The notes below the pieces were generated by a model. The model was not told the origin of the DNA. It did not search any database and saw nothing but the letters and a program-made list of their open reading frames with translations. A program made the translations under genes and the position numbers. From an uncultured Prevotellaceae bacterium (GTDB lineage Bacteria; Bacteroidota; Bacteroidia; Bacteroidales; Bacteroidaceae): a stretch of DNA of 64,000 nucleotides. How positions within the stretch are numbered: position 1 is the stretch's first letter; each line of letters opens with the position of its first letter. Location of the stretch: positions 86,316 to 150,315 of the forward strand of contig OMRP01000009.1 of NCBI GenBank assembly GCA_900313615.1, written 5' to 3'. Shown in pieces: positions 1 through 64,000 of this stretch.

Positions 1-581
1 GGATACTTGTCGTCGCCGTGCGAGTTGTTGGAACCATAGTACGACTGTGTATTCGACACCGTCACCGGGCCCACCACATCGAAGGTCAGTTCGAACTTGC
101 CCTCGCTCTGAGCGTAGAAATAATCGTACATCGAGCCTTTGAAATTGCCCTCATTGAAATTCTCCTCGTTGGCGATGCGTTGGTAAAGCTCATTGTCGTC
201 GTTGGCCTTGAAACTCACATTGGAGAAGTTGACCAAGATAATAAGTCCCTTCTTCTGGCCGATATACTCGCCTACTGCGCCTACGCGCCGCTGTTTCATC
301 TTACGGGCGCGACGGGCATTTTCCTTCGTTCTCTTTTCTTGGGCCCTGAGCATGACTTGTCGGGCATCCACCTGTTGAAAGACATCTGTGCCTTCAACGG
401 CCTGGTAGGCTTTGCCATCAGAGGCCAGCCAGTAATGTCCGTGTTCGTCTCCCACGAGTTGGGCGGTTACCGTCGTCCCATTGGTCAGGGTGAGCGTTCT
501 GATAACGCCCTTTTTGGCGGGCACGGCATAGGCGCAAAGGACCATCAAGATCAGCAAGAAACTGAAGACTATTTTTTTCAT
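1..581 (-). CDS. M6-family-like metalloprotease, N-terminal part (runs off window)
   Basis: This is the first 193 codons of a secreted protein that continues beyond the left edge. The start is MKKIVFSFLLILMVLCAYA, a clean Sec signal peptide with probable cleavage after AYA. A propeptide-like stretch follows (TLTNGTTVTAQLVGDEHGHYW, split here only for length: TLTNGTTVTAQL then VGDEHGHYW), and then the segment GLIILVNFSNVSF and MYDYFYAQSEGKFEL. That combination is characteristic of the front of Bacteroidota M6 (immune inhibitor A-like) peptidases, many of which are exported by the type IX system. The zinc-binding HExxH motif would lie outside the window, so catalysis cannot be confirmed. The gene has its own -7-like promoter element upstream and is separated by a terminator from the phosphatase gene that precedes it on the same strand. 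Confidence 0.75.
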   Translation of the reverse strand, partial: MKKIVFSFLLILMVLCAYAVPAKKGVIRTLTLTNGTTVTAQLVGDEHGHYWLASDGKAYQAVEGTDVFQQVDARQVMLRAQEKRTKENARRARKMKQRRVGAVGEYIGQKKGLIILVNFSNVSFKANDDNELYQRIANEENFNEGNFKGSMYDYFYAQSEGKFELTFDVVGPVTVSNTQSYYGSNNSHGDDKY

Positions 582-645
582 CTTATGTCAGATTGTGAGT
601 TTGTGTGTTTTGTGTGTTCGAGGTGAATCGTTGAAAAACGCTCGG

Positions 646-675
646 CAAATTTAGCATAAATATTTAAGAAACAAT
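646..675 (-). promoter_or_regulatory. Candidate promoter of the M6 protease gene
   Basis: Read on the minus strand, 653-646 is TAAATTTG, a match to the Bacteroidota -7 box TAnnTTTG. An imperfect -33 box (ATTG) lies 18 bp upstream at 672-675. It sits about 65 bp ahead of the protease start codon. Confidence 0.4.
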
Positions 676-710
676 CAACATCTTCGTGAAAAGTTGTAAA
701 GAACAAAAGA

Positions 711-743
711 AATCCGCCTGTGCGAGAGCCACACAGACGGATT
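711..743 (-). terminator. Rho-independent terminator after the phosphatase gene
   Basis: Two 14-nt arms (711-724 and 730-743) pair with only G-U wobbles around a 5-nt loop, followed on the minus strand by TTTCTTTTG. It lies 27 bp past the phosphatase stop codon and would end the long operon that starts near 8.8 kb. Confidence 0.75.
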
Positions 744-769
744 ATATGGATAGTTGAAAAGATGGTTTC

Positions 770-2047
770 CTACTTCGTTTGCTCCTCCTTGACGCTGTTG
801 CAGCGGTCCAGATAGAACTGTCGGAAATCCGACCATTTGTAATACGGCGCTTGCGTGGTAGGTACGGGCAGGGTAGCCTCGTGACCATTGAGCAGGCACT
901 TCACGAGAACAGGGTCGCTGGCTTTCTTGCCACGATAGAACACTAGTTGGATGTTCGACGCCTTGCATGTATTCCAATTCTGGTAGCAGTTTTTCACCTC
1001 GTATGGGTTCTCGGGGTCGAGGTCAGCGCCATTGATGCCCATAAGCACTGTCAATGGTCCGATGCAGGTGTCGTGGCCGAAGCGCAGGTCGGCGATGTGG
1101 TCACTGCTACCATCAAGCACCGCATCCGCTTTCTTGATGATGTCTTGCAGGATGGGAATCATCTGGTATCTCGGTTCGAATACCCATGTGTAAGAACCCA
1201 AATTGTCCCTTTCCCATTCAGCGGCAATCTCTTCGTCGGTGACGATACCCTCCATCATTCCCTCGTGGCCAATACTTGGCAGCGTCTTATACAGGTCGAC
1301 GAGCGAGCTGCCCAGGCGATCCATATTGCCAGGCAGTCCTTCGGTGCTTGTGAAGACGCGAGGAGCCACTTTCTGCCGCAGCGTATTGGTGCTTTGGAAC
1401 TGGTCGCGGTGGTCTTCAAAACGCGGTCTTGACTTCGGATAATTATGTTTCACCGGGTTTTGGCGATCGGTGGGCACCACACCATCGAGGGTGAAGCGTG
1501 ACGACTGCTCGCGTATCTCTATCTTCGGGTTGCACTGCACCAGTTCCTGGCAGAAGGCCGACATGCTGAGCACGCAGCGTCCAGAAAGCGATGAGATGGC
1601 AAACACATTTCCCCCGTTTTTGAACACTTCAGGGAATTGGTTGAACATGGTGCGTGCAATGAACTGATGCTGATCCCAGCCCAACTGGGTGAGTTCGCTC
1701 ACGCCCGTCATCAGTTCCTGTTTGCATGCCATGAATTTGGTGTAGAACGCCTCGCCCAGAGGTGTCAACTGATGGTTGTTATGCGCCTTGGTCATCAACG
1801 TATCCAACTGGATATACAACCTGTCTGTCCAGTAATAACGTGAGCCATGACGTGAATAATGACTGATATAAAAGGGCTGGTATCCATTGGGAGCCTTTGT
1901 CAGTTCAAAGACTTTCTGTTCATACGGATAGTCGTTGCCATAGGCTCGGCGTGGGTCCGCCTTCAGTTTGTCGAGTGTGGCATTCGTCTGCGCCCAAGCC
2001 ATCGAGGTGGTGAGCACCAAAAACAAGGTTGTGAGAATCTTTTTCAT
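770..2047 (-). CDS. Secreted histidine-type (acid) phosphatase, MINPP/phytase-like
   Basis: A 425-residue exported phosphatase. Residues 1-19 form a signal peptide ending SMAWA. The histidine-phosphatase catalytic signature SRHGSRY lies at about residues 65-71, where the histidine is the expected phospho-acceptor. The distal proton-donor motif HDT is in RFGHDTCIGPL near residue 325. The overall length and the two motifs fit the branch-2 histidine acid phosphatases, which in gut Bacteroidota include inositol polyphosphate phosphatases; the true substrate cannot be read from the sequence. It is the last gene of a co-directional series (DUF6057 / propeller lipoprotein, twice), 114 bp behind its neighbour, and is followed by a strong terminator. 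Membership of that operon is inferred from orientation and from the single good promoter at 8.8 kb. Confidence 0.85.
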   Translation of the reverse strand: MKKILTTLFLVLTTSMAWAQTNATLDKLKADPRRAYGNDYPYEQKVFELTKAPNGYQPFYISHYSRHGSRYYWTDRLYIQLDTLMTKAHNNHQLTPLGEAFYTKFMACKQELMTGVSELTQLGWDQHQFIARTMFNQFPEVFKNGGNVFAISSLSGRCVLSMSAFCQELVQCNPKIEIREQSSRFTLDGVVPTDRQNPVKHNYPKSRPRFEDHRDQFQSTNTLRQKVAPRVFTSTEGLPGNMDRLGSSLVDLYKTLPSIGHEGMMEGIVTDEEIAAEWERDNLGSYTWVFEPRYQMIPILQDIIKKADAVLDGSSDHIADLRFGHDTCIGPLTVLMGINGADLDPENPYEVKNCYQNWNTCKASNIQLVFYRGKKASDPVLVKCLLNGHEATLPVPTTQAPYYKWSDFRQFYLDRCNSVKEEQTK

Positions 2048-2069
2048 GTTAGTAGTTTTTTTTATAATT

Positions 2070-2170
2070 GGGAGTTAAAGGGGGAGTTAAAATGGAAGTT
2101 AAAATGGGAGTTAAAGTGGACAAATGTTCAATTATCAATTTCAATATTCAATTTCCAATGTTCAATTTCC
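2070..2170. repeat. Intergenic word repeats (GGAGTTAAA units, then TTCAATTTCC units)
   Basis: Positions 2070-2122 hold five head-to-tail GGAGTTAAA/GGAAGTTAAA units, each spaced 11-13 bp. Positions 2127-2170 hold degenerate ATTCAATTTC units. The first block matches the flanks of repeat family A seen at 22.98, 26.09 and 29.95 kb but lacks its hairpin core. The second block supplies the stop codon of the neighbouring propeller lipoprotein gene. Confidence 0.8.
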
Positions 2171-3637
2171 GACCACCTTCGTTTCCACACGTTCGTCGGA
2201 GAGGATTTCACGAGCGGCGGAACGACTGTCGAAATCCACCTTTGTTTTGGTGAAATCGGGCGTATTGAAAGAATAGACCGTCTCCGCATAGTATTCCTTC
2301 GGATTGCGTTGCGGCAGGAGGAAGGGTTTGGAGAATCGGCCTTGGTCGTCTATCTCGGCTAGGAAGAGCTGGGTATAGAGTCCGTTTTCGCGTCGTGACG
2401 TGAACACCACCCAGTGGCTATTCACATTCCAATTGTGGTAACTTTCTGCATCCGGGCTGTTTATCTCGTCAAGTGCCCTCGCCTCTCCCGTCTGCAAGTT
2501 TAGCAGCCATTGGTCGGCCTCTTTGTGCCAAACGGAGAAATAGCCGTAGTCCATGAGTGTGAAGAGGATATACTTACCGTCGTAGGAGGGACGCGGCCAG
2601 GTGAGACTCTTGCCCATCTTCACAGCGTTGAACACCGTGTCCACGTGGTCGCCATAGCGTCCTGTCTCGGGGTCGAAACTGATTTTACAGAGGTTGTATT
2701 TTTCATCTTGGTAATGGGCAGGATATTCCTGCTGCCGGCAGGTCATGTAATAGAGTGTGCGTCCGTCGGGCGAGAACACCGGCGTATTCTCCGACCAGTC
2801 GGGTGTGGAAAGCAACGAGTCGGTGATTACTTCACGTGTCTCAGGATTGTATACGAACACGTCCGACGAGAGGTCGAACACCTCGATACGATTGTCATCC
2901 ATAGTATGGAAGCTCTGGCGTGTCTGGTTGGTGGAGAAGGCGCAATACTTGCCTGTGGGATGCCAATAGGGGTAGACCATAGAGCCCCCCAAGAGGTCGT
3001 TTTTCGCCTTGAGCCACTCACGTTGTCCATCACGTTGAATCATCGTAGCGCCATGGTCGCCGCGCACATGGAAGACAAACTGTGCCGGGTCGGTGCGATT
3101 GCTGGTATGGCAGTTGACACATTGGCCTGGTATACGGGTGTTGGAAATAATCTCGTATTCGTCGAACGAGGAGAGGTCACGTTGGTAAATACCCATGTGG
3201 CTGAACACCTCATAGCCCGGGGCGATGCGACGATAGGTCAGTCCCCACTCGTCGAGGGCATACGGGCTGACATGGATAGTGAAATCCTTGTACTGCGTCC
3301 ACGCTCCTTCATTCTTGGCGCACACCGTCACCATCAAGTCTTTCCCCTTATTGGATTCAAGCAGTGCATGCCAGTCGTCGATGTCGAAATCGGCATAGTC
3401 GCCATTGGCATTCACTTCCGTGCCATCAGCCCCTTTGATGGTTACGTCCATCCGTTCGCAGTCTCCTTTCATGTTGAAATTGAGCGGAGCGATACCCACG
3501 GGAACGGTCACCCCGGCATAGTCGGGATAGATAGGCGGCAACTCGTTCGACTTCACGGGGCTGTCGGGCTTGTCGGTACATGCTACCCACCCTAATGACA
3601 GGATGGCGGCAAAGAGGATAAATATCGTTTTCTTCAT
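2162..3637 (-). CDS. Lipoprotein with PD40/TolB-like propeller repeats and one CxxCH haem motif (copy 2)
   Basis: 491 residues. A lipoprotein signal ends in the lipobox LGWVAC, giving Cys20. A conserved front LPPIYPDY...GIAPLNFNM follows, then a motif CVNCH near residue 175 that fits covalent c-type haem attachment, and then PD40/WD40-like strands (WHPTGKYCAFSTN, FSPDGRTLYYMTC, PSYDGKYILFTL) that suggest a beta-propeller. It is a clear paralogue of the 5490-7010 gene, with the same order of elements. Each copy lies directly downstream of a DUF6057 membrane protein, so the pair seems to be the functional unit. The lipobox places it on a membrane facing the periplasm or cell surface. Electron transfer is suggested by CxxCH but not shown. 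The stop codon falls inside an intergenic-type repeat, so the last residues may be recent. Confidence 0.75.
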   Translation of the reverse strand: MKKTIFILFAAILSLGWVACTDKPDSPVKSNELPPIYPDYAGVTVPVGIAPLNFNMKGDCERMDVTIKGADGTEVNANGDYADFDIDDWHALLESNKGKDLMVTVCAKNEGAWTQYKDFTIHVSPYALDEWGLTYRRIAPGYEVFSHMGIYQRDLSSFDEYEIISNTRIPGQCVNCHTSNRTDPAQFVFHVRGDHGATMIQRDGQREWLKAKNDLLGGSMVYPYWHPTGKYCAFSTNQTRQSFHTMDDNRIEVFDLSSDVFVYNPETREVITDSLLSTPDWSENTPVFSPDGRTLYYMTCRQQEYPAHYQDEKYNLCKISFDPETGRYGDHVDTVFNAVKMGKSLTWPRPSYDGKYILFTLMDYGYFSVWHKEADQWLLNLQTGEARALDEINSPDAESYHNWNVNSHWVVFTSRRENGLYTQLFLAEIDDQGRFSKPFLLPQRNPKEYYAETVYSFNTPDFTKTKVDFDSRSAAREILSDERVETKVVGN

Positions 3638-3665
3638 GTCAGGTCAGTGTTTTTGGGGTGCTTTT

Positions 3666-5414
3666 TCATCGCTGAATGTTTGTGAAGTAGTAACACCAAT
3701 AAGTATCGCCATAATTTTGCGCCAGTCCCTCACGAGTCATAGTTGGTGACTTGATGTACGAGATGAACTGGCTGAAGCGCTGAACAATAGACGGACTGAC
3801 TTGAGCAGGCATCGGTTCGCCTTGCTCATGACGCATGCTCCACCTAAGAACCAATGCCTCCTGGAAGTGACGAGGGATAGCAGTATAGCCAAGTTGCTCG
3901 CCCCAACCAACATAGTTGGCGAAATTATCGAGGTCGCCCGTCAGCAGATATTCGGCCATGAGGTATTCATAGGCAAGACGATTGTTTTTGTTGCCGGAGA
4001 AGAGTAATTGGAGCATCTCGGGAGTCACATGGTCGGTGAAGAAAAAGTTATCCTTGAAAGCCATCTGGCGTAGGTGTCCATATTCAGGATGCTTGGCTAT
4101 CGCCTGTTCATTGCCCAACAGCGATAGTGTTTCATTGGCCCAATCACTATAGAAGAGCGTCTTCTGCAGCGCCATGAGATATTTGCGGGCCACGTCGTAA
4201 TTGCCATTGATGAGGTTGGTCTGCGCTAGTCGTTTGTAGCACCTTGCGCTTTTCTGATAGTCAAGAATGGCTTCCTGAGCCTCGAAAACCGCATGTTGGG
4301 CAAAATTGGCCATACCCAACTGATAGAATGCCTCGGCAGTTGGCATCGGACTGGTCGCATCGCGCTTGACTTCGGGCAAAAGACCAAAGATGCCGTTTTG
4401 GTTATATTCGAACATGTGGTCGGCGAGCAGGCCACGCATCGCCAGGGCAAGATTCTGTACCGTTACTCCTATTTGGTTGTTAGGCTTGTCAGTGTTGATG
4501 GTCTCAATGATACGGTTCCATTGCTGGTGGCTAGCCATGAAATCATACTGCATCACCTTTTCGGCTTTGAAATTGCTGTTTTTCCAAACGAGCAGTCCCA
4601 TGAGCAGAAAAGTGTAAAGAGAAAAGAGAATAGTGAATAATTGACCGCCTTCAAGGGATTTGCGAGACCGGTGGAAAGCACGGACAATGAATATGAGGAC
4701 GAAGATGGAGAGTGTGGCCAGCCAAAGCAGCGTTGGAAATTCCGTCGGGTAGCGATGGTAATGGATGCCATACCATAGGTTGTCAGTTGGTACCGGGAGA
4801 CAAGATGACAGGATGAAAGGCATGACGGCCAAAAGGAGTAAGGGGATGGCAAATCCCATCCAGGGGTGAGAGGTGAGAGGTGAGGGTCGAGAGGTGAGGT
4901 GCGGAGCCTGCAGGAGGAAAAACAGCACACACACGGGACCCGCCATCCAATAGAGTATGGGTATGGCGGCAATGAGCAGGATGCGTCGTGTCCAACCACT
5001 TGGCAGTTTGTTGAAAGCCCATGTAGCGAGCAGTGTGAGCAAGACCGCCCAAACGCCACCCAGCAGCGCATTCTCGTCGAGCAAGAAAAGCCAGAGCAGG
5101 AACGAAGGCACAAAACTCAGACCGAAGAACCGTCCCCAGTTGGTCAGCCGTAGTGTCAGGAGCTGCACCGCTGAGAGCAGCAACGCAATGATGAGAGCCC
5201 CCACCCAGGCATATAGGAAGAACTGTGTGCAGAACCGTCCTAGTAGGTCGGCCATGCCACCCGGCAGCTTCACTATCTCCCAGACGTAGGAACAGTCGAA
5301 GAGGAAAAGCTGGTACTGCTCTTGGTAATGCAGGTGATGCGGATAGGCCCATCCGAAAAAGAGGAAGACCGCCACACCGAAAAGGAGCGTATATAAACAA
5401 TTAAAAAATTTCAA
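3666..5414 (-). CDS. DUF6057-like polytopic membrane protein with TPR-like C-terminal half (copy 2)
   Basis: 582 residues. Residues 1 to about 265 are a series of hydrophobic helices (LYTLLFGVAVFLFFGW, YAWVGALIIALLLSAVQLL, FVPSFLLWLFLL and others), roughly eight to ten membrane spans. Residues about 290-582 are soluble and helical with TPR-like spacing (FYQLGMANFAQHAVFEAQE, LAQTNLINGNYDVARKYLM). The C-terminus carries NYGDTYWCYYF, which is matched by EFGDTYWWYNVF in the 7018-8811 paralogue. The family, known to me as DUF6057, has no assigned reaction. The gene sits 28 bp upstream of its partner lipoprotein gene. An oddity: residues about 171-184 (HLTSRPSPLTSHPW) are encoded by GGTGAGAGGTGAGG repeats like those found between genes here, so repeat DNA seems to have expanded a loop. 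Confidence 0.7.
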   Translation of the reverse strand: MKFFNCLYTLLFGVAVFLFFGWAYPHHLHYQEQYQLFLFDCSYVWEIVKLPGGMADLLGRFCTQFFLYAWVGALIIALLLSAVQLLTLRLTNWGRFFGLSFVPSFLLWLFLLDENALLGGVWAVLLTLLATWAFNKLPSGWTRRILLIAAIPILYWMAGPVCVLFFLLQAPHLTSRPSPLTSHPWMGFAIPLLLLAVMPFILSSCLPVPTDNLWYGIHYHRYPTEFPTLLWLATLSIFVLIFIVRAFHRSRKSLEGGQLFTILFSLYTFLLMGLLVWKNSNFKAEKVMQYDFMASHQQWNRIIETINTDKPNNQIGVTVQNLALAMRGLLADHMFEYNQNGIFGLLPEVKRDATSPMPTAEAFYQLGMANFAQHAVFEAQEAILDYQKSARCYKRLAQTNLINGNYDVARKYLMALQKTLFYSDWANETLSLLGNEQAIAKHPEYGHLRQMAFKDNFFFTDHVTPEMLQLLFSGNKNNRLAYEYLMAEYLLTGDLDNFANYVGWGEQLGYTAIPRHFQEALVLRWSMRHEQGEPMPAQVSPSIVQRFSQFISYIKSPTMTREGLAQNYGDTYWCYYFTNIQR

Positions 5415-5460
5415 AATAGAATTATAAAATTAAAAAATTATAAAATTATAAAATTACAGG
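5415..5460. repeat. AT-rich tandem repeat spacer
   Basis: A short run of TATAAAATTA/AAAATTATAAAAT units fills the spacer between the first DUF6057/lipoprotein pair and the second. No promoter boxes or hairpin are evident in it. Confidence 0.7.
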
Positions 5461-5489
5461 TTATTGAGGGGTAAGGGGTGAGGAGTTTG

Positions 5490-7010
5490 CTACTTCTTCT
5501 CCCAAAACACCTTGCTGAACTCGTCGACACTGATGCGGACAGGCTCAATCATGAACTCAGGTCGGTTGTAACTCTTCATGAGGAAGGTGTTCGTTTCCGG
5601 GTCCTCCTGCGGCATGAGGAAGGCCTTTTCTACTTTCCCATTGTTGAAATAAGCAAAGAATATACGGCTGTAATTATTATCGAGACGACGACTGGCACAC
5701 ATAATCCAATGCCCATTGCTCGACCATGAGGGGTAACTGTCAGAATAGTCTTTGTCGTTAAGGGGGGTAAGGTCAATGGGCGAAGAGGTTTCCCAAGTAA
5801 GGGCAGTGCCCGTGTACTTATCCATTGGAATACAAACGATTTCAGCATCACGATGTCGGCTATGGAAACAACCATACTGCCCCAAGGCAAACAGCAGATA
5901 ACGCCCATCGGGACTGATGCGTGGCAAGGTAACACTCTTGTTAGCCGATGCAGCATCATAGACAAGTTCTTCGTCTCCGAAGTTGTGCGTTGCCAAATCA
6001 AACGACCGACGATAGAGGTTGTATTGCACTTTCTCGAAGGTGGTTCTGATATCCTTGTCACGCATCTCTTCAGGCAGCGGTACCGACTTGCAGTAATAGA
6101 GGTATTTGCCATCGGGCGACCAGGTAGGATAGACCTCCAACAGCGTGGAGTCATTGCTGACGATGCTCACTGAGTCAGTTTCCACATCGTAGAGAATCAT
6201 GTCGCTCGCCTCATCGAAAACCTCAATCTTATTGGGATTCAACGTATGGAATACCTGGCGTGTCCTGTTGGTCGAGAAGGCGATGAGTTTGGCGGTAGGA
6301 TGCCATGCTGGATAGACACCCGAGGAAATGGTATAGTCGCGCTTCAGGTCTACTTTCGATATCTTGCCATCATTGACAATCACAGTGCCGGCATTGGAGA
6401 GACGCACGTGGAAGAGCATATTGTCGGTCTTGTAGTTCTGATAGCTGTGGCAGTTGATGCACTGGCCTTTCTTTATGTCATTACTGGTGATTTCGTTGTT
6501 GAAAATCTGTGTCTCTTCGAATGAAGTGAGGTTGCGCTGGGCAATCTCCATGAATTCCCATGCTACATACGATGGTTCGATAAGGCGGTACGATACATAT
6601 CCATCAATGGGCTCTTCGGCCACATGTATCTCAAACGGGCTGAACGCCAGCCATTCGTCCCCTTTCTGGCCCCAGACTTCCACCTTGATGCTCTTGCCCT
6701 TCGATGCACTGAGCATATCGTGCCATTCCGACTCGGGTATCTGCACCTTCACGCCGTTGCCGTAGGTCTGCTGCTGGCCATCGGGTGTGGTGAGACGTGC
6801 CACGCACTCCGAATATTCATCGGCAGGGAGCATGAAATTGAGTGGCGCTATATTGCAAGGCGCGGTGATATTGCAATAATCGGGAAAGATGGGTGGCAGA
6901 CTCTGGGCCTCCTTGGCTGAAGAAGGCACGTCGGGATGATTAGCACACGCTGACAATAGCAGCAGGGCTGTTGTCAGGAACTGGAACCAAGGACAAATAT
7001 ATCTTTTCAT
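5490..7010 (-). CDS. Lipoprotein with PD40/TolB-like propeller repeats and one CxxCH haem motif (copy 1)
   Basis: 506 residues from the chosen start at 7010 (MKRYICPWFQFLTTALLL). This start gives a proper lipoprotein signal with lipobox LLSAC and leaves a 7-bp gap to the upstream gene; earlier in-frame starts would overlap that gene. Downstream come LPPIFPDYCNITAPCNIAPL, the haem-type motif CINCH (near residue 185), and propeller repeats (WHPTAKLIAFSTN, WSPDGKYLYYCK, ISPDGRYLLFAL, WSSNGHWIMCAS). It is paralogous to 2162-3637. The CxxCH and the repeat order are conserved between the copies, which argues that the haem motif is functional rather than a chance match. Role unknown; an electron-carrying or ligand-sensing surface lipoprotein working with the adjoining DUF6057 protein is an inference. 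Confidence 0.75.
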   Translation of the reverse strand: MKRYICPWFQFLTTALLLLSACANHPDVPSSAKEAQSLPPIFPDYCNITAPCNIAPLNFMLPADEYSECVARLTTPDGQQQTYGNGVKVQIPESEWHDMLSASKGKSIKVEVWGQKGDEWLAFSPFEIHVAEEPIDGYVSYRLIEPSYVAWEFMEIAQRNLTSFEETQIFNNEITSNDIKKGQCINCHSYQNYKTDNMLFHVRLSNAGTVIVNDGKISKVDLKRDYTISSGVYPAWHPTAKLIAFSTNRTRQVFHTLNPNKIEVFDEASDMILYDVETDSVSIVSNDSTLLEVYPTWSPDGKYLYYCKSVPLPEEMRDKDIRTTFEKVQYNLYRRSFDLATHNFGDEELVYDAASANKSVTLPRISPDGRYLLFALGQYGCFHSRHRDAEIVCIPMDKYTGTALTWETSSPIDLTPLNDKDYSDSYPSWSSNGHWIMCASRRLDNNYSRIFFAYFNNGKVEKAFLMPQEDPETNTFLMKSYNRPEFMIEPVRISVDEFSKVFWEKK

Positions 7011-7017
7011 TGTTTTC

Positions 7018-8811
7018 TTATGAATGAATTTCATGACCAAGCTTACCACTTAAAGCAAACGGTTTTTTTCCGAACACATTGTACCACCAGTAGGTGTCTC
7101 CGAACTCTTCACGCATCGCCTCGCCCAGACTCTCAAGGTTCATGCCGGGCTTCGCCAGTTTTTCCAAGGTTTCCCAGAACTTTTTGTAGCGGTCGTAAAC
7201 CGTCTGACTGACGGGAAGCATGATGCGTTTCTTTTCCGGCGATCTGTCCATGTATAGGATATATGCTTCCTGCGCATGCAGGGGGAATTCCTCATCCATG
7301 TGCGACTTTACAAAATTGCGCAGCGATGCCCAAAAGCGACGGGAGTCGCAGCGTATCATAGAGTAGAGCAATGCCTGTTCCGATACCACCTTGCTGACGG
7401 AATCAGTCCAGAGACTGATACTATTGACAATATAACTGTCACTGTTCTCCACGCCAGTGAGTTCGTCGGGATAGGCTTTCTGCAGTTCCTTGATCTTATC
7501 CGTGACAGGAGTTGGCTGCCAATTGCCGTAGAAAGGATGATGATGCAATATTGTGGTATAGCGTTCCACCAATTTTCCGTCTCCGACAGCCAAGGCACAG
7601 CGGGAAAGTGTCTTCAACAAGAAGGGAGAGAAACCGTATTGTATGCCATTTTCAAAATTCAGTCGGATGGCTTCGTTCATCATTCCGTAGTTGTAGTATA
7701 CTAAAGGCGAAGCGATTTCCAAAAGGGTGACATGGAGCGAATCAGGATTGTTGATTCTAGCCGCGTCGTTGCCCAATTTGAACGAACGTTCGAACAGACC
7801 TCCTTCGTTCATCAGAGCTATATTCTTGAGGAATACCATTGTGCGGGTAGGTTCCGGATTCTCCTCTGCCATACGGAGAATTTCCTTCCAGTTGTCGGAT
7901 TCGGCATGGCGCACCATACGCATCTCGTCGATGTAGTTCTTGTCGTAGTACATCAGCGATAAGGTGAAGACGATGCCAGCAACGGCACACAACACCGGTG
8001 CCACAGTCTTTAACATCGTCAACTTCTTCACCTTGCTACATAGAGGCATAAGCACGGAAAGGGCTGCGAGCACCCAGAACGGGATGGAAAGAAGCTTACT
8101 ATTGTCGAGTGAAGTAAAGAAATGAGGAAAGCCCGCCAACACCACATCTTCGGATTTAAAGTTCGAATAGAGTTGGGTATGCCATATGCTGGCAGTAAAA
8201 ACAAGCAATACGATGCCTATCAGCTCACGCCAGGTGATTTTTTCAGAAACCATCAGGCATAACATGAAAAGCAAGGCAAACCACCCCAGCACCGGATAAA
8301 TGCCAAAGCCTATCAGATACCACGCCAGGTGCCATTTGCGTGGCGTGCTACGGGCAGCCCACAAGAGCGACAGCATGACCAGATAGCCGACAGACTGCGA
8401 GAACCAATAACCTCTAATGGTGGAGATATAAATCCAATAGCCCAAATCGACAACAGATGCAAGCAGACAGGCAACGGGCAAAAGCATCAGCGCTATGGCA
8501 CTTCCGCGCAGTCGGAATGCTTTGGCACCCACAAAGAAGATAAGCGCCCAAATGGCAACCAACACACCTGCTCCCAAAGCTGGATGATAAAAGAGTTGTG
8601 TGAGCCAAGCTCCCACATATTGCATCAGGCCAAAGGGTTTTGAAAGGAGAGTGTGGTAAAAGGGTTCTCCGACAATGAATTCAGAACGGTCATGTGCCGT
8701 ATAGAGCACCTCTTGATTGATGTGTAATATGTATAAGACAAAAGCCATGAAAACCAACAGGCTTCCATAGAGAAGGACCTTGGAGACTTTGTTTGTAGCG
8801 TTCATTTCCAT
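7018..8811 (-). CDS. DUF6057-like polytopic membrane protein with TPR-like C-terminal half (copy 1)
   Basis: About 597 residues from ATG at 8811; a further ATG at 8805 is equally possible, and the longer frame to 8823 would need a TTG start. The N-terminal half has many membrane spans (VLLYGSLLVFMAFVLYIL, GVLVAIWALIFFVGAKAF, IALMLLPVACLLASVVDLG, VLAALSVLMPLC). The C-terminal half is helical and TPR-like (LKTLSRCALAVGDGKLVERY) and ends near EFGDTYWWYNVFGKKPF. It is a paralogue of 3666-5414. It is the first gene of the operon and has a full-consensus promoter 30 bp upstream. The position ahead of the haem-motif lipoprotein is the same in both copies. The reaction is unknown. Confidence 0.7.
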   Translation of the reverse strand: MEMNATNKVSKVLLYGSLLVFMAFVLYILHINQEVLYTAHDRSEFIVGEPFYHTLLSKPFGLMQYVGAWLTQLFYHPALGAGVLVAIWALIFFVGAKAFRLRGSAIALMLLPVACLLASVVDLGYWIYISTIRGYWFSQSVGYLVMLSLLWAARSTPRKWHLAWYLIGFGIYPVLGWFALLFMLCLMVSEKITWRELIGIVLLVFTASIWHTQLYSNFKSEDVVLAGFPHFFTSLDNSKLLSIPFWVLAALSVLMPLCSKVKKLTMLKTVAPVLCAVAGIVFTLSLMYYDKNYIDEMRMVRHAESDNWKEILRMAEENPEPTRTMVFLKNIALMNEGGLFERSFKLGNDAARINNPDSLHVTLLEIASPLVYYNYGMMNEAIRLNFENGIQYGFSPFLLKTLSRCALAVGDGKLVERYTTILHHHPFYGNWQPTPVTDKIKELQKAYPDELTGVENSDSYIVNSISLWTDSVSKVVSEQALLYSMIRCDSRRFWASLRNFVKSHMDEEFPLHAQEAYILYMDRSPEKKRIMLPVSQTVYDRYKKFWETLEKLAKPGMNLESLGEAMREEFGDTYWWYNVFGKKPFALSGKLGHEIHS

Positions 8812-8840
8812 AGATAAAGACAACGGTACTTAATTTCGTG

Positions 8841-8873
8841 CAAATTTACAAAAAAAAGGACAATCTCCACAAA
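8841..8873 (-). promoter_or_regulatory. Promoter of the DUF6057/propeller/phosphatase operon
   Basis: On the minus strand TTTG (8873-8870), a 21-bp spacer and TAAATTTG (8848-8841) match the Bacteroidota housekeeping promoter exactly. Transcription would begin near 8835, about 25 nt before the ATG at 8811. Confidence 0.7.
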
Positions 8874-8903
8874 TTCAGCAAGTTTTTGTATTATATTACC
8901 ATT

Positions 8904-8937
8904 AAAAAGGCTGGCTCATTGAAAGAGCCAGCCTTTT
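8904..8937 (-). terminator. Rho-independent terminator of the SusCD operon
   Basis: The arms AAAAGGCTGGCTC and GAGCCAGCCTTTT flank a 7-nt loop; on the minus strand the stem is followed by a T run. It lies 24 bp beyond the last gene of the SusC/SusD operon. Confidence 0.9.
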
Positions 8938-8960
8938 ATAATTATACCATCAAGGAATGA

Positions 8961-9704
8961 TTATTCCTCATAGTAAACGGAGTTAACAGTACAAGATCCG
9001 GAGGTAACCATGAACTGAAGGTCATGAGCTTTACCGTCATTACCTTTAGCACATATCTTAGCAATGTCTTCGGTAAGTTGGAGTTCATTCAAACCTGAAA
9101 TCCAATGCACATGCGTTTCAGAGTTATCAGCATTGAAATTGTCCCACCAACCAGACATAACCCTAACGTCCAAATCGTCAGAAGCATCAGAAACGTCTAT
9201 GATAAGAGTTTTGAAGCCCCAGTAGATATCGTCAGAGAGGTATGGGAAATGCTGGCCCTCGTTATCACTGAAACGCATAGCTGCTGCATTCCAGCCCTCA
9301 GGGCTGAATGGCGGTTGCATTTGTGGATCCTCACCATAGATATAAATCTTCTGGAGTTCTTCAGTGATTACTTGGCAAGATACGGGGAATTGAGCTGTCA
9401 ATTTAGTACCGTCAGCGCAAAGAGCAGTCAGGATGACAGTATAGTCACCTAATTTCATCTTCTTTTTAGCAAAGTTGCCGATAAATTCCTTACCACCGAT
9501 ATCCCACTTTGCATTGACAGGTGCCGAGGTCTCACAGGAAATGACGTTACCATTTTGGCCATTGGCTGCCTTGTCAACAGTGACAGTGGATTTTGCTATG
9601 AGCTCGTCAACAGTGATGTGACCGTCATTGCCGATTTCCTCAGAAACAGGATCACAGGCTATAAACGCACATACTGTGGCAAAAAACAAAAATATCTTTT
9701 TCAT
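8961..9704 (-). CDS. Lipoprotein of a SusC/SusD operon, putative surface ligand-binding protein
   Basis: 247 residues with a lipoprotein signal (MKKIFLFFATVCAFIAC; Cys17). A PKD/Ig-like segment follows (VISCETSAPVNAKWDIGGKE and KLGDYTVILTALCADGTKL), then a C-terminal beta-rich domain with many aromatic residues (RVMSGWWDNFNADN, HVHWISGLNELQL), the kind of surface expected for binding a carbohydrate. It occupies the SusE/SusF-like third position, 19 bp after susD, and ends just before the operon terminator. I do not recognise a specific family; a surface glycan-binding role is inferred from position and architecture only. Confidence 0.6.
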   Translation of the reverse strand: MKKIFLFFATVCAFIACDPVSEEIGNDGHITVDELIAKSTVTVDKAANGQNGNVISCETSAPVNAKWDIGGKEFIGNFAKKKMKLGDYTVILTALCADGTKLTAQFPVSCQVITEELQKIYIYGEDPQMQPPFSPEGWNAAAMRFSDNEGQHFPYLSDDIYWGFKTLIIDVSDASDDLDVRVMSGWWDNFNADNSETHVHWISGLNELQLTEDIAKICAKGNDGKAHDLQFMVTSGSCTVNSVYYEE

Positions 9705-9723
9705 ATTGATTACTTAAATAATA

Positions 9724-11724
9724 TTAATAAATACCTTTATACTGTGTCTTGGGGTCAGAAACGTCCCAACCTGGATTCTGCTCCAATCCACCATTATGTA
9801 GAGTAATCTGGTTCTGAGGTTTAGGCAGGAAGCCATTAGTGGCTTTATAACGCTCAGTCCATGAAGACGTCATGTGGGTCATGGTACGCTTATTGCCCTT
9901 ATCGCCGAGGCAGACAATCTGTTTGCCAGCCTGTGCCTGCAATGCCTTAGGAGCATATTCGCTATTCTTACAATCCTTACCAGTCCAACGACGCATATCG
10001 TTGAAACGAAGTCCTTCGAATGCAAACTCCCAACGACGCTCGTCCTGAACGGCCTTCAAAGAGTAGGCTGTCTCTTGAACGCCAGCACGACGCTGTACTT
10101 GATTCATGTACTGAGCATCGCCTGTAAGCTCGGTCATCATCAGAAGAACGTCAGCGTAACGCATCAGGTAGAAGTCCTCGAAGTGGTCACCCTGCATACT
10201 GTTACCAAGCGAACCACCACCAGAATAGCCAGGACACTGAACCCACCAAGTCTTATTGTCTGCATCGTTAGCGTCAAGGTTTACATCAGCATACTTCTTG
10301 ACAGAATAACCAGACTCCTCGCAGTCATCCTTCTCGTAAACATAGCCCACGAGTTCATTATTGAGGTCAATCATAGAAGCTCTCTTGCGGAGGTCACCTT
10401 TTTCGGGATCAACGGCTGTAGTAGCCTCTGCTGCTGTCCAATCGTCCCAGATGTTGCAGGAAGGAGTACCCTGACCCCAGCCCTGGTTGAACGGATAAGT
10501 CAAGTCACGGGTACCATTCATGTTGGAGGCACCATTACGAAGACCCCAGAAACATGACAGATAGTTTGAATACATACGCGGGTTGCAATATGTACCACCG
10601 ATATTCCATGAAGAAGCGTTCATGAACTGAATACCGAAGAGCTCCTCGGTGTTACCATTACCCATACCAGGCTGGTCGAAACAACGAGATGGATCCATAT
10701 CGGCAATGAATTCATAAGCATGTGTTCCTTCTTTGTTGCCATATTCACGCCAATTCGACAAATCTTTCAATTTGTCATCACTTAATTTGTCAAGAGCATC
10801 ATCATGAGCCTCTTTCCAGCTAAGGCTGTTGGAGTACTGCCAAAGTGAGCGATAGTCCTCGCAGAGTTTGTAGCCACCATTGTTGATGATGTCCCTCAGG
10901 CCATTAACGATATCTTCCTTGGAAACAGAAGATACGGTGCAGCCCTCCTGTGCGATGGCAGCGCCAGTACGGTCAAGAAGTTCGATGCTAGGAGCACCGC
11001 TTGCCAATTCACCGGCACCTTTGTAGAAGCCTGCCCAGAACATGTATGCACGTGCCATGAATGCCTCGGCACAGTACTTATCGGCATGACCGGAACCATT
11101 GGCCTTAGTTACCGTCATAAGATTTTTGGCGGAAACAAAGTCAGCGATAATCTGCGGATAGATGACTTCCTCAGCGCTTACCTGCTGATACGATTCATCA
11201 GTAATAAGAGTAGACGTAATCAAAGGTATGTCACCATACATCTGGGTGAGCCAGAAGGTATAGAGGCCACGCATGAAGAACGCCTCACCGAGGAGTTGGT
11301 TACGCTGAGCCCTATTACTATCATCCCAAGGCACATTGTCGATGGTTTCTATCTGGTTGTTGGCACGTGAAACGCCACCATAGAGAAGAATCCAGTCATA
11401 TTCATACTGATTGGCATCCTGCATGGTAAAATGATGCATCGACTTAGGCATATAGTCTTGCAGACCACCACTGCCGTAACAGTCGTCTGACATGCAGCTC
11501 CACCAGAAGAAAATATTATTTAAGCAATCACTATTATCTCCGCCACCCAACGTACTCATGATACTGTAGGTGGCTGCATTCAATGCCTCCACATCTGCAG
11601 GCTTGCCTGGGAATGTAGCTGAGGTCATCTCCGTCACACGGGGATCGGTGTCCAGCATGTCATTACAAGCTGTAAACAAAGTCGCTGACAATACAGCCAA
11701 CGCTGATAATATATATTTCTTCAT
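9724..11724 (-). CDS. SusD/RagB-family nutrient-binding outer-membrane lipoprotein
   Basis: 666 residues. The signal ends in lipobox LFTAC (Cys20) followed by NDMLDTDPR, a typical SusD start. The N-terminal TPR-type helices include the family landmarks NAATYSIMSTL, WILLYGGVSRANNQIETID and RNQLLGEAFFMRGLYTFWL. The C-terminal portion carries the conserved DERRWEFAFEGLRFNDMRRW block, which is diagnostic of RagB/SusD proteins. The protein forms the lid over the SusC transporter at the cell surface and captures the substrate. It follows susC by 14 bp and precedes the small lipoprotein by 19 bp. No glycoside hydrolase, lyase or sulfatase is visible nearby, so the substrate (glycan, peptide or other) cannot be inferred. 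Confidence 0.95.
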   Translation of the reverse strand: MKKYILSALAVLSATLFTACNDMLDTDPRVTEMTSATFPGKPADVEALNAATYSIMSTLGGGDNSDCLNNIFFWWSCMSDDCYGSGGLQDYMPKSMHHFTMQDANQYEYDWILLYGGVSRANNQIETIDNVPWDDSNRAQRNQLLGEAFFMRGLYTFWLTQMYGDIPLITSTLITDESYQQVSAEEVIYPQIIADFVSAKNLMTVTKANGSGHADKYCAEAFMARAYMFWAGFYKGAGELASGAPSIELLDRTGAAIAQEGCTVSSVSKEDIVNGLRDIINNGGYKLCEDYRSLWQYSNSLSWKEAHDDALDKLSDDKLKDLSNWREYGNKEGTHAYEFIADMDPSRCFDQPGMGNGNTEELFGIQFMNASSWNIGGTYCNPRMYSNYLSCFWGLRNGASNMNGTRDLTYPFNQGWGQGTPSCNIWDDWTAAEATTAVDPEKGDLRKRASMIDLNNELVGYVYEKDDCEESGYSVKKYADVNLDANDADNKTWWVQCPGYSGGGSLGNSMQGDHFEDFYLMRYADVLLMMTELTGDAQYMNQVQRRAGVQETAYSLKAVQDERRWEFAFEGLRFNDMRRWTGKDCKNSEYAPKALQAQAGKQIVCLGDKGNKRTMTHMTSSWTERYKATNGFLPKPQNQITLHNGGLEQNPGWDVSDPKTQYKGIY

Positions 11725-11738
11725 AACTTATTGTCAAA

Positions 11739-14700
11739 TTAGAATTTAATACTTGCACCAACCAAGAATGTACGAGCTGGTGGGTAAAGACCGAGGTCGA
11801 TACCGGAAGCCCAACCTATATCACCACCTGTTGAACCCACCTCGGGATCGAGACCGGTGTAACCGGTGAAGGTGCAAAGGTTCTGAACCTGCATATAGAG
11901 ACGGAGCTGCTGGAACGGGCAAGCCTTCCAAAGATGCTTGAAGTCGTAACCGAGAGTCACAGTCTTAATCTTAAAGTAGTCGGCATCTTCCACATAACGG
12001 CTTGATACCCAAATGGTGTTCGGGTGACCATTATTTGAAATTCTTGGCATAGTGTTTGAGGTTCCCTCACCGTGCCAACGGCCGAGTATCGTGGTATCAT
12101 AGTTCTCGTCAGGATCATCACCGAATGAACGGTAAGAACGCATTACCTGCATACCGAATGCACCGGCACCGGTTACTGAGAAGTCTAAGCCTCTCCATTG
12201 CAAACCGAGGTTAATACCAAGCATCACATCGGGATTAGGATCACCGATTTGATGCTTATCGGTACCAGCACCTTCTCCCTTACCAACGATCACACCGTCA
12301 CCGTTCCAGTCGTCCCAGATGCAGTCACCGGGTTTTGCGTCGTCAAGGACAGCCTTGCCATCAGCACGTGCCTGGTCAATCTGAGCCTGATTCTGCCAGA
12401 TGCCACTGTAGGACATGCCATAGAAATAACCGATGGGATAGCCTTCCTCAGCACGGGAAACATAGTCTGTACCCTGTGAGATAACATTACCATTACCGGC
12501 GATATAGTGGTTCTCATTGGCGATACGGGTTACTTCGTTCTTGTTGGTAGCGAAATTCACACCAACATTGTAGCTGAAGTCGCTGCCAATCCTGTCGTTC
12601 CAAGAAACAGCAAGCTCAATACCTGTATTCTCAACGTCACCACCATTGATGAAAGCAGGGTTGGTACCCATAATACCAATCGTCGGACCTGTTACGAGCC
12701 AATCCTTCGTCTTTTTCTTATACCAGTCGAAGTTCACATTCAAGCGGCTGTTGAGGAAACGAGCATCGAAACCGAAGTCAAGCTGCTCAGAGGTCTCCCA
12801 AGTCAGGTCGGGGTTAGGCACGATGTTAGCGTAAGCACCGGTATAAGGAATACCTGCGGTAGAAGTTGCCATGTCTGAACCAAACTTGTAACCACTGTCG
12901 TTGGCATCGCCAGACAGAGCGATGGTTGCCAGATACTGGTATTTGGTGATACGGTTGTTACCGTTCTGACCCCAAGATGCGCGGAGTTTGAAGAAGTCCA
13001 TCCAGCTCTTCACGCTCTCCATGAAAGGCTCATTGGTCATCACCCAACCTGCAGATACAGAGGGGAACAAACCCCAACGGTTGCCATCGGAGAAGATACT
13101 GGAACCATCATAACGCATAGTGACAGTAGCCATATAGGTCTCATTCCAGTCCCAAGTCAAACGACCGAACCAAGAAGCGAGATACTCTTCGTCGTTGGGG
13201 TTGCCAGTGATGGAAGCGACAGTAACGTCAGCAAGTTTGACGTTTGACAGCCATGCGGAATCCCAACCCTTCAGCGTAGCGAGCTGACTGCCCCAACTAA
13301 CGCTGTTGGCTCCACCGACGTTTGCACTCCAGTCTGTGCTCTGAAAACTCTGACCAACCATAGCGGTGATCTTGTGACCACTGAAAATAGGAAGATCATA
13401 AGTGAGGGTGTTCTCAATCGACCAGTTGCCATTAATCCAAGCACTCTGGCTCACGTTATATGTAGTTGTAGGACCAATAGGATTATCAGCACGTGGCTCT
13501 GAATAACTGCGGTATGCACCAGAACCCCAGTTGTAGTTGAACTGGCTGCGGAATCTCAGACCCTTGATAGGCTGAATGACTGCGAAAGCAGTAACACTGG
13601 TATTGACGTTGCGGCTCTCAGCCATAGAGCCCCATCCACCTTTGGAGAGGTTCTCCCATGGGTTGTTGAACATACTTGTATTCCAGCCTTTACCATAAGT
13701 CACATTACCAGCGGGATCCTGATAATTATAGATATCGCCATTGTCTGCATACTGCGGCATGAGAGGAGACACCTGGAGCAGGCTGTGGATATAGCTCCAA
13801 TACATGCCAGCCTCAGCCAGGTCGTGGCTCTTGGTGTAGCCGATAGAGATGTTCTCACCGATGGTGATGGCATCGAAGTCCTTCACTCTCAAAAGCACAT
13901 GGTCGCTGTTGATGCGGACAGTGTGACGCTTGTAGTATGAAGCCATGTCAGCACCCATGATACCTTCGTTGCCGGTATAGGTGTAAGACATAGCAAATTT
14001 TGAACGGTCTGTACCACCGGTCAAGGTTACGGAATGATTGTGCTGGACAGCGTTCTTGTTGGTGAACACATCCCACCAGTCAGTACCTTCCCAACCATTG
14101 GCCACCTTGGTAAGAATGTCAGCAGGAACATAAGCAGACCAATCCAACGTAACACCACTAGAATTGTAGTTATACTCGTCAAAGATGGTCATGTACTGCT
14201 GAGCATTGAGCAATTGTGGACGTTTGTAAACGTTCGACCAACCAATAGCACCATTATAGCTAAGTTCAATCTTACCAGCCTTACCCTGCTTGGTAGTAAC
14301 GAGGATAACGCCGTTAGCAGCACGGGCACCATAGATGGCAGCCGATGCAGCATCCTTCAACACGTCGATGCTCTCGATATCGTTCGGGTTGATGCCGTCG
14401 AGGCTACCACCTGCTACACCGTCGATTACATAAAGAGGTGTATTATCACCGATGGTTCCCTTACCACGAATGTAAACATTGTAGCTCTTACCAGGCTGTG
14501 AAGAAGACTGTGTAATCTGCACACCAGGAGTGCTTGACTGCATAGCTTCCAGCGCGTTGGTGGTGTTCTGCTTGGCGATGTCATCACCCTTCACCTGCAC
14601 GGTGGCACCGGTCACCAACTTTTTCTTCTGAACACCATAACCCACGACCACGACTTCCTCGAGCACGTCGGCATCCTCAGTAAGGTCGATAGTGATGTTG

Positions 14701-15008
14701 GACTGGCTGCCCACAGCGATTTCCTGTGTTTTGTAGCCCACATACGAAATCACGAGCGTAGCACCTGGCTGAACGTTGAGAGAGAAGTTACCGTCGAGAT
14801 CGGTAACCGTACCGTTTGAAGTACCTTTTTCCATAATGGTTGCACCAATGACGGGGCCTCCGGCATCACGGACGGTACCAGTGACTGTCTTTGACTGCTG
14901 AACCGCCTGCGGAGCGGCTTCGGATGAGGCGTATGCAGGGGCGGCAGCGAAGCCTACCATAGCACATGCACCCATCAGCAGCAACGATTTTCTGAAATTG
15001 AAATTCAT
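11739..15008 (-). CDS. SusC/RagA-family TonB-dependent outer-membrane transporter
   Basis: 1089 residues. A signal peptide (to about AYASS) is followed by a carboxypeptidase-regulatory-like domain (TVTGTVRDAGGPVIGATIME through VISYVGYKTQEI, residues about 40-110). Next comes the TonB-box-like stretch EEVVVVGYGVQKKKLVTGA, the plug domain (NTTNALEAMQSSTPGVQI, IESIDVLKDAASAAIYGARA) and a long 22-strand type barrel ending in FLVGASIKF with the expected terminal aromatic. It imports the substrate bound by its SusD partner using TonB energy. It heads a three-gene operon with an unusually long leader. All key plug motifs are intact and the length is normal for the family. Confidence 0.97.
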   Translation of the reverse strand: MNFNFRKSLLLMGACAMVGFAAAPAYASSEAAPQAVQQSKTVTGTVRDAGGPVIGATIMEKGTSNGTVTDLDGNFSLNVQPGATLVISYVGYKTQEIAVGSQSNITIDLTEDADVLEEVVVVGYGVQKKKLVTGATVQVKGDDIAKQNTTNALEAMQSSTPGVQITQSSSQPGKSYNVYIRGKGTIGDNTPLYVIDGVAGGSLDGINPNDIESIDVLKDAASAAIYGARAANGVILVTTKQGKAGKIELSYNGAIGWSNVYKRPQLLNAQQYMTIFDEYNYNSSGVTLDWSAYVPADILTKVANGWEGTDWWDVFTNKNAVQHNHSVTLTGGTDRSKFAMSYTYTGNEGIMGADMASYYKRHTVRINSDHVLLRVKDFDAITIGENISIGYTKSHDLAEAGMYWSYIHSLLQVSPLMPQYADNGDIYNYQDPAGNVTYGKGWNTSMFNNPWENLSKGGWGSMAESRNVNTSVTAFAVIQPIKGLRFRSQFNYNWGSGAYRSYSEPRADNPIGPTTTYNVSQSAWINGNWSIENTLTYDLPIFSGHKITAMVGQSFQSTDWSANVGGANSVSWGSQLATLKGWDSAWLSNVKLADVTVASITGNPNDEEYLASWFGRLTWDWNETYMATVTMRYDGSSIFSDGNRWGLFPSVSAGWVMTNEPFMESVKSWMDFFKLRASWGQNGNNRITKYQYLATIALSGDANDSGYKFGSDMATSTAGIPYTGAYANIVPNPDLTWETSEQLDFGFDARFLNSRLNVNFDWYKKKTKDWLVTGPTIGIMGTNPAFINGGDVENTGIELAVSWNDRIGSDFSYNVGVNFATNKNEVTRIANENHYIAGNGNVISQGTDYVSRAEEGYPIGYFYGMSYSGIWQNQAQIDQARADGKAVLDDAKPGDCIWDDWNGDGVIVGKGEGAGTDKHQIGDPNPDVMLGINLGLQWRGLDFSVTGAGAFGMQVMRSYRSFGDDPDENYDTTILGRWHGEGTSNTMPRISNNGHPNTIWVSSRYVEDADYFKIKTVTLGYDFKHLWKACPFQQLRLYMQVQNLCTFTGYTGLDPEVGSTGGDIGWASGIDLGLYPPARTFLVGASIKF

Positions 15009-15112
15009 ACTTTAAGTATTTTCATTAGGTTAAATAGTATAAACTCTTAGTTGATTCTTTCTCTTTGGTCATGACGACCCATCACCACCTTATATATAAT
15101 ATAAAGAGGTGA

Positions 15113-15124
15113 GCAAACGTTTAC
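15113..15124. promoter_or_regulatory. LacI/GalR-type operator-like palindrome
   Basis: GCAAACGTTTAC has the central CG and AAAC/GTTT half-sites typical of LacI-family operators. It lies about 105 bp upstream of the SusC start codon, downstream of both -7 candidates, where a bound repressor could block elongation. No LacI-type regulator is encoded in this window. Confidence 0.3.
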
Positions 15125-15132
15125 GGACTTTC

Positions 15133-15165
15133 TTTGTTTCGATAAGCATTCGGTTTTTAGGTTTG
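15133..15165 (+). promoter_or_regulatory. Antisense promoter inside the SusC leader
   Basis: On the plus strand TTTG (15133-15136), a 21-bp spacer and TAGGTTTG (15158-15165) match the full consensus. Transcription from about 15170 would run antisense to the SusC leader towards the hairpin at 15406-15441. This geometry resembles the cis-antisense RNAs (DonS type) reported in Bacteroides glycan loci. Confidence 0.4.
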
Positions 15166-15216
15166 ACTTTATTATTGTTCTTTAGGTTTTCTAGTTTAAT
15201 GTTTGACGTCATTCTA

Positions 15217-15262
15217 CATCTTTCTCTTTACGACAAACTGCATCTTTCTCTTTACGACAAAC
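15217..15262. repeat. 22-bp direct repeat in the SusC leader
   Basis: The 22-bp unit beginning CATCTTTCTCTTTACGACAA occurs at 15217-15238 and again at 15241-15262, a 24-bp period. A more degraded third copy may follow near 15280. Confidence 0.7.
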
Positions 15263-15405
15263 AACGTCTTTCGTAACGTACTACATCTTTTCAAGTTGCA
15301 AAAGTAAAGTATTTTTTTGATTTCGCATAATTTTTTTTGCCAAAATTTGATACTTTTTATAAAAATCGTAGGTTCCAAAAGTAAAATAAGCAACAAAACG
15401 TTAAA

Positions 15406-15441
15406 AAAGGAGGGGAAAAGATACATATTTTCCCCTCCTTT
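15406..15441 (-). terminator. Rho-independent terminator of kbl
   Basis: The arms AAAGGAGGGGAAAA (15406-15419) and TTTTCCCCTCCTTT (15428-15441) pair perfectly; on the minus strand the stem runs into TTTTTTAA. It lies 24 bp after the kbl stop. A 23-nt part of it (15401-15423) recurs exactly at 37478-37500. Confidence 0.8.
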
Positions 15442-15464
15442 CCCTACTCGGGTCTAACCAGAGA

Positions 15465-16649
15465 CTATATCACGTTCAGTTCGCGCCCGACCTTGATGAA
15501 GGCGTCGACGCACTTGTCGAGCTGTTCGCGAGTATGTCCGGCTGAAATCTGCACACGGATACGTGCTTGTCCCTTGGGTACCACAGGATAATAGAAGCCC
15601 GTGACATAGATGCCTTCTTCCTGCATCTTTGCGGCATAGACCTGCGACAGTTTGGCATCGTAAAGCATGACGGCGCAGATGGCACTCTGCGTGGGTTTGA
15701 TGTCGAAGCCAGCCGCCATCATCTTGTCTCGGAAATAGTTGACGTTCTCCACTAGACGGTCGTGAATCTCATTGCTCTCCTTGAGCATCTTGAACACCTC
15801 GAGGGATGCGCCGATGATGCAAGGAGCGAGGGAGTTGGAGAAGAGATAGGGACGGGAGCGTTGGCGCAACAGTTCAATAATCTCTTTTCGTCCGGTGGTG
15901 AAGCCGCCGAGGGCACCACCGAATGACTTACCCAACGTGCCCGTGTAGATGTCGACACGGCCGTAGGTATTGAAGAACTCGCTCACGCCATGGCCAGTGG
16001 CGCCAACCACACCTGCCGAATGGCTCTCATCAACCATCACCAGGGCATCATATTTCTCGGCCAGGTCACATATCTTGTCCATTGGAGCCACATTGCCGTC
16101 CATGGAGAACACTCCGTCGGTGACAATGATGCGGAAACGTTGGGCCTGCGCCTCCTGCAAGCATTTCTCCAACTCATTCATGTCGGCATTGGCATAACGG
16201 TAGCGTTTGGCTTTGCACAAGCGCACACCATCAATAATCGACGCATGATTGAGGGCATCGGAGATGATGGCGTCCTCCTCAGTGAACAAAGGCTCGAAAA
16301 CACCTCCATTGGCATCGAAACAGGCAGCATAGAGGATGGTGTCCTCGGTGTGGAAATAGTCGGAGATGGCCGCCTCCAACTCTTTATGGATATCCTGCGT
16401 GCCACAGATGAAACGTACCGACGACATGCCGAAGCCACGGCTGTCCATCATGCGCTTGGCACCTTCGATGAGACGCGGGTGGTCGGAGAGGCCTAGGTAG
16501 TTGTTGGCACAGAAGTTGAGCACGGGTTGCCCCTTAACGGTGATCTCTGCTTTTTGGGGACTTTCGATAAGACGTTCTTCCTTGTAAAGTCCCGCTTCAC
16601 GAATCTCAGCAATGGTCTGCTGGAGATGTTCTTTCATTTTTCCGTACAT
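15465..16649 (-). CDS. kbl: Glycine C-acetyltransferase (2-amino-3-ketobutyrate CoA ligase)
   Basis: 394 residues from MYGKMKEHLQQTI; the frame is open for 60 further codons but those are spacer sequence and unlike the family. It cleaves 2-amino-3-ketobutyrate with CoA to glycine and acetyl-CoA, using PLP. Recognisable alpha-oxoamine synthase blocks are NFCANNYLGLSDHP, GFGMSSVRFICGTQ, LNHASIIDGVRLCKAKRY, VMVDESHSAG and the PLP-lysine segment TGTLGKSFGGALGG. The C-terminus reads YPVVPKGQARIRVQISAGH. Similarity to E. coli Kbl runs end to end. The gene is divergent from the threonine dehydrogenase at 16847, completing the two-step threonine-to-glycine pathway, and has its own terminator. Confidence 0.95.
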   Translation of the reverse strand: MYGKMKEHLQQTIAEIREAGLYKEERLIESPQKAEITVKGQPVLNFCANNYLGLSDHPRLIEGAKRMMDSRGFGMSSVRFICGTQDIHKELEAAISDYFHTEDTILYAACFDANGGVFEPLFTEEDAIISDALNHASIIDGVRLCKAKRYRYANADMNELEKCLQEAQAQRFRIIVTDGVFSMDGNVAPMDKICDLAEKYDALVMVDESHSAGVVGATGHGVSEFFNTYGRVDIYTGTLGKSFGGALGGFTTGRKEIIELLRQRSRPYLFSNSLAPCIIGASLEVFKMLKESNEIHDRLVENVNYFRDKMMAAGFDIKPTQSAICAVMLYDAKLSQVYAAKMQEEGIYVTGFYYPVVPKGQARIRVQISAGHTREQLDKCVDAFIKVGRELNVI

Positions 16650-16662
16650 AGTATTATGATTT

Positions 16663-16696
16663 TTTGAGGTTTGAGGTTTGAGATTTGAGGTTTGCA
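16663..16696. repeat. TTTGAGG tandem word repeat
   Basis: Four to five head-to-tail TTTGAGG/TTTGAGA units fill part of the kbl-threonine dehydrogenase divergent spacer. The same words recur at 30858-30905. Confidence 0.7.
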
Positions 16697-16846
16697 AAAT
16701 AACACTTTTTTTTCCATAATAAAGGTGTTTTAGGAAAGTTTTTTTGAAAAATATGGGTGGAGGCTTAATTTTTCCTTTCAAAATGACGGAATATGAAAAA
16801 AAAATATTTCCTTTGCAGTGAAAACACAACCCTTAAATCTACGATT

Positions 16847-17803
16847 ATGAAAAATATCCTGGTGATTGGTTCTACGGGGCAGATTGGCTCCGAGTTGACA
16901 ATGGAACTGCGCAAGCGCTATGGCAACGACCATGTGGTGGCAGGGTATATCACTGGCGCCGAGCCCAAAGGCGAACTGTTGGAGAGCGGTCCATCGGCTG
17001 TTGCCGACGTGACCGATGGTGAGATGCTGAACGATGTGGTGCAGCGTTATGACATCGACGCCATATACAACTTGGCGGCCCTGCTCTCTGTGGTGGCAGA
17101 GTCGAAGCCCCGCCTGGCATGGAAAATTGGCATCGACGGACTGTGGAATGTGCTGGAGGTGGCCCGCGAGCACCGCTGTTCCGTGTTCACGCCCAGCAGC
17201 ATCGGTTCGTTTGGCCGTGAGACGCCCCACATGATGACCCCTCAGGACACGATACAGCGACCACGCACCATCTATGGCGTGTCAAAAGTGACCACTGAGC
17301 TGCTGAGCACCTACTATCATATTAAATATGGTGTTGACACCCGTTCGGTGCGTTTTCCGGGCATCATCTCCTATAAGACCCTTCCCGGCGGCGGCACCAC
17401 CGACTATGCCGTCGACATCTTCTACAGTGCCGTGCGGGGTGAGCGCTTCGTCTGTCCACTCAAAGAGGGCACCATGCTCGACATGATGTATATGCCTGAT
17501 GCCTTGCGTGCCGCCATCATGCTCATGGAAGCCAACCCCGACCGTCTGGTACACCATAATGGTTTCAATGTGACGGCCATGAGTTTCTCGCCGGAGAAAA
17601 TATATGCTGAGATTAAGAAATACAAGCCCGACTTCGAGATGGTGTACGAGGTGGACCCACTGAAACAGTTTATCGCCGAGAGTTGGCCCGACCGTATGGA
17701 CGACACCTGTGCGCGTCGCGAATGGGGATGGGCTCCCACCTACGACATCACGCGCATGACGCAAGACATGTTGGAGAAACTAACTATAAAGGTAAAAAAG
17801 TAA
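16847..17803 (+). CDS. L-threonine 3-dehydrogenase, short-chain (epimerase-like) type
   Basis: 318 residues from MKNILVIGSTGQIG at 16847; an upstream in-frame ATG at 16793 would add 18 unconserved residues. The Rossmann NAD-binding motif GSTGQIG is at residues 8-14. The extended SDR catalytic pair is visible as SSIGSFG and YGVSK (Tyr and Lys four apart), followed by RFPGIISY. It lacks UDP-sugar signatures and matches the short-chain threonine dehydrogenases that oxidise threonine to 2-amino-3-ketobutyrate. Being back to back with kbl, which consumes that product, makes this assignment strong. The 3' end runs into AAAAGGTA repeats, and the gene converges with the NigD-like gene. Confidence 0.88.
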   Translation: MKNILVIGSTGQIGSELTMELRKRYGNDHVVAGYITGAEPKGELLESGPSAVADVTDGEMLNDVVQRYDIDAIYNLAALLSVVAESKPRLAWKIGIDGLWNVLEVAREHRCSVFTPSSIGSFGRETPHMMTPQDTIQRPRTIYGVSKVTTELLSTYYHIKYGVDTRSVRFPGIISYKTLPGGGTTDYAVDIFYSAVRGERFVCPLKEGTMLDMMYMPDALRAAIMLMEANPDRLVHHNGFNVTAMSFSPEKIYAEIKKYKPDFEMVYEVDPLKQFIAESWPDRMDDTCARREWGWAPTYDITRMTQDMLEKLTIKVKK

Positions 17804-17875
17804 AAAGGTAAAAAGGTAAAAATGGCTCTCTTTACTCTTTTACCTTTTTACTCTTTTACCCTTTTACTTTTCAAA
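17795..17875. repeat. Inverted AAAAGGTAAAAAGG word repeats between convergent genes
   Basis: AAAGGTAAAAAGGTAAAAA units are followed after a short spacer by the complementary TTTACCTTTTTACTC units, giving an AT-rich fold between the convergent threonine dehydrogenase and NigD-like genes. It overlaps both 3' ends and could act as a bidirectional terminator. Confidence 0.6.
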
Positions 17876-18538
17876 CGTTCTCTCTTCCCACCCATCATAG
17901 GTGTTGATACGGAGTGTTATCCCATCGCCAGCGTCCATGTTGGCGGTGGGAATACTTATATATACCAATGCGGAATAGTATTCCGGCACCCCATTTTGGT
18001 TGTGGAGGAAAGTCAGTTGGTAGTGATGCGTATTGTCTTCGCGTTCCGTCTTTTCATCGAGCAATACGCCTACCGTCTGCTTCAGGGTGTCATCATCGGT
18101 GGCTCCCGTCATGAGACGCAGTCCCAGGTTGATGTACTTGCCATTGACACTGACCCATGCACTCTCCACCTTGACGGGGTCGGTGTGTTGTTCTTTCACC
18201 TCGCTGGCAGGTTTTGGTGTCAACGTCACCAGTTGCATGAGCGAATGCACCTTGTTGGTTGTCTTTTCTTCGGTGGCATCGTAATAGACGAGCACCCGGT
18301 AGAGCGAGTCGGCGGTAACAGCCCATTTGGCTTGCACGGCACTGGGGAAATACACCCGCTGTCCCTCGTCGGTGTCGGCATAGTCGAGTGACCCCACGGC
18401 ATTGGAGTGCGCTTCGGCGAAGTCGGCCCTCATATACGACAGTTTGCCATCACCCGTATCGTAGTCGCGCGTGGTGCAGGCAGCAGTCAATAATGATGCG
18501 AAAAAGAATATCAGAATTGTTTTCTTTATCATCAGCAT
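17864..18538 (-). CDS. NigD-like lipoprotein
   Basis: 224 residues. A lipoprotein signal ends LLTAAC (Cys21). The body follows the Bacteroidota NigD-like pattern: an N-terminal OB-like part (RVYFPSAVQAKWAVTADSLYRVLVYYDA) and a C-terminal beta domain (YINLGLRLMTGATDDDTLKQTVGVL, HHYQLTFLHNQNGVPEYYS). Its biochemical role is unknown. The ATG overlaps the stop of the upstream acyltransferase gene by seven bases, so translation is probably coupled. It is the last gene of the PASTA/rluD/ddl/acyltransferase operon. Confidence 0.75.
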   Translation of the reverse strand: MLMIKKTILIFFFASLLTAACTTRDYDTGDGKLSYMRADFAEAHSNAVGSLDYADTDEGQRVYFPSAVQAKWAVTADSLYRVLVYYDATEEKTTNKVHSLMQLVTLTPKPASEVKEQHTDPVKVESAWVSVNGKYINLGLRLMTGATDDDTLKQTVGVLLDEKTEREDNTHHYQLTFLHNQNGVPEYYSALVYISIPTANMDAGDGITLRINTYDGWEERTFEK

Positions 18539-19758
18539 ACTTTGGAATTAGAGGGGTCGGAGGTGAGGCTTTTATAATGGTTGATGGCCGGATTGGCGTA
18601 CATCGTGAGAATAATATGACGGAGGAAGGCAATGTCATCAGCGCCATCGGTATGCGCCATGTCCACTCGTTGCGAGAGATAGTCGCAGAATGCTTTTTCT
18701 TCGGCAGCGCCACAGGCGACAGACTGATGGTCGGATAGCCATGCCACCACATTGTCGACATTCGTTCCACACTTCAAGGAGATGCGCTCTCCATCCTCAC
18801 CACCCAACAGACGCAACGCCACAAGGTTCGACGGATAAAGGCGGTAATGCTGATGTATCTGGTTGTCAATATGTGCGGCGATGACATCGAAGATTTCGCT
18901 CTTGGGCACCTCGGTCAGGGTCTGCAGATAATCATCGATGCAAGGCGCACAATGATAATGGATGGCCCCTTTGTAACCCATGATGCCCGTGCGCATACTC
19001 ACCACATCGTCGTTCGCCGTCTTACGGAAGTTGGGGTCTTCATGCCGACACCATAACTCACGTGCCTTGAGGTAGTCGCAGGGGTCGTACTCATAGGAGA
19101 TGGCCAGCGGCACGATATGCAACGACGCCAGTCTTTCAATAACCGTTCCCTCTCCGTCCATAGCCATCATCTTGAGGATGGCGGCCTGCGTGCGGTCGTC
19201 GGAGTCCTTCGCCCTACCCTCACGCTGGGCTATCCATATATTCTCGTTCTTCTCACTTACAGCATAGTGCATATATGCCGACAGCTCACGGCTGGCCATG
19301 AGCATCTGCCGAGGCGGCAACGACCGTTGAACGATGAACGACTTGTTGATGCGCACCAAGTCGCGCACCCACGGCAGCGAGAGCAGGTTGTCGCCAATGG
19401 CTATCTCGCACGTGGTAGTGAACCCCGTATCGATGAGCAGTTTGTCGAGCAGTGCCGAGTCGAGCACGATGTCGCGGTGGTTGCTCACGAAGGTGTAACG
19501 TCCACCATTGTCGATGGCCGAGATGTCCATGTCGCAACCCGTGCTGGCTTTGGCCAACAGTTTAACGAGGAATTGATAGCTGAACATTTTCTGGAACTCC
19601 AGATTGGTCTTGCAGCTACGCATCATCGCCGCCACCTGCTCTACTGGCACGTCGGGCAACACATAGGGCAACACGGCGAGGAACTGTCGGTCGGCCAAGA
19701 GGCGTTCGTACACCTCTGGCAACTCTTCAGGATTATATGGTCGGATTTCGTCAAACAT
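18532..19758 (-). CDS. 1-acyl-sn-glycerol-3-phosphate acyltransferase-like (PlsC-superfamily) protein
   Basis: 408 residues from MFDEIRPYNPEEL at 19758; the longer frame to 19788 needs a TTG and reads spacer repeats. The acyltransferase HxxxxD motif is NHRDIVLD near residue 90, and the later motif is REGRAKDSDD, the position of the phosphate-binding EG block. This suggests transfer of an acyl chain to a lysophospholipid or related acceptor at the inner membrane, but the protein is longer than PlsC and the acceptor is unknown. The C-terminal residues LTSDPSNSKVC are encoded by a CCTCACCTCCGACCCCTC repeat similar to one at 60.22 kb, so the natural end may have been altered by repeat insertion. 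It lies between ddl and the NigD-like gene. Confidence 0.75.
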   Translation of the reverse strand: MFDEIRPYNPEELPEVYERLLADRQFLAVLPYVLPDVPVEQVAAMMRSCKTNLEFQKMFSYQFLVKLLAKASTGCDMDISAIDNGGRYTFVSNHRDIVLDSALLDKLLIDTGFTTTCEIAIGDNLLSLPWVRDLVRINKSFIVQRSLPPRQMLMASRELSAYMHYAVSEKNENIWIAQREGRAKDSDDRTQAAILKMMAMDGEGTVIERLASLHIVPLAISYEYDPCDYLKARELWCRHEDPNFRKTANDDVVSMRTGIMGYKGAIHYHCAPCIDDYLQTLTEVPKSEIFDVIAAHIDNQIHQHYRLYPSNLVALRLLGGEDGERISLKCGTNVDNVVAWLSDHQSVACGAAEEKAFCDYLSQRVDMAHTDGADDIAFLRHIILTMYANPAINHYKSLTSDPSNSKVC

Positions 19759-19794
19759 TTTTTTTGGAGAGTTTAGGAGTTGGGACAATAGACT

Positions 19795-19942
19795 ATGAAG
19801 TGAAGGAGTAGAGGAGTGAAGACAATTGACTGAGGAGTGAAGGAGTGGAGGAGTGAGAGGAGTGAAGACAATAGCTTGTGGGGTATTCTCTTGCCCCTTG
19901 CTCCTTGCCCCCTTAAACTATTGCCCCTTGCTCCATGCCTCT
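19795..19942. repeat. GGAGTGAAGG and TTGCCCCTTGCTCC word repeats
   Basis: Positions 19795-19865 are tandem GAGTGAAG/GAGGAGTG units; 19889-19940 are TTGCCCCTTGCTCC units. The block separates ddl from the acyltransferase gene within one operon. Related words occur at 22918-22958, 25125-25157 and 29990-30030. Confidence 0.75.
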
Positions 19943-19948
19943 TATTTC

Positions 19949-20953
19949 TCAACGGAATTGGTTTTCCACGATTTCCGTCAGCACGTCGGAGATGTTCAGA
20001 CCGGCGGCCCTCACCTGCTGGGGGATGAAACTGGTGGGAGTCATACCGGGTGTGGTGTTCACCTCGAGCATATTGATACGTTCCGACCCATCCGCATTCT
20101 TGGTGATGATATAGTCGATGCGGATGATGCCGTTGCAGTGGAGGATATCATAGATGGCACTGGTTATCTCACGTGCACGGCGCGCCGTATCTTCGGCGAT
20201 ACGAGCCGGCGTGATTTCGTCCACCTGTCCGTTATATTTAGCGTCGAAATCGAAAAACTCGTTCTTCGTCACCACCTCGGTGATGGGGAAGATGACCGTC
20301 TTCTCACGGGTCTTGTAACAGCCGACGGTGATTTCCGTACCATCGAGGTAAGCCTCCACCATCACTTCGTCGCTCTCCATCATGGCCTTGCGCAGCGCAG
20401 GAGCCAACTGGTCGATATTCTTCACTTTCGACACGCCAAAACTGCTGCCATCGTTCGACGGTTTGACGAAGCAGGGCATGCCCACCTTCTCCATGATTTC
20501 TTCTTCTTTCACCAGGTCTTCATAGCCCCGACGTATGAGCAGGCTCTCGGCTACGCTCACGCCAAAGCCACGGAGATACTGGTTGAGCACGAACTTGTCG
20601 AAGGTCATCGCCTCGACGAGTACCCCACTGGTGCTATAAGGTACGTGCACCAATTCAAAATAGCCTTGCAGAATGCCATTCTCACCTGGCGTTCCATGGA
20701 TGGTGATGTAGGCATAGTCGAATTGCACCAATCGACCATCTTCCATAAATGAGAAGTCATTGCGGTCGACGGGGGTTGTTGTTCCGTCGTGCAGGTTGAC
20801 ATGCCAATCCAGTCCCTTGATATCGACAATATATACGTTGTAACGTTCCTTGTCGAAGAAAGAATAAAGACCTTGTGCCGAACGCAACGACACGTCATGC
20901 TCAGAAGAGTCGCCACCACAGACGATGGCTATTGTACGTTTGAAGGATTGCAT
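19949..20953 (-). CDS. ddl: D-alanine--D-alanine ligase
   Basis: 334 residues. It joins two D-alanines with ATP to make the dipeptide used by MurF, which is encoded at 31.9 kb. The N-terminus TIAIVCGGDSSEHDVSLRSA is the classic Ddl start with its catalytic Glu. The ATP-grasp core shows PCFVKPSNDGSSFGVSKV, VMVEAYLDGTEITVGCYK and the metal/ADP-binding end MLEVNTTPGMTPTSFIPQQ. Length is normal. It follows rluD by 26 bp in the cell-wall-flavoured operon starting with the PASTA protein. Confidence 0.95.
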   Translation of the reverse strand: MQSFKRTIAIVCGGDSSEHDVSLRSAQGLYSFFDKERYNVYIVDIKGLDWHVNLHDGTTTPVDRNDFSFMEDGRLVQFDYAYITIHGTPGENGILQGYFELVHVPYSTSGVLVEAMTFDKFVLNQYLRGFGVSVAESLLIRRGYEDLVKEEEIMEKVGMPCFVKPSNDGSSFGVSKVKNIDQLAPALRKAMMESDEVMVEAYLDGTEITVGCYKTREKTVIFPITEVVTKNEFFDFDAKYNGQVDEITPARIAEDTARRAREITSAIYDILHCNGIIRIDYIITKNADGSERINMLEVNTTPGMTPTSFIPQQVRAAGLNISDVLTEIVENQFR

Positions 20954-20979
20954 TATATAATTGTTTAATTTTTAATCTT

Positions 20980-22035
20980 CTAACCTTTATATTTCGCCTG
21001 TACAAAGGCACGCCAACGGGTGATAAGTTTGGCAAAGTCTTCAGGCCACGGAGCCGTGAAGTCCATCTCTTCGCCGGTGATCGGATGTTTGAATCCCAGC
21101 GTCATGGCATGCAGTGCAGGCCGTCGGCATATCTGCATGCCGTTATTCACGAAGGCCGTGTAGGAAGAGCTGCGTTCACCCCTCAAAATCTCGGCGCCGC
21201 CATAACGTTCATCGCCGAAGAGCGGATGGCCAACATGGCGCATATGCGCACGAATCTGGTGGGTGCGCCCCGTCTCCAACCGACATTCTATGAGGGTGAC
21301 ATAACCGAACCGTTCCAGCACACGGTAATGGGTGACAGCAGTCTTGCCTATGCCCGATTCGGGGTCGAACACCTCCATACGCAAGCGGTCGCGCGGGTCG
21401 CGTCCGATGTTCCCCTCAATCCGTCCTTCGTCTTCCACGAAGTTGCCCCACACCAAGGCATTATAGAGACGACGTGTGGTCTTGTTGAAAAACTGTATGC
21501 CCAATTTAGACTTCGCTTCTGGCGTCTTCGCCACCACGAGCAGTCCGCTCGTCCCCTTATCGATACGGTGAACGAGCCCCACCTCGGGGTCGTTGGGGTC
21601 ATACGAAGGCATGTCGCGCAGGTGCCATGCCACAGCATTGACCAAGGTTCCGTTGAAGTTGCCACAACCAGGATGGACCACCATTCCCGGTTCTTTGTTG
21701 ACCACCATGAGACACTCATCCTCGTAAACCACGTCGAGCGGTATATCCTCCGGCTCGATGGAAGTGTCGACGGGTGGTTTGTCGAGCATGATGGTGATGA
21801 CATCGAGCGGCCGTATGCGGTAACTGTTCTTGGTGGGTTTGCCATTGACCAGCACAAAGCCGGCATCAGTGGCACGTTGTATGCGATTGCGTGTGATATG
21901 CGGCATATGGTCGGCGAGGTATCGGTCAAGCCTTACGCTTTCCTGTCCCTTGTCGACCTCAAAACGATGATGTTCGTATAGGGATTGTTCCTCCTCTTCT
22001 TCCAGGTCTTCTATGATAGCCTTGATATCACTCAT
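20980..22035 (-). CDS. rluD: 23S rRNA pseudouridine synthase, RluD family
   Basis: 351 residues. An S4 RNA-binding domain at about residues 30-95 (VRLDRYLADHMPHITRNRIQ, AGFVLVNGKPTKNSYRI) precedes the catalytic domain. The latter contains the active-site block HRIDKGTSGLLVVAK, in which the Asp is catalytic, and the later RTHQIRAHMRHVGHPLFGD motif. RluD modifies helix 69 of 23S rRNA; assignment to RluD rather than a sister enzyme is by overall layout and operon context. It begins nine bases after the PASTA gene ends. Confidence 0.9.
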   Translation of the reverse strand: MSDIKAIIEDLEEEEEQSLYEHHRFEVDKGQESVRLDRYLADHMPHITRNRIQRATDAGFVLVNGKPTKNSYRIRPLDVITIMLDKPPVDTSIEPEDIPLDVVYEDECLMVVNKEPGMVVHPGCGNFNGTLVNAVAWHLRDMPSYDPNDPEVGLVHRIDKGTSGLLVVAKTPEAKSKLGIQFFNKTTRRLYNALVWGNFVEDEGRIEGNIGRDPRDRLRMEVFDPESGIGKTAVTHYRVLERFGYVTLIECRLETGRTHQIRAHMRHVGHPLFGDERYGGAEILRGERSSSYTAFVNNGMQICRRPALHAMTLGFKHPITGEEMDFTAPWPEDFAKLITRWRAFVQAKYKG

Positions 22036-22044
22036 ATCAACAAA

Positions 22045-22785
22045 TCAGTTGGATGGTGCTGGTGCTGCGGGAGCCGGAGCAGGAGCGGGAGCTGGGGTGG
22101 AAGCACCCTCGCCACTCTTCGTCTCTGACTCAGTCTTCTTGGGACGTGGACGGGGACGTTTCGGAGCGTCATTGTCGATACCAGTATCTTCCAAGGTAGG
22201 CTGTGTGAAGGTCACCTCTTCGCTGAGGTTACGTCGTCCGTCGCCCACTTGTATGGTCAACACATCTTCCGTCGACACCATGTCGCCTTCGAAGAGGCTG
22301 CGTCCACGGCATTTCAAGCCATACACCCAATCACGCTCTCCCGGCACATACTCAGGATCGCCGAGTTTGAAGCCGAGCGACGTGAGTTTGTTCTGCGCAT
22401 CGCGCAGCGAACTGTTGTCGACAATGTCGGGGATAGGTTTCGAGGGAGAATGTGCCGCATTGATTTTCACATAGACCACGCGGTCGGGTTTGATGATGTC
22501 GCCGGCGGCAATCGACTGTTCAAGGATACAGTCGGGCGGCAGCGATTTCACGAAATCAGTGTCGCTCACCTCGATGTTCAAGTCAAGGCTGTCGAGCATG
22601 GCCTCAGCCTGCTCGAAACTCTTATGCACTATGTCGGGCATCTCCACCGACTGACCGTGACGTGTATACAATTCCAGCCCGTATTTCAGGCCTAAGGATA
22701 TGAGAAAGATAATGAGGAGCATCGCCAAGAGATTGCCCCACAAATGTTTGCCTGTTAACTTTTTTAGGAAAGACTGTTTCTCCAT
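22045..22785 (-). CDS. PASTA-domain membrane protein
   Basis: 246 residues. A short cytoplasmic N-terminus and one membrane span (LLAMLLIIFLISLGLKYGL, about residues 18-38) are followed by two to three PASTA repeats (VEMPDIVHKSFEQAEAML, PIPDIVDNSSLRDAQNKL, and a third weaker one) and a Pro/Ala-rich tail (APAPAPAPAAPAPSN). PASTA domains bind peptidoglycan or muropeptides. Here they are not fused to a kinase or a penicillin-binding protein. The gene leads the operon with rluD and ddl, an arrangement common in Bacteroidota. Confidence 0.88.
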   Translation of the reverse strand: MEKQSFLKKLTGKHLWGNLLAMLLIIFLISLGLKYGLELYTRHGQSVEMPDIVHKSFEQAEAMLDSLDLNIEVSDTDFVKSLPPDCILEQSIAAGDIIKPDRVVYVKINAAHSPSKPIPDIVDNSSLRDAQNKLTSLGFKLGDPEYVPGERDWVYGLKCRGRSLFEGDMVSTEDVLTIQVGDGRRNLSEEVTFTQPTLEDTGIDNDAPKRPRPRPKKTESETKSGEGASTPAPAPAPAPAAPAPSN

Positions 22786-22834
22786 CTCGTTGAAAAAGGG
22801 TTACTGTCGCCGAGCGACATTTTCTTTGATGCTG

Positions 22835-22842
22835 CAAATTTA
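22835..22842 (-). promoter_or_regulatory. -7 box upstream of the PASTA/rluD/ddl operon
   Basis: TAAATTTG on the minus strand, about 50 bp ahead of the PASTA start codon. No -33 TTTG is seen at the proper spacing. Confidence 0.4.
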
Positions 22843-22917
22843 CACATTAATCCCGAAATATGCGACATTAAAATAAAGAATTTATCTTTTGAGGGAAAGT
22901 GAAGAGGGAAAAAATAT

Positions 22918-23080
22918 TAGGAGTGAAGGAGTGAAGGAGTGAGAGGAGTGAAGACAAATGTCCATTTTAACTCCCACTTTAGTCCATTTTAACTCCCACT
23001 TTAACTTCCATGAGCGAAGCGAATTAACTCCCTGTTTAACTCCCTATTAAAGAAAAACTCCCTGTTTGACTCCCCATTAA
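22918..23080. repeat. Composite word repeat with family A hairpin element
   Basis: Most of the 358-bp gap between the PASTA gene and rpmH is repeat. GGAGTGAAGG units fill 22918-22958. Family A element follows: TCCATTTTAACTCCCACTTT units, then a 26-nt core at 23003-23028 containing GAGCGAAGCGAATTAAC. A 31-bp direct duplication of ACTCCCTGTTTAACTCCC-type sequence ends it at 23028-23088. Near-identical cores occur at 26101-26126 and, inverted, at 29939-29964. Confidence 0.85.
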
Positions 23081-23088
23081 AGAAAAAA

Positions 23089-23115
23089 ACAGGAAAAAGC
23101 CTTTGCCTTTCCTGT
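23089..23115 (-). terminator. Terminator of rpmH
   Basis: ACAGGAAA (23089-23096 complement side) pairs with TTTCCTGT (23108-23115). On the minus strand the stem is followed by seven T. It lies 28 bp beyond the rpmH stop. Confidence 0.75.
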
Positions 23116-23143
23116 CCTCTTCTTGTGATGATAAGTGAAACAC

Positions 23144-23299
23144 TTATTTTCCGTGGTGCTCATTAGAAACGGTGAGCTTCTTGCGGCCTTTGGCGCGACG
23201 TGAAGCCAGCACACGACGACCGTTCTTGGTGGACATCCTCTCACGGAAACCGTGCTTGTTCACTCTCCTGCGATTGTGGGGTTGAAATGTTCTTTTCAT
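23144..23299 (-). CDS. rpmH: 50S ribosomal protein L34
   Basis: A 51-residue, strongly basic protein translated from the minus strand. It begins [18 protein letters not shown], continues [20 protein letters not shown] and RKKLTV, and ends NEHHGK. This is the universal L34 sequence (KRTxQP...HGFRxRM.T..GR.VL..RR.KGR..L). The slightly longer tail after RKKLTV is usual in Bacteroidota. It has a full promoter and its own terminator, and is divergent from efp. Confidence 0.97.
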
Positions 23300-23359
23300 T
23301 TTATTTTAGATTTTATTGTTTATGCTTCGGTAGTAGGCCTTTTTCGACCTTTTGGGGTG

Positions 23360-23390
23360 CAAAAGTACTCATTTCTTTTGAAATAACAAA
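23360..23390 (-). promoter_or_regulatory. Promoter of rpmH
   Basis: TTTG (23390-23387), a 19-bp spacer and TACTTTTG (23367-23360) on the minus strand. Full match to the Bacteroidota consensus, about 60 bp ahead of the start codon. Confidence 0.7.
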
Positions 23391-23450
23391 GTTTTCTTGA
23401 AAAATTAGCATTTTCTTTTGCAATTTTTCGTAAAAAAAGGGCATTTTTAT

Positions 23451-23458
23451 TATTTTTG
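23451..23458 (+). promoter_or_regulatory. -7 box of the efp promoter
   Basis: TATTTTTG at 23451-23458 followed by CAGC, about 50 bp ahead of the efp start. A TTTG occurs at 23417 but 30 bp away, so the -33 element is not clear. Confidence 0.45.
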
Positions 23459-23507
23459 CAGCGCAAAAGTCAACAACTGACGACATTACATCAAAACATT
23501 ATACACA

Positions 23508-24074
23508 ATGATCAAATCACAAGACATTAAAAAAGGTACTTGCATCCGTCTGGATGGCAAGTTGTATTTCTGCATCGACTTCCTGCACGTGAAACCCGGC
23601 AAGGGCAACACCATCATGAGAACGACACTGAAGGACGTGGTCAGCGGCCGTGTGTTGGAGAAACGTTTCAACATCGGCGAGGCCCTCGAAGACGTTCGCG
23701 TGGAGCGCCGTCCCTATCAGTACCTATACATGGAAGGTCAGGACTACATCTTCATGAACCAAGAGACCTACGACCAAATTCCCATCGCCAAGGAACTGAT
23801 CACTGGTGTTGACTTCATGAAAGAGAGCGACGTGGTTGACGTGGTGAGCGATGCCGACTCGAACACCATCCTCTATGCTGAGATGCCGGTGAAGACCAAC
23901 CTCCGCATCACCCACAGTGAACCGGGCATCAAGGGCGACACCGCCACCAATGCCACCAAACCCGCTACACTGGAGACAGGTGTTGAGGTGCGCGTTCCCC
24001 TGTTCATCAACGAGGGCGACCTCATCCAGGTGGACACACGCGACGGCTCTTACTTGCAGCGTGTGAAAGAGTAA
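23508..24074 (+). CDS. efp: Translation elongation factor P
   Basis: 188 residues in the standard three-domain EF-P layout. EF-P enters the ribosomal E site and relieves stalling at polyproline runs. The KOW-like domain I begins MIKSQDIKKGTCIRLDGKLY and carries the tip loop VKPGKGNT, whose lysine is the modification site in other bacteria. Domains II and III end in ATLETGVEVRVPLFINEGD and VDTRDGSYLQRVKE, the canonical C-terminus. It lies 4 bp ahead of the glycosyltransferase, probably co-transcribed. Confidence 0.97.
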   Translation: MIKSQDIKKGTCIRLDGKLYFCIDFLHVKPGKGNTIMRTTLKDVVSGRVLEKRFNIGEALEDVRVERRPYQYLYMEGQDYIFMNQETYDQIPIAKELITGVDFMKESDVVDVVSDADSNTILYAEMPVKTNLRITHSEPGIKGDTATNATKPATLETGVEVRVPLFINEGDLIQVDTRDGSYLQRVKE

Positions 24075-24078
24075 CGAC

Positions 24079-25125
24079 ATGAGATATTCCATCATCGTTC
24101 CCGTGTTCAACCGCCCCGATGAGGTGGACGAACTCCTCGAGAGCCTCACCCGCCAACAGGAGAAGGATTTTGAGGTGATTATCGTGGAAGATGGATCGAC
24201 AAAAGATTGTAAGTCGGTGTGTGAGGGCTATGCCAGCGCGCTCGACTTACATTATTTTTACAAAGATAACTCCGGTCCAGGGCAGAGTCGCAACTACGGA
24301 GCCAATCGCGCCAAGGGTGAATACCTCATCGTGCTCGATTCCGACGTGGTGCTGCCCGAAGGCTATCTGACCGAGGTAGAAAAGGAGCTGCAGCGCGAGC
24401 CTGCCGACGCCTTCGGCGGTCCCGACAGCGCCCACGAGTCGTTCACCGACACACAGAAAGCCATCTCCTACTCGATGACAAGCTTCTTCACCACAGGAGG
24501 CATCCGTGGCGGGAAGAAAAAACTCGACAAGTTCTATCCCCGCTCATTCAACATGGGCATACGACGTGAGGTGTATAAGGAACTGGGCGGTTTCTCAAAA
24601 ATGCGCTTCGGCGAAGACATCGATTTCAGTTACCGCATCGTCAAGGGCGGCTACCACTGTCGGCTGTTTCCCGAGGCATGGGTATGGCACAAGCGGCGCA
24701 CTGACTTCAGGAAGTTCTTCCGGCAGGTTTACAACAGTGGCATAGCTCGTATCAACCTGATGAAACGGCATCCCGGCACACTCAAAGCCGTACACTTGTT
24801 GCCCACCGTCTTTACAATAGGAACGATAGCGCTCATTCTCATCTCCGCCGTAGGACGCATCCTCATGGAATATGGAGGTGAAGACAGCATACACCGTTAC
24901 TACTGGCTATGCGCGGCTCCATGGATACCCATCCTGCTCTTCTGCCTGGTCATCTTCATCGACGCCAGCATACGCAACAAGAGCTTGAAGATAGGAGCGC
25001 TGAGCGTGGGAGCATCTTTTGTTCAACTGTTCGGCTATGGTTGCGGACTCCTCACGGCATGGTGGAAACGCTGCGTGCTGGGGAAAGACGAGTTCCACGC
25101 CTTCGAGAAGAATTTCTATAAGTAG
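24079..25125 (+). CDS. Membrane-anchored family 2 glycosyltransferase
   Basis: 348 residues. A GT-A fold domain fills residues 1 to about 230: YSIIVPVFNRPDEVDELL, VIIVEDGST, the DxD-type motif LDSDVVLP that would hold the sugar-nucleotide metal, and GFSKMRFGEDIDFSYRIVK with the ED base motif. Two or three C-terminal spans (TVFTIGTIALILISAVGRI, AAPWIPILLFCLVIFI) anchor it in the inner membrane. It probably builds a surface polysaccharide or glycolipid. Donor and acceptor are unknown. Translationally close to efp. Confidence 0.85.
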   Translation: MRYSIIVPVFNRPDEVDELLESLTRQQEKDFEVIIVEDGSTKDCKSVCEGYASALDLHYFYKDNSGPGQSRNYGANRAKGEYLIVLDSDVVLPEGYLTEVEKELQREPADAFGGPDSAHESFTDTQKAISYSMTSFFTTGGIRGGKKKLDKFYPRSFNMGIRREVYKELGGFSKMRFGEDIDFSYRIVKGGYHCRLFPEAWVWHKRRTDFRKFFRQVYNSGIARINLMKRHPGTLKAVHLLPTVFTIGTIALILISAVGRILMEYGGEDSIHRYYWLCAAPWIPILLFCLVIFIDASIRNKSLKIGALSVGASFVQLFGYGCGLLTAWWKRCVLGKDEFHAFEKNFYK

Positions 25126-25252
25126 GGGCAAGGAGCAGGGGGCAAGGAGCAAGAGATTAGCCTGTGTGGCACTCGGCACTCATCACTCGTAACTCGTCAC
25201 ACATCATCGCGTAGCGACCATTCAACATTCGTAACTCAAAATTCCTAACTCA
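25125..25252. repeat. GGGGCAAGGAGC and ACTCGTAACTC word repeats with small hairpin
   Basis: GGGGCAAGGAGC units (25125-25157) overlap the glycosyltransferase stop. ATTCGTAACTC/ACTCGTAACTC units (25171-25252) run to the radC start and contain the small palindrome ATCGCGTAGCGA. Similar small palindromes (ATCGCTTCGCGAT) lie in the pta-ackA spacer. Confidence 0.7.
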
Positions 25253-25255
25253 TAT

Positions 25256-25960
25256 ATGATTGTCAAGGAGGACCATAATAAACTTAACATCAACGAGTGG
25301 GATGAGAGCGACCGCCCACGAGAGCGATTGGCTCACTTAGGAGCGTCAGCGTTGAGCGATGCAGAATTGTTGGCCATCCTCATCGGGTCGGGTACGCCCG
25401 AAGTGACTGCTGTTGACCTGATGAAACAGGTGCTCGCCCACTGCAAAGGCAACCTCAACACGTTGGGCAAGATGAGCATCGACGAACTGACAGCTTTTAA
25501 AGGCGTAGGTCCTGCCAAGGCCATCACCATCCTTGCTGCCTGTGAATTGGGGAAGCGAAGACATGTGGCCGAGGTGAAGCAACGCAAAAAACTGGACAGT
25601 CCGATGGCCATCTACGAACTGATGGTAGAGCGTTTACGCGACCTCAACGTGGAACAGGCCTGGGTGGTGCTTTTGAACCAAAACTATGGTTTTATCAAAG
25701 ATGTGCAACTGTCGTATGGCGGCATCAGCGAAACATCGGTCGACGTGCGTATCGCATTGAAACACGCGCTGCTGAACAACGCCACCATCATGGCGCTCTG
25801 CCACAACCATCCGTCGGGCAATATACGACCGAGCCGCGACGATGACCAGTTGACTGAACGTTTCAAAAAAGCATGCGAACTGATGCGCATCCACTTCCTC
25901 GACCATGTCATCGTCACCGACGGCCAGTATTACAGCTATCGGGAACAAGGAAGGGTTTAA
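25256..25960 (+). CDS. radC: RadC-family JAB1/MPN metalloprotein
   Basis: 234 residues. An N-terminal helix-hairpin-helix part (RPRERLAHLGASALSDAELL, LTAFKGVGPAKAITILAACE) precedes the JAB/MPN domain, with the metal-binding signature HNHPSGNIRPSRDDDQLT and the conserved C-terminal LDHVIVTDGQYYSYREQG. The family was named for DNA repair, but its biochemical role remains uncertain. All metal ligands (His-x-His, Asp) are present. Confidence 0.95.
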   Translation: MIVKEDHNKLNINEWDESDRPRERLAHLGASALSDAELLAILIGSGTPEVTAVDLMKQVLAHCKGNLNTLGKMSIDELTAFKGVGPAKAITILAACELGKRRHVAEVKQRKKLDSPMAIYELMVERLRDLNVEQAWVVLLNQNYGFIKDVQLSYGGISETSVDVRIALKHALLNNATIMALCHNHPSGNIRPSRDDDQLTERFKKACELMRIHFLDHVIVTDGQYYSYREQGRV

Positions 25961-25967
25961 ATATAAT

Positions 25968-26150
25968 AGGGAGTAAAAAAGGGAGTTTTAAAAGGAAGCA
26001 AAAAAAGGAAGTAATGCACTTCGTGCAGGACAATAGCTTTGAAAGGGTAAAAGGGTAAAAAAGTAAAAGGCGGAGTAATGTCCACTTTAACTCCCACTTT
26101 AACTTCCATGAGTGAAGCGAATTAACTCCCATTTTAACTTCCTATTAAAA
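25968..26150. repeat. Composite word repeat carrying family B and family A elements
   Basis: The whole radC-MIP18 spacer is repetitive. It has GGGAGTAAAAAA units, then family B (26002-26037) whose core TGCACTTCGTGCA can form a hairpin, then AAAGGGTAAAAGGG units, then family A with core 26101-26126. Family B recurs inverted at 60735-60770 (34 of 36 bases alike). Confidence 0.85.
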
Positions 26151-26159
26151 AACAGAAAA

Positions 26160-26480
26160 ATGACTGCAGAAGAAAAAAGTAACATAGAAGGTCGTATCGT
26201 TGATGTGTTGCGCACCGTCTTCGACCCTGAGATACCTGTCAACATCTACGACCTGGGGCTGATATACAAAATCGATGTCAAAGACGACGCGTCTGTCGAC
26301 ATCGACATGACCTTCACGGCACCTACCTGCCCCGCCGCCGACTTCATTCTCGAAGACGTGCGACAGAAAGTGGAAGGACTGCGCGAGGTGGCTTCGGCCA
26401 ACGTGCAATTGGTGTTTGAACCTGCTTGGGACAAAGACATGATGAGTGAAGAAGCAAAAGTGGAACTGGGACTGGACTAA
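26160..26480 (+). CDS. MIP18-family (DUF59) iron-sulfur cluster assembly factor
   Basis: 106 residues from MTAEEKSNIEGR at 26160; a longer frame from 26112 would translate spacer repeats. The family blocks VFDPEIPVNIYDLGLIY and FTAPTCPAADFI are present, including the conserved cysteine in the TxPxCPxA motif. Members (SufT/PaaD-like) help mature Fe-S proteins, often next to suf genes; here it is 12 bp ahead of lpxH instead. Confidence 0.88.
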   Translation: MTAEEKSNIEGRIVDVLRTVFDPEIPVNIYDLGLIYKIDVKDDASVDIDMTFTAPTCPAADFILEDVRQKVEGLREVASANVQLVFEPAWDKDMMSEEAKVELGLD

Positions 26481-26492
26481 ACTTTATGACCG

Positions 26493-27257
26493 ATGAAAAA
26501 CGTGTATTTTCTCTCTGATGCCCACCTTGGCTCGCTGGCCATCGAACACGGACGTACGCAGGAACGGCGCTTGGTGCGTTTTCTCGACACCATCAAGCAC
26601 AAGGCGGCCGCCATCTACCTGTTGGGTGACATGTTCGACTTCTGGAACGAATACCGCTATGTGGTGCCAAAGGGTTACACCCGGTTCCTGGGTAAACTGT
26701 CGGAACTCACCGACATGGGTGTGGAGGTGCACTTCTTCACGGGCAACCACGACATCTGGACCTACGGATATCTGGAAAAGGAATGTGGGGTGACGGTACA
26801 CAAGCAGCCGCTCACCACGGAGATCTATGGCAAGGTGTTCTTCCTGGCCCACGGCGATGGTCTCGGCGACCCCGACCCTCGTTTCAAGTTCCTGAGAAAA
26901 ATGTTCCACAACCGTTTCTGTCAGCGGGCACTAAACTTCTTCCATCCCCGGCAGGGTATGTGGCTGGGACTCCACTGGGCCAAGCACAGTCGTCTAAAAC
27001 GTGCCGACGGCAAGGAGATGCCCTATCAGGGCGAGGACAAGGAATGGCTGGTGCTCTTCACCAAAGAATACATGAAGACACACACCGACATCGACTATTT
27101 CATCTATGGGCATCGACATATTGAACTCGACCTGAAACTGTCACGGAAGAGCCGCATGATAATCCTGGGTGACTGGATATGGCAGTTCTCATACGTCGTG
27201 TTTGATGGAGAGCATCTCTTCTACGAGGAGTATATAGAGGGTGAGAGCCAGCCGTAG
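26493..27257 (+). CDS. lpxH: UDP-2,3-diacylglucosamine diphosphatase
   Basis: 254 residues. It hydrolyses UDP-2,3-diacylglucosamine to lipid X and UMP, a cytoplasmic step in lipid A synthesis. The calcineurin-like dinuclear metal centre is complete: SDAHLG (residues 8-13), GDMFDFW, GNHDIW, HGDGLGDPD and GHRH near residue 207. The sequence FDFWNEY after the GD motif is characteristic of LpxH-type rather than general phosphoesterases. Probably co-transcribed with the MIP18-family gene. Confidence 0.9.
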   Translation: MKNVYFLSDAHLGSLAIEHGRTQERRLVRFLDTIKHKAAAIYLLGDMFDFWNEYRYVVPKGYTRFLGKLSELTDMGVEVHFFTGNHDIWTYGYLEKECGVTVHKQPLTTEIYGKVFFLAHGDGLGDPDPRFKFLRKMFHNRFCQRALNFFHPRQGMWLGLHWAKHSRLKRADGKEMPYQGEDKEWLVLFTKEYMKTHTDIDYFIYGHRHIELDLKLSRKSRMIILGDWIWQFSYVVFDGEHLFYEEYIEGESQP

Positions 27258-27309
27258 AGGGGAAAAATAGTCTATTTAACTGAAAAAAGCATATTTTTGC
27301 CGAAAATAT

Positions 27310-27340
27310 TTTGTTTTTGTTTTGAAATGCACTATCTTTG
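27310..27340 (+). promoter_or_regulatory. Consensus promoter with no gene behind it
   Basis: TTTG (27310-27313), a 19-bp spacer and TATCTTTG (27333-27340) on the plus strand match the Bacteroidota consensus exactly. The next plus-strand feature is a terminator about 90 bp on; no credible reading frame lies between. Confidence 0.75.
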
Positions 27341-27345
27341 CAGAA

Positions 27346-27461
27346 GAAAAAGAGACATATTTATCACATCTTTAAAAAATTCACAGAAATCAGGTTTGTA
27401 GAATCAAGTTAAGTCTTTTTTATGTTGAAAGGCACGCTTCGTGAGAAGCGTGCCTTTTCTA
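27346..27461 (+). ncRNA. Candidate small RNA (about 115 nt)
   Basis: The stretch is bounded by the exact promoter at 27310-27340 and a strong intrinsic terminator at 27428-27458. The interior is AT-rich with no start codon followed by a meaningful frame; the only ATG (27422) lies within the terminator. It sits between lpxH (plus) and the 3' end of ackA (minus). I do not recognise it as 6S, tmRNA, SRP RNA or another standard family. Confidence 0.55.
27428..27458 (+). terminator. Intrinsic terminator
   Basis: AAAGGCACGCTTC, loop GTGA, then GAAGCGTGCCTTTT. The T run favours the plus strand (the candidate sRNA), but the hairpin could also serve ackA, whose stop is 60 bp away on the minus strand. 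Confidence 0.9.
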
Positions 27462-27518
27462 TGATATGCCCCGCCCCCAACATGGGGAGCAGGGCTGTTT
27501 ACAGGTCTTGACTGAATG

Positions 27519-28709
27519 TCACAGCAGATTCATGGTGTCGGTGGCAATCATCAGTTCCTCGTTGGTAGGAATGACGCATACGGTCACCGGTGAACCTTCG
27601 GCAGAGATGATGGCCTCTTCGCCACGCACCTTGTTGCGCTCTTCATCAAACTGCACGCCCAAGAACTCCATGTCTTTGCATACCTCGGAGCGCATGCTCA
27701 TCTGATTCTCGCCCACACCGGCGGTGAACACGATGACATCGAGTCCGCCCATGGCGGCAGCGTAAGCACCGATATACTTCTTGATGCGATAGAAATACAT
27801 TTCTTGTGCCAGGCGAGCGCGGGCGTCGCCTTCCTTGGCGGCTGCCTCCACATCGCGCATATCGCTCTTGCCACCGGTCAATCCAGCCACACCACTCTTT
27901 TTATTGAGCAGGTTTGACATACCGTCAGCGTCCAACCCGAGTTTTTTCTCTATGAAGGTCACGGCGCCACCATCGATATCTCCGGCGCGGGTGCCCATCA
28001 TCAGACCTTCAAGCGGCGTGAGACCCATCGAGGTGTCTATACACTTCCCATCTTTCACAGCACAGACAGAGCCACCATTGCCCACATGGCAAGTGACCAT
28101 CTTGGTGCCTTCGGCTTTGATGCCCAAAAACTCGCAGGCACGTGCCGACACGTAACGGTGGCTGGTGCCATGGAATCCATAGCGGCGTATGCCATACTTC
28201 TCGTAAAGCTCGTAAGGGATGGCGTACATATATGCCTTCGGCGGCATGGTCTGGTGGAAAGCGGTATCGAACACACCCACCTGTGTCAGTCCGGGCATGA
28301 GTTCCTTCACGGCGTTGACGCCCTTCAGGTTGGCGGGGTTATGGAGAGGAGCCAGGTCAGAGCACTCCTCAAACACCTTGAGCACCTCATCGGTGAGCAC
28401 CACGCTCTTATTGAATTTCTCGCCACCATGCACCATGCGATGTCCCACGGCGTCGATCTCGTTCAGGTCTTTGATAACACCTATTTCAGGGTCGGTAAGC
28501 AATGAGAATATGAATTTCACGCCCTCGGTATGCTCGGGTATGTCGTGCATGATCTGTTTCTTTTCGCCATTGGCCAACTTCACGTTCACAAATGACCCTT
28601 CCTGGCCAACACGCTCAGCGCCGCCCGATGTCATCACGGTCTTCGTGTCCATATCATAAAGAGCATATTTGATGGACGAAGAACCACAATTTAAAACTAA
28701 AATCTTCAT
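27519..28709 (-). CDS. ackA: Acetate kinase
   Basis: 396 residues from MKILVLNCGSSSIKYALYD at 28709, the universal AckA start; the frame stays open for 44 codons upstream, but that is spacer repeat sequence. It converts acetyl phosphate and ADP to acetate and ATP. ASKHA-fold landmarks are NCGSSSIKY, GHRMVHGGEKF, FDTAFHQTMP, RRYGFHGTSHRYVS, HVGNGGSVCAVKDG and VFTAGVGENQ. It is paired with pta in the acetate-forming fermentation route. Confidence 0.97.
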   Translation of the reverse strand: MKILVLNCGSSSIKYALYDMDTKTVMTSGGAERVGQEGSFVNVKLANGEKKQIMHDIPEHTEGVKFIFSLLTDPEIGVIKDLNEIDAVGHRMVHGGEKFNKSVVLTDEVLKVFEECSDLAPLHNPANLKGVNAVKELMPGLTQVGVFDTAFHQTMPPKAYMYAIPYELYEKYGIRRYGFHGTSHRYVSARACEFLGIKAEGTKMVTCHVGNGGSVCAVKDGKCIDTSMGLTPLEGLMMGTRAGDIDGGAVTFIEKKLGLDADGMSNLLNKKSGVAGLTGGKSDMRDVEAAAKEGDARARLAQEMYFYRIKKYIGAYAAAMGGLDVIVFTAGVGENQMSMRSEVCKDMEFLGVQFDEERNKVRGEEAIISAEGSPVTVCVIPTNEELMIATDTMNLL

Positions 28710-28711
28710 GT

Positions 28712-28853
28712 TATGAATTTTGAATGTTGAATTTTGAATTATCGCTTCGCGATGATTGAATGTAGAATTACGGAATGATGAATTTTGAATGTTGAGTTTT
28801 GAACATTCAACATCGTGCGAGCACGACAATTCAACCTTCAAAACTCAACATTC
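28712..28853. repeat. TTGAATTTTGAA word repeats with a 17-bp inverted repeat
   Basis: The pta-ackA spacer consists of GAATTTTGAATGTTGAA units. Perfect 17-bp arms GAATGTTGAGTTTTGAA (28787-28803) and its complement (28837-28853) enclose the small palindrome CGTGCGAGCACG (28814-28825). Another small palindrome, ATCGCTTCGCGAT, starts at 28741. Confidence 0.85.
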
Positions 28854-28859
28854 TACATT

Positions 28860-29867
28860 CTATTTTGCATCCATGGCCTGGCAGGCGGTGATGGCAACGA
28901 GGTAGTAGATGTCCTCGACGGAGCAGCCACGACTGAGGTCGTTCACCGGACGGGCAATACCTTGGAGTATCGGGCCGATGGCGATGGCGTCACCCAAACG
29001 CTGTACCAGTTTATAGGCGATATTTCCCACTTCGAGGTTGGGGAACACCAACACATTGGCCTTGCCGGCGATGTCACTACCTGGAGCTTTCTTGTTGCCT
29101 ACCGACGGTACAAGGGCGGCATCGGCCTGCAACTCACCGTCAATCTTCAGCGCTGGATCCATCTCACGCGCTAGGGCGGTGGCCTCTATCACCTTGTCCA
29201 CCACCTCATGAGTGGCACTGCCCTTGGTGGAGAAACTCAGCATAGCCACGCGTGGGTCGTCAAAACCTGCCACGCTACGTGCTGTCTGCGCTGTGCACAC
29301 GGCAATCTGCGACAACTGGGAAGCGTCGGGCATGGGGGTTACAGCCACATCGCCTACCACCAGTACACCATTCTCGCCAAATTCGGGCTTTTGCGTGATG
29401 AGAAGCATGGCACCACTCACGCAGGTGATGCCCGGGGCGCATTTAATAATCTGCAAGGCAGGACGAAGGGTCTCGCCCGTCGTTGACAAGGCGCCCGATA
29501 TTTGTCCATCAGCACCCTCGGTCTTGATAATCATACAGCCCAAGTAAAGTGGGTTCTTCACCAATTCGCGGGCTTGCTCGATGGTCATGCCCTTCTTCTT
29601 GCGCAGTTCGGCGAGCAATTGGGCATATTCCTCACTCTTCGGATTGTTTTCCGGATCGATGAGGGTAGCCTTACCGATATTCTTCAGTCCCCACTTTTCA
29701 GCCAAGGCATGTACCTCATCTGGATTGCCAATCAGTATCAGGTTGGCGATGTCGTCAGCCAATACCTTATCGGCGGCTCTCAAAGTGCGTTCCTCGGTTG
29801 CTTCGGGGAGAACAATGCGCTGTTTGTTGCTTTTCGCGCGTTCAATGATTTGTTGTATTAAACTCAT
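28860..29867 (-). CDS. pta: Phosphate acetyltransferase
   Basis: 335 residues, the short class of Pta without an N-terminal regulatory domain. It interconverts acetyl-CoA and acetyl phosphate. Blocks seen are RIVLPEATEERTLRAADKV, YLGCMIIKTEGADGQISGA, LVVGDVAVTPMPDASQL, MLSFSTKGSATHE, DGELQADAALVP and VLVFPNLEVGNIAYKLVQR. It precedes ackA with a 150-bp repeat-filled spacer, so the two genes may be an operon separated by a structured junction. Confidence 0.97.
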   Translation of the reverse strand: MSLIQQIIERAKSNKQRIVLPEATEERTLRAADKVLADDIANLILIGNPDEVHALAEKWGLKNIGKATLIDPENNPKSEEYAQLLAELRKKKGMTIEQARELVKNPLYLGCMIIKTEGADGQISGALSTTGETLRPALQIIKCAPGITCVSGAMLLITQKPEFGENGVLVVGDVAVTPMPDASQLSQIAVCTAQTARSVAGFDDPRVAMLSFSTKGSATHEVVDKVIEATALAREMDPALKIDGELQADAALVPSVGNKKAPGSDIAGKANVLVFPNLEVGNIAYKLVQRLGDAIAIGPILQGIARPVNDLSRGCSVEDIYYLVAITACQAMDAK

Positions 29868-29894
29868 AGTTTTAAGTATTTAGTAATGAATTAA

Positions 29895-30030
29895 TTATTT
29901 TAAAAGGGAGTAAATTTAAAAGGGGAGTTAAACGGGAAGTTAATTCGCTGCGCTCATGGAAGTTAAAGTGGGAGTTAAAATGGACATTTGTCTTCACTCC
30001 TCCTACTCCTTCACTTCTTCACTCCTAATA
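29895..30030. repeat. Word repeats with inverted family A element
   Basis: GGGAGTTAAA-type units surround a family A core at 29939-29964, which on the minus strand reads GAGCGCAGCGAATTAAC, one base different from the 23.0-kb copy. CACTCCTCCTACTCCTTC-type units follow to 30030. The block separates pta from cdaA. Confidence 0.85.
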
Positions 30031-30049
30031 AATTTTTCACTTTTCACTT

Positions 30050-30850
30050 TTATTTTTTCACCCCTTCACTTTCTTCAAAGTTCATCTCTTTGGTGAGGAT
30101 ACTCTCCAGGTCTTCAGCTGAAAGACGAGGTTTCAACTCACCATTGATGGCGATGCTAATGCGTCCCGTCTCTTCGCTCACGGCGATAGCCAAGGCGTCC
30201 ACCTCTTGCGAGATGCCCAATGCCGCCCTGTGGCGCAAACCAAATTCCTTGGGGATATCGAGGTCGTGCGACACGGGGAGGATGCATGCCGCCGCCTTGA
30301 TGCGGTTGCGCGACACGACCATCGCACCGTCGTGCAGCGGGGAGTTCTTGAAGAAGATATTCTCAATGAGCCTTTGGTTGATGGCAGCATCGATAACATC
30401 GCCCGTCATGACGATATCGTCGAGCGACTGCTTGCGCTCCAACACAATCAGTGCGCCCACCTTACCTTTCGACATGTTCTGACAGGCACGCACGATAGGC
30501 ATGATGCCTTCATATTTTTTCCCCTTTTTCGAGTCTTTGTTTTTGGAAAACACATTCAACACCTTCATCACACTCTTCTGTGCACCGAGGTTATAGAGAA
30601 ACGTGCGTATCTCGTCTTGGAAAAGCACGACAATAGCGATGGCACCCACACTCACCATCTTGTCGAGGATGGAGCCCATGAGACGCATCTCCAGAATCTC
30701 GCTCACAAGAAGCCATATCAGGATGAACACCATGACGCCGATGAATACATTCATCGACTTCGACTCGCGCATCAACTTGTATGAATAATACAACATAAAT
30801 GCCACGAGCAGGATGTCAATCACATCTTTGATGCCAAAATCCAGAAACAT
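30050..30850 (-). CDS. cdaA: Diadenylate cyclase (c-di-AMP synthase), CdaA type
   Basis: 266 residues. N-terminal membrane helices (VIDILLVAFMLYYSYKLM, VFIGVMVFILIWLLVSEIL, MVSVGAIAIVVLFQDEI) lead into a DisA_N catalytic domain at about residues 105-255. The active motifs are intact: NSPLHDGAMVV (DGA) and RHRAALGISQEVDALAI (RHR). It makes c-di-AMP from two ATP at the inner membrane. It starts 3 bp after folP ends, so the genes are probably one transcript. Confidence 0.95.
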   Translation of the reverse strand: MFLDFGIKDVIDILLVAFMLYYSYKLMRESKSMNVFIGVMVFILIWLLVSEILEMRLMGSILDKMVSVGAIAIVVLFQDEIRTFLYNLGAQKSVMKVLNVFSKNKDSKKGKKYEGIMPIVRACQNMSKGKVGALIVLERKQSLDDIVMTGDVIDAAINQRLIENIFFKNSPLHDGAMVVSRNRIKAAACILPVSHDLDIPKEFGLRHRAALGISQEVDALAIAVSEETGRISIAINGELKPRLSAEDLESILTKEMNFEESEGVKK

Positions 30851-30853
30851 CGG

Positions 30854-31702
30854 CTAATTAACTTTGAGATTTGAGGTTTGAGGTTTGATATTTGATTGAG
30901 GTTTAGATGTTAATGCCGAAACGACACGGATGGCCTCGATGGCGGGACGCACATCATGCACCCGCAAGATGGCAGCCCCTTTCTCCAATGCCACGGTATG
31001 GATGACGGTGGTGGCGTTCAATGCCTCGTCTGGCGTGATATCCAATAGCCGACAAGCCATCGATTTACGAGACACGCCCACCAATAGCGGCTGAGGCAGT
31101 GCATGCAGACGGTCGAGTTGACTCAGCACCCGATAGTTGTCCTCCAATGTCTTGCCAAAGCCGAAACCAGGGTCAAGCACGATGTCGGCAACTCCCAGGT
31201 CGTGCAGTTGGTCGACCTGACGCACCCATGTGCGCAGCATCGTTTCCACGTCGGGCGCGGTGGACATAAGCACATAGGGTACCTTCAAGCGCGCCACCAT
31301 ACGAAACATTTCGTCGTTGCCACCCGAAACGTCGTTGACCATCGCCACACCAAATTCCTCAACGCACATCCGCGCCACGTCGGGCCTAAAGGTATCGACG
31401 CTGAGCGGCACATCGGGGCAAGCACGGCACACCACCGGCAAGCAGCGACGCAGACGGGCCATCTCTTCCTCTTCATCGGCTGGGGCACTCCCAGGACGTG
31501 TGGAACATCCCCCCACATCGAGGATGGAGGCACCCTCGGCCGCCATATCCAAGGCCCGCTGAGCCATTTCGCGCTCTTCCCTCACCCTACTCGACGCATA
31601 AAACGAGTCGGGCGTTGCGTTGAGGATTCCCATCACCACAGGGGTGTCAAGCGCAAGCAGATGGCCACCCATATTGAGTGTCGTGTAGCCTTGGTTTTTC
31701 AT
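30854..31702 (-). CDS. folP: Dihydropteroate synthase
   Basis: 282 residues from MKNQGYTTLNMGG at 31702. The frame upstream would need a TTG that lies inside the promoter, so 31702 is preferred. It condenses p-aminobenzoate with the pterin pyrophosphate in folate synthesis. Conserved loops are VMGILNATPDSFY, ILDVGGCSTRPGS, VPLSVDTFRPDVA, VNDVSGG, IVLDPGFGFGKT and LVGVSRKSM. Its message appears to be almost leaderless. cdaA follows directly. Confidence 0.96.
   Translation of the reverse strand: MKNQGYTTLNMGGHLLALDTPVVMGILNATPDSFYASSRVREEREMAQRALDMAAEGASILDVGGCSTRPGSAPADEEEEMARLRRCLPVVCRACPDVPLSVDTFRPDVARMCVEEFGVAMVNDVSGGNDEMFRMVARLKVPYVLMSTAPDVETMLRTWVRQVDQLHDLGVADIVLDPGFGFGKTLEDNYRVLSQLDRLHALPQPLLVGVSRKSMACRLLDITPDEALNATTVIHTVALEKGAAILRVHDVRPAIEAIRVVSALTSKPQSNIKPQTSNLKVN
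30858..30905. repeat. TTTGAGG word repeat at the folP 3' end
   Basis: TTTGAGGTTTGAGG-type units, the same words as at 16663-16696, encode the last residues of FolP (QSNIKPQTSNLKVN) and run to the cdaA start. Confidence 0.75.
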
Positions 31703-31708
31703 CAAGGG

Positions 31709-31740
31709 CAAAGATACGCAGAATTCTCGTAAATCACAAA
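31709..31740 (-). promoter_or_regulatory. Promoter of folP-cdaA
   Basis: TTTG (31740-31737), a 20-bp spacer and TATCTTTG (31716-31709) on the minus strand. The last base of the -7 box is only 6 bp from the folP ATG (31702), so the transcript should start at or within a few bases of the start codon. Confidence 0.75.
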
Positions 31741-31831
31741 CGATTTGGGAAGATTAACGAAAAACATCCGTTTCATCATGCACATTCCGGGAAAAAACCG
31801 CATCTTAGAAGCGTGTTTCAGCAAAAATGAT

Positions 31832-31839
31832 TATTTTTG
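31832..31839 (+). promoter_or_regulatory. -7 box upstream of murF
   Basis: TATTTTTG followed by CAGC, the same context as the efp promoter. It lies about 65 bp ahead of murF. No perfect -33 box is seen. Confidence 0.4.
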
Positions 31840-31903
31840 CAGCGGCTTCCGCAGAATGGATGGATTCCATTTTCAGCCAACGACATACCCAATCACTTAA
31901 AAC

Positions 31904-33205
31904 ATGGACATTAAAACACTATACGAGATTTTCCTGCGTCATCCGCAGGTGACCACTGACAGTCGCGACTGTCCGCAAGGCTCTATCTTCTTCGCGCTGA
32001 AAGGTGCATCGTTCAACGGCAATCAGTTTGCCAAGGCAGCCCTCGAAAAGGGGTGCGCCTATGCCGTGATCGACGAAGCCGAATACGCACCTGCCGACGA
32101 CAGCCGTTTTATCATCGTCGACGACTGTCTGAAGGCCCTTCAAGCGTTGGCACGCCATCATCGCCGCACCTTGGGCACTCCCATCGTCGGCATCACCGGC
32201 ACCAACGGCAAGACAACGACGAAGGAACTGGTCTCCACGGTTCTCTCGCAACGATTCAACACCCTTTATACGTTAGGCAACTTCAACAACCCCATCGGTG
32301 TACCCAAGACTCTGCTCCGACTGACCGCTGACCATGAGATGGCAGTGGTGGAGATGGGTGCCAGCCATCCTGGAGATATCACCGAACTGGTGGAGATAGC
32401 CGAGCCCGACTATGGTATCATCACCAACGTTGGCAAGGCTCACCTGCAAGGTTTCGGCAGTCTGGAAGGAGTGATACGCACGAAATGTGAATTGTATGAC
32501 TGGCTGCGCGGCCATGGCAAGCACACCGTGTTCATCGATGCAGGCAACGAGCATCTTGTGCCCATGGCGGAGGGTCTGCAACAAGTGCGCTACGGCATCG
32601 GCGGGGCATCGGACCTCGAGGTGAGCGGAGAGATAGGCGTCTGCGCCCCATACCTGAGTTTCGACTGGTGGCAACAAGGTGGCGAGCGCCATCATGTGCA
32701 GACCCACCTCATCGGTTCGTACAATATCTACAATATGCTGGCGGCGGCTTGTATAGGACTCTATTTCGGTGTCACGCCCGAACAGGTGGACCAAGCCCTG
32801 GAGAGTTATGTGCCGAGCAACAACCGCTCTCAACTGTCGGAAACGGCGCACAACCACCTAGTCATCGATGCTTACAACGCCAACCCCACGAGCATGGTTG
32901 CCGCCATCACCAATTTCAGCGTCATGGCCGTTGAGCATAAGATGGCCATTCTGGGCGACATGGGCGAATTGGGACCGACCAGTCTGGAAGAGCACCAAAA
33001 GGTGGTGGAAGCCTTGAAGAAAGCGGACATTGACGAGGTGTGGTTGGTGGGCGAACAATTCGGAAAGACCGACAGTCCCTTCCGTACGTTTACCGATGTG
33101 GAAGCGGTGAAAGCCGCCATCACGGCTGAACAGCCACAGGGACATTACATCCTGCTCAAAGGCAGCAACTACATGCACCTGTACGAGTTGCCATCGCTGC
33201 TCTGA
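31904..33205 (+). CDS. murF: UDP-N-acetylmuramoyl-tripeptide--D-alanyl-D-alanine ligase
   Basis: 433 residues. It adds the D-Ala-D-Ala dipeptide to the peptidoglycan precursor. The N-terminal domain shows VTTDSRDCPQGSIFFALKG, the Mur-ligase ATP loop is VGITGTNGKTTTKEL (near residue 97), and VVEMGASHPGDI, ITNVGKAHLQGFGS and YNANPTSM follow in order. Length is typical. It lies ahead of the tRNA-Pro gene with no visible terminator between. Confidence 0.95.
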   Translation: MDIKTLYEIFLRHPQVTTDSRDCPQGSIFFALKGASFNGNQFAKAALEKGCAYAVIDEAEYAPADDSRFIIVDDCLKALQALARHHRRTLGTPIVGITGTNGKTTTKELVSTVLSQRFNTLYTLGNFNNPIGVPKTLLRLTADHEMAVVEMGASHPGDITELVEIAEPDYGIITNVGKAHLQGFGSLEGVIRTKCELYDWLRGHGKHTVFIDAGNEHLVPMAEGLQQVRYGIGGASDLEVSGEIGVCAPYLSFDWWQQGGERHHVQTHLIGSYNIYNMLAAACIGLYFGVTPEQVDQALESYVPSNNRSQLSETAHNHLVIDAYNANPTSMVAAITNFSVMAVEHKMAILGDMGELGPTSLEEHQKVVEALKKADIDEVWLVGEQFGKTDSPFRTFTDVEAVKAAITAEQPQGHYILLKGSNYMHLYELPSLL

Positions 33206-33274
33206 TGGGTATCCCCCACTCTATTCGGTATATGGCCGTATAAGACAACACAAAAAAAGAAAAACAAGTAAAAA

Positions 33275-33306
33275 TTTGCGGGTATGGCGGAAAAGCCGTA
33301 TCTTTG
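33275..33306 (+). promoter_or_regulatory. Promoter of tRNA-Pro
   Basis: TTTG (33275-33278), a 20-bp spacer and TATCTTTG (33299-33306). Full consensus, about 28 bp ahead of the tRNA 5' end. Confidence 0.8.
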
Positions 33307-33333
33307 CACCGCTTTTCCGAAAAGGAAGGCTTT

Positions 33334-33409
33334 CGGGATGTAGCGCAGTTGGTAGCGCACTACGTTCGGGACGTAGGGGTCGGGCGTTCGAGTCGCCTCA
33401 TCCCGACCA
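33334..33409 (+). tRNA. tRNA-Pro (anticodon CGG)
   Basis: A complete cloverleaf: acceptor CGGGATG pairs with CATCCCG; D stem GCGC/GCGC; anticodon stem CTACG/CGTAG around loop TTCGGGA, giving anticodon CGG; T arm with TTCGAGT. The CCA end is encoded (discriminator A). It has its own promoter and is followed at once by a terminator hairpin. Confidence 0.95.
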
Positions 33410-33743
33410 AAAACGACAAACGAGTATATTCGCTTGTCGTTTTTCTTTTATATCTTCGCAAAACGCCTCATTCTCGGTTCGATAAACGTCGGTATCCTGT
33501 CGAAGAAAATGCAAGGCAATGATTCTGCTTTTTTGATGGACGCAGTGTTCTGAGCCAAAGGTCGCCTCATCCCGACCAAAAACGACAAACGAGTAATTTC
33601 GCTTGTCGTTTTTTTATATCCTCGCAAGACACCTCATTCTCGGTTCGATAATCGTCGGTATTCCTGTCGAAGAAAACACAAGGCAAGGTCTGCTTTTTTG
33701 ATGGACGCAGTGTTCTGAGCCAAAGGTCGCCTCATCCCGACCA
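33392..33743 (+). repeat. Tandem units, each starting with the tRNA-Pro 3' end
   Basis: GTCGCCTCATCCCGACCA, the last 18 nt of tRNA-Pro, occurs at 33392-33409, 33561-33578 and 33726-33743. The two full units (169 and 165 bp) are about 90% alike and each carries the hairpin that follows the tRNA. The third copy is followed by a different hairpin (GACAACAAAG ... CTTTGTTGTC). No gene is supported here. Confidence 0.9.
33411..33445 (+). terminator. Terminator of tRNA-Pro
   Basis: AAACGACAA (33411-33419) pairs with TTGTCGTTT (33434-33442), with inner CGA/TCG pairing, followed by a T run. A near copy lies in the second tandem unit at about 33580-33613. Confidence 0.8.
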
Positions 33744-33869
33744 AAGACAACAAAGGGGCATTAATTGTATTCTTTGTTGTCAACGCCATTATTTCGGTTT
33801 TCTCCGTCCACTCTTTAGCACTGAGAAGGAACCTCCATTCATACGGTTTGGCAGTACACATATTATGGA

Positions 33870-33918
33870 AATCCTCCATCACAAAGCCACCCTGAGGGTA
33901 GCTTTGTGATGGAGGATT
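33870..33918. repeat. 49-bp near-perfect palindrome
   Basis: Arms of 24 bp with a single mismatch around a one-base centre; the outer part is AATCCTCCATCACAAAGC. It lies 28 bp past the stop of the 33946-36603 gene. It could end that transcript, although only a short T run follows on the minus strand. Confidence 0.85.
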
Positions 33919-33945
33919 GCAGAACATACATAAAGGTAGGATGGA

Positions 33946-36603
33946 TTATTCGTTGGAGAAGTCTTCTTCAGAATCGTCCAAATCTATTGGGTCTTCTTCG
34001 GGGATTAATTCTACAGATTCGAGGGTGAGGGTGTATTCGTTGGTGGATGAAGTGGATGTGGAAGAACCACTTTGCATATAATTGTTCATATCGAAGCCTG
34101 TACCCCATTCGTGGTAAAGTTTTTTGTTTTTCTGTCCAGAGAGTACGACATACGGCTGAAGGCTTACACTTATCGCAGAAGCATAGCTCTTCAGCGTAAA
34201 GGTCAGGCTGAAATTAGCCTCTCCCGACTTTTTGCCAGATGTGTTTAAACTTGCAGCCTGTTCATTGGTATGATACTTTGTTTTTTCATTTGTATCAAAA
34301 TTGTCAACAAGTCCCCACTCATCAATTAACGACAGGCCATTGACATTTACAAATACTTTTATGTTGCAACAGTACCTTTCTTCTGGTTTTGCATTTTCAT
34401 CATACCATGCAGATGTCACCTTGAATTTTGTAATCGCTATTGAAGGATTGACTGAAGAGAAAGCTTTACCATTTTCATAATAAACTTTAGAAGTGCTCGT
34501 CTCGCCTATATATCTCCTGAAAAAAGGAACACAGGCATAGGTTTTTCCATCATTAAATTTTTGCGTCAACTTAGCTTCTATTGTCTTACCTGCCTTTGTA
34601 TCTTTTGTAATAAATGTATTACAATCCACGCTGTCAACCACATTTTTACCCAACATAACAATAAACCCAGGTTTATATTTTACGACACCAGCTTCAAATT
34701 CATTAAATCCAGTTTGAATACTACTTGCCATTCCTGTGTCAACCCCTATATCTTCAACTATGAAGGAAGCCTTATAAACTGGTTCATCATTTACCCATTC
34801 CACTCCAATTTTTAATTTTTTAGCTTTCGGAGTCATATAACGTTTAAAAAGAGGAAAGGTATGAATTTCCCAAGGACCTAACTCCCAAGAAAATTCTGTA
34901 TTTGGATGTTCCTCAGCTTCATGCTCTGTAGATTTTTCATATTTCTTTTTTTCTTTTTCCTTTTCTTCATCGGCTTTTCTCATAGACTCTTCTCGTCTTC
35001 GTTTTATATCTTCATAAGCTATTTTTGTCATTCCAGGATCGCTTTTCGGATTTCTTATATAATATGAATAAGATGGAGATACACGATCTGCGTATTCCAA
35101 CATGTGTATGATTCTTTCACTGGTATCATCAGGATTAAAAAACTCTTCTAAAAAAGCCCATTCTTCCAATGTACCATTATCTATATATTCCTGCTGTAAT
35201 GGGCCTAATATCTTTTTTACAACTTTGTTGAGGTTTGGGAATTTTTTTTCTATTTTGTTTCTAATTTTATTTAATATCTTCGTAATAAGCCTCCCTTTGG
35301 CTGATATGGCCAATGACCATAAAATTTCAAAGTCTCCCTGTACATAACTGTGATCCAAGAAATCAACGTGTCCTTGAAAATGAGGTTTTAAATATAATCT
35401 TCCATTAATAAAAACATCCCACTTTCCAAATCCGATATTAATCATGAGTTCCGGAAAATACAAGTCGCCACTAACACCTAATTCATCCCACCAAAAAGAG
35501 GCTGCACTTAATTTTCCCCCCCAATCTGTCACCTTCTTATCTAAGGTAACGATTCTTTTATTTCCAAACGGGATATTCAATCTGGGTTTTGCAATGAGAT
35601 TTAAATCAGCATCAATACCGATGCCTGCATTTAAATTTATATCAACCCCAGCTATTTTGATTTTATCCAGCATTTTGGATAACTTTTCGCTGTCTCTCAA
35701 GTAAGCCCATTTTGTAAATTCAGCCCCGAATTGCAAATCAAGAAAAAGGTCTAAATACCCCTCTCCTATATCTACATTCGCATGTAGATCGTCTGAACTG
35801 AATGGGTTCAAGTTAAAATCTCCTTTCGTTTCAGGAAACTTAAGGCCACCGCCAATTGATAAGATATCAAGTTTATCCGTATAACTAAGAGGATCTTCAT
35901 GTGGCATCTTAGGACCCTTAAGAAAGGGCTTAATATATTTATCCAAAATCCCTTGAACTGTCGAGAAATTCCAGGAATATGGTTTATCACCTTCCTCTTT
36001 TCGGGGACCGCCTTTGATATGATTAGGAGAAGAGGCTTCTTCCTCTGTCACCTCATCCTGATTGACCGTACCAAGTAAATTATCATCCTCATCGTAAACA
36101 TTAAACGCCCTGAAGTATTCGTTAAGGTCAGGATGGAGAGATACTTTAAATTCCTTATATGCCTCAAAAACATTTGTCGGAACGCCACTGACCTTGATAC
36201 AGTTATCCTCTTCACTTACATCATATATGAAATGGCACAAATAATCCCCAAAGAGTTCCTTGTTGTCACTTACCACCAGTTGCGTCTGTTTCGGCAGCAG
36301 GTCTTGGGGTACCGACTTATCAAAATAGATATACCGTAAGTTGCCCACCGTGTCCGTCCTGAGAATGTAGTTCGTCAACTCGTTGACAGCATTCAGATTC
36401 AAGGTGTTCTCATTGAGTTGATACGTCACGTCTCCGTATTCATACTTTTCCGTCACGGGGGCATCATAGCCGTTGCCGGTGTAGGTGGGCAGCGGGGATT
36501 CTTCAAGGAGGAGTTTGTCGTCGTCGATGAAGAGGGTGCAGGAGGTGAGGGCCAGGGTGAGAGTGGCCAAGAGGGTAGTTGATAGAGGGTTATTACTTTT
36601 CAT
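33946..36603 (-). CDS. Large lipoprotein of unknown function, last gene of the surface locus
   Basis: 885 residues. The signal ends TLALTSC (Cys22). A long beta-rich body follows (DILSIGGGLKFPETKGDF, YLDLFLDLQFGAEF, AGIGIDADLNLIAKPRLNI), then a helical region (LNKIRNKIEKKFPNLNK), a highly charged coiled segment near residues 540-565 (RRREESMRKADEEKEKEKKK), a second beta region and an acidic end (DLDDSEEDFSNE). I recognise no family. Codons in the middle (about 34.3-36.0 kb) are clearly more AT-rich than at either end of the gene or in its neighbours, suggesting a mosaic or acquired core. It follows the lipoprotein gene 36651-37556 by 47 bp and seems to close the operon. Confidence 0.7.
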   Translation of the reverse strand: MKSNNPLSTTLLATLTLALTSCTLFIDDDKLLLEESPLPTYTGNGYDAPVTEKYEYGDVTYQLNENTLNLNAVNELTNYILRTDTVGNLRYIYFDKSVPQDLLPKQTQLVVSDNKELFGDYLCHFIYDVSEEDNCIKVSGVPTNVFEAYKEFKVSLHPDLNEYFRAFNVYDEDDNLLGTVNQDEVTEEEASSPNHIKGGPRKEEGDKPYSWNFSTVQGILDKYIKPFLKGPKMPHEDPLSYTDKLDILSIGGGLKFPETKGDFNLNPFSSDDLHANVDIGEGYLDLFLDLQFGAEFTKWAYLRDSEKLSKMLDKIKIAGVDINLNAGIGIDADLNLIAKPRLNIPFGNKRIVTLDKKVTDWGGKLSAASFWWDELGVSGDLYFPELMINIGFGKWDVFINGRLYLKPHFQGHVDFLDHSYVQGDFEILWSLAISAKGRLITKILNKIRNKIEKKFPNLNKVVKKILGPLQQEYIDNGTLEEWAFLEEFFNPDDTSERIIHMLEYADRVSPSYSYYIRNPKSDPGMTKIAYEDIKRRREESMRKADEEKEKEKKKYEKSTEHEAEEHPNTEFSWELGPWEIHTFPLFKRYMTPKAKKLKIGVEWVNDEPVYKASFIVEDIGVDTGMASSIQTGFNEFEAGVVKYKPGFIVMLGKNVVDSVDCNTFITKDTKAGKTIEAKLTQKFNDGKTYACVPFFRRYIGETSTSKVYYENGKAFSSVNPSIAITKFKVTSAWYDENAKPEERYCCNIKVFVNVNGLSLIDEWGLVDNFDTNEKTKYHTNEQAASLNTSGKKSGEANFSLTFTLKSYASAISVSLQPYVVLSGQKNKKLYHEWGTGFDMNNYMQSGSSTSTSSTNEYTLTLESVELIPEEDPIDLDDSEEDFSNE

Positions 36604-36650
36604 AGCGGTGGAGGGTTGAGTGATGATTGACGAGTGACAAGCTAAGAGGG

Positions 36651-37556
36651 TTAGGGATAGGTGATTTCGATAACATTGTCGTCGTCATCGGTGGTGTCGT
36701 CGTAGCCGAAGTTGTAGAGGTCGTAGCCGAAGAAATACTCGCGGGCATTGTCATCGAGGACCAAGGGGTAGAGGTTGGAGAGTGTGCCGTGTGTCTCTCC
36801 GTCGAAGCGCAGGTGGCCGGGGAAAAGCTCGATGAGGGGCCTGCCCCGGTAGATACACATCAGGTCGATCCAGTCGCCGTACTCGAAGGGGCTCCAGATA
36901 CGCAGTTCCATATACGGCTTGCCGTTCGCCGAGCGCATCTTGCCGATGCCTCGCAGCTCATAGTCGTTGTAGGCGGCGATGATAAGCGAGTCCTCGTCGT
37001 CGGCGGTATATTTCTTCCCATGTATGGTGACGTCGGCATAGATCACCATGTCGTAAGGATAGTCCTTGGGATTGAGATACGCCTCGGGGATGACATTCAC
37101 CAGGCAGGAGTCCTGCAAGCGGTCGCTGACACTCATGGCGTAGGCCACGGTGAGCCCTTCGCTCACGCCGAGCACCGAGTCGTTGACCATGGTGGCTATG
37201 TCGTCGTTCTTGGTCTGCCACCATATCTCCTGGTTCGACACGTCGTCGGGAGCGAAAAGCACGGGGAGTGGGTATTTGTCGCCCACCATGATATTGACCA
37301 CCTTCTTGGGGAGCTTCATCTGATGTGCCGAGACAGGGGTGCCCTCCCAATACTCGCCACAGGAGGTGACGAGGAAAAGGAGGAAGAGGAAAAGGAAGCC
37401 TCCCCCTGCCCCCCTCCGAAGGAAGATCGTTTGCTTGTAGTGGTTAAAGCTTTTGACAAACCACCCCTGCCCCTCCTTTAAAAAAGGAGGGGAAAAGATA
37501 GACTCCTTTGGAAAAGAAAGGGAAAATGATAGCTTGTTGATTATTTTATGTTTCAT
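36651..37556 (-). CDS. Lipoprotein of the surface locus with a repeat-expanded signal region
   Basis: 301 residues from MKHKIINKLSFS at 37556. The lipobox LFLVTSC would place the acylated cysteine at residue 66, far later than normal, because the N-terminus includes SPPFLKEGQGWFVKSF and FLRRGAGGG, translated from spacer-type repeat DNA (CCCCTCC/GGAGGGG). The mature part starts GEYWEGTPVSAHQMKLPKK and contains an Ig/BIG2-like stretch (VVNIMVGDKYPLPVLFAP, GVSEGLTVAYAMSV). It ends in an acidic tail (DDTTDDDDNVIEITYP). No function is assigned. It lies between the fibronectin-type gene and the terminal lipoprotein gene. Whether the signal still works is uncertain. Confidence 0.65.
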   Translation of the reverse strand: MKHKIINKLSFSLSFPKESIFSPPFLKEGQGWFVKSFNHYKQTIFLRRGAGGGFLFLFLLFLVTSCGEYWEGTPVSAHQMKLPKKVVNIMVGDKYPLPVLFAPDDVSNQEIWWQTKNDDIATMVNDSVLGVSEGLTVAYAMSVSDRLQDSCLVNVIPEAYLNPKDYPYDMVIYADVTIHGKKYTADDEDSLIIAAYNDYELRGIGKMRSANGKPYMELRIWSPFEYGDWIDLMCIYRGRPLIELFPGHLRFDGETHGTLSNLYPLVLDDNAREYFFGYDLYNFGYDDTTDDDDNVIEITYP

Positions 37557-37688
37557 TTGCGTTCGTTTTTTCGGACACTGATTGGACTTTTTTTCACAGA
37601 AATTGCCAAAAATCAATCATGAATTGCCATGAATTGTAACTTTTCACTCGGAGTTCGGTGCCCTCCCTTGGGGAGGGACGGGGTGGGT

Positions 37689-39965
37689 TTACTCATCTCC
37701 CCGTTTCACGGTGATGGTGTTGGAGGGGTTACTCTGACGGCCGTCGCGCCACTGTATCATGATGTAGTATTCCGCCTGCTCGCCCTTGCGGAGGAGCTGG
37801 TCGGTATATGTCAGGTCCGTCTTGGGCACGCTGACCACGAAAGAGAATTTCTTCTCACCCTGTCCCTTGCGGTAGATGCAGTAGTAATAGTCGCCGTCGA
37901 GAGGCAGCTTGCCCGTTTCCCATGCCAGCTTCGTCTGCTGCTTGTCGCGGAAATAGTCACCGATGAGGCGCAGGTCCACCTTCCACACCTTCGGTCCTCG
38001 GTGGTACCAGCTCACCGCCAGTCCGTCGCCCGTGAAGGGCGACGAGTTATGCGACTCCACATAGTAGTAATAGCGTTTGTCGCGGTTGTAGGGCGGGTTG
38101 TCATCGATGGTGATGCGGTAGCCCGTGTTCTTCAGCGAGTCCTGCTCATAGCGTCCTATGACCTCCCACTGGCCGTCCTCTCCCAAGCGCCGGTATGCCA
38201 CGTGGTATCTCATATCCACGTCCATGCCCACTATCCACTCCATGTGCATGCCATCAGCATCGCTGTGTGCCGACGTGTCGAGGTGGGGCAGCGAGGGTGG
38301 CGACACATGGGGGCGCTGCACCTGCAGCCACGGACTCCACGGCCCGATGTTCGTGGAGTAATCCACCGCACGCACCTGGTAGTAGATATAGTCCTGGTTC
38401 ACGTCGAGAGCCAGCGAGTCGATGAACTCCGTGTCGCGGATACCCCCCTGGTTGCGTATGATGAACGTGTGCGTGGTGTCGTTGGCGTAGGCGATGTCGT
38501 AGTAGTCAATGTCATCGTCGGGGCAAGCGTTCCATTTCAGGATGGCATACGCCCACTTGCTCTGCTTCACAGTCAGCGAGTCGCCCTGCGGCAGCTGAAT
38601 GTTCACGCGGAGCGAGTCCGGCGCGTCGGGCGCCTTGTAGTCACGCAGTGCTATCTGCTGCACTAATGAGCGGCTCTCATTGCCCGTCTTGTCGTATGCC
38701 GACACATAGATGAATCCCGTTATCTTCCCCGTCATGTCAACGCTGTAGAGCGTGTCCGAGGGTGGTATCATCTCGTTGTTGAGCAGTTGCCACTCCTTGC
38801 CCGTCACCTTCGGGCTGTTGTAGTGTATGCAGTAGCCCTCCAGATCTTTCTCCATGGCCGGTTTCTCCCACACGATATGTGCGATGACACGAGCCATGGG
38901 ATCGCTGTCGTCGGGTCGTTCCAGGACGACGTATTTCAGTATGGGTGCCGTCGGCGGCTGTATGTCGCGCACCACGACGCGCCGTGCCGGCGACGGCTCG
39001 CTCAGGTCGGCGAAGGCATCGTAGCCCATGATGCGGTATTCGTAGATACCCAGGTCGGGCACCGAGTCGCCGATGAGTCGGTAGTCCTCTTTCTCCGGCT
39101 GTTCCACCATCGATAGGTAGGGCTTGTCGTTGATGCGCTGCCACCGTCCGTTGACGGACGTGCCGTCGAGCGTGCTCACCATGCGCCGTTCTATCTCGTA
39201 GCTGGAATGTTCACGGTCCCACCACCCCACGATGATATGGTTCGGTCCCGACAGCGAGTCCGTCATCTGTGGGTTGAAGGGCTGCGGGCTGAATCTGTTG
39301 TTCACCACCCCCTCTGCCACTCCCGGCTCGAATATCAGTCGTCCGCCGTTGTCCCACAGCGTGGGTTGGATGTAATAGTCGTATGTTGCCCCCGGTGTCA
39401 CGTCGCGGTCGGTGAAGCGTGCCGCCATGTCCTCCGCCAGGTCTTTGCGCCATTCCGCCACCACCATGGTGAAGGCGAAGGCGATGTCCTGCTCCGAGTT
39501 GTCTTCGAGCGTGCGTCCCATGCTACCTTGCGGTTCCTCCTTATAATTATGCGCATCGCCATAGAGCAGTCCCTGCGGAATGAGTGCCAGCGAGTCGGTG
39601 TCGGGATATTTCGCCCTGAAGCGTTCCAGGGATAGCGGCTTGAGACCGTAGGCCAGCGTGTCGATATGCAGTCCCGGCTGTCCGTCGCGTCTGACGCGGA
39701 GTATGTTCACGCCGAAGTCGCACAGGTATTTATACGATGCATAGTCCTCCGCCACCCACCGCAGCACGATGCTGTCGCCGTAGGTTCGTGTGAGCAGTCT
39801 TATCTTCGTGGTGACGAGAGCGTGCATCTCCGGCCTCGCCACCGTGTTGTGGGGTGTCTTTATCTTCGGCGACCCTGCATTGGTGTCGCTGCCCTGCGCC
39901 GCCGCCGTGAGGGAGAGGGCGAGGAGGATAATCAGACTAATATATTTATTATTCAATCTTACCAT
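37689..39965 (-). CDS. Exported fibronectin type III-like protein
   Basis: 758 residues from MVRLNNKYISLIILLALSLT at 39965, a good signal peptide ending LTAAAQ; an upstream ATG at 40079 would read into the giant gene. The body has several FN3-like modules with the repeated WxxxxDxxxxxYxI/YRV pattern (WWDREHSSYEIERRM, GIYEYRIMGYDAFADLSEP, ILKWNACPDDDIDYYDIAY, YIYYQVRAVDYSTNIGPWS). It begins 17 bp inside the 3' end of the giant gene, so the two are translationally coupled. In other Bacteroidota, giant TANFOR-type proteins commonly have an FN3 partner beside them; this is recalled knowledge. Probably a partner in the same surface structure. Confidence 0.75.
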   Translation of the reverse strand: MVRLNNKYISLIILLALSLTAAAQGSDTNAGSPKIKTPHNTVARPEMHALVTTKIRLLTRTYGDSIVLRWVAEDYASYKYLCDFGVNILRVRRDGQPGLHIDTLAYGLKPLSLERFRAKYPDTDSLALIPQGLLYGDAHNYKEEPQGSMGRTLEDNSEQDIAFAFTMVVAEWRKDLAEDMAARFTDRDVTPGATYDYYIQPTLWDNGGRLIFEPGVAEGVVNNRFSPQPFNPQMTDSLSGPNHIIVGWWDREHSSYEIERRMVSTLDGTSVNGRWQRINDKPYLSMVEQPEKEDYRLIGDSVPDLGIYEYRIMGYDAFADLSEPSPARRVVVRDIQPPTAPILKYVVLERPDDSDPMARVIAHIVWEKPAMEKDLEGYCIHYNSPKVTGKEWQLLNNEMIPPSDTLYSVDMTGKITGFIYVSAYDKTGNESRSLVQQIALRDYKAPDAPDSLRVNIQLPQGDSLTVKQSKWAYAILKWNACPDDDIDYYDIAYANDTTHTFIIRNQGGIRDTEFIDSLALDVNQDYIYYQVRAVDYSTNIGPWSPWLQVQRPHVSPPSLPHLDTSAHSDADGMHMEWIVGMDVDMRYHVAYRRLGEDGQWEVIGRYEQDSLKNTGYRITIDDNPPYNRDKRYYYYVESHNSSPFTGDGLAVSWYHRGPKVWKVDLRLIGDYFRDKQQTKLAWETGKLPLDGDYYYCIYRKGQGEKKFSFVVSVPKTDLTYTDQLLRKGEQAEYYIMIQWRDGRQSNPSNTITVKRGDE

Positions 39966-42900
39966 ATCCTTGGTATTTAAATGAGCCTGTTGTACCTTTT
40001 TTGAAACCGATTTTTGTAAAGTGTTTAATATATATTTCTGGATCGTTACTACTCTGAATGTCATACGGTATTGCCACAACTAATCCAGAAACATTAGCGA
40101 ACACTTGACTATATTTCGTCACCTTATCTGTAATGAACTCATCGACCACCATACTCTTTAAATTCAAACATGAAACAAACATCCATTCCATATTTGTAAC
40201 ATTCGAAGTATTGCCTTTAAACACCAAAGTTTCAAGATTCCTACAGTTATAGAACATGTATGACATATTCGTCACTTTACTGGTATTCCTATCGAATGTG
40301 AGGTTATTCAAACTGGTACAGTTATAGAACATGTGTGACATATCTGTCACATTCTTAGTGTCCCAAGTAGTAGTTCCAGCTTTAAACGCATCTACGAATT
40401 TCAGTTTTGTACAGCTTTCGAACATGTATGACATATCTGTTACATTGGCTGTTGATTTAGAGCATAGTAAACCACCAAATCTATCCAGGCTACTGCAACC
40501 ACTAAACATACTACGCATAGTGGTAGCACTTTCCGTATTGAGTTCGAAGTCAGAACCCAAATCCGAGAATGTCAGTTTCTTACAGTTTTTGAACATAGAC
40601 GACATGTCAGTCACCTTGCCTGTCTTAATGCCGCTCAGGTTGAGAGAAGTCAATGTTTCACATCCATCGAACATACTCTTCATATTGGTGACTTTGTCCG
40701 TTATCATCGTACTCAGGTTCAAAGAAGAGATTTTTTTACAATTATAGAACATAAAGGAAGTATTCGTTAGACTAACCGTATTGAAGGTTCCGAACGTTAT
40801 CGAAGTAAGACCTCTACACTCAGAGAACATACGTTCCGTGGTGGTCACCTTTCTGGGATCGAATGAACTGAGACTCAAGGAGCCAAGAGCACTACAACCC
40901 TGGAACATTCGTGACATTGTTGTTACTTCTCCAACATTGAACTTGCTCAAATTCAACGATTTCAATGAACTACACCCATTAAACATAGATGCCATTGATG
41001 TCACCTTGGACGTGTTCAAGTTCTCCATTCCTTGGATAGTGGTCAATGCAGAGCAATTAGCGAACCAATAACTGGTGGTCGTCGGCTGCATATCGGCAAA
41101 TGACTCATCGAACACCACAGTCTGAGGATTATAGAATGACCACACGGTGCCTGTTTTTCCACCAGATGTATAGACACCAGATTTCAACACATCATTGCCT
41201 TTCCATACCTTGGTTACTTTCATCCCATTGTACTTGTCACCTTCTTTGTACGGATATTTATACATGAACGTAAGTGTCTTGTTTCCATCCGTCCATACAA
41301 TCTGTGCAATCTGTGAACCCTCTACCACAATTCTACCTTTCGTATCTTCCACAAATCCCAGTTTATCCACAAAGGCTCTTCTGACGATTTTCTGTGTCTC
41401 TGCGTCAGGAGTCAGTATCTCAAGATCTTTGACATTAGAGAATGTAGAAGAGGTATTCGTCTTGTTGTAATGGTCAAGATTGAAGCCACTTCCCACTTTC
41501 ATTGATTTCAGTTTTTTACATTCTTCAAACGGATCGTTTATACTCTCCACTTTAGCGGTATTGAAATTCCTGATATCAAGTTCCGTCAATGCATTGCAAT
41601 ATCCGAACATATTATTCATGCTCGTTACTTCGGACGTATTAAATCCCGACACATCGATTGATTCTAATGAGCTACAACCATAGAACATATATGCCATCTT
41701 CGTAACCTTCTCAGTGTTGAAATGTGTCACATCCAACGATTTGAGATTACCAGTACCATTGAACATATAATTCATATTGGTTACCTCTGACGTATTCAGA
41801 TTCTCTATTCCTTCAATACTCTTCAGTGCATGTTTTCCGTAGAACCACCATGCCGTAGATTTAGGACGGACATCGGCAAATGACTTTTCAAATACCACCT
41901 TTTCACATTGCGCAATTCTCCATCCCGTCTCAGACGTGGTATTTGTATTCGTCACATTTGTTCCACTCCATACTTTGGTAATGGTCTGTCCTCCGTATGA
42001 GTCGCCCACGTGGTATTCAATGTCATTGATGAAATACAGCGTCTTGTTGCCTTCCGTCCAGATGACTTGTGCCACCTTCGACGGCTCACCATCGTAGAAT
42101 CTTCCTGTGACACCCTCGACGAAGCCCAGTTTCTGTGTGAAGTTCTGGCGAACATCCTCCATGTTTCCACCTTCCACGCATACAGCCATCCCGCTTACAT
42201 CCTTGAAGACAGGTACAGCACTTTCCATTCCATTTATGGAGATGAAGTCGGATGTCAGTCGCAGTTTTCTCAAAGAGGTACAACCAGCAAAGGTTCCAGC
42301 CCATTCATCTGTTATACCCCTGGTATCGAAGTTCCTCAAATCAAGCTCCGGTAGTTTCGAACAGTTTCTGAACATTATATAAATGCTCTTGCTATTCTTG
42401 GTATCAAATGATGACACATCAAGATTAGTCAGTGAAGAACAGCCATAGAACATACCCGCCATAATCGAGACGTTAGATGTGCAGAAGCTCCTCAAATCGA
42501 GAGACCGCAGTTTAGAACAGCCAGAGAACATATCCCACATTGTTGTCACATTAGATGTATTGAAAGTACTCACATCAAGACTCTCCAAATTTTTACAGCC
42601 TTCGAACATCTTTGCCATGTTCTTCACCTTTGACGTGTCAAAATTCCTCAAGTTGAGTGAGGTCAGTCCAGAATATGAGAACATTGATTGCATATTCTCC
42701 ACCATTGACGTGTTCAGGTTTTCCAACCCAGTTATGCTCTTAAGGCTCTCCATGTGGTCGAACCAGGAATCGGTACGTTCTACCTTCACGTCCTTGAACG
42801 AACTGTCGAACACCACCTTTTCAATCTTCTTATAGGTATCGTCCAAATTCAGTCGCCATTGCGGGAATTCTGCGTATATGTTCACATCGCTCCAAACATT

Positions 42901-45900
42901 CACGATTTCCAATCCATTGTAGGTGTTACCCACTTTGTAATTGGTAGTCGTTCCGAGGAAATGGAGTTCATATACACGACCGTTCTTCAGCAACAAAGCC
43001 TTGCTGGGTTTCATGACTGTGACATGAGACCAAGATTTGAAATAGTTTTGAATCAGCGTATTGACATCGTAATTCATATAAATTGCACAATTGCCGTTCA
43101 TATTCTTACCCATATCCGCCACGTTGCTTGAGTTTGTCAACTTAGGAGCCTTGAAACTGATAATGTTCAGTTTCTTCAATGCGTTACATCCCTGGAACAT
43201 ACTTGCCACGTTAGTAATGCTTTCCGTGTTGAATCCCGACAAATCCAGTTCTTCAAGAATGCTGCAATTGTAGAACATCTCACTCATGTTCGACACCTTC
43301 CGGGTATCAAAGTCACTTACCAGATTGTTGTAACGCATCTTACGGCAATCCTTGAACATGGCAAACATATTTAAGACCTTGCTTGTTGAGTCAAACACGT
43401 TATTGCCAAGTCCACCCTTCTTTAATTCCCAAAGGTTTTCACAACCACTGAACATCCGTCCCATGTCCTGTACATTTGCCGTAGTGAAGTTCGGACTGAA
43501 ATCTATACTACTCAAATCCTTACATCCTTCAAACATACCAGTCATTAGATTGACCTTCGTTGTTTTGAAATAACTCTCATAATCCATGAAGTCATAGAAC
43601 TGGATATCCGTCAACTGCTCACACCCACGGAACATGTACCTCATGTTTTCCACATTATCCGTCATGAAGTACCTTAAATCGAGTTTTGTCAGGCTGGAAC
43701 AATTCTCAAACAGAGATTCCATGCTCTTCACATCCTTGGTACGCAGTTTTTTCGTGATTTTAACTTCCGTCAGGCTCACACAGTCACGGAACCACGCATA
43801 CATGGAGGCGGGTGAGGTCTTGAACGACTCGTCGAAGAATACTTTGGTGAGTTTCGTGTTCCGTGCCCATCCCGGGATACCATTGCCCGTATTGAGCACC
43901 TGGTCACCCTTGAACACCTGCTTCACTGTCAGGCCGTCGTAGCTGTTATATTTGGTCTTGATGTCGCCCGAGTATCCCACCTTCAGGTCGTTGGGGTCAT
44001 ACATGAAGATTAATGTCTGCTGTCCCGAGTTGTTTTCTGCCAAGATAGCCCTTATGGTGTTGTTGTCTGCGTTCTTTCGTCCCGGTATCTGCTCCTTGAT
44101 TTCCTCCTTGAGCAGTATGTTGATATAGGATACGAGGGTGTTAGGTACGCTGACAAACATATCATTATAGACTCCTACATATTCATCGGCATTGAAAGCA
44201 GAGATATTGAGGTTCTTCAGCTGCGAGCAGCCATAAAACATCTCTTCACACCTTCCAACGCTCTCACCCGAGAACGAGCGGAGGTCAAGACTTGTCAGGC
44301 TTGAACAGTTCTTGAACATCTGCGTCATGTTTACCACGTTCTGTGTACTGAAGTTCTGTCCTCTTACGTTAAGCGACTTCAATTTCTTACAGTTAGCGAA
44401 CAGATAGTTCATCCGTTTCACGTTACGTGTGTCTAATGCCGAGAGGTCAAGTGTCTCCAGGCTCTCACAAGCCGAGAACATGGCATCCATGTTCGTCACG
44501 CTCGCCGTGTTCAGGTTCTCCAATCCCGTTATGGATTTCAGTTTTTCACAGCGTGTGAACCAATAGCTCAGGTCTTTCAGTTCCACCTCTTTGAATGACT
44601 TGTCGATGACTAATCGTTCCATCTGTGTCCTGATGTCCGTATCACCGGTCCAGTCATGGCTGAGCACTTGGTCGCCCTTGAACCTACCGTTCAGAGCTAT
44701 TTGCTCTTTGTTATATTCGCTCTTCAGAGAATAGTTTTCCTTGGAGAACAGCAGGGTAAGCGTCTTGTTGCCTGGTGTATAGATGGCCCACGGAGTGGCA
44801 TAGTCGCTTGTCGTTATCATGTCCTGCTCCGCATTGATGATGGCATTTGACATGTCGGCCATGGTCTTGATGTCGCTGTCTGCTCCTATCTTGAATGTAT
44901 TCAACCACGGTTGTGCAGCCCGCCGTTTCATGTGGTACAGGCCCGTACTGATGTCGTATGCATCGACACGATAGGTCTGCGCCGTAAATTGTGTCACCTC
45001 TTTCAGTGCGCCGTAACTGTCAAATTGATCAATAGCCACCTGTCTGTCGCCCGAATAGCTGTCACTATACTGGCTGTTCGTAGATTTCTGGAACACCTGC
45101 GGCAATAGGTCTTCAGACCACGGTGATGGCTTGTCGCCAATGAGTCGGAAGAAAAGGATATTCGACACGCCCGTATTCCATCGTGTCTCCGCCGGCAAGT
45201 CTTTGCTGACTGAGCTTCTGAATCCTCGCTTCAATAGATTCAGGTGTCTTCCGTTGTAATAAGTATCATTGTCATCGGTATCACCAAAACAACCGCCGAA
45301 GATAAGTGGCAGCTGGTAGTAAGGCACACGGACCGTCACGCCCCTTTCGGAGATCTCGACATACTGTCCACGGTGGAGGTTGCTCCAGGACTTCTGAAGC
45401 ATATTGAAATAACTATCCCCTACGTTGCCTACATTTTGAACAGGATCACCTACTACGAACAACATACCAAAATTATCCCATAATTCCCGTGCCTCGTCTC
45501 TCAGTTTGATGCTTATCCTCGAAGCCACGCTATAAGGAGCCATGAAGTCCTCTGCTATCTCGGAGAAGTTGTAAGTGTTGTCATCCTGCGACACGCCGAG
45601 GATGCGCGGTTTGACCGTCGATGCCGTCCCCGTCTGGTTGGCGGCGGTAATCATACCATTGACTTTCATGGTCGAGGGCAGTGGCCACTGCGGGAACCCT
45701 TCCTGTGTGCCATAGAAGTTCCAGTTGTTCCACGTCTTATACATGTCATCGCGCAGGAATATCAACGACTTGGCGGTAGCCCCCTTGATGAAGTCGCTGT
45801 TGACCACTGTTCCGTTGTAGTCATATACGAGCGATTCGGATGCGAACGGAGTGTACATGTAGTCAAAGTCGTAGCCGTTGAGTTTACGGTCGCCTATGAA

Positions 45901-48900
45901 TGTCCACTTCGACAGGTAGGCGAAGTACATCCACGGGTCGATGAGTCGGTAAGGCGTGCCGTTCTTGTACTTGGCATTTTTGAACACGATGTCCTCGTCG
46001 GTGAGGAAATTGCCGTTGGCATCCTTGAACTCATAGTCGAACTGAGGATCTGTTGACGGGCTGGCTCCCACGAAGGGTGCCACGTATGTCAGCAACTCAC
46101 CCGTCAGTTCACGGTTCGTGCTCTGCATCCAGTTGTCGTCCTGCGTGCCGCTCATACCATCGACGGTCACGCCGTGGGGTGCCGTGTGCAGCCACAGGTC
46201 AACGATGTAGTTGGCGGTGTCTCTCTCCGCCTTTTCCGGGCGGTAGTAATAGGCCAGCTGCAGGTGGTACAGCTCATTGCCGTAGTCGTAACTCCTACCC
46301 TTGGCCGCTATCTCGTTGCTGAACCTGGTGATGCGGTTGAAGGTACTGGCCGGCTTCAGGTTGATGCAGTTGTCGGCGACGGTGTAGTCGGCATTGATTA
46401 TCTGCTCCTCCTTCCAGCATGTGGTATCGTTGCGCTCATATTCCTTGGCATCGTAGGCGGTGAGTATCCACTTCATCTTGTCTTTGGGCAGTTCACTGGT
46501 CATGTCGCGGTTGAGTGCGATGGTGGGTTCCATGATGTCGCCGAAGTACGCCAGTGACGGGTCTTCGGGTCTGTTCTTCACCTTCGTGCCATCGACGGAG
46601 GGGTATGCCAGAGCCACGTAAGGCTCGAGGTCGCGCAGCGAGTCGGCGATGACCACATCCTCCGCCGTGCCCTTCACGCGGAAGAACCAAATCTTTGCCT
46701 GTTGCCATTTGATGGGAACAGGTAAATTAGTCAGCGTATCCACATAGTCGCACCATACCCTTTCGCCGTTGTTGATCTCGTAGGCATCGCCCAGGAGCAG
46801 CAGCGCATAGCTGTGCCCTTCCTGCACCTGCATATTGGTGAGGTGGAAGGTCTGTCCCTTGTTCTCCCGGAAGCTGACGTTCCGCTCATGCTGGCTGATG
46901 GCCGTGCCGTCTTTGAACGTGCCGTTGTCGAGCAGGTGGCCGATGTAGGATGTCATCTTGCCATTATGGAGGATATATTTCTCCGTCTTACTCAACTCGT
47001 AACCGTTCATGACGGTGCTCATCTCCGATACCGTCTCCTCGCGTTTGTTGAAGTACGCGCAGACAAACTGTAACACATCATTGTATGAGTGCAGGGCGTT
47101 CTCTGCCTGGCTCTTGTCCTTCGGATGCGTATAACCGGCGTAGGTCTGTTCCCCTGTGGCACTGGTTCCTTGTTTCATCAGTTCATCTACAAATTCCTTC
47201 GGTGACAGCTCGCGCCCCTGCTCCATCCACTCGGTGGGTTTGGTACCGAGGTCGATGAGCCGCACGCCCATCTTCATGCCCTGCGTATTCAGGCTCTTGT
47301 TCGTGTCGAACACGTAGGTGCGCGAAGCCTGCGCTTTCAGCAGGTTGGCTATGGAGTCGGCATGTTCGGCATCACCCACATAGCTGGCATAGAACTCCTC
47401 CTTCATCTTGTCGGCGTATGTAGGATCGACGAGCCTGTAGTGGCTGCCGAGCGACGTGTTGGTGGTGAACGTCATCTTCCCCACCTCGTTCTTGGATATG
47501 GCGAACTCGGGCTGGTAGAGTGCCTGGTAGAGGCTGTCGCTACCCATGTTGACCCCTGCGAACAGCTCGAAGCCGTCGAGTGCGTTGCCCTTGAACGGCA
47601 CGCAGTGGTCGCCCGCCGCGAAATGGAACGAGCGGTTGATGTTCCACAGTCCGCCGAAGAGACTAATCTTCACACGTGCCTTACCGTCGATCCACGTTGG
47701 GTTGGGCAGACCCAGTTCGAGTATGCCGCCGATGCCACCCGTGAGTATTTTGACATCCTTGTTGATGAGCGAGCCGATATGTATGCGCAGTCCCAGCTCT
47801 GCAAAGAGGTAGGCATAGAGTTGTCCCGTGGCGTACCACCCTTTATAGCCCATCTCCGAGTGCGTATTGACACAGTAGGCCGTGTTGCCGTAGTTGACGA
47901 GCGCGGCATCGAATCCCGCTATGGCATCCATGCTGCCATAGAGAAGTCCGAGATCGACACGTATGTCGCCCCATGCCGATGCACCCACCATGACACCGCC
48001 CTTGACGCTGTTAGAGTTATTGAGCGTCTTGGCCACGTTCGTGCGGGCGTTCTGTGCCGCTGCCAGGTCGGCTCCCATGTCGGTACTGGTGTTTTTATGG
48101 CCAGAGAGGAATTCCGTGATCTTCTCGGGTATAGCGGGCAGTTGTCCGTTGCCGGGCAGCTCGTTGCCGAGGCAGAGGTAAGAGTCGGCTCCGATATGTG
48201 CGCTGCAGATGCTGCTGTCGAAGTTGAGGAAGATGATCTTACAGCGTTTGTCGGGTGTCGGCTCACCGAGGTACAGGTGCCAGCGCGACGGTTTGTATTG
48301 TTCGTAATTCTCCACCCATGTTATCTTCAGTTCGAGCGGCATGGTGACGCTGCCCGACGTGCCGAGGTCATCTTTGTTCTTTCCCTTGATGTCGTCGGCA
48401 TCCTTCGGTTGGTTCTTCTTCGAGGAATCGCCCTTGTTATAGTCGCCTGACAGTTTATCGAGGGCTTCCATGACCTGCCCTTTCACTGCAGTGTCAACCA
48501 CGTCGTTCACATGATCCTGAAAGGCATCGAGTTCGTCTTTCATCTCCGACAATGCTTCGTTGGCCTCTTTCAGCTTACCACCCAACGGAGAGCCCTCCCA
48601 TCCCGACTCCGTAGTGATGTTCAGACAGAGGTAGCGGTCAACCGTCTCACCACCGCTATCCTTACTGTTCTCATATACGAGACTCACTTCAGAGCTAATG
48701 ATGCCGCCCACTGCTTCCACCTTTCCATTAAACATAAAGGTGGAGAGGCAACTGTTCTTTCGGTCATAGACCACGAGCAGGTCAACGTCGCCTTTGATAG
48801 TTTCCCCGCCGCTTGCCGCTTGAAGTCCAATACCGAATGCCACGCCGATGGGACCGTACTGAGCCACGGGGTCGCCCGACAGTTTGGTGGGACTATCCTT

Positions 48901-51900
48901 CGTAGCACCCTTTTCCGGGGTGGGCTTGCAGTTGACATAGAATCCTCCCGTGATGCGGTTAATGGAGAGCGGGCCCATAGGAATGCCCGCCTCACTGGCC
49001 AAACTGGCGAGGAAGTAACCCCATGAATAGTCTGGCTCTATGGTGCTGTACTTGCTATAGTAATAGTCGTAGTCGATGGAGCCTTTCCCACTCTTCTTCG
49101 CCCTTTCCACGGCCGCCTTTGCCTCTACATCCGCCGTTTCCTGCATCTTCGCCTTGTCTGCCTCGGTGGTGGTGTGTTTGAAGTAGCCGCCCTTGCAGTT
49201 GACGGAGAACAGTCCGGTGATGTCGATGTCGAGTGAGCCGGCATAGCCCTTGTCGCCCTTGCCGTTGTCGCCGATGGTCAGCTCACCCTTGAGGTGCAGT
49301 GCCGTGAAGTCGAGGTCGAGCTTGAGGCTCTTGAAATCGACGTCGCCGTCGGAGAGGTACCAATTGGTGATCTTCCCCTCCTTGTGGAGCACGGAGGAGA
49401 TGGTCAGTCCCGCCCCCACGCATATCTTGTCCTCCACCAGCCCCAGGTCGCCCTGGATGTCGAGCGTCACCTTACCGGTGCTCTCATCAAAGTTCGGCTC
49501 GAATCTTTCGAGATTGTAGGAGAAGGGACCTATCTTCTTCCGTTCTGATGCCAGCGACCACTCGCCGTAGTGGAAGTAGCAGTTGTCGCCCAGTCTGAGT
49601 TCCTCGCCCTCGGCCAGCTGTACGTAGAGTTTCGACTTCTTCCATTCCGACACCTGCTGCGCCATCTTTTCCTGTTTCGTCTTATGCGTATCGTCAGGAT
49701 CGATGCCGAAGTCTTTCCAGTCGTTCAGCTGTTTGTTCGACAGGCGCATCTTGACGAAGTGGATGCCCGGCAGTTTGAGGTCGAGTTTCTCCTGTCCCAG
49801 TTTCTTCGCCAGTGCGGCAATGCGTTCGTTGGCGTTGTCGGTCCCCGCGATGGTGATGTCGCCCGCGAGGCACAGCTCCACCTGTGTGTCCTGTCCCGTG
49901 CCGTCCTCCTTGTCGATGGACTCGACGAGGAAGTAGGACTGGTCTTTCTTCAGGTCGAGTGAGGCGACGAAACAGTTGAGTGAGAGGTCGTTCTTCTGCT
50001 CCGTCTTGAAGAGGTAAGACAGGCGGTTGTCGTCATACGCCTTGCGTGTCTTCGTAATCTTCGTCTTGCCGTCGCTGCTCCATGTCTGGTAGGACACGTC
50101 CTTCGCCTTTGTCAGGTGACGTATCTGGCAGGTGTAGATGAAGTCCTCATAGGCGTCCTTGTCACCATTGTCACCCTTGCCGCCTCCCGACGCGCCGCCT
50201 TTCTTTCCGCTCTCCGCCGCCGCCTTCTCGTCGGCTTTCTTGCCGAAGAGCGGCACGCCGAAGCCGCCGTTGATGACGCAGTTGTCGAAGTTGTTCTGAA
50301 TGATATCGACCTTGGCCGTCTTGATGCTGAATTCCCATCCGCCGCACTCACCCGTCTCAATGAGGTTGTCGGCATCCACCTGACAGGTGACGCCCGACGC
50401 ATCGACAATCATGTTGTTGACACCGATGGACAGCCCCTGTTCGCCACTGCCTCCGAAGACGGCGAATTTCGGGAACTCCACGGCGAGGCTGCTGATGTAG
50501 AGTCCCTGCCAAGCATTCCAGTCGCCCTGCACGTAGGTGCCGCAGAGGTCTGGGTCGAAGGTGTTGGCCGGGAATTTCTTCGTTATCTCATCCACCGTCG
50601 GCATGCCGTCGCTGTTACGGCTGAGGTTATGGTCGAATACCACCCTCATCTCGTTCTGGTCTTTTTTCGGTCCGAAGGTCCATCCCGGCAGGTCGGTCAC
50701 CTGAAAGGCCGTCAGCGTACCCTCCGCGAGGAAGTCGCAGGCGGCGTCGCCCGCCTCTATCACCGTCCAGAGGTCGAGCATCGCGGGAATGTCGTCCTGC
50801 ACCTTGCCCTCGATGACCCTTTTGGTGTTGGGCAAATCGACAGCTATCTCCATGCCCAGCGCGTCGAACTCATCGTTCTGCCAGCGTATGAAACAGCCGT
50901 CGTGGCTTTGCGGGTCTTCCGGGTTCTTAGGAGCCTTGAATATCAGTTTGAAATCACTCGACGGGTCTTTGACCGCGAAGTTCGAGAGCAGAGCAAGCAC
51001 CCCGTCTTCGGGGAAGAGTTTGTCGGGCTGGATACACAGGCGCGGTGCTCCGAAGACGAGCACGTCCTGTCCGTCGAAGATGTCGCTGTTGGGCAGTGCT
51101 ATCTCTCCGATGACGTTCATGATGGCCGCCGATGGCGAGAAGGTGATGCTGGCTATCTGCATTGAGAAGTCGGAAGGCAGGAACTGCTTGATTTCATCGG
51201 GTGCCTCTACGGGGAAATACATGTCGCAGATATTTCCTGCTGTCCAGTTGTTCCATGCTGCCTCACCCTTCTTGAACATCGTGTAGTACTTGCCAAGGTT
51301 ATAGCCTTTGGCAAGGTTATAGGATTCGCCGTTTTCATCACCCTGTGTAAAGTTGCTGATCTTCGCCTGCACATCGTCGGGTAGTTTCATTGAACCGAAG
51401 ATGTCGTTGAGCGCTGTATCTGAGAACAGCGAGTCGAGGAACTGCTCAGTGGTATATTCCGTGCCCTCTATCTGGTGTGTCGATCGGGCGTAGGTCTTAC
51501 ACGTGCCTTCGAAGACCACGTTGTCGGTATTGACTTTCAGTTTGTCGAACTTCACGGCGATGCGTGCGCGGTATTGTCCGGGTGACCAGCTGATCCATCC
51601 GTAGCCACTGATGGAATGGTCGGTATCATCGTATTTCAGATTTTCATAGTCGTTGTCCAAGGTGAGATTCCATGAGCCGATAGTCAGTTTGGCATCCCGC
51701 CCGGGTTTCTGGGAGATGAGCGTCTTATTTGCCACATTGGATGTATTGGTACCGCATGCAAAGGTCTCCTCAAAGCCCGTAGATAATGCGAAGTCAATAT
51801 AGTTGAGCGAGTCGGGCAGCATGAGAACCGACTCCTCGTTGGTAGGAGTTGCTGTCACCCTGAGCATGAGATACTCACCGTCCTTGAAGTCATAGTCAAT

Positions 51901-53265
51901 ATCATACCAATCGAAAGAACAAGCCAATGTATCGAGGTTATCGATGGTATGTATGGGTTGGTAGGTGAAAATTGTCTCAGGCTTGTCTGTTGTATTGGCC
52001 TTATAGACCTGTAGTTTATATTCAAATTTCACCGTATCTGGTTGGAGGCCTTTTCCTCCTTCAAACCAAGCCTCACGCCATTCCACCTTCATCTTTTCTT
52101 CCATGTGTACAGTACGGAACATCCTTCCTGAAAATGAAGGGCTGATAATTGCCGGCTGGCTGAAGGCATAGAGCTGATCGATGTCTTCGTACTTACCTGA
52201 AATAGAGTCGAGTGTGAGGGAATAGCCCCCGCCACCAGTATTGTCGCTCGGTTCTTCCGGCACCGTGGGGTCGTAGAGCTGTATGAGCATGATGGGGCTT
52301 TTGCCGTCGTTGTTGATGAGAGTGAAGTTGACGGATCCCGGCTGTGAGTTGAAATAGTCGGTGGTTGCCGTCAACTGCACGGCATACACCTTTCCCTTTG
52401 CCTGTCCCGGCTCAATCATCTGTGCGACGTATGCCGGCGGTATGGTATAGCGGTTGCCTACGATCTGCTTTTTCTCGTGGAAGGTAGGCGTATTGGGGAA
52501 CATCGCCTCGTCGGGTGTCATGCCGTTGAGTTCGACGAAGCGTATGGCGTGTTTGAAGTTGACCATCGTCGCGTTGCAGTTGAGCGACGGCGGGTTCCAC
52601 TCGAAGGAGGGGTCGTTCTTGTTGACCCTTACCACTTGCAGGTTGTCGAAGCCACCGTCGAGGGCGGTCATGACAGGATAGGTGAACTGCGGTGGGTTGG
52701 CCTCGTAGCATATCGAGAAGGTGGCATTGCCCTCGTTGGGTGCGCTGACGACGACGGGTGAGGCGAGGTCGGGATTCCACTTATAGGCGGTGACGAACAC
52801 CTCGTACTGTCCTTCGGGCAGCCGGCCATAGTCACCGTCGGTGACATTGACATGGCGTCCGTCGCGGATATACACGTCGCCGTTGGTGAAGTGGTCGAAG
52901 AGGTGCGCCATCTCGATGGCGTTGAGCGTCTTATGCTGGTTGGGCGCGATGGTGATGGGCTGGCGAGGAATATGTCCTGTCTCCATGTTCGTGCTCAGCC
53001 ACAGCTCCTCGTTGGGGAAGTGCTGCTGGATCTGCATCCCGAGGTGTACGTACTGCGGCTCGTCGGTATTGTTGAACAGCTGGATGGTGAAGTAGCGTCC
53101 TGGGTTGGTGAGGTAGAGTCCCGCCTGTGGCGGCAGCACCTGCTGCACGGGGGTTACCATGACCGTCACTTCCTGTGAGAATACCGGCAGTGCCATGATA
53201 AGAGCAGCCAGGAGGACTTTCATCCTGGCGAAGCCTGGGAGGGTATATCGAGAGGCAAGTTCCAT
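39949..53265 (-). CDS. Giant surface protein: TANFOR-like N-terminus, long beta core, five BspA-like LRR modules
   Basis: 4438 residues. Two starts are possible: ATG at 53265, or ATG at 53223 giving the neat signal MKVLLAALIMALPVFSQ. Residues about 31-330 resemble the TANFOR domain of Bacteroidota giants (LYLTNPGRYFTIQLFNNTD, LPEGQYEVFVTAYKW, SICYEANPPQFTYP). Then comes a long beta-rich core of unrecognised repeats, interrupted by polar linkers near residues 1022 (GKKGGASGGGKGDNGDKD) and 1615 (KKNQPKDADDIKGKNKDD). From about residue 2820 to the end are five modules, each with a linker (GNKTLTFMYKYPYKEGDKYNG type) plus BspA/DUF285 repeats (NTSNVTTMWDMFSGCSKLRSLDLRSF type split: NTSNVTTMWDMFSGC, SKLRSLDLRSF), some 32 repeats in all. 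No T9SS sorting tail or LPxTG is seen at the C-terminus (GSFKYQGYGKIE). Adhesion or a structural role on the cell surface is inferred. Confidence 0.85.
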   Translation of the reverse strand: MELASRYTLPGFARMKVLLAALIMALPVFSQEVTVMVTPVQQVLPPQAGLYLTNPGRYFTIQLFNNTDEPQYVHLGMQIQQHFPNEELWLSTNMETGHIPRQPITIAPNQHKTLNAIEMAHLFDHFTNGDVYIRDGRHVNVTDGDYGRLPEGQYEVFVTAYKWNPDLASPVVVSAPNEGNATFSICYEANPPQFTYPVMTALDGGFDNLQVVRVNKNDPSFEWNPPSLNCNATMVNFKHAIRFVELNGMTPDEAMFPNTPTFHEKKQIVGNRYTIPPAYVAQMIEPGQAKGKVYAVQLTATTDYFNSQPGSVNFTLINNDGKSPIMLIQLYDPTVPEEPSDNTGGGGYSLTLDSISGKYEDIDQLYAFSQPAIISPSFSGRMFRTVHMEEKMKVEWREAWFEGGKGLQPDTVKFEYKLQVYKANTTDKPETIFTYQPIHTIDNLDTLACSFDWYDIDYDFKDGEYLMLRVTATPTNEESVLMLPDSLNYIDFALSTGFEETFACGTNTSNVANKTLISQKPGRDAKLTIGSWNLTLDNDYENLKYDDTDHSISGYGWISWSPGQYRARIAVKFDKLKVNTDNVVFEGTCKTYARSTHQIEGTEYTTEQFLDSLFSDTALNDIFGSMKLPDDVQAKISNFTQGDENGESYNLAKGYNLGKYYTMFKKGEAAWNNWTAGNICDMYFPVEAPDEIKQFLPSDFSMQIASITFSPSAAIMNVIGEIALPNSDIFDGQDVLVFGAPRLCIQPDKLFPEDGVLALLSNFAVKDPSSDFKLIFKAPKNPEDPQSHDGCFIRWQNDEFDALGMEIAVDLPNTKRVIEGKVQDDIPAMLDLWTVIEAGDAACDFLAEGTLTAFQVTDLPGWTFGPKKDQNEMRVVFDHNLSRNSDGMPTVDEITKKFPANTFDPDLCGTYVQGDWNAWQGLYISSLAVEFPKFAVFGGSGEQGLSIGVNNMIVDASGVTCQVDADNLIETGECGGWEFSIKTAKVDIIQNNFDNCVINGGFGVPLFGKKADEKAAAESGKKGGASGGGKGDNGDKDAYEDFIYTCQIRHLTKAKDVSYQTWSSDGKTKITKTRKAYDDNRLSYLFKTEQKNDLSLNCFVASLDLKKDQSYFLVESIDKEDGTGQDTQVELCLAGDITIAGTDNANERIAALAKKLGQEKLDLKLPGIHFVKMRLSNKQLNDWKDFGIDPDDTHKTKQEKMAQQVSEWKKSKLYVQLAEGEELRLGDNCYFHYGEWSLASERKKIGPFSYNLERFEPNFDESTGKVTLDIQGDLGLVEDKICVGAGLTISSVLHKEGKITNWYLSDGDVDFKSLKLDLDFTALHLKGELTIGDNGKGDKGYAGSLDIDITGLFSVNCKGGYFKHTTTEADKAKMQETADVEAKAAVERAKKSGKGSIDYDYYYSKYSTIEPDYSWGYFLASLASEAGIPMGPLSINRITGGFYVNCKPTPEKGATKDSPTKLSGDPVAQYGPIGVAFGIGLQAASGGETIKGDVDLLVVYDRKNSCLSTFMFNGKVEAVGGIISSEVSLVYENSKDSGGETVDRYLCLNITTESGWEGSPLGGKLKEANEALSEMKDELDAFQDHVNDVVDTAVKGQVMEALDKLSGDYNKGDSSKKNQPKDADDIKGKNKDDLGTSGSVTMPLELKITWVENYEQYKPSRWHLYLGEPTPDKRCKIIFLNFDSSICSAHIGADSYLCLGNELPGNGQLPAIPEKITEFLSGHKNTSTDMGADLAAAQNARTNVAKTLNNSNSVKGGVMVGASAWGDIRVDLGLLYGSMDAIAGFDAALVNYGNTAYCVNTHSEMGYKGWYATGQLYAYLFAELGLRIHIGSLINKDVKILTGGIGGILELGLPNPTWIDGKARVKISLFGGLWNINRSFHFAAGDHCVPFKGNALDGFELFAGVNMGSDSLYQALYQPEFAISKNEVGKMTFTTNTSLGSHYRLVDPTYADKMKEEFYASYVGDAEHADSIANLLKAQASRTYVFDTNKSLNTQGMKMGVRLIDLGTKPTEWMEQGRELSPKEFVDELMKQGTSATGEQTYAGYTHPKDKSQAENALHSYNDVLQFVCAYFNKREETVSEMSTVMNGYELSKTEKYILHNGKMTSYIGHLLDNGTFKDGTAISQHERNVSFRENKGQTFHLTNMQVQEGHSYALLLLGDAYEINNGERVWCDYVDTLTNLPVPIKWQQAKIWFFRVKGTAEDVVIADSLRDLEPYVALAYPSVDGTKVKNRPEDPSLAYFGDIMEPTIALNRDMTSELPKDKMKWILTAYDAKEYERNDTTCWKEEQIINADYTVADNCINLKPASTFNRITRFSNEIAAKGRSYDYGNELYHLQLAYYYRPEKAERDTANYIVDLWLHTAPHGVTVDGMSGTQDDNWMQSTNRELTGELLTYVAPFVGASPSTDPQFDYEFKDANGNFLTDEDIVFKNAKYKNGTPYRLIDPWMYFAYLSKWTFIGDRKLNGYDFDYMYTPFASESLVYDYNGTVVNSDFIKGATAKSLIFLRDDMYKTWNNWNFYGTQEGFPQWPLPSTMKVNGMITAANQTGTASTVKPRILGVSQDDNTYNFSEIAEDFMAPYSVASRISIKLRDEARELWDNFGMLFVVGDPVQNVGNVGDSYFNMLQKSWSNLHRGQYVEISERGVTVRVPYYQLPLIFGGCFGDTDDNDTYYNGRHLNLLKRGFRSSVSKDLPAETRWNTGVSNILFFRLIGDKPSPWSEDLLPQVFQKSTNSQYSDSYSGDRQVAIDQFDSYGALKEVTQFTAQTYRVDAYDISTGLYHMKRRAAQPWLNTFKIGADSDIKTMADMSNAIINAEQDMITTSDYATPWAIYTPGNKTLTLLFSKENYSLKSEYNKEQIALNGRFKGDQVLSHDWTGDTDIRTQMERLVIDKSFKEVELKDLSYWFTRCEKLKSITGLENLNTASVTNMDAMFSACESLETLDLSALDTRNVKRMNYLFANCKKLKSLNVRGQNFSTQNVVNMTQMFKNCSSLTSLDLRSFSGESVGRCEEMFYGCSQLKNLNISAFNADEYVGVYNDMFVSVPNTLVSYINILLKEEIKEQIPGRKNADNNTIRAILAENNSGQQTLIFMYDPNDLKVGYSGDIKTKYNSYDGLTVKQVFKGDQVLNTGNGIPGWARNTKLTKVFFDESFKTSPASMYAWFRDCVSLTEVKITKKLRTKDVKSMESLFENCSSLTKLDLRYFMTDNVENMRYMFRGCEQLTDIQFYDFMDYESYFKTTKVNLMTGMFEGCKDLSSIDFSPNFTTANVQDMGRMFSGCENLWELKKGGLGNNVFDSTSKVLNMFAMFKDCRKMRYNNLVSDFDTRKVSNMSEMFYNCSILEELDLSGFNTESITNVASMFQGCNALKKLNIISFKAPKLTNSSNVADMGKNMNGNCAIYMNYDVNTLIQNYFKSWSHVTVMKPSKALLLKNGRVYELHFLGTTTNYKVGNTYNGLEIVNVWSDVNIYAEFPQWRLNLDDTYKKIEKVVFDSSFKDVKVERTDSWFDHMESLKSITGLENLNTSMVENMQSMFSYSGLTSLNLRNFDTSKVKNMAKMFEGCKNLESLDVSTFNTSNVTTMWDMFSGCSKLRSLDLRSFCTSNVSIMAGMFYGCSSLTNLDVSSFDTKNSKSIYIMFRNCSKLPELDLRNFDTRGITDEWAGTFAGCTSLRKLRLTSDFISINGMESAVPVFKDVSGMAVCVEGGNMEDVRQNFTQKLGFVEGVTGRFYDGEPSKVAQVIWTEGNKTLYFINDIEYHVGDSYGGQTITKVWSGTNVTNTNTTSETGWRIAQCEKVVFEKSFADVRPKSTAWWFYGKHALKSIEGIENLNTSEVTNMNYMFNGTGNLKSLDVTHFNTEKVTKMAYMFYGCSSLESIDVSGFNTSEVTSMNNMFGYCNALTELDIRNFNTAKVESINDPFEECKKLKSMKVGSGFNLDHYNKTNTSSTFSNVKDLEILTPDAETQKIVRRAFVDKLGFVEDTKGRIVVEGSQIAQIVWTDGNKTLTFMYKYPYKEGDKYNGMKVTKVWKGNDVLKSGVYTSGGKTGTVWSFYNPQTVVFDESFADMQPTTTSYWFANCSALTTIQGMENLNTSKVTSMASMFNGCSSLKSLNLSKFNVGEVTTMSRMFQGCSALGSLSLSSFDPRKVTTTERMFSECRGLTSITFGTFNTVSLTNTSFMFYNCKKISSLNLSTMITDKVTNMKSMFDGCETLTSLNLSGIKTGKVTDMSSMFKNCKKLTFSDLGSDFELNTESATTMRSMFSGCSSLDRFGGLLCSKSTANVTDMSYMFESCTKLKFVDAFKAGTTTWDTKNVTDMSHMFYNCTSLNNLTFDRNTSKVTNMSYMFYNCRNLETLVFKGNTSNVTNMEWMFVSCLNLKSMVVDEFITDKVTKYSQVFANVSGLVVAIPYDIQSSNDPEIYIKHFTKIGFKKGTTGSFKYQGYGKIE
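39990..44800 (-). repeat. DNA encoding five BspA-like leucine-rich modules
   Basis: Five consecutive modules, each opening with a 60-90 residue linker (openings near 44.80, 44.05, 43.00, 42.08 and 41.34 kb, in order of translation) and then 4, 7, 6, 4 and 11 repeats of about 23-24 residues keyed by NMxxMFxxCxxLxxLDLS. Copies are diverged at the DNA level rather than identical. Confidence 0.8.
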
Positions 53266-53293
53266 TGAGGGATGAGGGTTTAGAGTTGAGGGT

Positions 53294-55051
53294 TTAGGGT
53301 TGAGGGTTATTCCCTTTTTTGGATTTTCGTTTGATGCTGAGGAGTGGGAAGGTGTAGTTGTAGTTGAGTGAGATGCTCACTTCGGTGGTACCCCGGCTGG
53401 AGCGGTCGTCGCTGATGTTGGAGTCAGTATATCTGTTGAAGCTGGCGTTGCAGGAGAAGACATGCACCTTCTTGAGCGTGTAGCTGGCGGTGAAGTATCC
53501 TCCCACGGAGAGCATCCGTTGCTGGTTGCGTATATCGTTGTAGCACATCGACACGGTGGCCGTAGTGTTGAGCTGCTTCTCCTTGAAGAACGACCGTCCT
53601 GTGGAGAGGGAGAGGACGTCGCTGGTGTAGCGTGTCTGGTAGCCGTCGCTCTGCTGGTGGCTGAACGACGAGTTGAACGACATCTCCCACGGCTTGACAT
53701 CGACATTGTAGCTGACACCGGCGGCGAGGGTGCGCACATCGTTCTGCTTGGTGGAGTATTTGTTGAGGTCGCGGTTTTCGGTGTAGCTTGCCGAGAGTGA
53801 TATGGCATGTCCGAGCATATCGCCGTCGATGGAATAGGACGGTGTGAGGTGGAGGGAGTGCATGATACGGTTGACGCGCGTCTGCTCATCGACATGTGCC
53901 GTGCCGTCGCTCTGCAGCTGGCGGTAGCCGCTGTAGCCCGCCGTGACGTGAAGGTTGGGCGTGATGGCCGACGAGGCGTTGGCGGAATAGACATATCCGC
54001 TCGTGGTGTAGAGCATGCTGTTGGTTATGTTGTCTGACTGGCCTGAGAAGGAGGCCGACAGTGCCACTTTCTTGAACAAGTTGGTAGAGAGGTTGATACC
54101 GAGGGCATGGTAGTTGTTGCTGGTGTAATAGATGCCGAGCGTGGAGTAGTCGGGCTGTACCATGCGGTAGAACACCGACGTGTTGAAGTTGGGCAGTGAG
54201 ATGTTCATGCTGATGTCGCCTGCTATGCGCATGAGCGACGAGTATTTGGCTTCGAAGACGGTGGACCATCTGTCGGCGGCGGGGTTCTCTATCTTCGGCG
54301 ACTCCGCATCGAGTGTGATGGCGGAGAAGGCGAGGTTGCCGCGCAGCGACAGCCACTTGGTGATGCCCAGTCCCGCCTTGACCGCCACGGCAGTGTTCTC
54401 CTGCGGGCGTAGCTGCTGCTGCCAGTATTCGTCGAGCGAGCCTACGCGGTCGAAGGCGCGGAGGAAGAATACGTCGATATAGTTACGTCCCGAGCCGTAA
54501 CCTGCCTTGATGCCCCACCCCCGGCGGCTGTACTGCGGCGAGCGTGCTGCGGGGTCGGTGGGGTCGTCGTTGACGGCATTGCGGAACTCGCCGTAGAACG
54601 CGCCGAAGCGCCATTTCTCAGAGTTATATTCCAGTCCGAAGCCGTTGAACGACATGCTCATGATGTAGGAGCTGAACGCCATGTTGGAACGTCCGAAGTG
54701 GGCGCGCCAGTTCTTATAGGTAGGGTCGATGTGGAAGGAGATGTGGGGGAAGCTCCACGAGGTGTTGTTGTTGCCGTAGTAGAACGCAAAGGGCATGGAT
54801 ATGCCATAGATCTGCACGTTGAGGTTGGCATAGAAGGTGTTGCTCCATGGCGAGCGGTATCCGCTGCCCACGGAGGAGAAATAGTAGGTGTTCTGTGTGC
54901 CTATGGCACCTGTGATGATGAGCGGGTCGCTCTTCGCTATGGTGGAGATGGTGTTGAGGCCGATGGTCTGTGCACCGATGTTTGTCGGTGCCAGTGTCAT
55001 CAGCACGGTGAGAGATGTCAGTGCCCGTAGTAATGATTTACCCATCATCAT
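53294..55051 (-). CDS. Outer-membrane beta-barrel protein of the surface locus
   Basis: 585 residues, starting MMMGKSLLRALTSLTVLM (any of the three Met codons is possible) with signal cleavage after IGAQ. From residue about 35 to the end the chain alternates polar and hydrophobic residues in 9-12 residue strands with aromatic girdles (YYFSSVGSGYRSPWSN, FAFYYGNNNTSWSFPHISF, VALSASFSGQSDN, TEVSISLNYNYTFPLLSI). This is the pattern of an outer-membrane barrel. It lies 28 bp upstream of the giant gene. Barrels encoded beside giant adhesins (SprF beside SprB) assist their export in flavobacteria; a similar chaperone or porter role here is by analogy only, and I see no PorP/SprF signature. Confidence 0.7.
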   Translation of the reverse strand: MMMGKSLLRALTSLTVLMTLAPTNIGAQTIGLNTISTIAKSDPLIITGAIGTQNTYYFSSVGSGYRSPWSNTFYANLNVQIYGISMPFAFYYGNNNTSWSFPHISFHIDPTYKNWRAHFGRSNMAFSSYIMSMSFNGFGLEYNSEKWRFGAFYGEFRNAVNDDPTDPAARSPQYSRRGWGIKAGYGSGRNYIDVFFLRAFDRVGSLDEYWQQQLRPQENTAVAVKAGLGITKWLSLRGNLAFSAITLDAESPKIENPAADRWSTVFEAKYSSLMRIAGDISMNISLPNFNTSVFYRMVQPDYSTLGIYYTSNNYHALGINLSTNLFKKVALSASFSGQSDNITNSMLYTTSGYVYSANASSAITPNLHVTAGYSGYRQLQSDGTAHVDEQTRVNRIMHSLHLTPSYSIDGDMLGHAISLSASYTENRDLNKYSTKQNDVRTLAAGVSYNVDVKPWEMSFNSSFSHQQSDGYQTRYTSDVLSLSTGRSFFKEKQLNTTATVSMCYNDIRNQQRMLSVGGYFTASYTLKKVHVFSCNASFNRYTDSNISDDRSSRGTTEVSISLNYNYTFPLLSIKRKSKKGNNPQP

Positions 55052-55092
55052 AGTGGTTTTGTAGAAATTAGGCTTTTTTATTATCCCGAATA

Positions 55093-55154
55093 TTAGAATG
55101 GGAGCATAAATATCTGTTCAATATTTAAGAGATATTATAATTCTCCCATTCTAA
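55093..55154 (-). repeat. Nested inverted repeats in the operon spacer
   Basis: Outer arms TTAGAATGGGAG (55093-55104) and CTCCCATTCTAA (55143-55154) enclose inner arms AATATCT (55109-55115) and AGATATT (55130-55136). No T run follows on the minus strand, so it looks more like an mRNA structure or protein-binding site than a terminator. Confidence 0.7.
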
Positions 55155-55185
55155 ATACTCGTGATAAAAGATAATAGGACAAGTA

Positions 55186-58083
55186 TTATTTCCTAACAAC
55201 CTTGCGGACAGTACCGTCGGGCAGACGGACGATGTTGAGGCCACGCTGCAGGGTGTCGAGCTGGCGTCCGTTAGCATCGTAGATGGTGCCTTGGATGTCA
55301 GTTTCGACAGCAATCTCGGTGATGGCGGTGACGACCGTCGTGGTGAAGAGGCTCACAGGGTTGCTTACCGATCCGAGACGTGTCTGCGAGGTTACCGTCT
55401 GTGCGATGTCATAGTACTCGCCAGTATAGTTGTCGTAAAGTTTCAAGGTGACCTGCTCGCCGCCGTTGCCATGCACGGTGATGAATGCCAGGCCGTTGAT
55501 GAAGCGTCCCTCGCCACGGCACTCATCCTTGACGAATGCGCCGATGGAGAAGCGGTCGTCGTCGGTCACATCCTTGACGGTGGCAACCATGGTCATGTTC
55601 GAGGCAAACTGCGTGTGGTCGTACTGCCACGGGCTGGTGAAGTGACGCGGTGCGCCGTTGCTGCCGTTGCCGGCATCCTCGTCGCCCGGAGGCATTCCGC
55701 CATACTGTTCAAACGTCAGATCAAGGATAACCTCTTCATCATCCGTTGCGGGGTTGAAGACGAGGTAGCCCTCGCCTTTCTTGATGGCGGTAAGGTCGCC
55801 CACCCACTGTGTGCCATCCCACTCCGCCGAGCCGTCGGCCTTAGAGGCGATGACCAAACCCGTGGGTAGCGGAGCCCCTTCGTTACTGACAGCATTCTCC
55901 AGCAGGCGGTTGTAGAAGAAGGGGCTGCCTATCCAGTTCCATCCGGGGGCGAGTTCTTGCTGATAGAAGATGTCGTTATGACCGTTGTAGATATAGGAGG
56001 TCTGTGCCCCATTCATCTTCACCTTGTACATAACATCTTGTCCGAGGCCGTTGTCATACAACGTGCCGAAATAGCCCCATGACGGGTCGTTGATGAGCAG
56101 GTCTTGCCAAGTACGTACCTCTTCGAGGTTGTCGCCGAAGAAGTCCTCCATCTCCGACGGTTCATAGAGATTGCCGTAGGGGTTGCTCTTCCACTGCCAT
56201 CCGTTGGCGAAGTTCACCTTCATGGGCACTTCATACTCACTGTAATCCTCAAAGTCGGACGGGTCATAGAACATATAATGTCCGGGCAGGTTGGCAGTGA
56301 AGTCGTAGGTACCGTCGCCATTGTCAGTGATGCTATAGACCGCATCGCCCCATTCTGCAAACATATCGGGCGGATAGACGATGGGGGTGAACTCTTCCCA
56401 ATTGACATCGGCATCCGAGGGTACCGGTGTGAGGGTGACGGTAGCCTTCGTGGGGTCACTATAATCGGGTGTCACTGTGACACTGAAATATTCGAGTTCT
56501 GCACCGATGTTCACGGTGAAACTCTTTGGTGTGCCCCAAACGAGCGTACCACCGTCGTTATTGGTGTAGTCGTTCCATCCGAGGGTGACGGTGACGGTAG
56601 CGATACCTTTCTGTAACTCAGTGTTAGTGATGTTGACATCCCAACCAGCTTCCCCAAACGAACCGCTACCTGTTAGGACACCAGAGATGTCAATCTGTGC
56701 ATTATAGATACGCGACTCATCACCTATGATATTCTGAATGATCATCGGCTCCACTTCATCGTTAATATCCATGTTCTTGTCGATGGACAGGGGGTCTTCT
56801 GCGAAGGTCACCTCCTTGAGAGGATTGTAGAAAATGAAACGGATGTTTGCCGTATATCCTCCGTCGGCGGAAGTTACCGTAATGGTTCCATTTCCTGCCT
56901 CCTTGGCCACTACAGAAGTTCCACTGATAGTTACCTTGCTGGTCGCTGTGGAGGAGAAGGTATACTCTTGGTTCGTAGCGTCGTCGGGATTGATTACCAC
57001 ATGAGCAGCCAGGCGGTTGTAGATGTCATCGCCCACATTGGCCAAAATTCTGTCGGTGTCGAAGTCAATGCTTGTGACGGGTACAACGACGTTGATGGTG
57101 ATCCACTTGTTGACTGCGGGATAGACCTTCGTACCGCTTCTGTTGATGAAGTACGGACGTATCTGCGTAGTACCAGACTGAACGGGTTTCCACCCTTCAG
57201 CTGTCACAGAGATGACACCATCGTTCTTCAATTCCCAGTACACAATGTCGGTGGCATCTGAAGGTACGAGTTCGTATGCCTGTGCCGGATCCCATGTATT
57301 CTGCATGAAGCGTGTGAGCGTTGCTCCATCGTCCTTCTCCACCTCGAAGGTTTCGGTGACGATGTTGATGGCGGTGGCGTAGATGGACACGTCATAGTAG
57401 GCTTCAGCAAGGAAGTCTCCTTTTTCAGACCACAGGGTGTAGGTGCCATGACCTATTTCAACACCCGTCATCTCATTACCGTTAATTTCGGCACCAATAT
57501 TACCACCTCCTTCACTTATCAGATTTCCGTACTCATCATAGACATTGTCATTACCAGGCATCAATTCCCAATAGGTATTAAGGGGTAAGGTAGCATCGGC
57601 AGGTGTCAAGGTGAGGAAGTCGAGAAGGTTAACGGTTTCGCCCACTGCTATGGAAATGTCGGCCAGCGCGTAGCTGGTGGGTGCCTTGAGGGTAAGCGTG
57701 ACGAGATCGGAGGGATAGCCATACGTTCCCGTCAGCTGGAAGGTGATGGTCTCGCTGGGGGTGAGCACGTACTCGAGTTGCGTATCTTCATTATAAGCCC
57801 TGAACTCGATGGTCTTGCCTACGAGGTCTTCGTTACCGCGTGCGCGGATGAGGTAGAGCACATAGCCATTGTTGAGGGTCTGTGGCGTAGCCGCGCCGAT
57901 ACAGAGGTTATCGACGAAGGCACCTACCTCGTAGGAGGTGGCGGAGGCTCCCGTCTCGTTTGTGACCACCGTGGCGTAGATGACGGCATCACCCTGCGTG
58001 TAGGCGGACTCCGGTGTGTAGTGGTCGGCCCACGCTCCTGCGGAAATGAGCAGGAGGGAAAGGAGAGATAGTAGTTTTTTCAT
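55186..58083 (-). CDS. T9SS-exported surface protein with type A sorting tail (paralogue 2)
   Basis: 965 residues. Signal MKKLLSLLSLLLISAGAWA. Residues about 45-140 form a domain with YEVGAFVDNLCIGAA and TIEFRAYNEDTQLEY. Ig/BIG-type strands fill the middle. A C-terminal half with WQWKSNPYGNLYEPSEMED, NDPSWGYFGTLYDNGLGQD, WDGTQWVGDLTAIKKGEGY and FSIGAFVKDECRGEG follows. The last 40 residues (GTIYDANGRQLDTL, GLNIVRLPDGTVRKVVRK) are a textbook type A T9SS sorting domain, so the protein is exported across the outer membrane and anchored or released. It shares domain order with the 58138-60117 gene. The gene lies between that paralogue and the barrel gene. Confidence 0.82.
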   Translation of the reverse strand: MKKLLSLLSLLLISAGAWADHYTPESAYTQGDAVIYATVVTNETGASATSYEVGAFVDNLCIGAATPQTLNNGYVLYLIRARGNEDLVGKTIEFRAYNEDTQLEYVLTPSETITFQLTGTYGYPSDLVTLTLKAPTSYALADISIAVGETVNLLDFLTLTPADATLPLNTYWELMPGNDNVYDEYGNLISEGGGNIGAEINGNEMTGVEIGHGTYTLWSEKGDFLAEAYYDVSIYATAINIVTETFEVEKDDGATLTRFMQNTWDPAQAYELVPSDATDIVYWELKNDGVISVTAEGWKPVQSGTTQIRPYFINRSGTKVYPAVNKWITINVVVPVTSIDFDTDRILANVGDDIYNRLAAHVVINPDDATNQEYTFSSTATSKVTISGTSVVAKEAGNGTITVTSADGGYTANIRFIFYNPLKEVTFAEDPLSIDKNMDINDEVEPMIIQNIIGDESRIYNAQIDISGVLTGSGSFGEAGWDVNITNTELQKGIATVTVTLGWNDYTNNDGGTLVWGTPKSFTVNIGAELEYFSVTVTPDYSDPTKATVTLTPVPSDADVNWEEFTPIVYPPDMFAEWGDAVYSITDNGDGTYDFTANLPGHYMFYDPSDFEDYSEYEVPMKVNFANGWQWKSNPYGNLYEPSEMEDFFGDNLEEVRTWQDLLINDPSWGYFGTLYDNGLGQDVMYKVKMNGAQTSYIYNGHNDIFYQQELAPGWNWIGSPFFYNRLLENAVSNEGAPLPTGLVIASKADGSAEWDGTQWVGDLTAIKKGEGYLVFNPATDDEEVILDLTFEQYGGMPPGDEDAGNGSNGAPRHFTSPWQYDHTQFASNMTMVATVKDVTDDDRFSIGAFVKDECRGEGRFINGLAFITVHGNGGEQVTLKLYDNYTGEYYDIAQTVTSQTRLGSVSNPVSLFTTTVVTAITEIAVETDIQGTIYDANGRQLDTLQRGLNIVRLPDGTVRKVVRK

Positions 58084-58137
58084 TGTTAGTGAGGGTTTTT
58101 ATTAGGTTTTACGTTATTACGAAAGGGACTCATTTTT

Positions 58138-60117
58138 TTATTTCAGAATTTTGACGGGGGGCCTTCCGGGCTGTCGGACGATGAGGATGCCAGGATGGGT
58201 GGCGTTGACGCGTCGGCCCAGAAGGTCGTAGGTGTTGACGTGTTGAGGGCTGAGGGCTGAAGCATCGTCGGAGTGGATGTCGGTGATGCCCGTAGTCATG
58301 GTGGAGGCATGGAGGGTGACGGGCGATGTGAGGCTGCCGAGGCGTGTCTGGCAGGAGAGTGTCTCATCAAGGGGATACTGTGCGCCCGTCAGCTCATGGC
58401 AGAGGATGAAAGAGACCGTCTCGCCGTAGCGTGCATGTACGGTGATGAAGAACCGTCCACCTGTATTTCCGCCGTCGGCATAGCCACCGGCACCTCGGCA
58501 CTCCCCATTGACGAAGGCACCGATGGAATAGTCGTGCGGGGCAATGAGTCCTTCGACGATGGCCACCATGGTCATATTGTCGCGGTAAGAGGCGGCATCA
58601 TATTCCCACGAACCGTGGTTGACACCGCTGGCGGGCTGTTCATGCCCCTGTGCCATCAGTTTCTCATCGGCGAAGGTAAGGGTATAGGCATCGTCGGAGG
58701 GGTTATAACAGAGCAGGCTCTCGCCGGCGGGGAGCACCTGGAGGTCGCCCACCCACTGTGTACCGTCCCACTCCGCTGAACCGCGTTCCTTGGAGATGAT
58801 GACGGTGCTCGGCGACAGTGCGGAGCCGTCGATGGCATTACAGAGCAGGCGGTCGTACCAATAGGGCGAGGGGAGCCATGTCCATGAACCGTCGAGGACG
58901 ACGGACAGGCCGTCGGCGAACAGGGCATTGTAGAGCCGTCCCGTTACCGGCCCGTCGTTCATGAGCACCTTATAGGCGACATTACGGTGCAGTCCCTCCT
59001 CCAGGAGGGTGCCGAAATAGCCCCATTCGGGGTCGTTGTAGAGCAGGTGGTCCTGCGTACGTATCTCCGTGAGGGCATCGCCGCCATATACCTGCTGGAA
59101 GTTGTCGCCGAGTACATCGGCGAAGGCGTTGGTCTTCCACTGCCATCCCTCATGCAGGGCTACCGGCGCGGCGGCATCGAAGCCCGTGAAGACATTGCCC
59201 CGGCTGTCGTAGAGAGGCAACGTGCCGAGGTTGAGGATGACATCAATCCATCCAGGGTAGAGCGGTGTGACCTCGAACTGAAGGGGCTCGGTGGAGAGCA
59301 GCTGCCACTCCGCCGCCTCCCAGCCACTGACCTGACCGATGAAGTCGAGCGAGAGGCTCTCGGCAGCAAAGCGTGCATCGGCGGGGACGGGCGTGAGGGT
59401 CATCACCGCCGACTCACCCGCCACGGGTGGCGTGAAATCGACGGTGAAGCCATCGAGTCCCACGGCGGTGATGACCTCGAGTGTTGCCGAAGCGAACACC
59501 TTATTATATATTAAAAGGTTATAGGAAGTATGCCCTTGGTTAGTACCCTTGAGCGTGTTGCCGTCGATGAGGGCTATGTCAGCATCGACGCTCCACGACA
59601 TGCCGTTGGGCAGGGTGCTGTCGTCGGGTGTAACGACGAGATAGTCGGTGAGGCTCACCTGCTGTCCGACGAGGATGCTGACAGGGTTGAGGGTGATGGC
59701 CGACGGTGCGGCAAAGCGCAGGGGGACGGTCAGCGACGGTGTTCCCTCGCTCTCGCCGGTGAAGGTCACCGTACGGTCGGGCTGGAGGGTGAAGTCGAGG
59801 CGGAGCGTCTTGTCGTAGATGCGGAATTCGATGGCCTTGCCTTTGTCTTCCTCGCGGTCGCCATACACACGCATGAGGAAGAAATACTTACCGTCGGTGC
59901 CCCGGGTGGGAACAGCCACGGCGCGGCACTCGTCGTCGATGAAGGCGGCCACGGTGTAGCGGTCGGAGCCGTCGTCGAGCGCCGTGCTGCGGTTCCAGAC
60001 GGAAGCATAGACCACCGTCTCGTCGTTATATTGATGATCATCAACGGGTGTCCAAGGCTGGGAAAAGCCTTGAAATACAGTCAATAGGCAGGTTAGTAGC
60101 AGTAAGTATTTTCGCAT
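58138..60117 (-). CDS. T9SS-exported surface protein with type A sorting tail (paralogue 1)
   Basis: 659 residues from MRKYLLLLTCLLTVFQGFSQ at 60117; the frame to 60150 overlaps the promoter and is rejected. Domains match the 55186-58083 paralogue: YTVAAFIDDECRAVAVPT with IEFRIYDKTLRLDFTLQP, then WQWKTNAFADVLGDN, NDPEWGYFGTLLEEGLHRN, WDGTQWVGDLQVLPAGESL and YSIGAFVNGECRGAG. The tail is a type A sorting domain (NTYDLLGRRVNATHPGILIV, PPVKILK). It is shorter because the BIG-like middle part is reduced. First gene of the seven-gene surface locus, 122 bp after the AraC-type regulator. Confidence 0.82.
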   Translation of the reverse strand: MRKYLLLLTCLLTVFQGFSQPWTPVDDHQYNDETVVYASVWNRSTALDDGSDRYTVAAFIDDECRAVAVPTRGTDGKYFFLMRVYGDREEDKGKAIEFRIYDKTLRLDFTLQPDRTVTFTGESEGTPSLTVPLRFAAPSAITLNPVSILVGQQVSLTDYLVVTPDDSTLPNGMSWSVDADIALIDGNTLKGTNQGHTSYNLLIYNKVFASATLEVITAVGLDGFTVDFTPPVAGESAVMTLTPVPADARFAAESLSLDFIGQVSGWEAAEWQLLSTEPLQFEVTPLYPGWIDVILNLGTLPLYDSRGNVFTGFDAAAPVALHEGWQWKTNAFADVLGDNFQQVYGGDALTEIRTQDHLLYNDPEWGYFGTLLEEGLHRNVAYKVLMNDGPVTGRLYNALFADGLSVVLDGSWTWLPSPYWYDRLLCNAIDGSALSPSTVIISKERGSAEWDGTQWVGDLQVLPAGESLLCYNPSDDAYTLTFADEKLMAQGHEQPASGVNHGSWEYDAASYRDNMTMVAIVEGLIAPHDYSIGAFVNGECRGAGGYADGGNTGGRFFITVHARYGETVSFILCHELTGAQYPLDETLSCQTRLGSLTSPVTLHASTMTTGITDIHSDDASALSPQHVNTYDLLGRRVNATHPGILIVRQPGRPPVKILK

Positions 60118-60147
60118 GGTAAGTATGACCTTTTTAAGTATGATTTG

Positions 60148-60155
60148 CAAATTTA
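60148..60155 (-). promoter_or_regulatory. -7 box of the surface-locus operon
   Basis: TAAATTTG on the minus strand, 31 bp ahead of the 60117 start. The -33 position reads AATG rather than TTTG, which would fit a promoter needing an activator such as the AraC-type proteins encoded upstream. Confidence 0.45.
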
Positions 60156-60238
60156 AGTATTTTTCACCAAGTAGACATTGTCGTTTTCATGCGCCTATTT
60201 GTCAAAATAGAGCGGATTTAGAGGTCGGAGGAGTGAGG

Positions 60239-60673
60239 TTAGTCTGAGGGGTGGTGGCGCTGGTCACTTTTGGCGGCCTCGCGTTCCACCTGCTGCTGGA
60301 TGAAAGCGGCGAGGTCGGAGGAATCGTGGCTGTGGCTGTTGGCGTACTGCGTGGGCGACATTCCTTCATGGTTACGGAAGACGTGGCTAAAATGAGCAGC
60401 ATCGGCAAAACCACAACGACGGGCCACCTCGGTGACTGAGACCACTGGATATTTTGCCAACAGACGCTTAGACTCGTCGAGACGAGTGCGCATGACGAAT
60501 GCCGATACGGGTAGACCGGTAGCGATTTTGACACGACGATTGAGCTGGGAGGAACTGAGCGCAAGTTCAGCCGCGAGGGTTTTCACGTCGACTTCGCCTC
60601 GAGACATGTTCTCGAAGATATAACCTATTAGGCGTTCAAAAAGTTGTTTATCGCTGGTACCTTTAATACTCAT
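60239..60673 (-). CDS. Stand-alone AraC-type helix-turn-helix regulator
   Basis: 144 residues, essentially only a DNA-binding domain. Residues about 15-110 hold both helix-turn-helix units of the AraC family: VKTLAAELALSSSQLNRRVK and VVSVTEVARRCGFADAAHFS, then HVFRNHEGMSPTQYA. There is no ligand-binding or receiver domain. It closely resembles the output domain of the neighbouring hybrid kinase (VATEMGMSRQQLGRKLRAVA-like and ISLRCGFADNAHLTHVFQR), so it may be a duplicated output module. It is encoded directly upstream of the seven-gene surface locus. The control of that locus is inferred from position. Confidence 0.85.
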   Translation of the reverse strand: MSIKGTSDKQLFERLIGYIFENMSRGEVDVKTLAAELALSSSQLNRRVKIATGLPVSAFVMRTRLDESKRLLAKYPVVSVTEVARRCGFADAAHFSHVFRNHEGMSPTQYANSHSHDSSDLAAFIQQQVEREAAKSDQRHHPSD

Positions 60674-61059
60674 TATTTTGGGGGAGTTAAAGGGGAGTTA
60701 AGGGGGGAAGGGAGTAAAGGGACATTAGTTGGGGGCTATAGTCCTGCACGAAGTGCATAACTTCCTTTTTCCTTCCTTTTACAACTTCCTATTCTACTTC
60801 TTCATTTTGAGTACAAAGGTAGTGGGAATGGGATAAGGGCGTTTGTCTATTTGGTACGTTTAGTTGTCAGATTGGAACAAGAGAGAGTTTTGATGAAAGG
60901 TAAAAGAGCAAAAAGGTAAAAGGATAAAGGGAAGGGAGGAGGGAAGGATTTGTTTCCCCCTCAATTCCCCCTGTAAGGGGGAGAACTGGTTAGCCTGGGG
61001 TATTTTTCTTAATAATTCGCAAGCTCATCAGCTTCGCTGTCTTATCTTTTAACTCTTAA
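60674..61059. repeat. Repeat-rich regulatory spacer with inverted family B element
   Basis: This 386-bp gap between the two regulators has GGGGAGTTAA units (60680-60715), an inverted family B element (60735-60770), a -7-like box on the minus strand (TACCTTTG, 60821-60814), AAAGGTAAAAGAGC units (60898-60930) and a small hairpin of CCCCCTC...GAGGGGG type (60955-60983 region, CCCCCTGTAAGGGGG). I see no gene in it. Confidence 0.7.
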
Positions 61060-63879
61060 TTATTCACTCTTCACTTTTAACTTATACTGTGAGGGGGTAA
61101 TACCGAAGCGACGCTGGAAGACATGGGTGAGATGGGCATTGTCGGCGAAACCGCAACGGAGGGAGATGTCGAGGAGGGTGAGCTGGGGCTGCTCCTGAAG
61201 CAGATGACAGACTTCCTGAAGACGGAGATTGAGGATGTAGTCGGACGGTGTGGTGTCGGCCACGGCACGTAGCTTGCGTCCGAGTTGCTGACGACTCATA
61301 CCCATCTCCTTGGCTACTGTGGCGGCATCAACCCGTTGCTTCGGCATCAAAAGAAGGATAATGTCGTCGAGTTTACGGAGGAAACGCTCGGCGTAGGTGG
61401 AAGAGGGATGAGGGTTGAGGGCGGCGAATTTGCGCTGGAGAGTGCGTCGTGATTCGAGGAGTTTGGTGATGCGGAGGAGCAATTCCTCTGCCATGAAGGG
61501 TTTGTAGAGGTAAGCATCGGCACCTGCCTCTATGCCTTGCAGACGGTCTCTGTCCTCGACACGCGCCGTGACAATGATGACAGGGATATGGTTGGTGAGT
61601 TCGGATTGGCGTATGCGCCGGCACAGTTCGAGTCCGTCGATGTCGGGCATCATGACGTCGGTAACGATAAGATCAGGAATGATTTGTTCGGCCTTACAGA
61701 AGCCCTCGGCTCCGTCGGCTGCGTAGAAGACAGCATACTGGGAGTTGAGTATTTTTCCTATATACGTTGCCATGTCGGCATTATCCTCAACCACAAGAAT
61801 ACGCGTCCGCCCATCGTCGTCAAAATCGTCTTCAGGGTCTTTCTCAGACCGTGTGACGACATCTGCCACCATTTCGGGGTAAGTAACAATTTCCCAAGAT
61901 AAGCCTTCAGCGGACATCTCGTGTTCACCTTCAAGCATTTTCGTCTTGAGCGGAAGGGAAACGGTGAATACTGTCTCCTGGCCCGGTCGGCTGTGCACTT
62001 CTACCCTACCCTCCAAGGCTTTGGCCAACTGATTGACAAGAGCCAGTCCCACGCCCGTTCCCCCATGGGTATTGTTGGCACCCTGGTAAAACGGCTCGAA
62101 CACGTGGTCGAGATCCTCAGGCAAAATACCCTCGCCATGGTCGGCAATACTAACGCTGACTGTATCAATCGATGCACTGAGCGACACGGTGACGACATCG
62201 TCATCCGGGGAGAATTTGAGAGCATTTGAAAGAAGGTTGCCCACCATCTTTTGCATGTAGTCGGGCACGAAGAAAGTGCGAACAGAAGTCTTGGGACTAT
62301 GGTATTGTAGATTGATACCCTTCATATTTGCCATCGGCCTGTACTGGTCGACAATCTGACTGACAAACATCGCCACGTCACCATCCAACCATGAAAGAGA
62401 GACACCAGATAGCGACACTTTAGAGATGTCGAGCAGTTGGTTGACCAATGTGAGCAGAGACCGCCCGTTGCGCTCGATAGCCGCCAACGGTTCTTTTATC
62501 CGCTCCCCTTCACTGGACTGCTGCAACTGCTGCGTAGTACCAAGTATGATGGTTAGCGGTGTACGGAGTTCATGGGTGACATTGGTGAAGAATGACTCGC
62601 GAGCACGCTGCAACTGACGTACCGCCCGCTGAGTACGCGTCTTCATGCGATTGAGGTAACTCAACACGACAATGACCGCCAACAGGAGGAGCAGTCCAGC
62701 CAATGAAGCGAAGAGAATCAAGCGTTTCTGACGATCACTCTGCTCGTTGGCCTCCTGCAATTCGTCGTTGTGCATCGTAGCATTGGCCTTGCTCAAGGCC
62801 TCGTGCATATCAGCATAGTGGAGCGAGTCCATCATTGTAGAATAACGACGCATGGCCGCCAGAGCCTCGCGGGGGTTGTCAGGTTCGAGGGCCTCAGCCA
62901 GCGACCGATGGTCGTAGCATGAGGAGCGTGTGTTGCCCAGTTCCTCCTGCAAGGCAATAGCCCGCCGTAAAACGGGTACTGCCTCGCTGTTGCGCTTCAT
63001 GTCAAGCAAGTTGAAGGCCACATATTCGAGGCTGATGGCAAGGAGGTTACGATCGACGACCTTCATACCCTCGACCGTACGAACGGCCTCCTGCGACAGG
63101 GCGAGAGCCTGCTGTAAATCGCCCTTGCGGTTGTAAGCATAACTCAGTTGGGAGAGATGGTTGACCACGCCGGCATCATAACCGATGGCACGCGCCGCCT
63201 CAACGGCTCGACGACCATAGTCTATGGCCTTGTCAGGTTCCTTAGCTACGCTGTAGACCTCGCAAGCGATGCCCAGGTAGTTATGGGTGTTTTGGTCGGA
63301 GCCTGTCAGTTGATCGGTTTCAATGGCCTTGCCGACGAAATGTTTCGCCTCGTCGATGTAACCTAGGGAGAGATCAATAATGGCCAGATAGTTGCAGGCT
63401 CGTGCTAATGGCATCATGAGCCGGTGTTGTCTACTGAACTGCTCCGCTTCCATCTCTGCCTTGGCAGCCTCGGTGTTGCGGCTGGTTTTGAAGAGACAAT
63501 AACCACGGTCACAGAGCAGCGTGGCATAGTATTCGGGATTATTACGCGCAGCCAATGGCAATGACTTGTCGATGTAACCGAGGCTTTCCTTGAAATAGCT
63601 TTTGTTATAATAGAAGCGCTCAGCGGCAAGCCATACGAGGAAGTCGAGGCTGTCGTTGGGCATATTGTTGTCAATGGTCTGATTGAGGTGAATGAGGTTG
63701 TCGTCACCGGCGTTGAGGAGTATAATTTGCCGTGCCACTTGTACCTTTTCTTTCTTGGAGCTTTTCTCGTAGACGTTAAGCAGTGAGTCGGCAACATCAA
63801 CGGGTGTCTGTGCCGCTGGAAGTGTCAAGACTTGGGTGAATAAGAAAAAGAGAACAATGCTAATTCGTATTCTTTTCAT
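61060..63879 (-). CDS. Hybrid two-component regulator: TPR sensor, histidine kinase, receiver, AraC output
   Basis: 939 residues. Signal peptide (to about LPAAQ), periplasmic TPR-like helical repeats at residues about 30-380 (YNRKGDLQQALALSQEAV, AIDYGRRAVEAARAIG), one membrane span at about 386-409 (LILFASLAGLLLLLAVIVVL), HisKA with phospho-acceptor His436 (FFTNVTHELRTPLTIILG), HATPase (NLLSNALKFSPDD, GGTGVGLALVNQL), a receiver with its Asp in VTDVMMPDIDG near residue 741, and a C-terminal AraC domain (about 845-939). All phosphotransfer residues are intact. Most hybrid regulators of glycan loci sense with beta-propellers; a TPR sensor is the rarer layout. It is upstream of the AraC gene and the surface locus on the same strand. 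Confidence 0.92.
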   Translation of the reverse strand: MKRIRISIVLFFLFTQVLTLPAAQTPVDVADSLLNVYEKSSKKEKVQVARQIILLNAGDDNLIHLNQTIDNNMPNDSLDFLVWLAAERFYYNKSYFKESLGYIDKSLPLAARNNPEYYATLLCDRGYCLFKTSRNTEAAKAEMEAEQFSRQHRLMMPLARACNYLAIIDLSLGYIDEAKHFVGKAIETDQLTGSDQNTHNYLGIACEVYSVAKEPDKAIDYGRRAVEAARAIGYDAGVVNHLSQLSYAYNRKGDLQQALALSQEAVRTVEGMKVVDRNLLAISLEYVAFNLLDMKRNSEAVPVLRRAIALQEELGNTRSSCYDHRSLAEALEPDNPREALAAMRRYSTMMDSLHYADMHEALSKANATMHNDELQEANEQSDRQKRLILFASLAGLLLLLAVIVVLSYLNRMKTRTQRAVRQLQRARESFFTNVTHELRTPLTIILGTTQQLQQSSEGERIKEPLAAIERNGRSLLTLVNQLLDISKVSLSGVSLSWLDGDVAMFVSQIVDQYRPMANMKGINLQYHSPKTSVRTFFVPDYMQKMVGNLLSNALKFSPDDDVVTVSLSASIDTVSVSIADHGEGILPEDLDHVFEPFYQGANNTHGGTGVGLALVNQLAKALEGRVEVHSRPGQETVFTVSLPLKTKMLEGEHEMSAEGLSWEIVTYPEMVADVVTRSEKDPEDDFDDDGRTRILVVEDNADMATYIGKILNSQYAVFYAADGAEGFCKAEQIIPDLIVTDVMMPDIDGLELCRRIRQSELTNHIPVIIVTARVEDRDRLQGIEAGADAYLYKPFMAEELLLRITKLLESRRTLQRKFAALNPHPSSTYAERFLRKLDDIILLLMPKQRVDAATVAKEMGMSRQQLGRKLRAVADTTPSDYILNLRLQEVCHLLQEQPQLTLLDISLRCGFADNAHLTHVFQRRFGITPSQYKLKVKSE

Positions 63880-64000
63880 TGGTGTGTTTTCTGCGTTTTT
63901 CAGACCTATAGCTCATTTTGCATGGTGAAACATGCGTGTAAGTCCTATAAATACAGGTGTTTTGAGAGATCAAGCTATCTTCAAGGCAAAATCGACGAGT
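63880..64000. other. Upstream region of the hybrid regulator, no gene seen
   Basis: The last 121 bp hold no reading frame I can support and no full promoter match on either strand. It presumably contains the control region of the hybrid regulator. Confidence 0.4.

Follow-up and report, generated by a model that had tools for sequence, protein, structure and literature searches.

A conserved seven-gene block around a TANFOR-related giant protein in Prevotella: a candidate surface-display locus with a predicted outer-membrane barrel

The window analysed here (64,000 nucleotides from an uncultured Prevotellaceae bacterium, contig OMRP01000009.1) contains a block of seven minus-strand genes that is a real, conserved unit. 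It encodes a 4438-residue giant protein, a predicted outer-membrane beta-barrel, an FN3-array protein, two paralogous, putatively secreted proteins (CTD1 and CTD2) and two putative lipoproteins. We believe, with a probability of about one half, that this block is a dedicated surface-display locus, in which the barrel would export or anchor the giant, the other products would act as accessories around it, and a PARCEL repeat array at the giant's end would form a binding tip.

All of the predicted open reading frames were recovered on one strand at the expected positions (Table 1), and the predicted intergenic distances of −17 to 134 bp hold: the FN3 gene, when read from its likely ATG, overlaps the giant's gene by 17 bases, and the widest gap is 134. 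Signal peptides and lipoboxes were assigned by eye, without a predictor. The hybrid kinase and the separate AraC-type protein expected upstream on the same strand are likewise present (the domains of the kinase being those found by Pfam); the contig (150315 bases) stops at the window end just past the kinase, which limits the upstream view to that gene.

Table 1. Positions in the window of the seven-gene block, of the parts of the giant and of the upstream regulators
Feature	Positions	Strand	Description
CTD1	58138..60150	-	670 aa; signal peptide by eye; short T9SS-like C-terminal tail; likely ATG start near 60117
CTD2	55186..58083	-	965 aa; CTD1 paralogue; Big_2 domain; short T9SS-like tail
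Outer-membrane beta-barrel (predicted)	53294..55051	-	585 aa; 26 strands in AlphaFold model
Giant	39949..53265	-	4438 aa; N-terminus TANFOR-homologous by profile comparison, beta platform and core, mid region, PARCEL tail
Giant, residues 1-2810	44836..53265	-	GC 0.548; portion common to tail-less relatives
Giant core, residues 1641-1920	47506..48345	-	motif WYAxGQxYA
Giant, residues 2811-4438	39949..44835	-	DUF285/PARCEL repeat tail; GC 0.424; one clade
FN3-array protein	37689..40079	-	796 aa by ORF; likely ATG start 39965
Lipoprotein A	36651..37616	-	lipobox LVTSC by eye; Big_2 below cut-off
Lipoprotein B	33946..36603	-	885 aa; lipobox LALTSC by eye; no known domain
AraC-type regulator	60239..60673	-	144 aa; upstream of block
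Hybrid two-component kinase	61060..63879	-	TPR, HisKA, HATPase, receiver and AraC-type domains

Six loci of the genus have upstream sequence. A kinase homologue adjoins two of them (on the same strand in L027 and on the opposite strand in L029); of the remaining four, L022 has an AraC protein alone, L025 a weak 381-aa match, and L024 and L031 neither. The regulators are therefore present in the window, but their position is poorly conserved and they are no conserved part of the set. Elsewhere in the window, a tRNA-Pro(cgg) gene is followed by a 165-bp tandem array of 2.2 copies (33334-33754) that repeats the tRNA 3' end and downstream sequence, and resembles either a duplicated terminator or the remains of former attachment sites. 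A PD40/DUF6057 protein pair that occurs twice in tandem (2162-8823) and a SusD/SusC pair (9724-15008) were also noted.

A search among relatives found the barrel in 20 of 149 genomes, the genome of the window included, so the distribution of the locus is patchy. Around these barrels the gene order recurs within the genus; some other families keep giant, barrel and FN3 protein together but arrange them differently. Searching the species collection with the giant core yielded 519 confirmed stretches; the analysis used the best 80 (60 nearer, L041-L100, and 20 farther), and neighbours were counted only in loci whose contig extends far enough. Among the nearer loci of these best 80, all 50 testable ones have the barrel upstream of the giant and all 43 testable ones a CTD1/CTD2 relative before the barrel; downstream of the giant follow the FN3 protein (50 of 51), lipoprotein A (32 of 32) and lipoprotein B (30 of 31). 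The farther loci of the same best 80 have the barrel upstream in 15 of 16 and the FN3 protein directly downstream in 8 of 17; with the profiles used, no CTD protein (0 of 14) and neither lipoprotein (0 of 7 each) was found in them.

We also drew a sample of 395 genomes evenly across the phylum, in which 12 genomes matched the curated TANFOR model, 143 the barrel profile, 42 the core (in 29 genera) and 212 the FN3 profile; the barrel and FN3 profiles also pick up wider families. The barrel is near 41 of the 46 core places and the FN3 protein near 43, with both within 20 kb at 39. Of the 15 places that match the TANFOR model, 10 (in 9 of the 12 genomes) have the barrel within 20 kb and 10 the FN3 protein, and the 100 barrel rows entered have the core within that distance in 41 cases and the FN3 protein in 68. 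Barrel, giant core and FN3 protein thus recur together across the phylum, with an order that differs between groups and partners that are kept. Had the homologues been scattered adhesins, they should lie mostly apart; the opposite was found, and the original prediction of a single surface assembly is well supported by a gene set that stays together both in relatives and in the phylum sample.

Several individual loci depart from the usual form. In L032 (genome G066) one reading frame of 990 residues (1796-4768) joins approximately residues 1-784 of the giant to the end of the FN3 protein, as if the middle had been deleted. Two single MAGs each hold three core-locus contigs (RGIG4794: L070, L072 and L080; RGIG3793: L044, L073 and L075), and in RGIG3793 one giant has a PARCEL tail and two do not. 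In Flavobacterium loci (L109-L113, L115-L117 and L120) the barrel reading frame, at ∼818 aa, exceeds the barrel profile and is preceded by a 447-aa gene.

The giant comprises a TANFOR-homologous region (to about residue 333), an amphipathic beta platform with the conserved core (905-1920), a mid region (to about 2810) and the PARCEL tail. Comparison by hhalign of an alignment of giant N-termini (24 rows) with one of TANFOR N-termini (7 rows, headed by the BaCT protein of Flavobacterium hydatis) gave a probability of 99.8% and an E-value of 4.3e-29 over 261 columns, and the giant's N-terminus is homologous to TANFOR domains. The curated TANFOR model TIGR02542 does not match the window giant and, at E up to 1, finds 5 of the set's 37 N-termini; the TANFOR-like character proposed earlier is visible only in profile-profile comparison. 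The LRR modules of the same proposal are the 26-residue DUF285/PARCEL repeats: Pfam and NCBIfam scans placed DUF285/PARCEL and other LRR-type models in the giant, all in its last third.

TANFOR proteins have been described as polymorphic toxins of Bacteroidetes (Jana, Salomon, Bosis 2020, PMC7073777). According to that paper, BaCT of F. hydatis is a DNase, C-termini without known domains yielded new toxin domains in the class, and T9SS cargo and FN3 domains are over-represented near TANFOR genes. The window giant has no toxin domain recognisable by Pfam or NCBIfam, as had been said of it at the outset; the conclusion that no domain, toxin domains included, points to a different role overlooked that TANFOR is a published toxin class. 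Because the test for a toxin domain was negative, we treat the giant as a TANFOR relative and do not file it as a polymorphic toxin. It resembles that class in its homologous N-terminus, in being a large, presumably exported protein without a CTD, and in its adjoining FN3 and T9SS-cargo genes (the latter judged from the tails of relatives). It differs in lacking a toxin domain and being missed by the curated model, in its form (one chain of about 2800 residues that joins TANFOR region and platform, plus the PARCEL tail), and in the conserved barrel of its gene set.

The neighbourhoods of TANFOR genes elsewhere bear on that last point. The F. hydatis TANFOR reading frame (1841 residues, with both published BaCT residues, E1724 and K1726) shares contig and strand with the barrel and core-protein genes, an FN3 gene, several small genes and one that encodes 1754 residues ending in a CTD-like stretch. 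In four other genomes (L129, L130, L131 and L132) the barrel is directly upstream of a TANFOR-type gene; the order in L139 is giant, FN3, barrel, and L135 has TANFOR and FN3 genes without a nearby barrel. The trio of barrel, core protein and FN3 protein is therefore a frequent, not a universal, TANFOR companion, and in Prevotella TANFOR region and platform are joined in one chain. A word search of the main text of PMC7073777 did not find the word 'barrel'.

The barrel has no Pfam match, and its sequence found no relative in the PDB at E 0.1. Its AlphaFold model, in which we counted 26 strands from the strand list, aligns with MtrB over 450 residues at ∼11% identity. What it shares with MtrB and with chaperone-usher pores is, on the predicted structure, a very large barrel; the likeness seen is one of fold only. 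We consider the barrel to be best read as the giant's dedicated outer-membrane partner, putatively in direct contact with it, and as a constant neighbour it could export the giant.

The remaining products are less easily assigned. The FN3 protein has an fn3 hit below cut-off, and a profile of nine relatives matches titin chains (E 5e-28). Whole-protein scans gave no meaningful family match for CTD1, the barrel or lipoprotein B. The prediction of two paralogous proteins with type A T9SS tails held in regard to their paralogy; neither whole protein matches TIGR04183 or PF18962, and none of the TIGR04183 places of the genome is on the window's contig. Among the 56 tails of the set (2 from the window and 54 from relatives), TIGR04183 matches 11 and PF18962 matches 8. 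The tail consensus of CTD1 and CTD2 resembles the short CTDs reported for T9SS cargo of Prevotella intermedia (Ye et al. 2025, PMC11969387), and both proteins appear to carry short T9SS signals; the window giant differs from such cargo in having no recognisable CTD. Ye et al. also report a predicted cargo protein with a DUF285 domain. In many loci the lipoprotein A profile picks up the CTD proteins as well, which suggests a shared domain. A REP-like palindrome lies within the N-terminal coding part of lipoprotein A (37469-37532), and a similar translated stretch seems to be present in the giant's signal region in L026.

The tail of the giant (residues ∼2811-4438) consists of 26-residue repeats that match Pfam DUF285 (PF03382; E 1.3e-148, 11 stretches) and TIGR02167 (PARCEL; E 9.1e-146, 26 stretches), and its GC content is 0.424 versus 0.548 in the rest of the giant. 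Among the 60 nearer giants (of the best 80 of 519), 17 match the window tail and 35 show no match to it; the other 8 are cut or frameshifted. In a midpoint-rooted tree of the core region, the window, the 17 tail-matching giants and 4 of the cut or frameshifted rows form one branch with 100/100 support (the five label changes counted by the tool stem from cut or frameshifted rows taken as a separate label), and the tail is thus confined to one clade. Because tail-less giants stop shortly after the mid region, near the point where the tail starts, the array looks like an addition to the giant's end; PARCEL repeats occur somewhere in 51 of 100 genomes of the genus, which are a possible source. 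The repeats match both models over the tail, as in the PARCEL/DUF285 surface proteins of Roske et al. (2010, PMC2996958), but here they have been added at the end of a giant that is otherwise conserved. The dyad symmetry of coding DNA reported for PARCEL proteins was not seen in the window tail (0 near-palindromes of 24 nt versus a codon-shuffled mean of 0.16, in a coarse test without power). The tail is probably a binding module of the adhesin type.

Three other explanations of the locus deserve consideration. The giant might belong to a TANFOR polymorphic-toxin system with an undescribed toxin domain, and harm competing bacteria, with one of the lipoproteins as immunity protein. The homologous N-terminus, the single block that the F. 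hydatis BaCT gene forms with FN3, barrel and core genes, and the published record of new toxins from C-termini without known domains (PMC7073777) all speak for this; we nonetheless think it unlikely, given the lack of a toxin domain in the window giant, the single weak Ntox23 match (E 0.0038) that was the only toxin family Pfam found in the C-termini of 40 tail-less relatives, and the conservation of the genes after the giant, unlike a variable toxin/immunity pair. That the block is an operon whose surface proteins are independent and share no structure seems to us very improbable: all products do look like envelope proteins and order differs between families, but co-occurrence of barrel, core protein and FN3 protein at most core places of the phylum sample and the near-constant order in L041-L100 argue against it.

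The third explanation is that the giant leaves the cell through the T9SS by an unrecognised signal, a route that is hypothesis only in PMC7073777 for TANFOR proteins, with the barrel serving solely as anchor. It would fit the CTD-protein neighbours at all testable nearer loci, and the title of PMC9143113 claims that PorP-like proteins anchor type B CTD cargo. SprA is present in the window's own genome, and in 42 of 42 core-bearing genomes versus 59 of 80 core-negative genomes over cut-off (p = 7e-5); however, 17 of the 20 negatives without any SprA match come from one family (f77), and without that family p is 0.15. The contrast is mostly that one family's effect, and T9SS export is therefore compatible with the data and no more. 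No CTD family was found on the window giant (Pfam, NCBIfam) or on the tails of 40 relatives (Pfam), and we regard this route as rather doubtful, if somewhat less so than a toxin system.

We prefer a dedicated surface-display locus. The barrel is assigned as export or anchor partner on the ground that the giant, despite its signal peptide, lacks a recognisable T9SS tail. As outer-membrane partner, it would either export the giant or hold it in the outer membrane, where the giant may dock through its amphipathic beta platform and core; the FN3-array protein would be a structural partner, CTD1 and CTD2 would use the cell's T9SS to reach the surface, with lipoproteins A and B as lipid-anchored accessories. 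In the Prevotella subclade the giant's end would be an acquired DUF285/PARCEL array, most likely an adhesin-type binding tip, whereas some TANFOR relatives end in toxins.

A broader and more tentative idea, which we hold to be possible though not probable, is that barrel, TANFOR/platform protein and FN3 array make up a hitherto unrecognised machine for export and display at the outer membrane of Bacteroidota, separate from the T9SS channel, with one chassis whose ends are interchangeable (toxins in the case of Flavobacterium and, in gut Prevotella, binding arrays of the DUF285/PARCEL type). In the open-licence PMC literature we found no paper describing the barrel together with TANFOR proteins, and no account of the 'TANFOR domain' besides PMC7073777. 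If the idea is true, the machine would be the delivery apparatus that the TANFOR toxin class still lacks: the exit of these proteins from the cell is a hypothesis in PMC7073777, and the barrel, which many Bacteroidota have beside the TANFOR/platform protein and an FN3 array, offers a concrete, testable candidate. The Prevotella branch, whose carrier ends in a repeat array and lacks a recognisable toxin, suggests a role in adhesion or recognition within gut communities.
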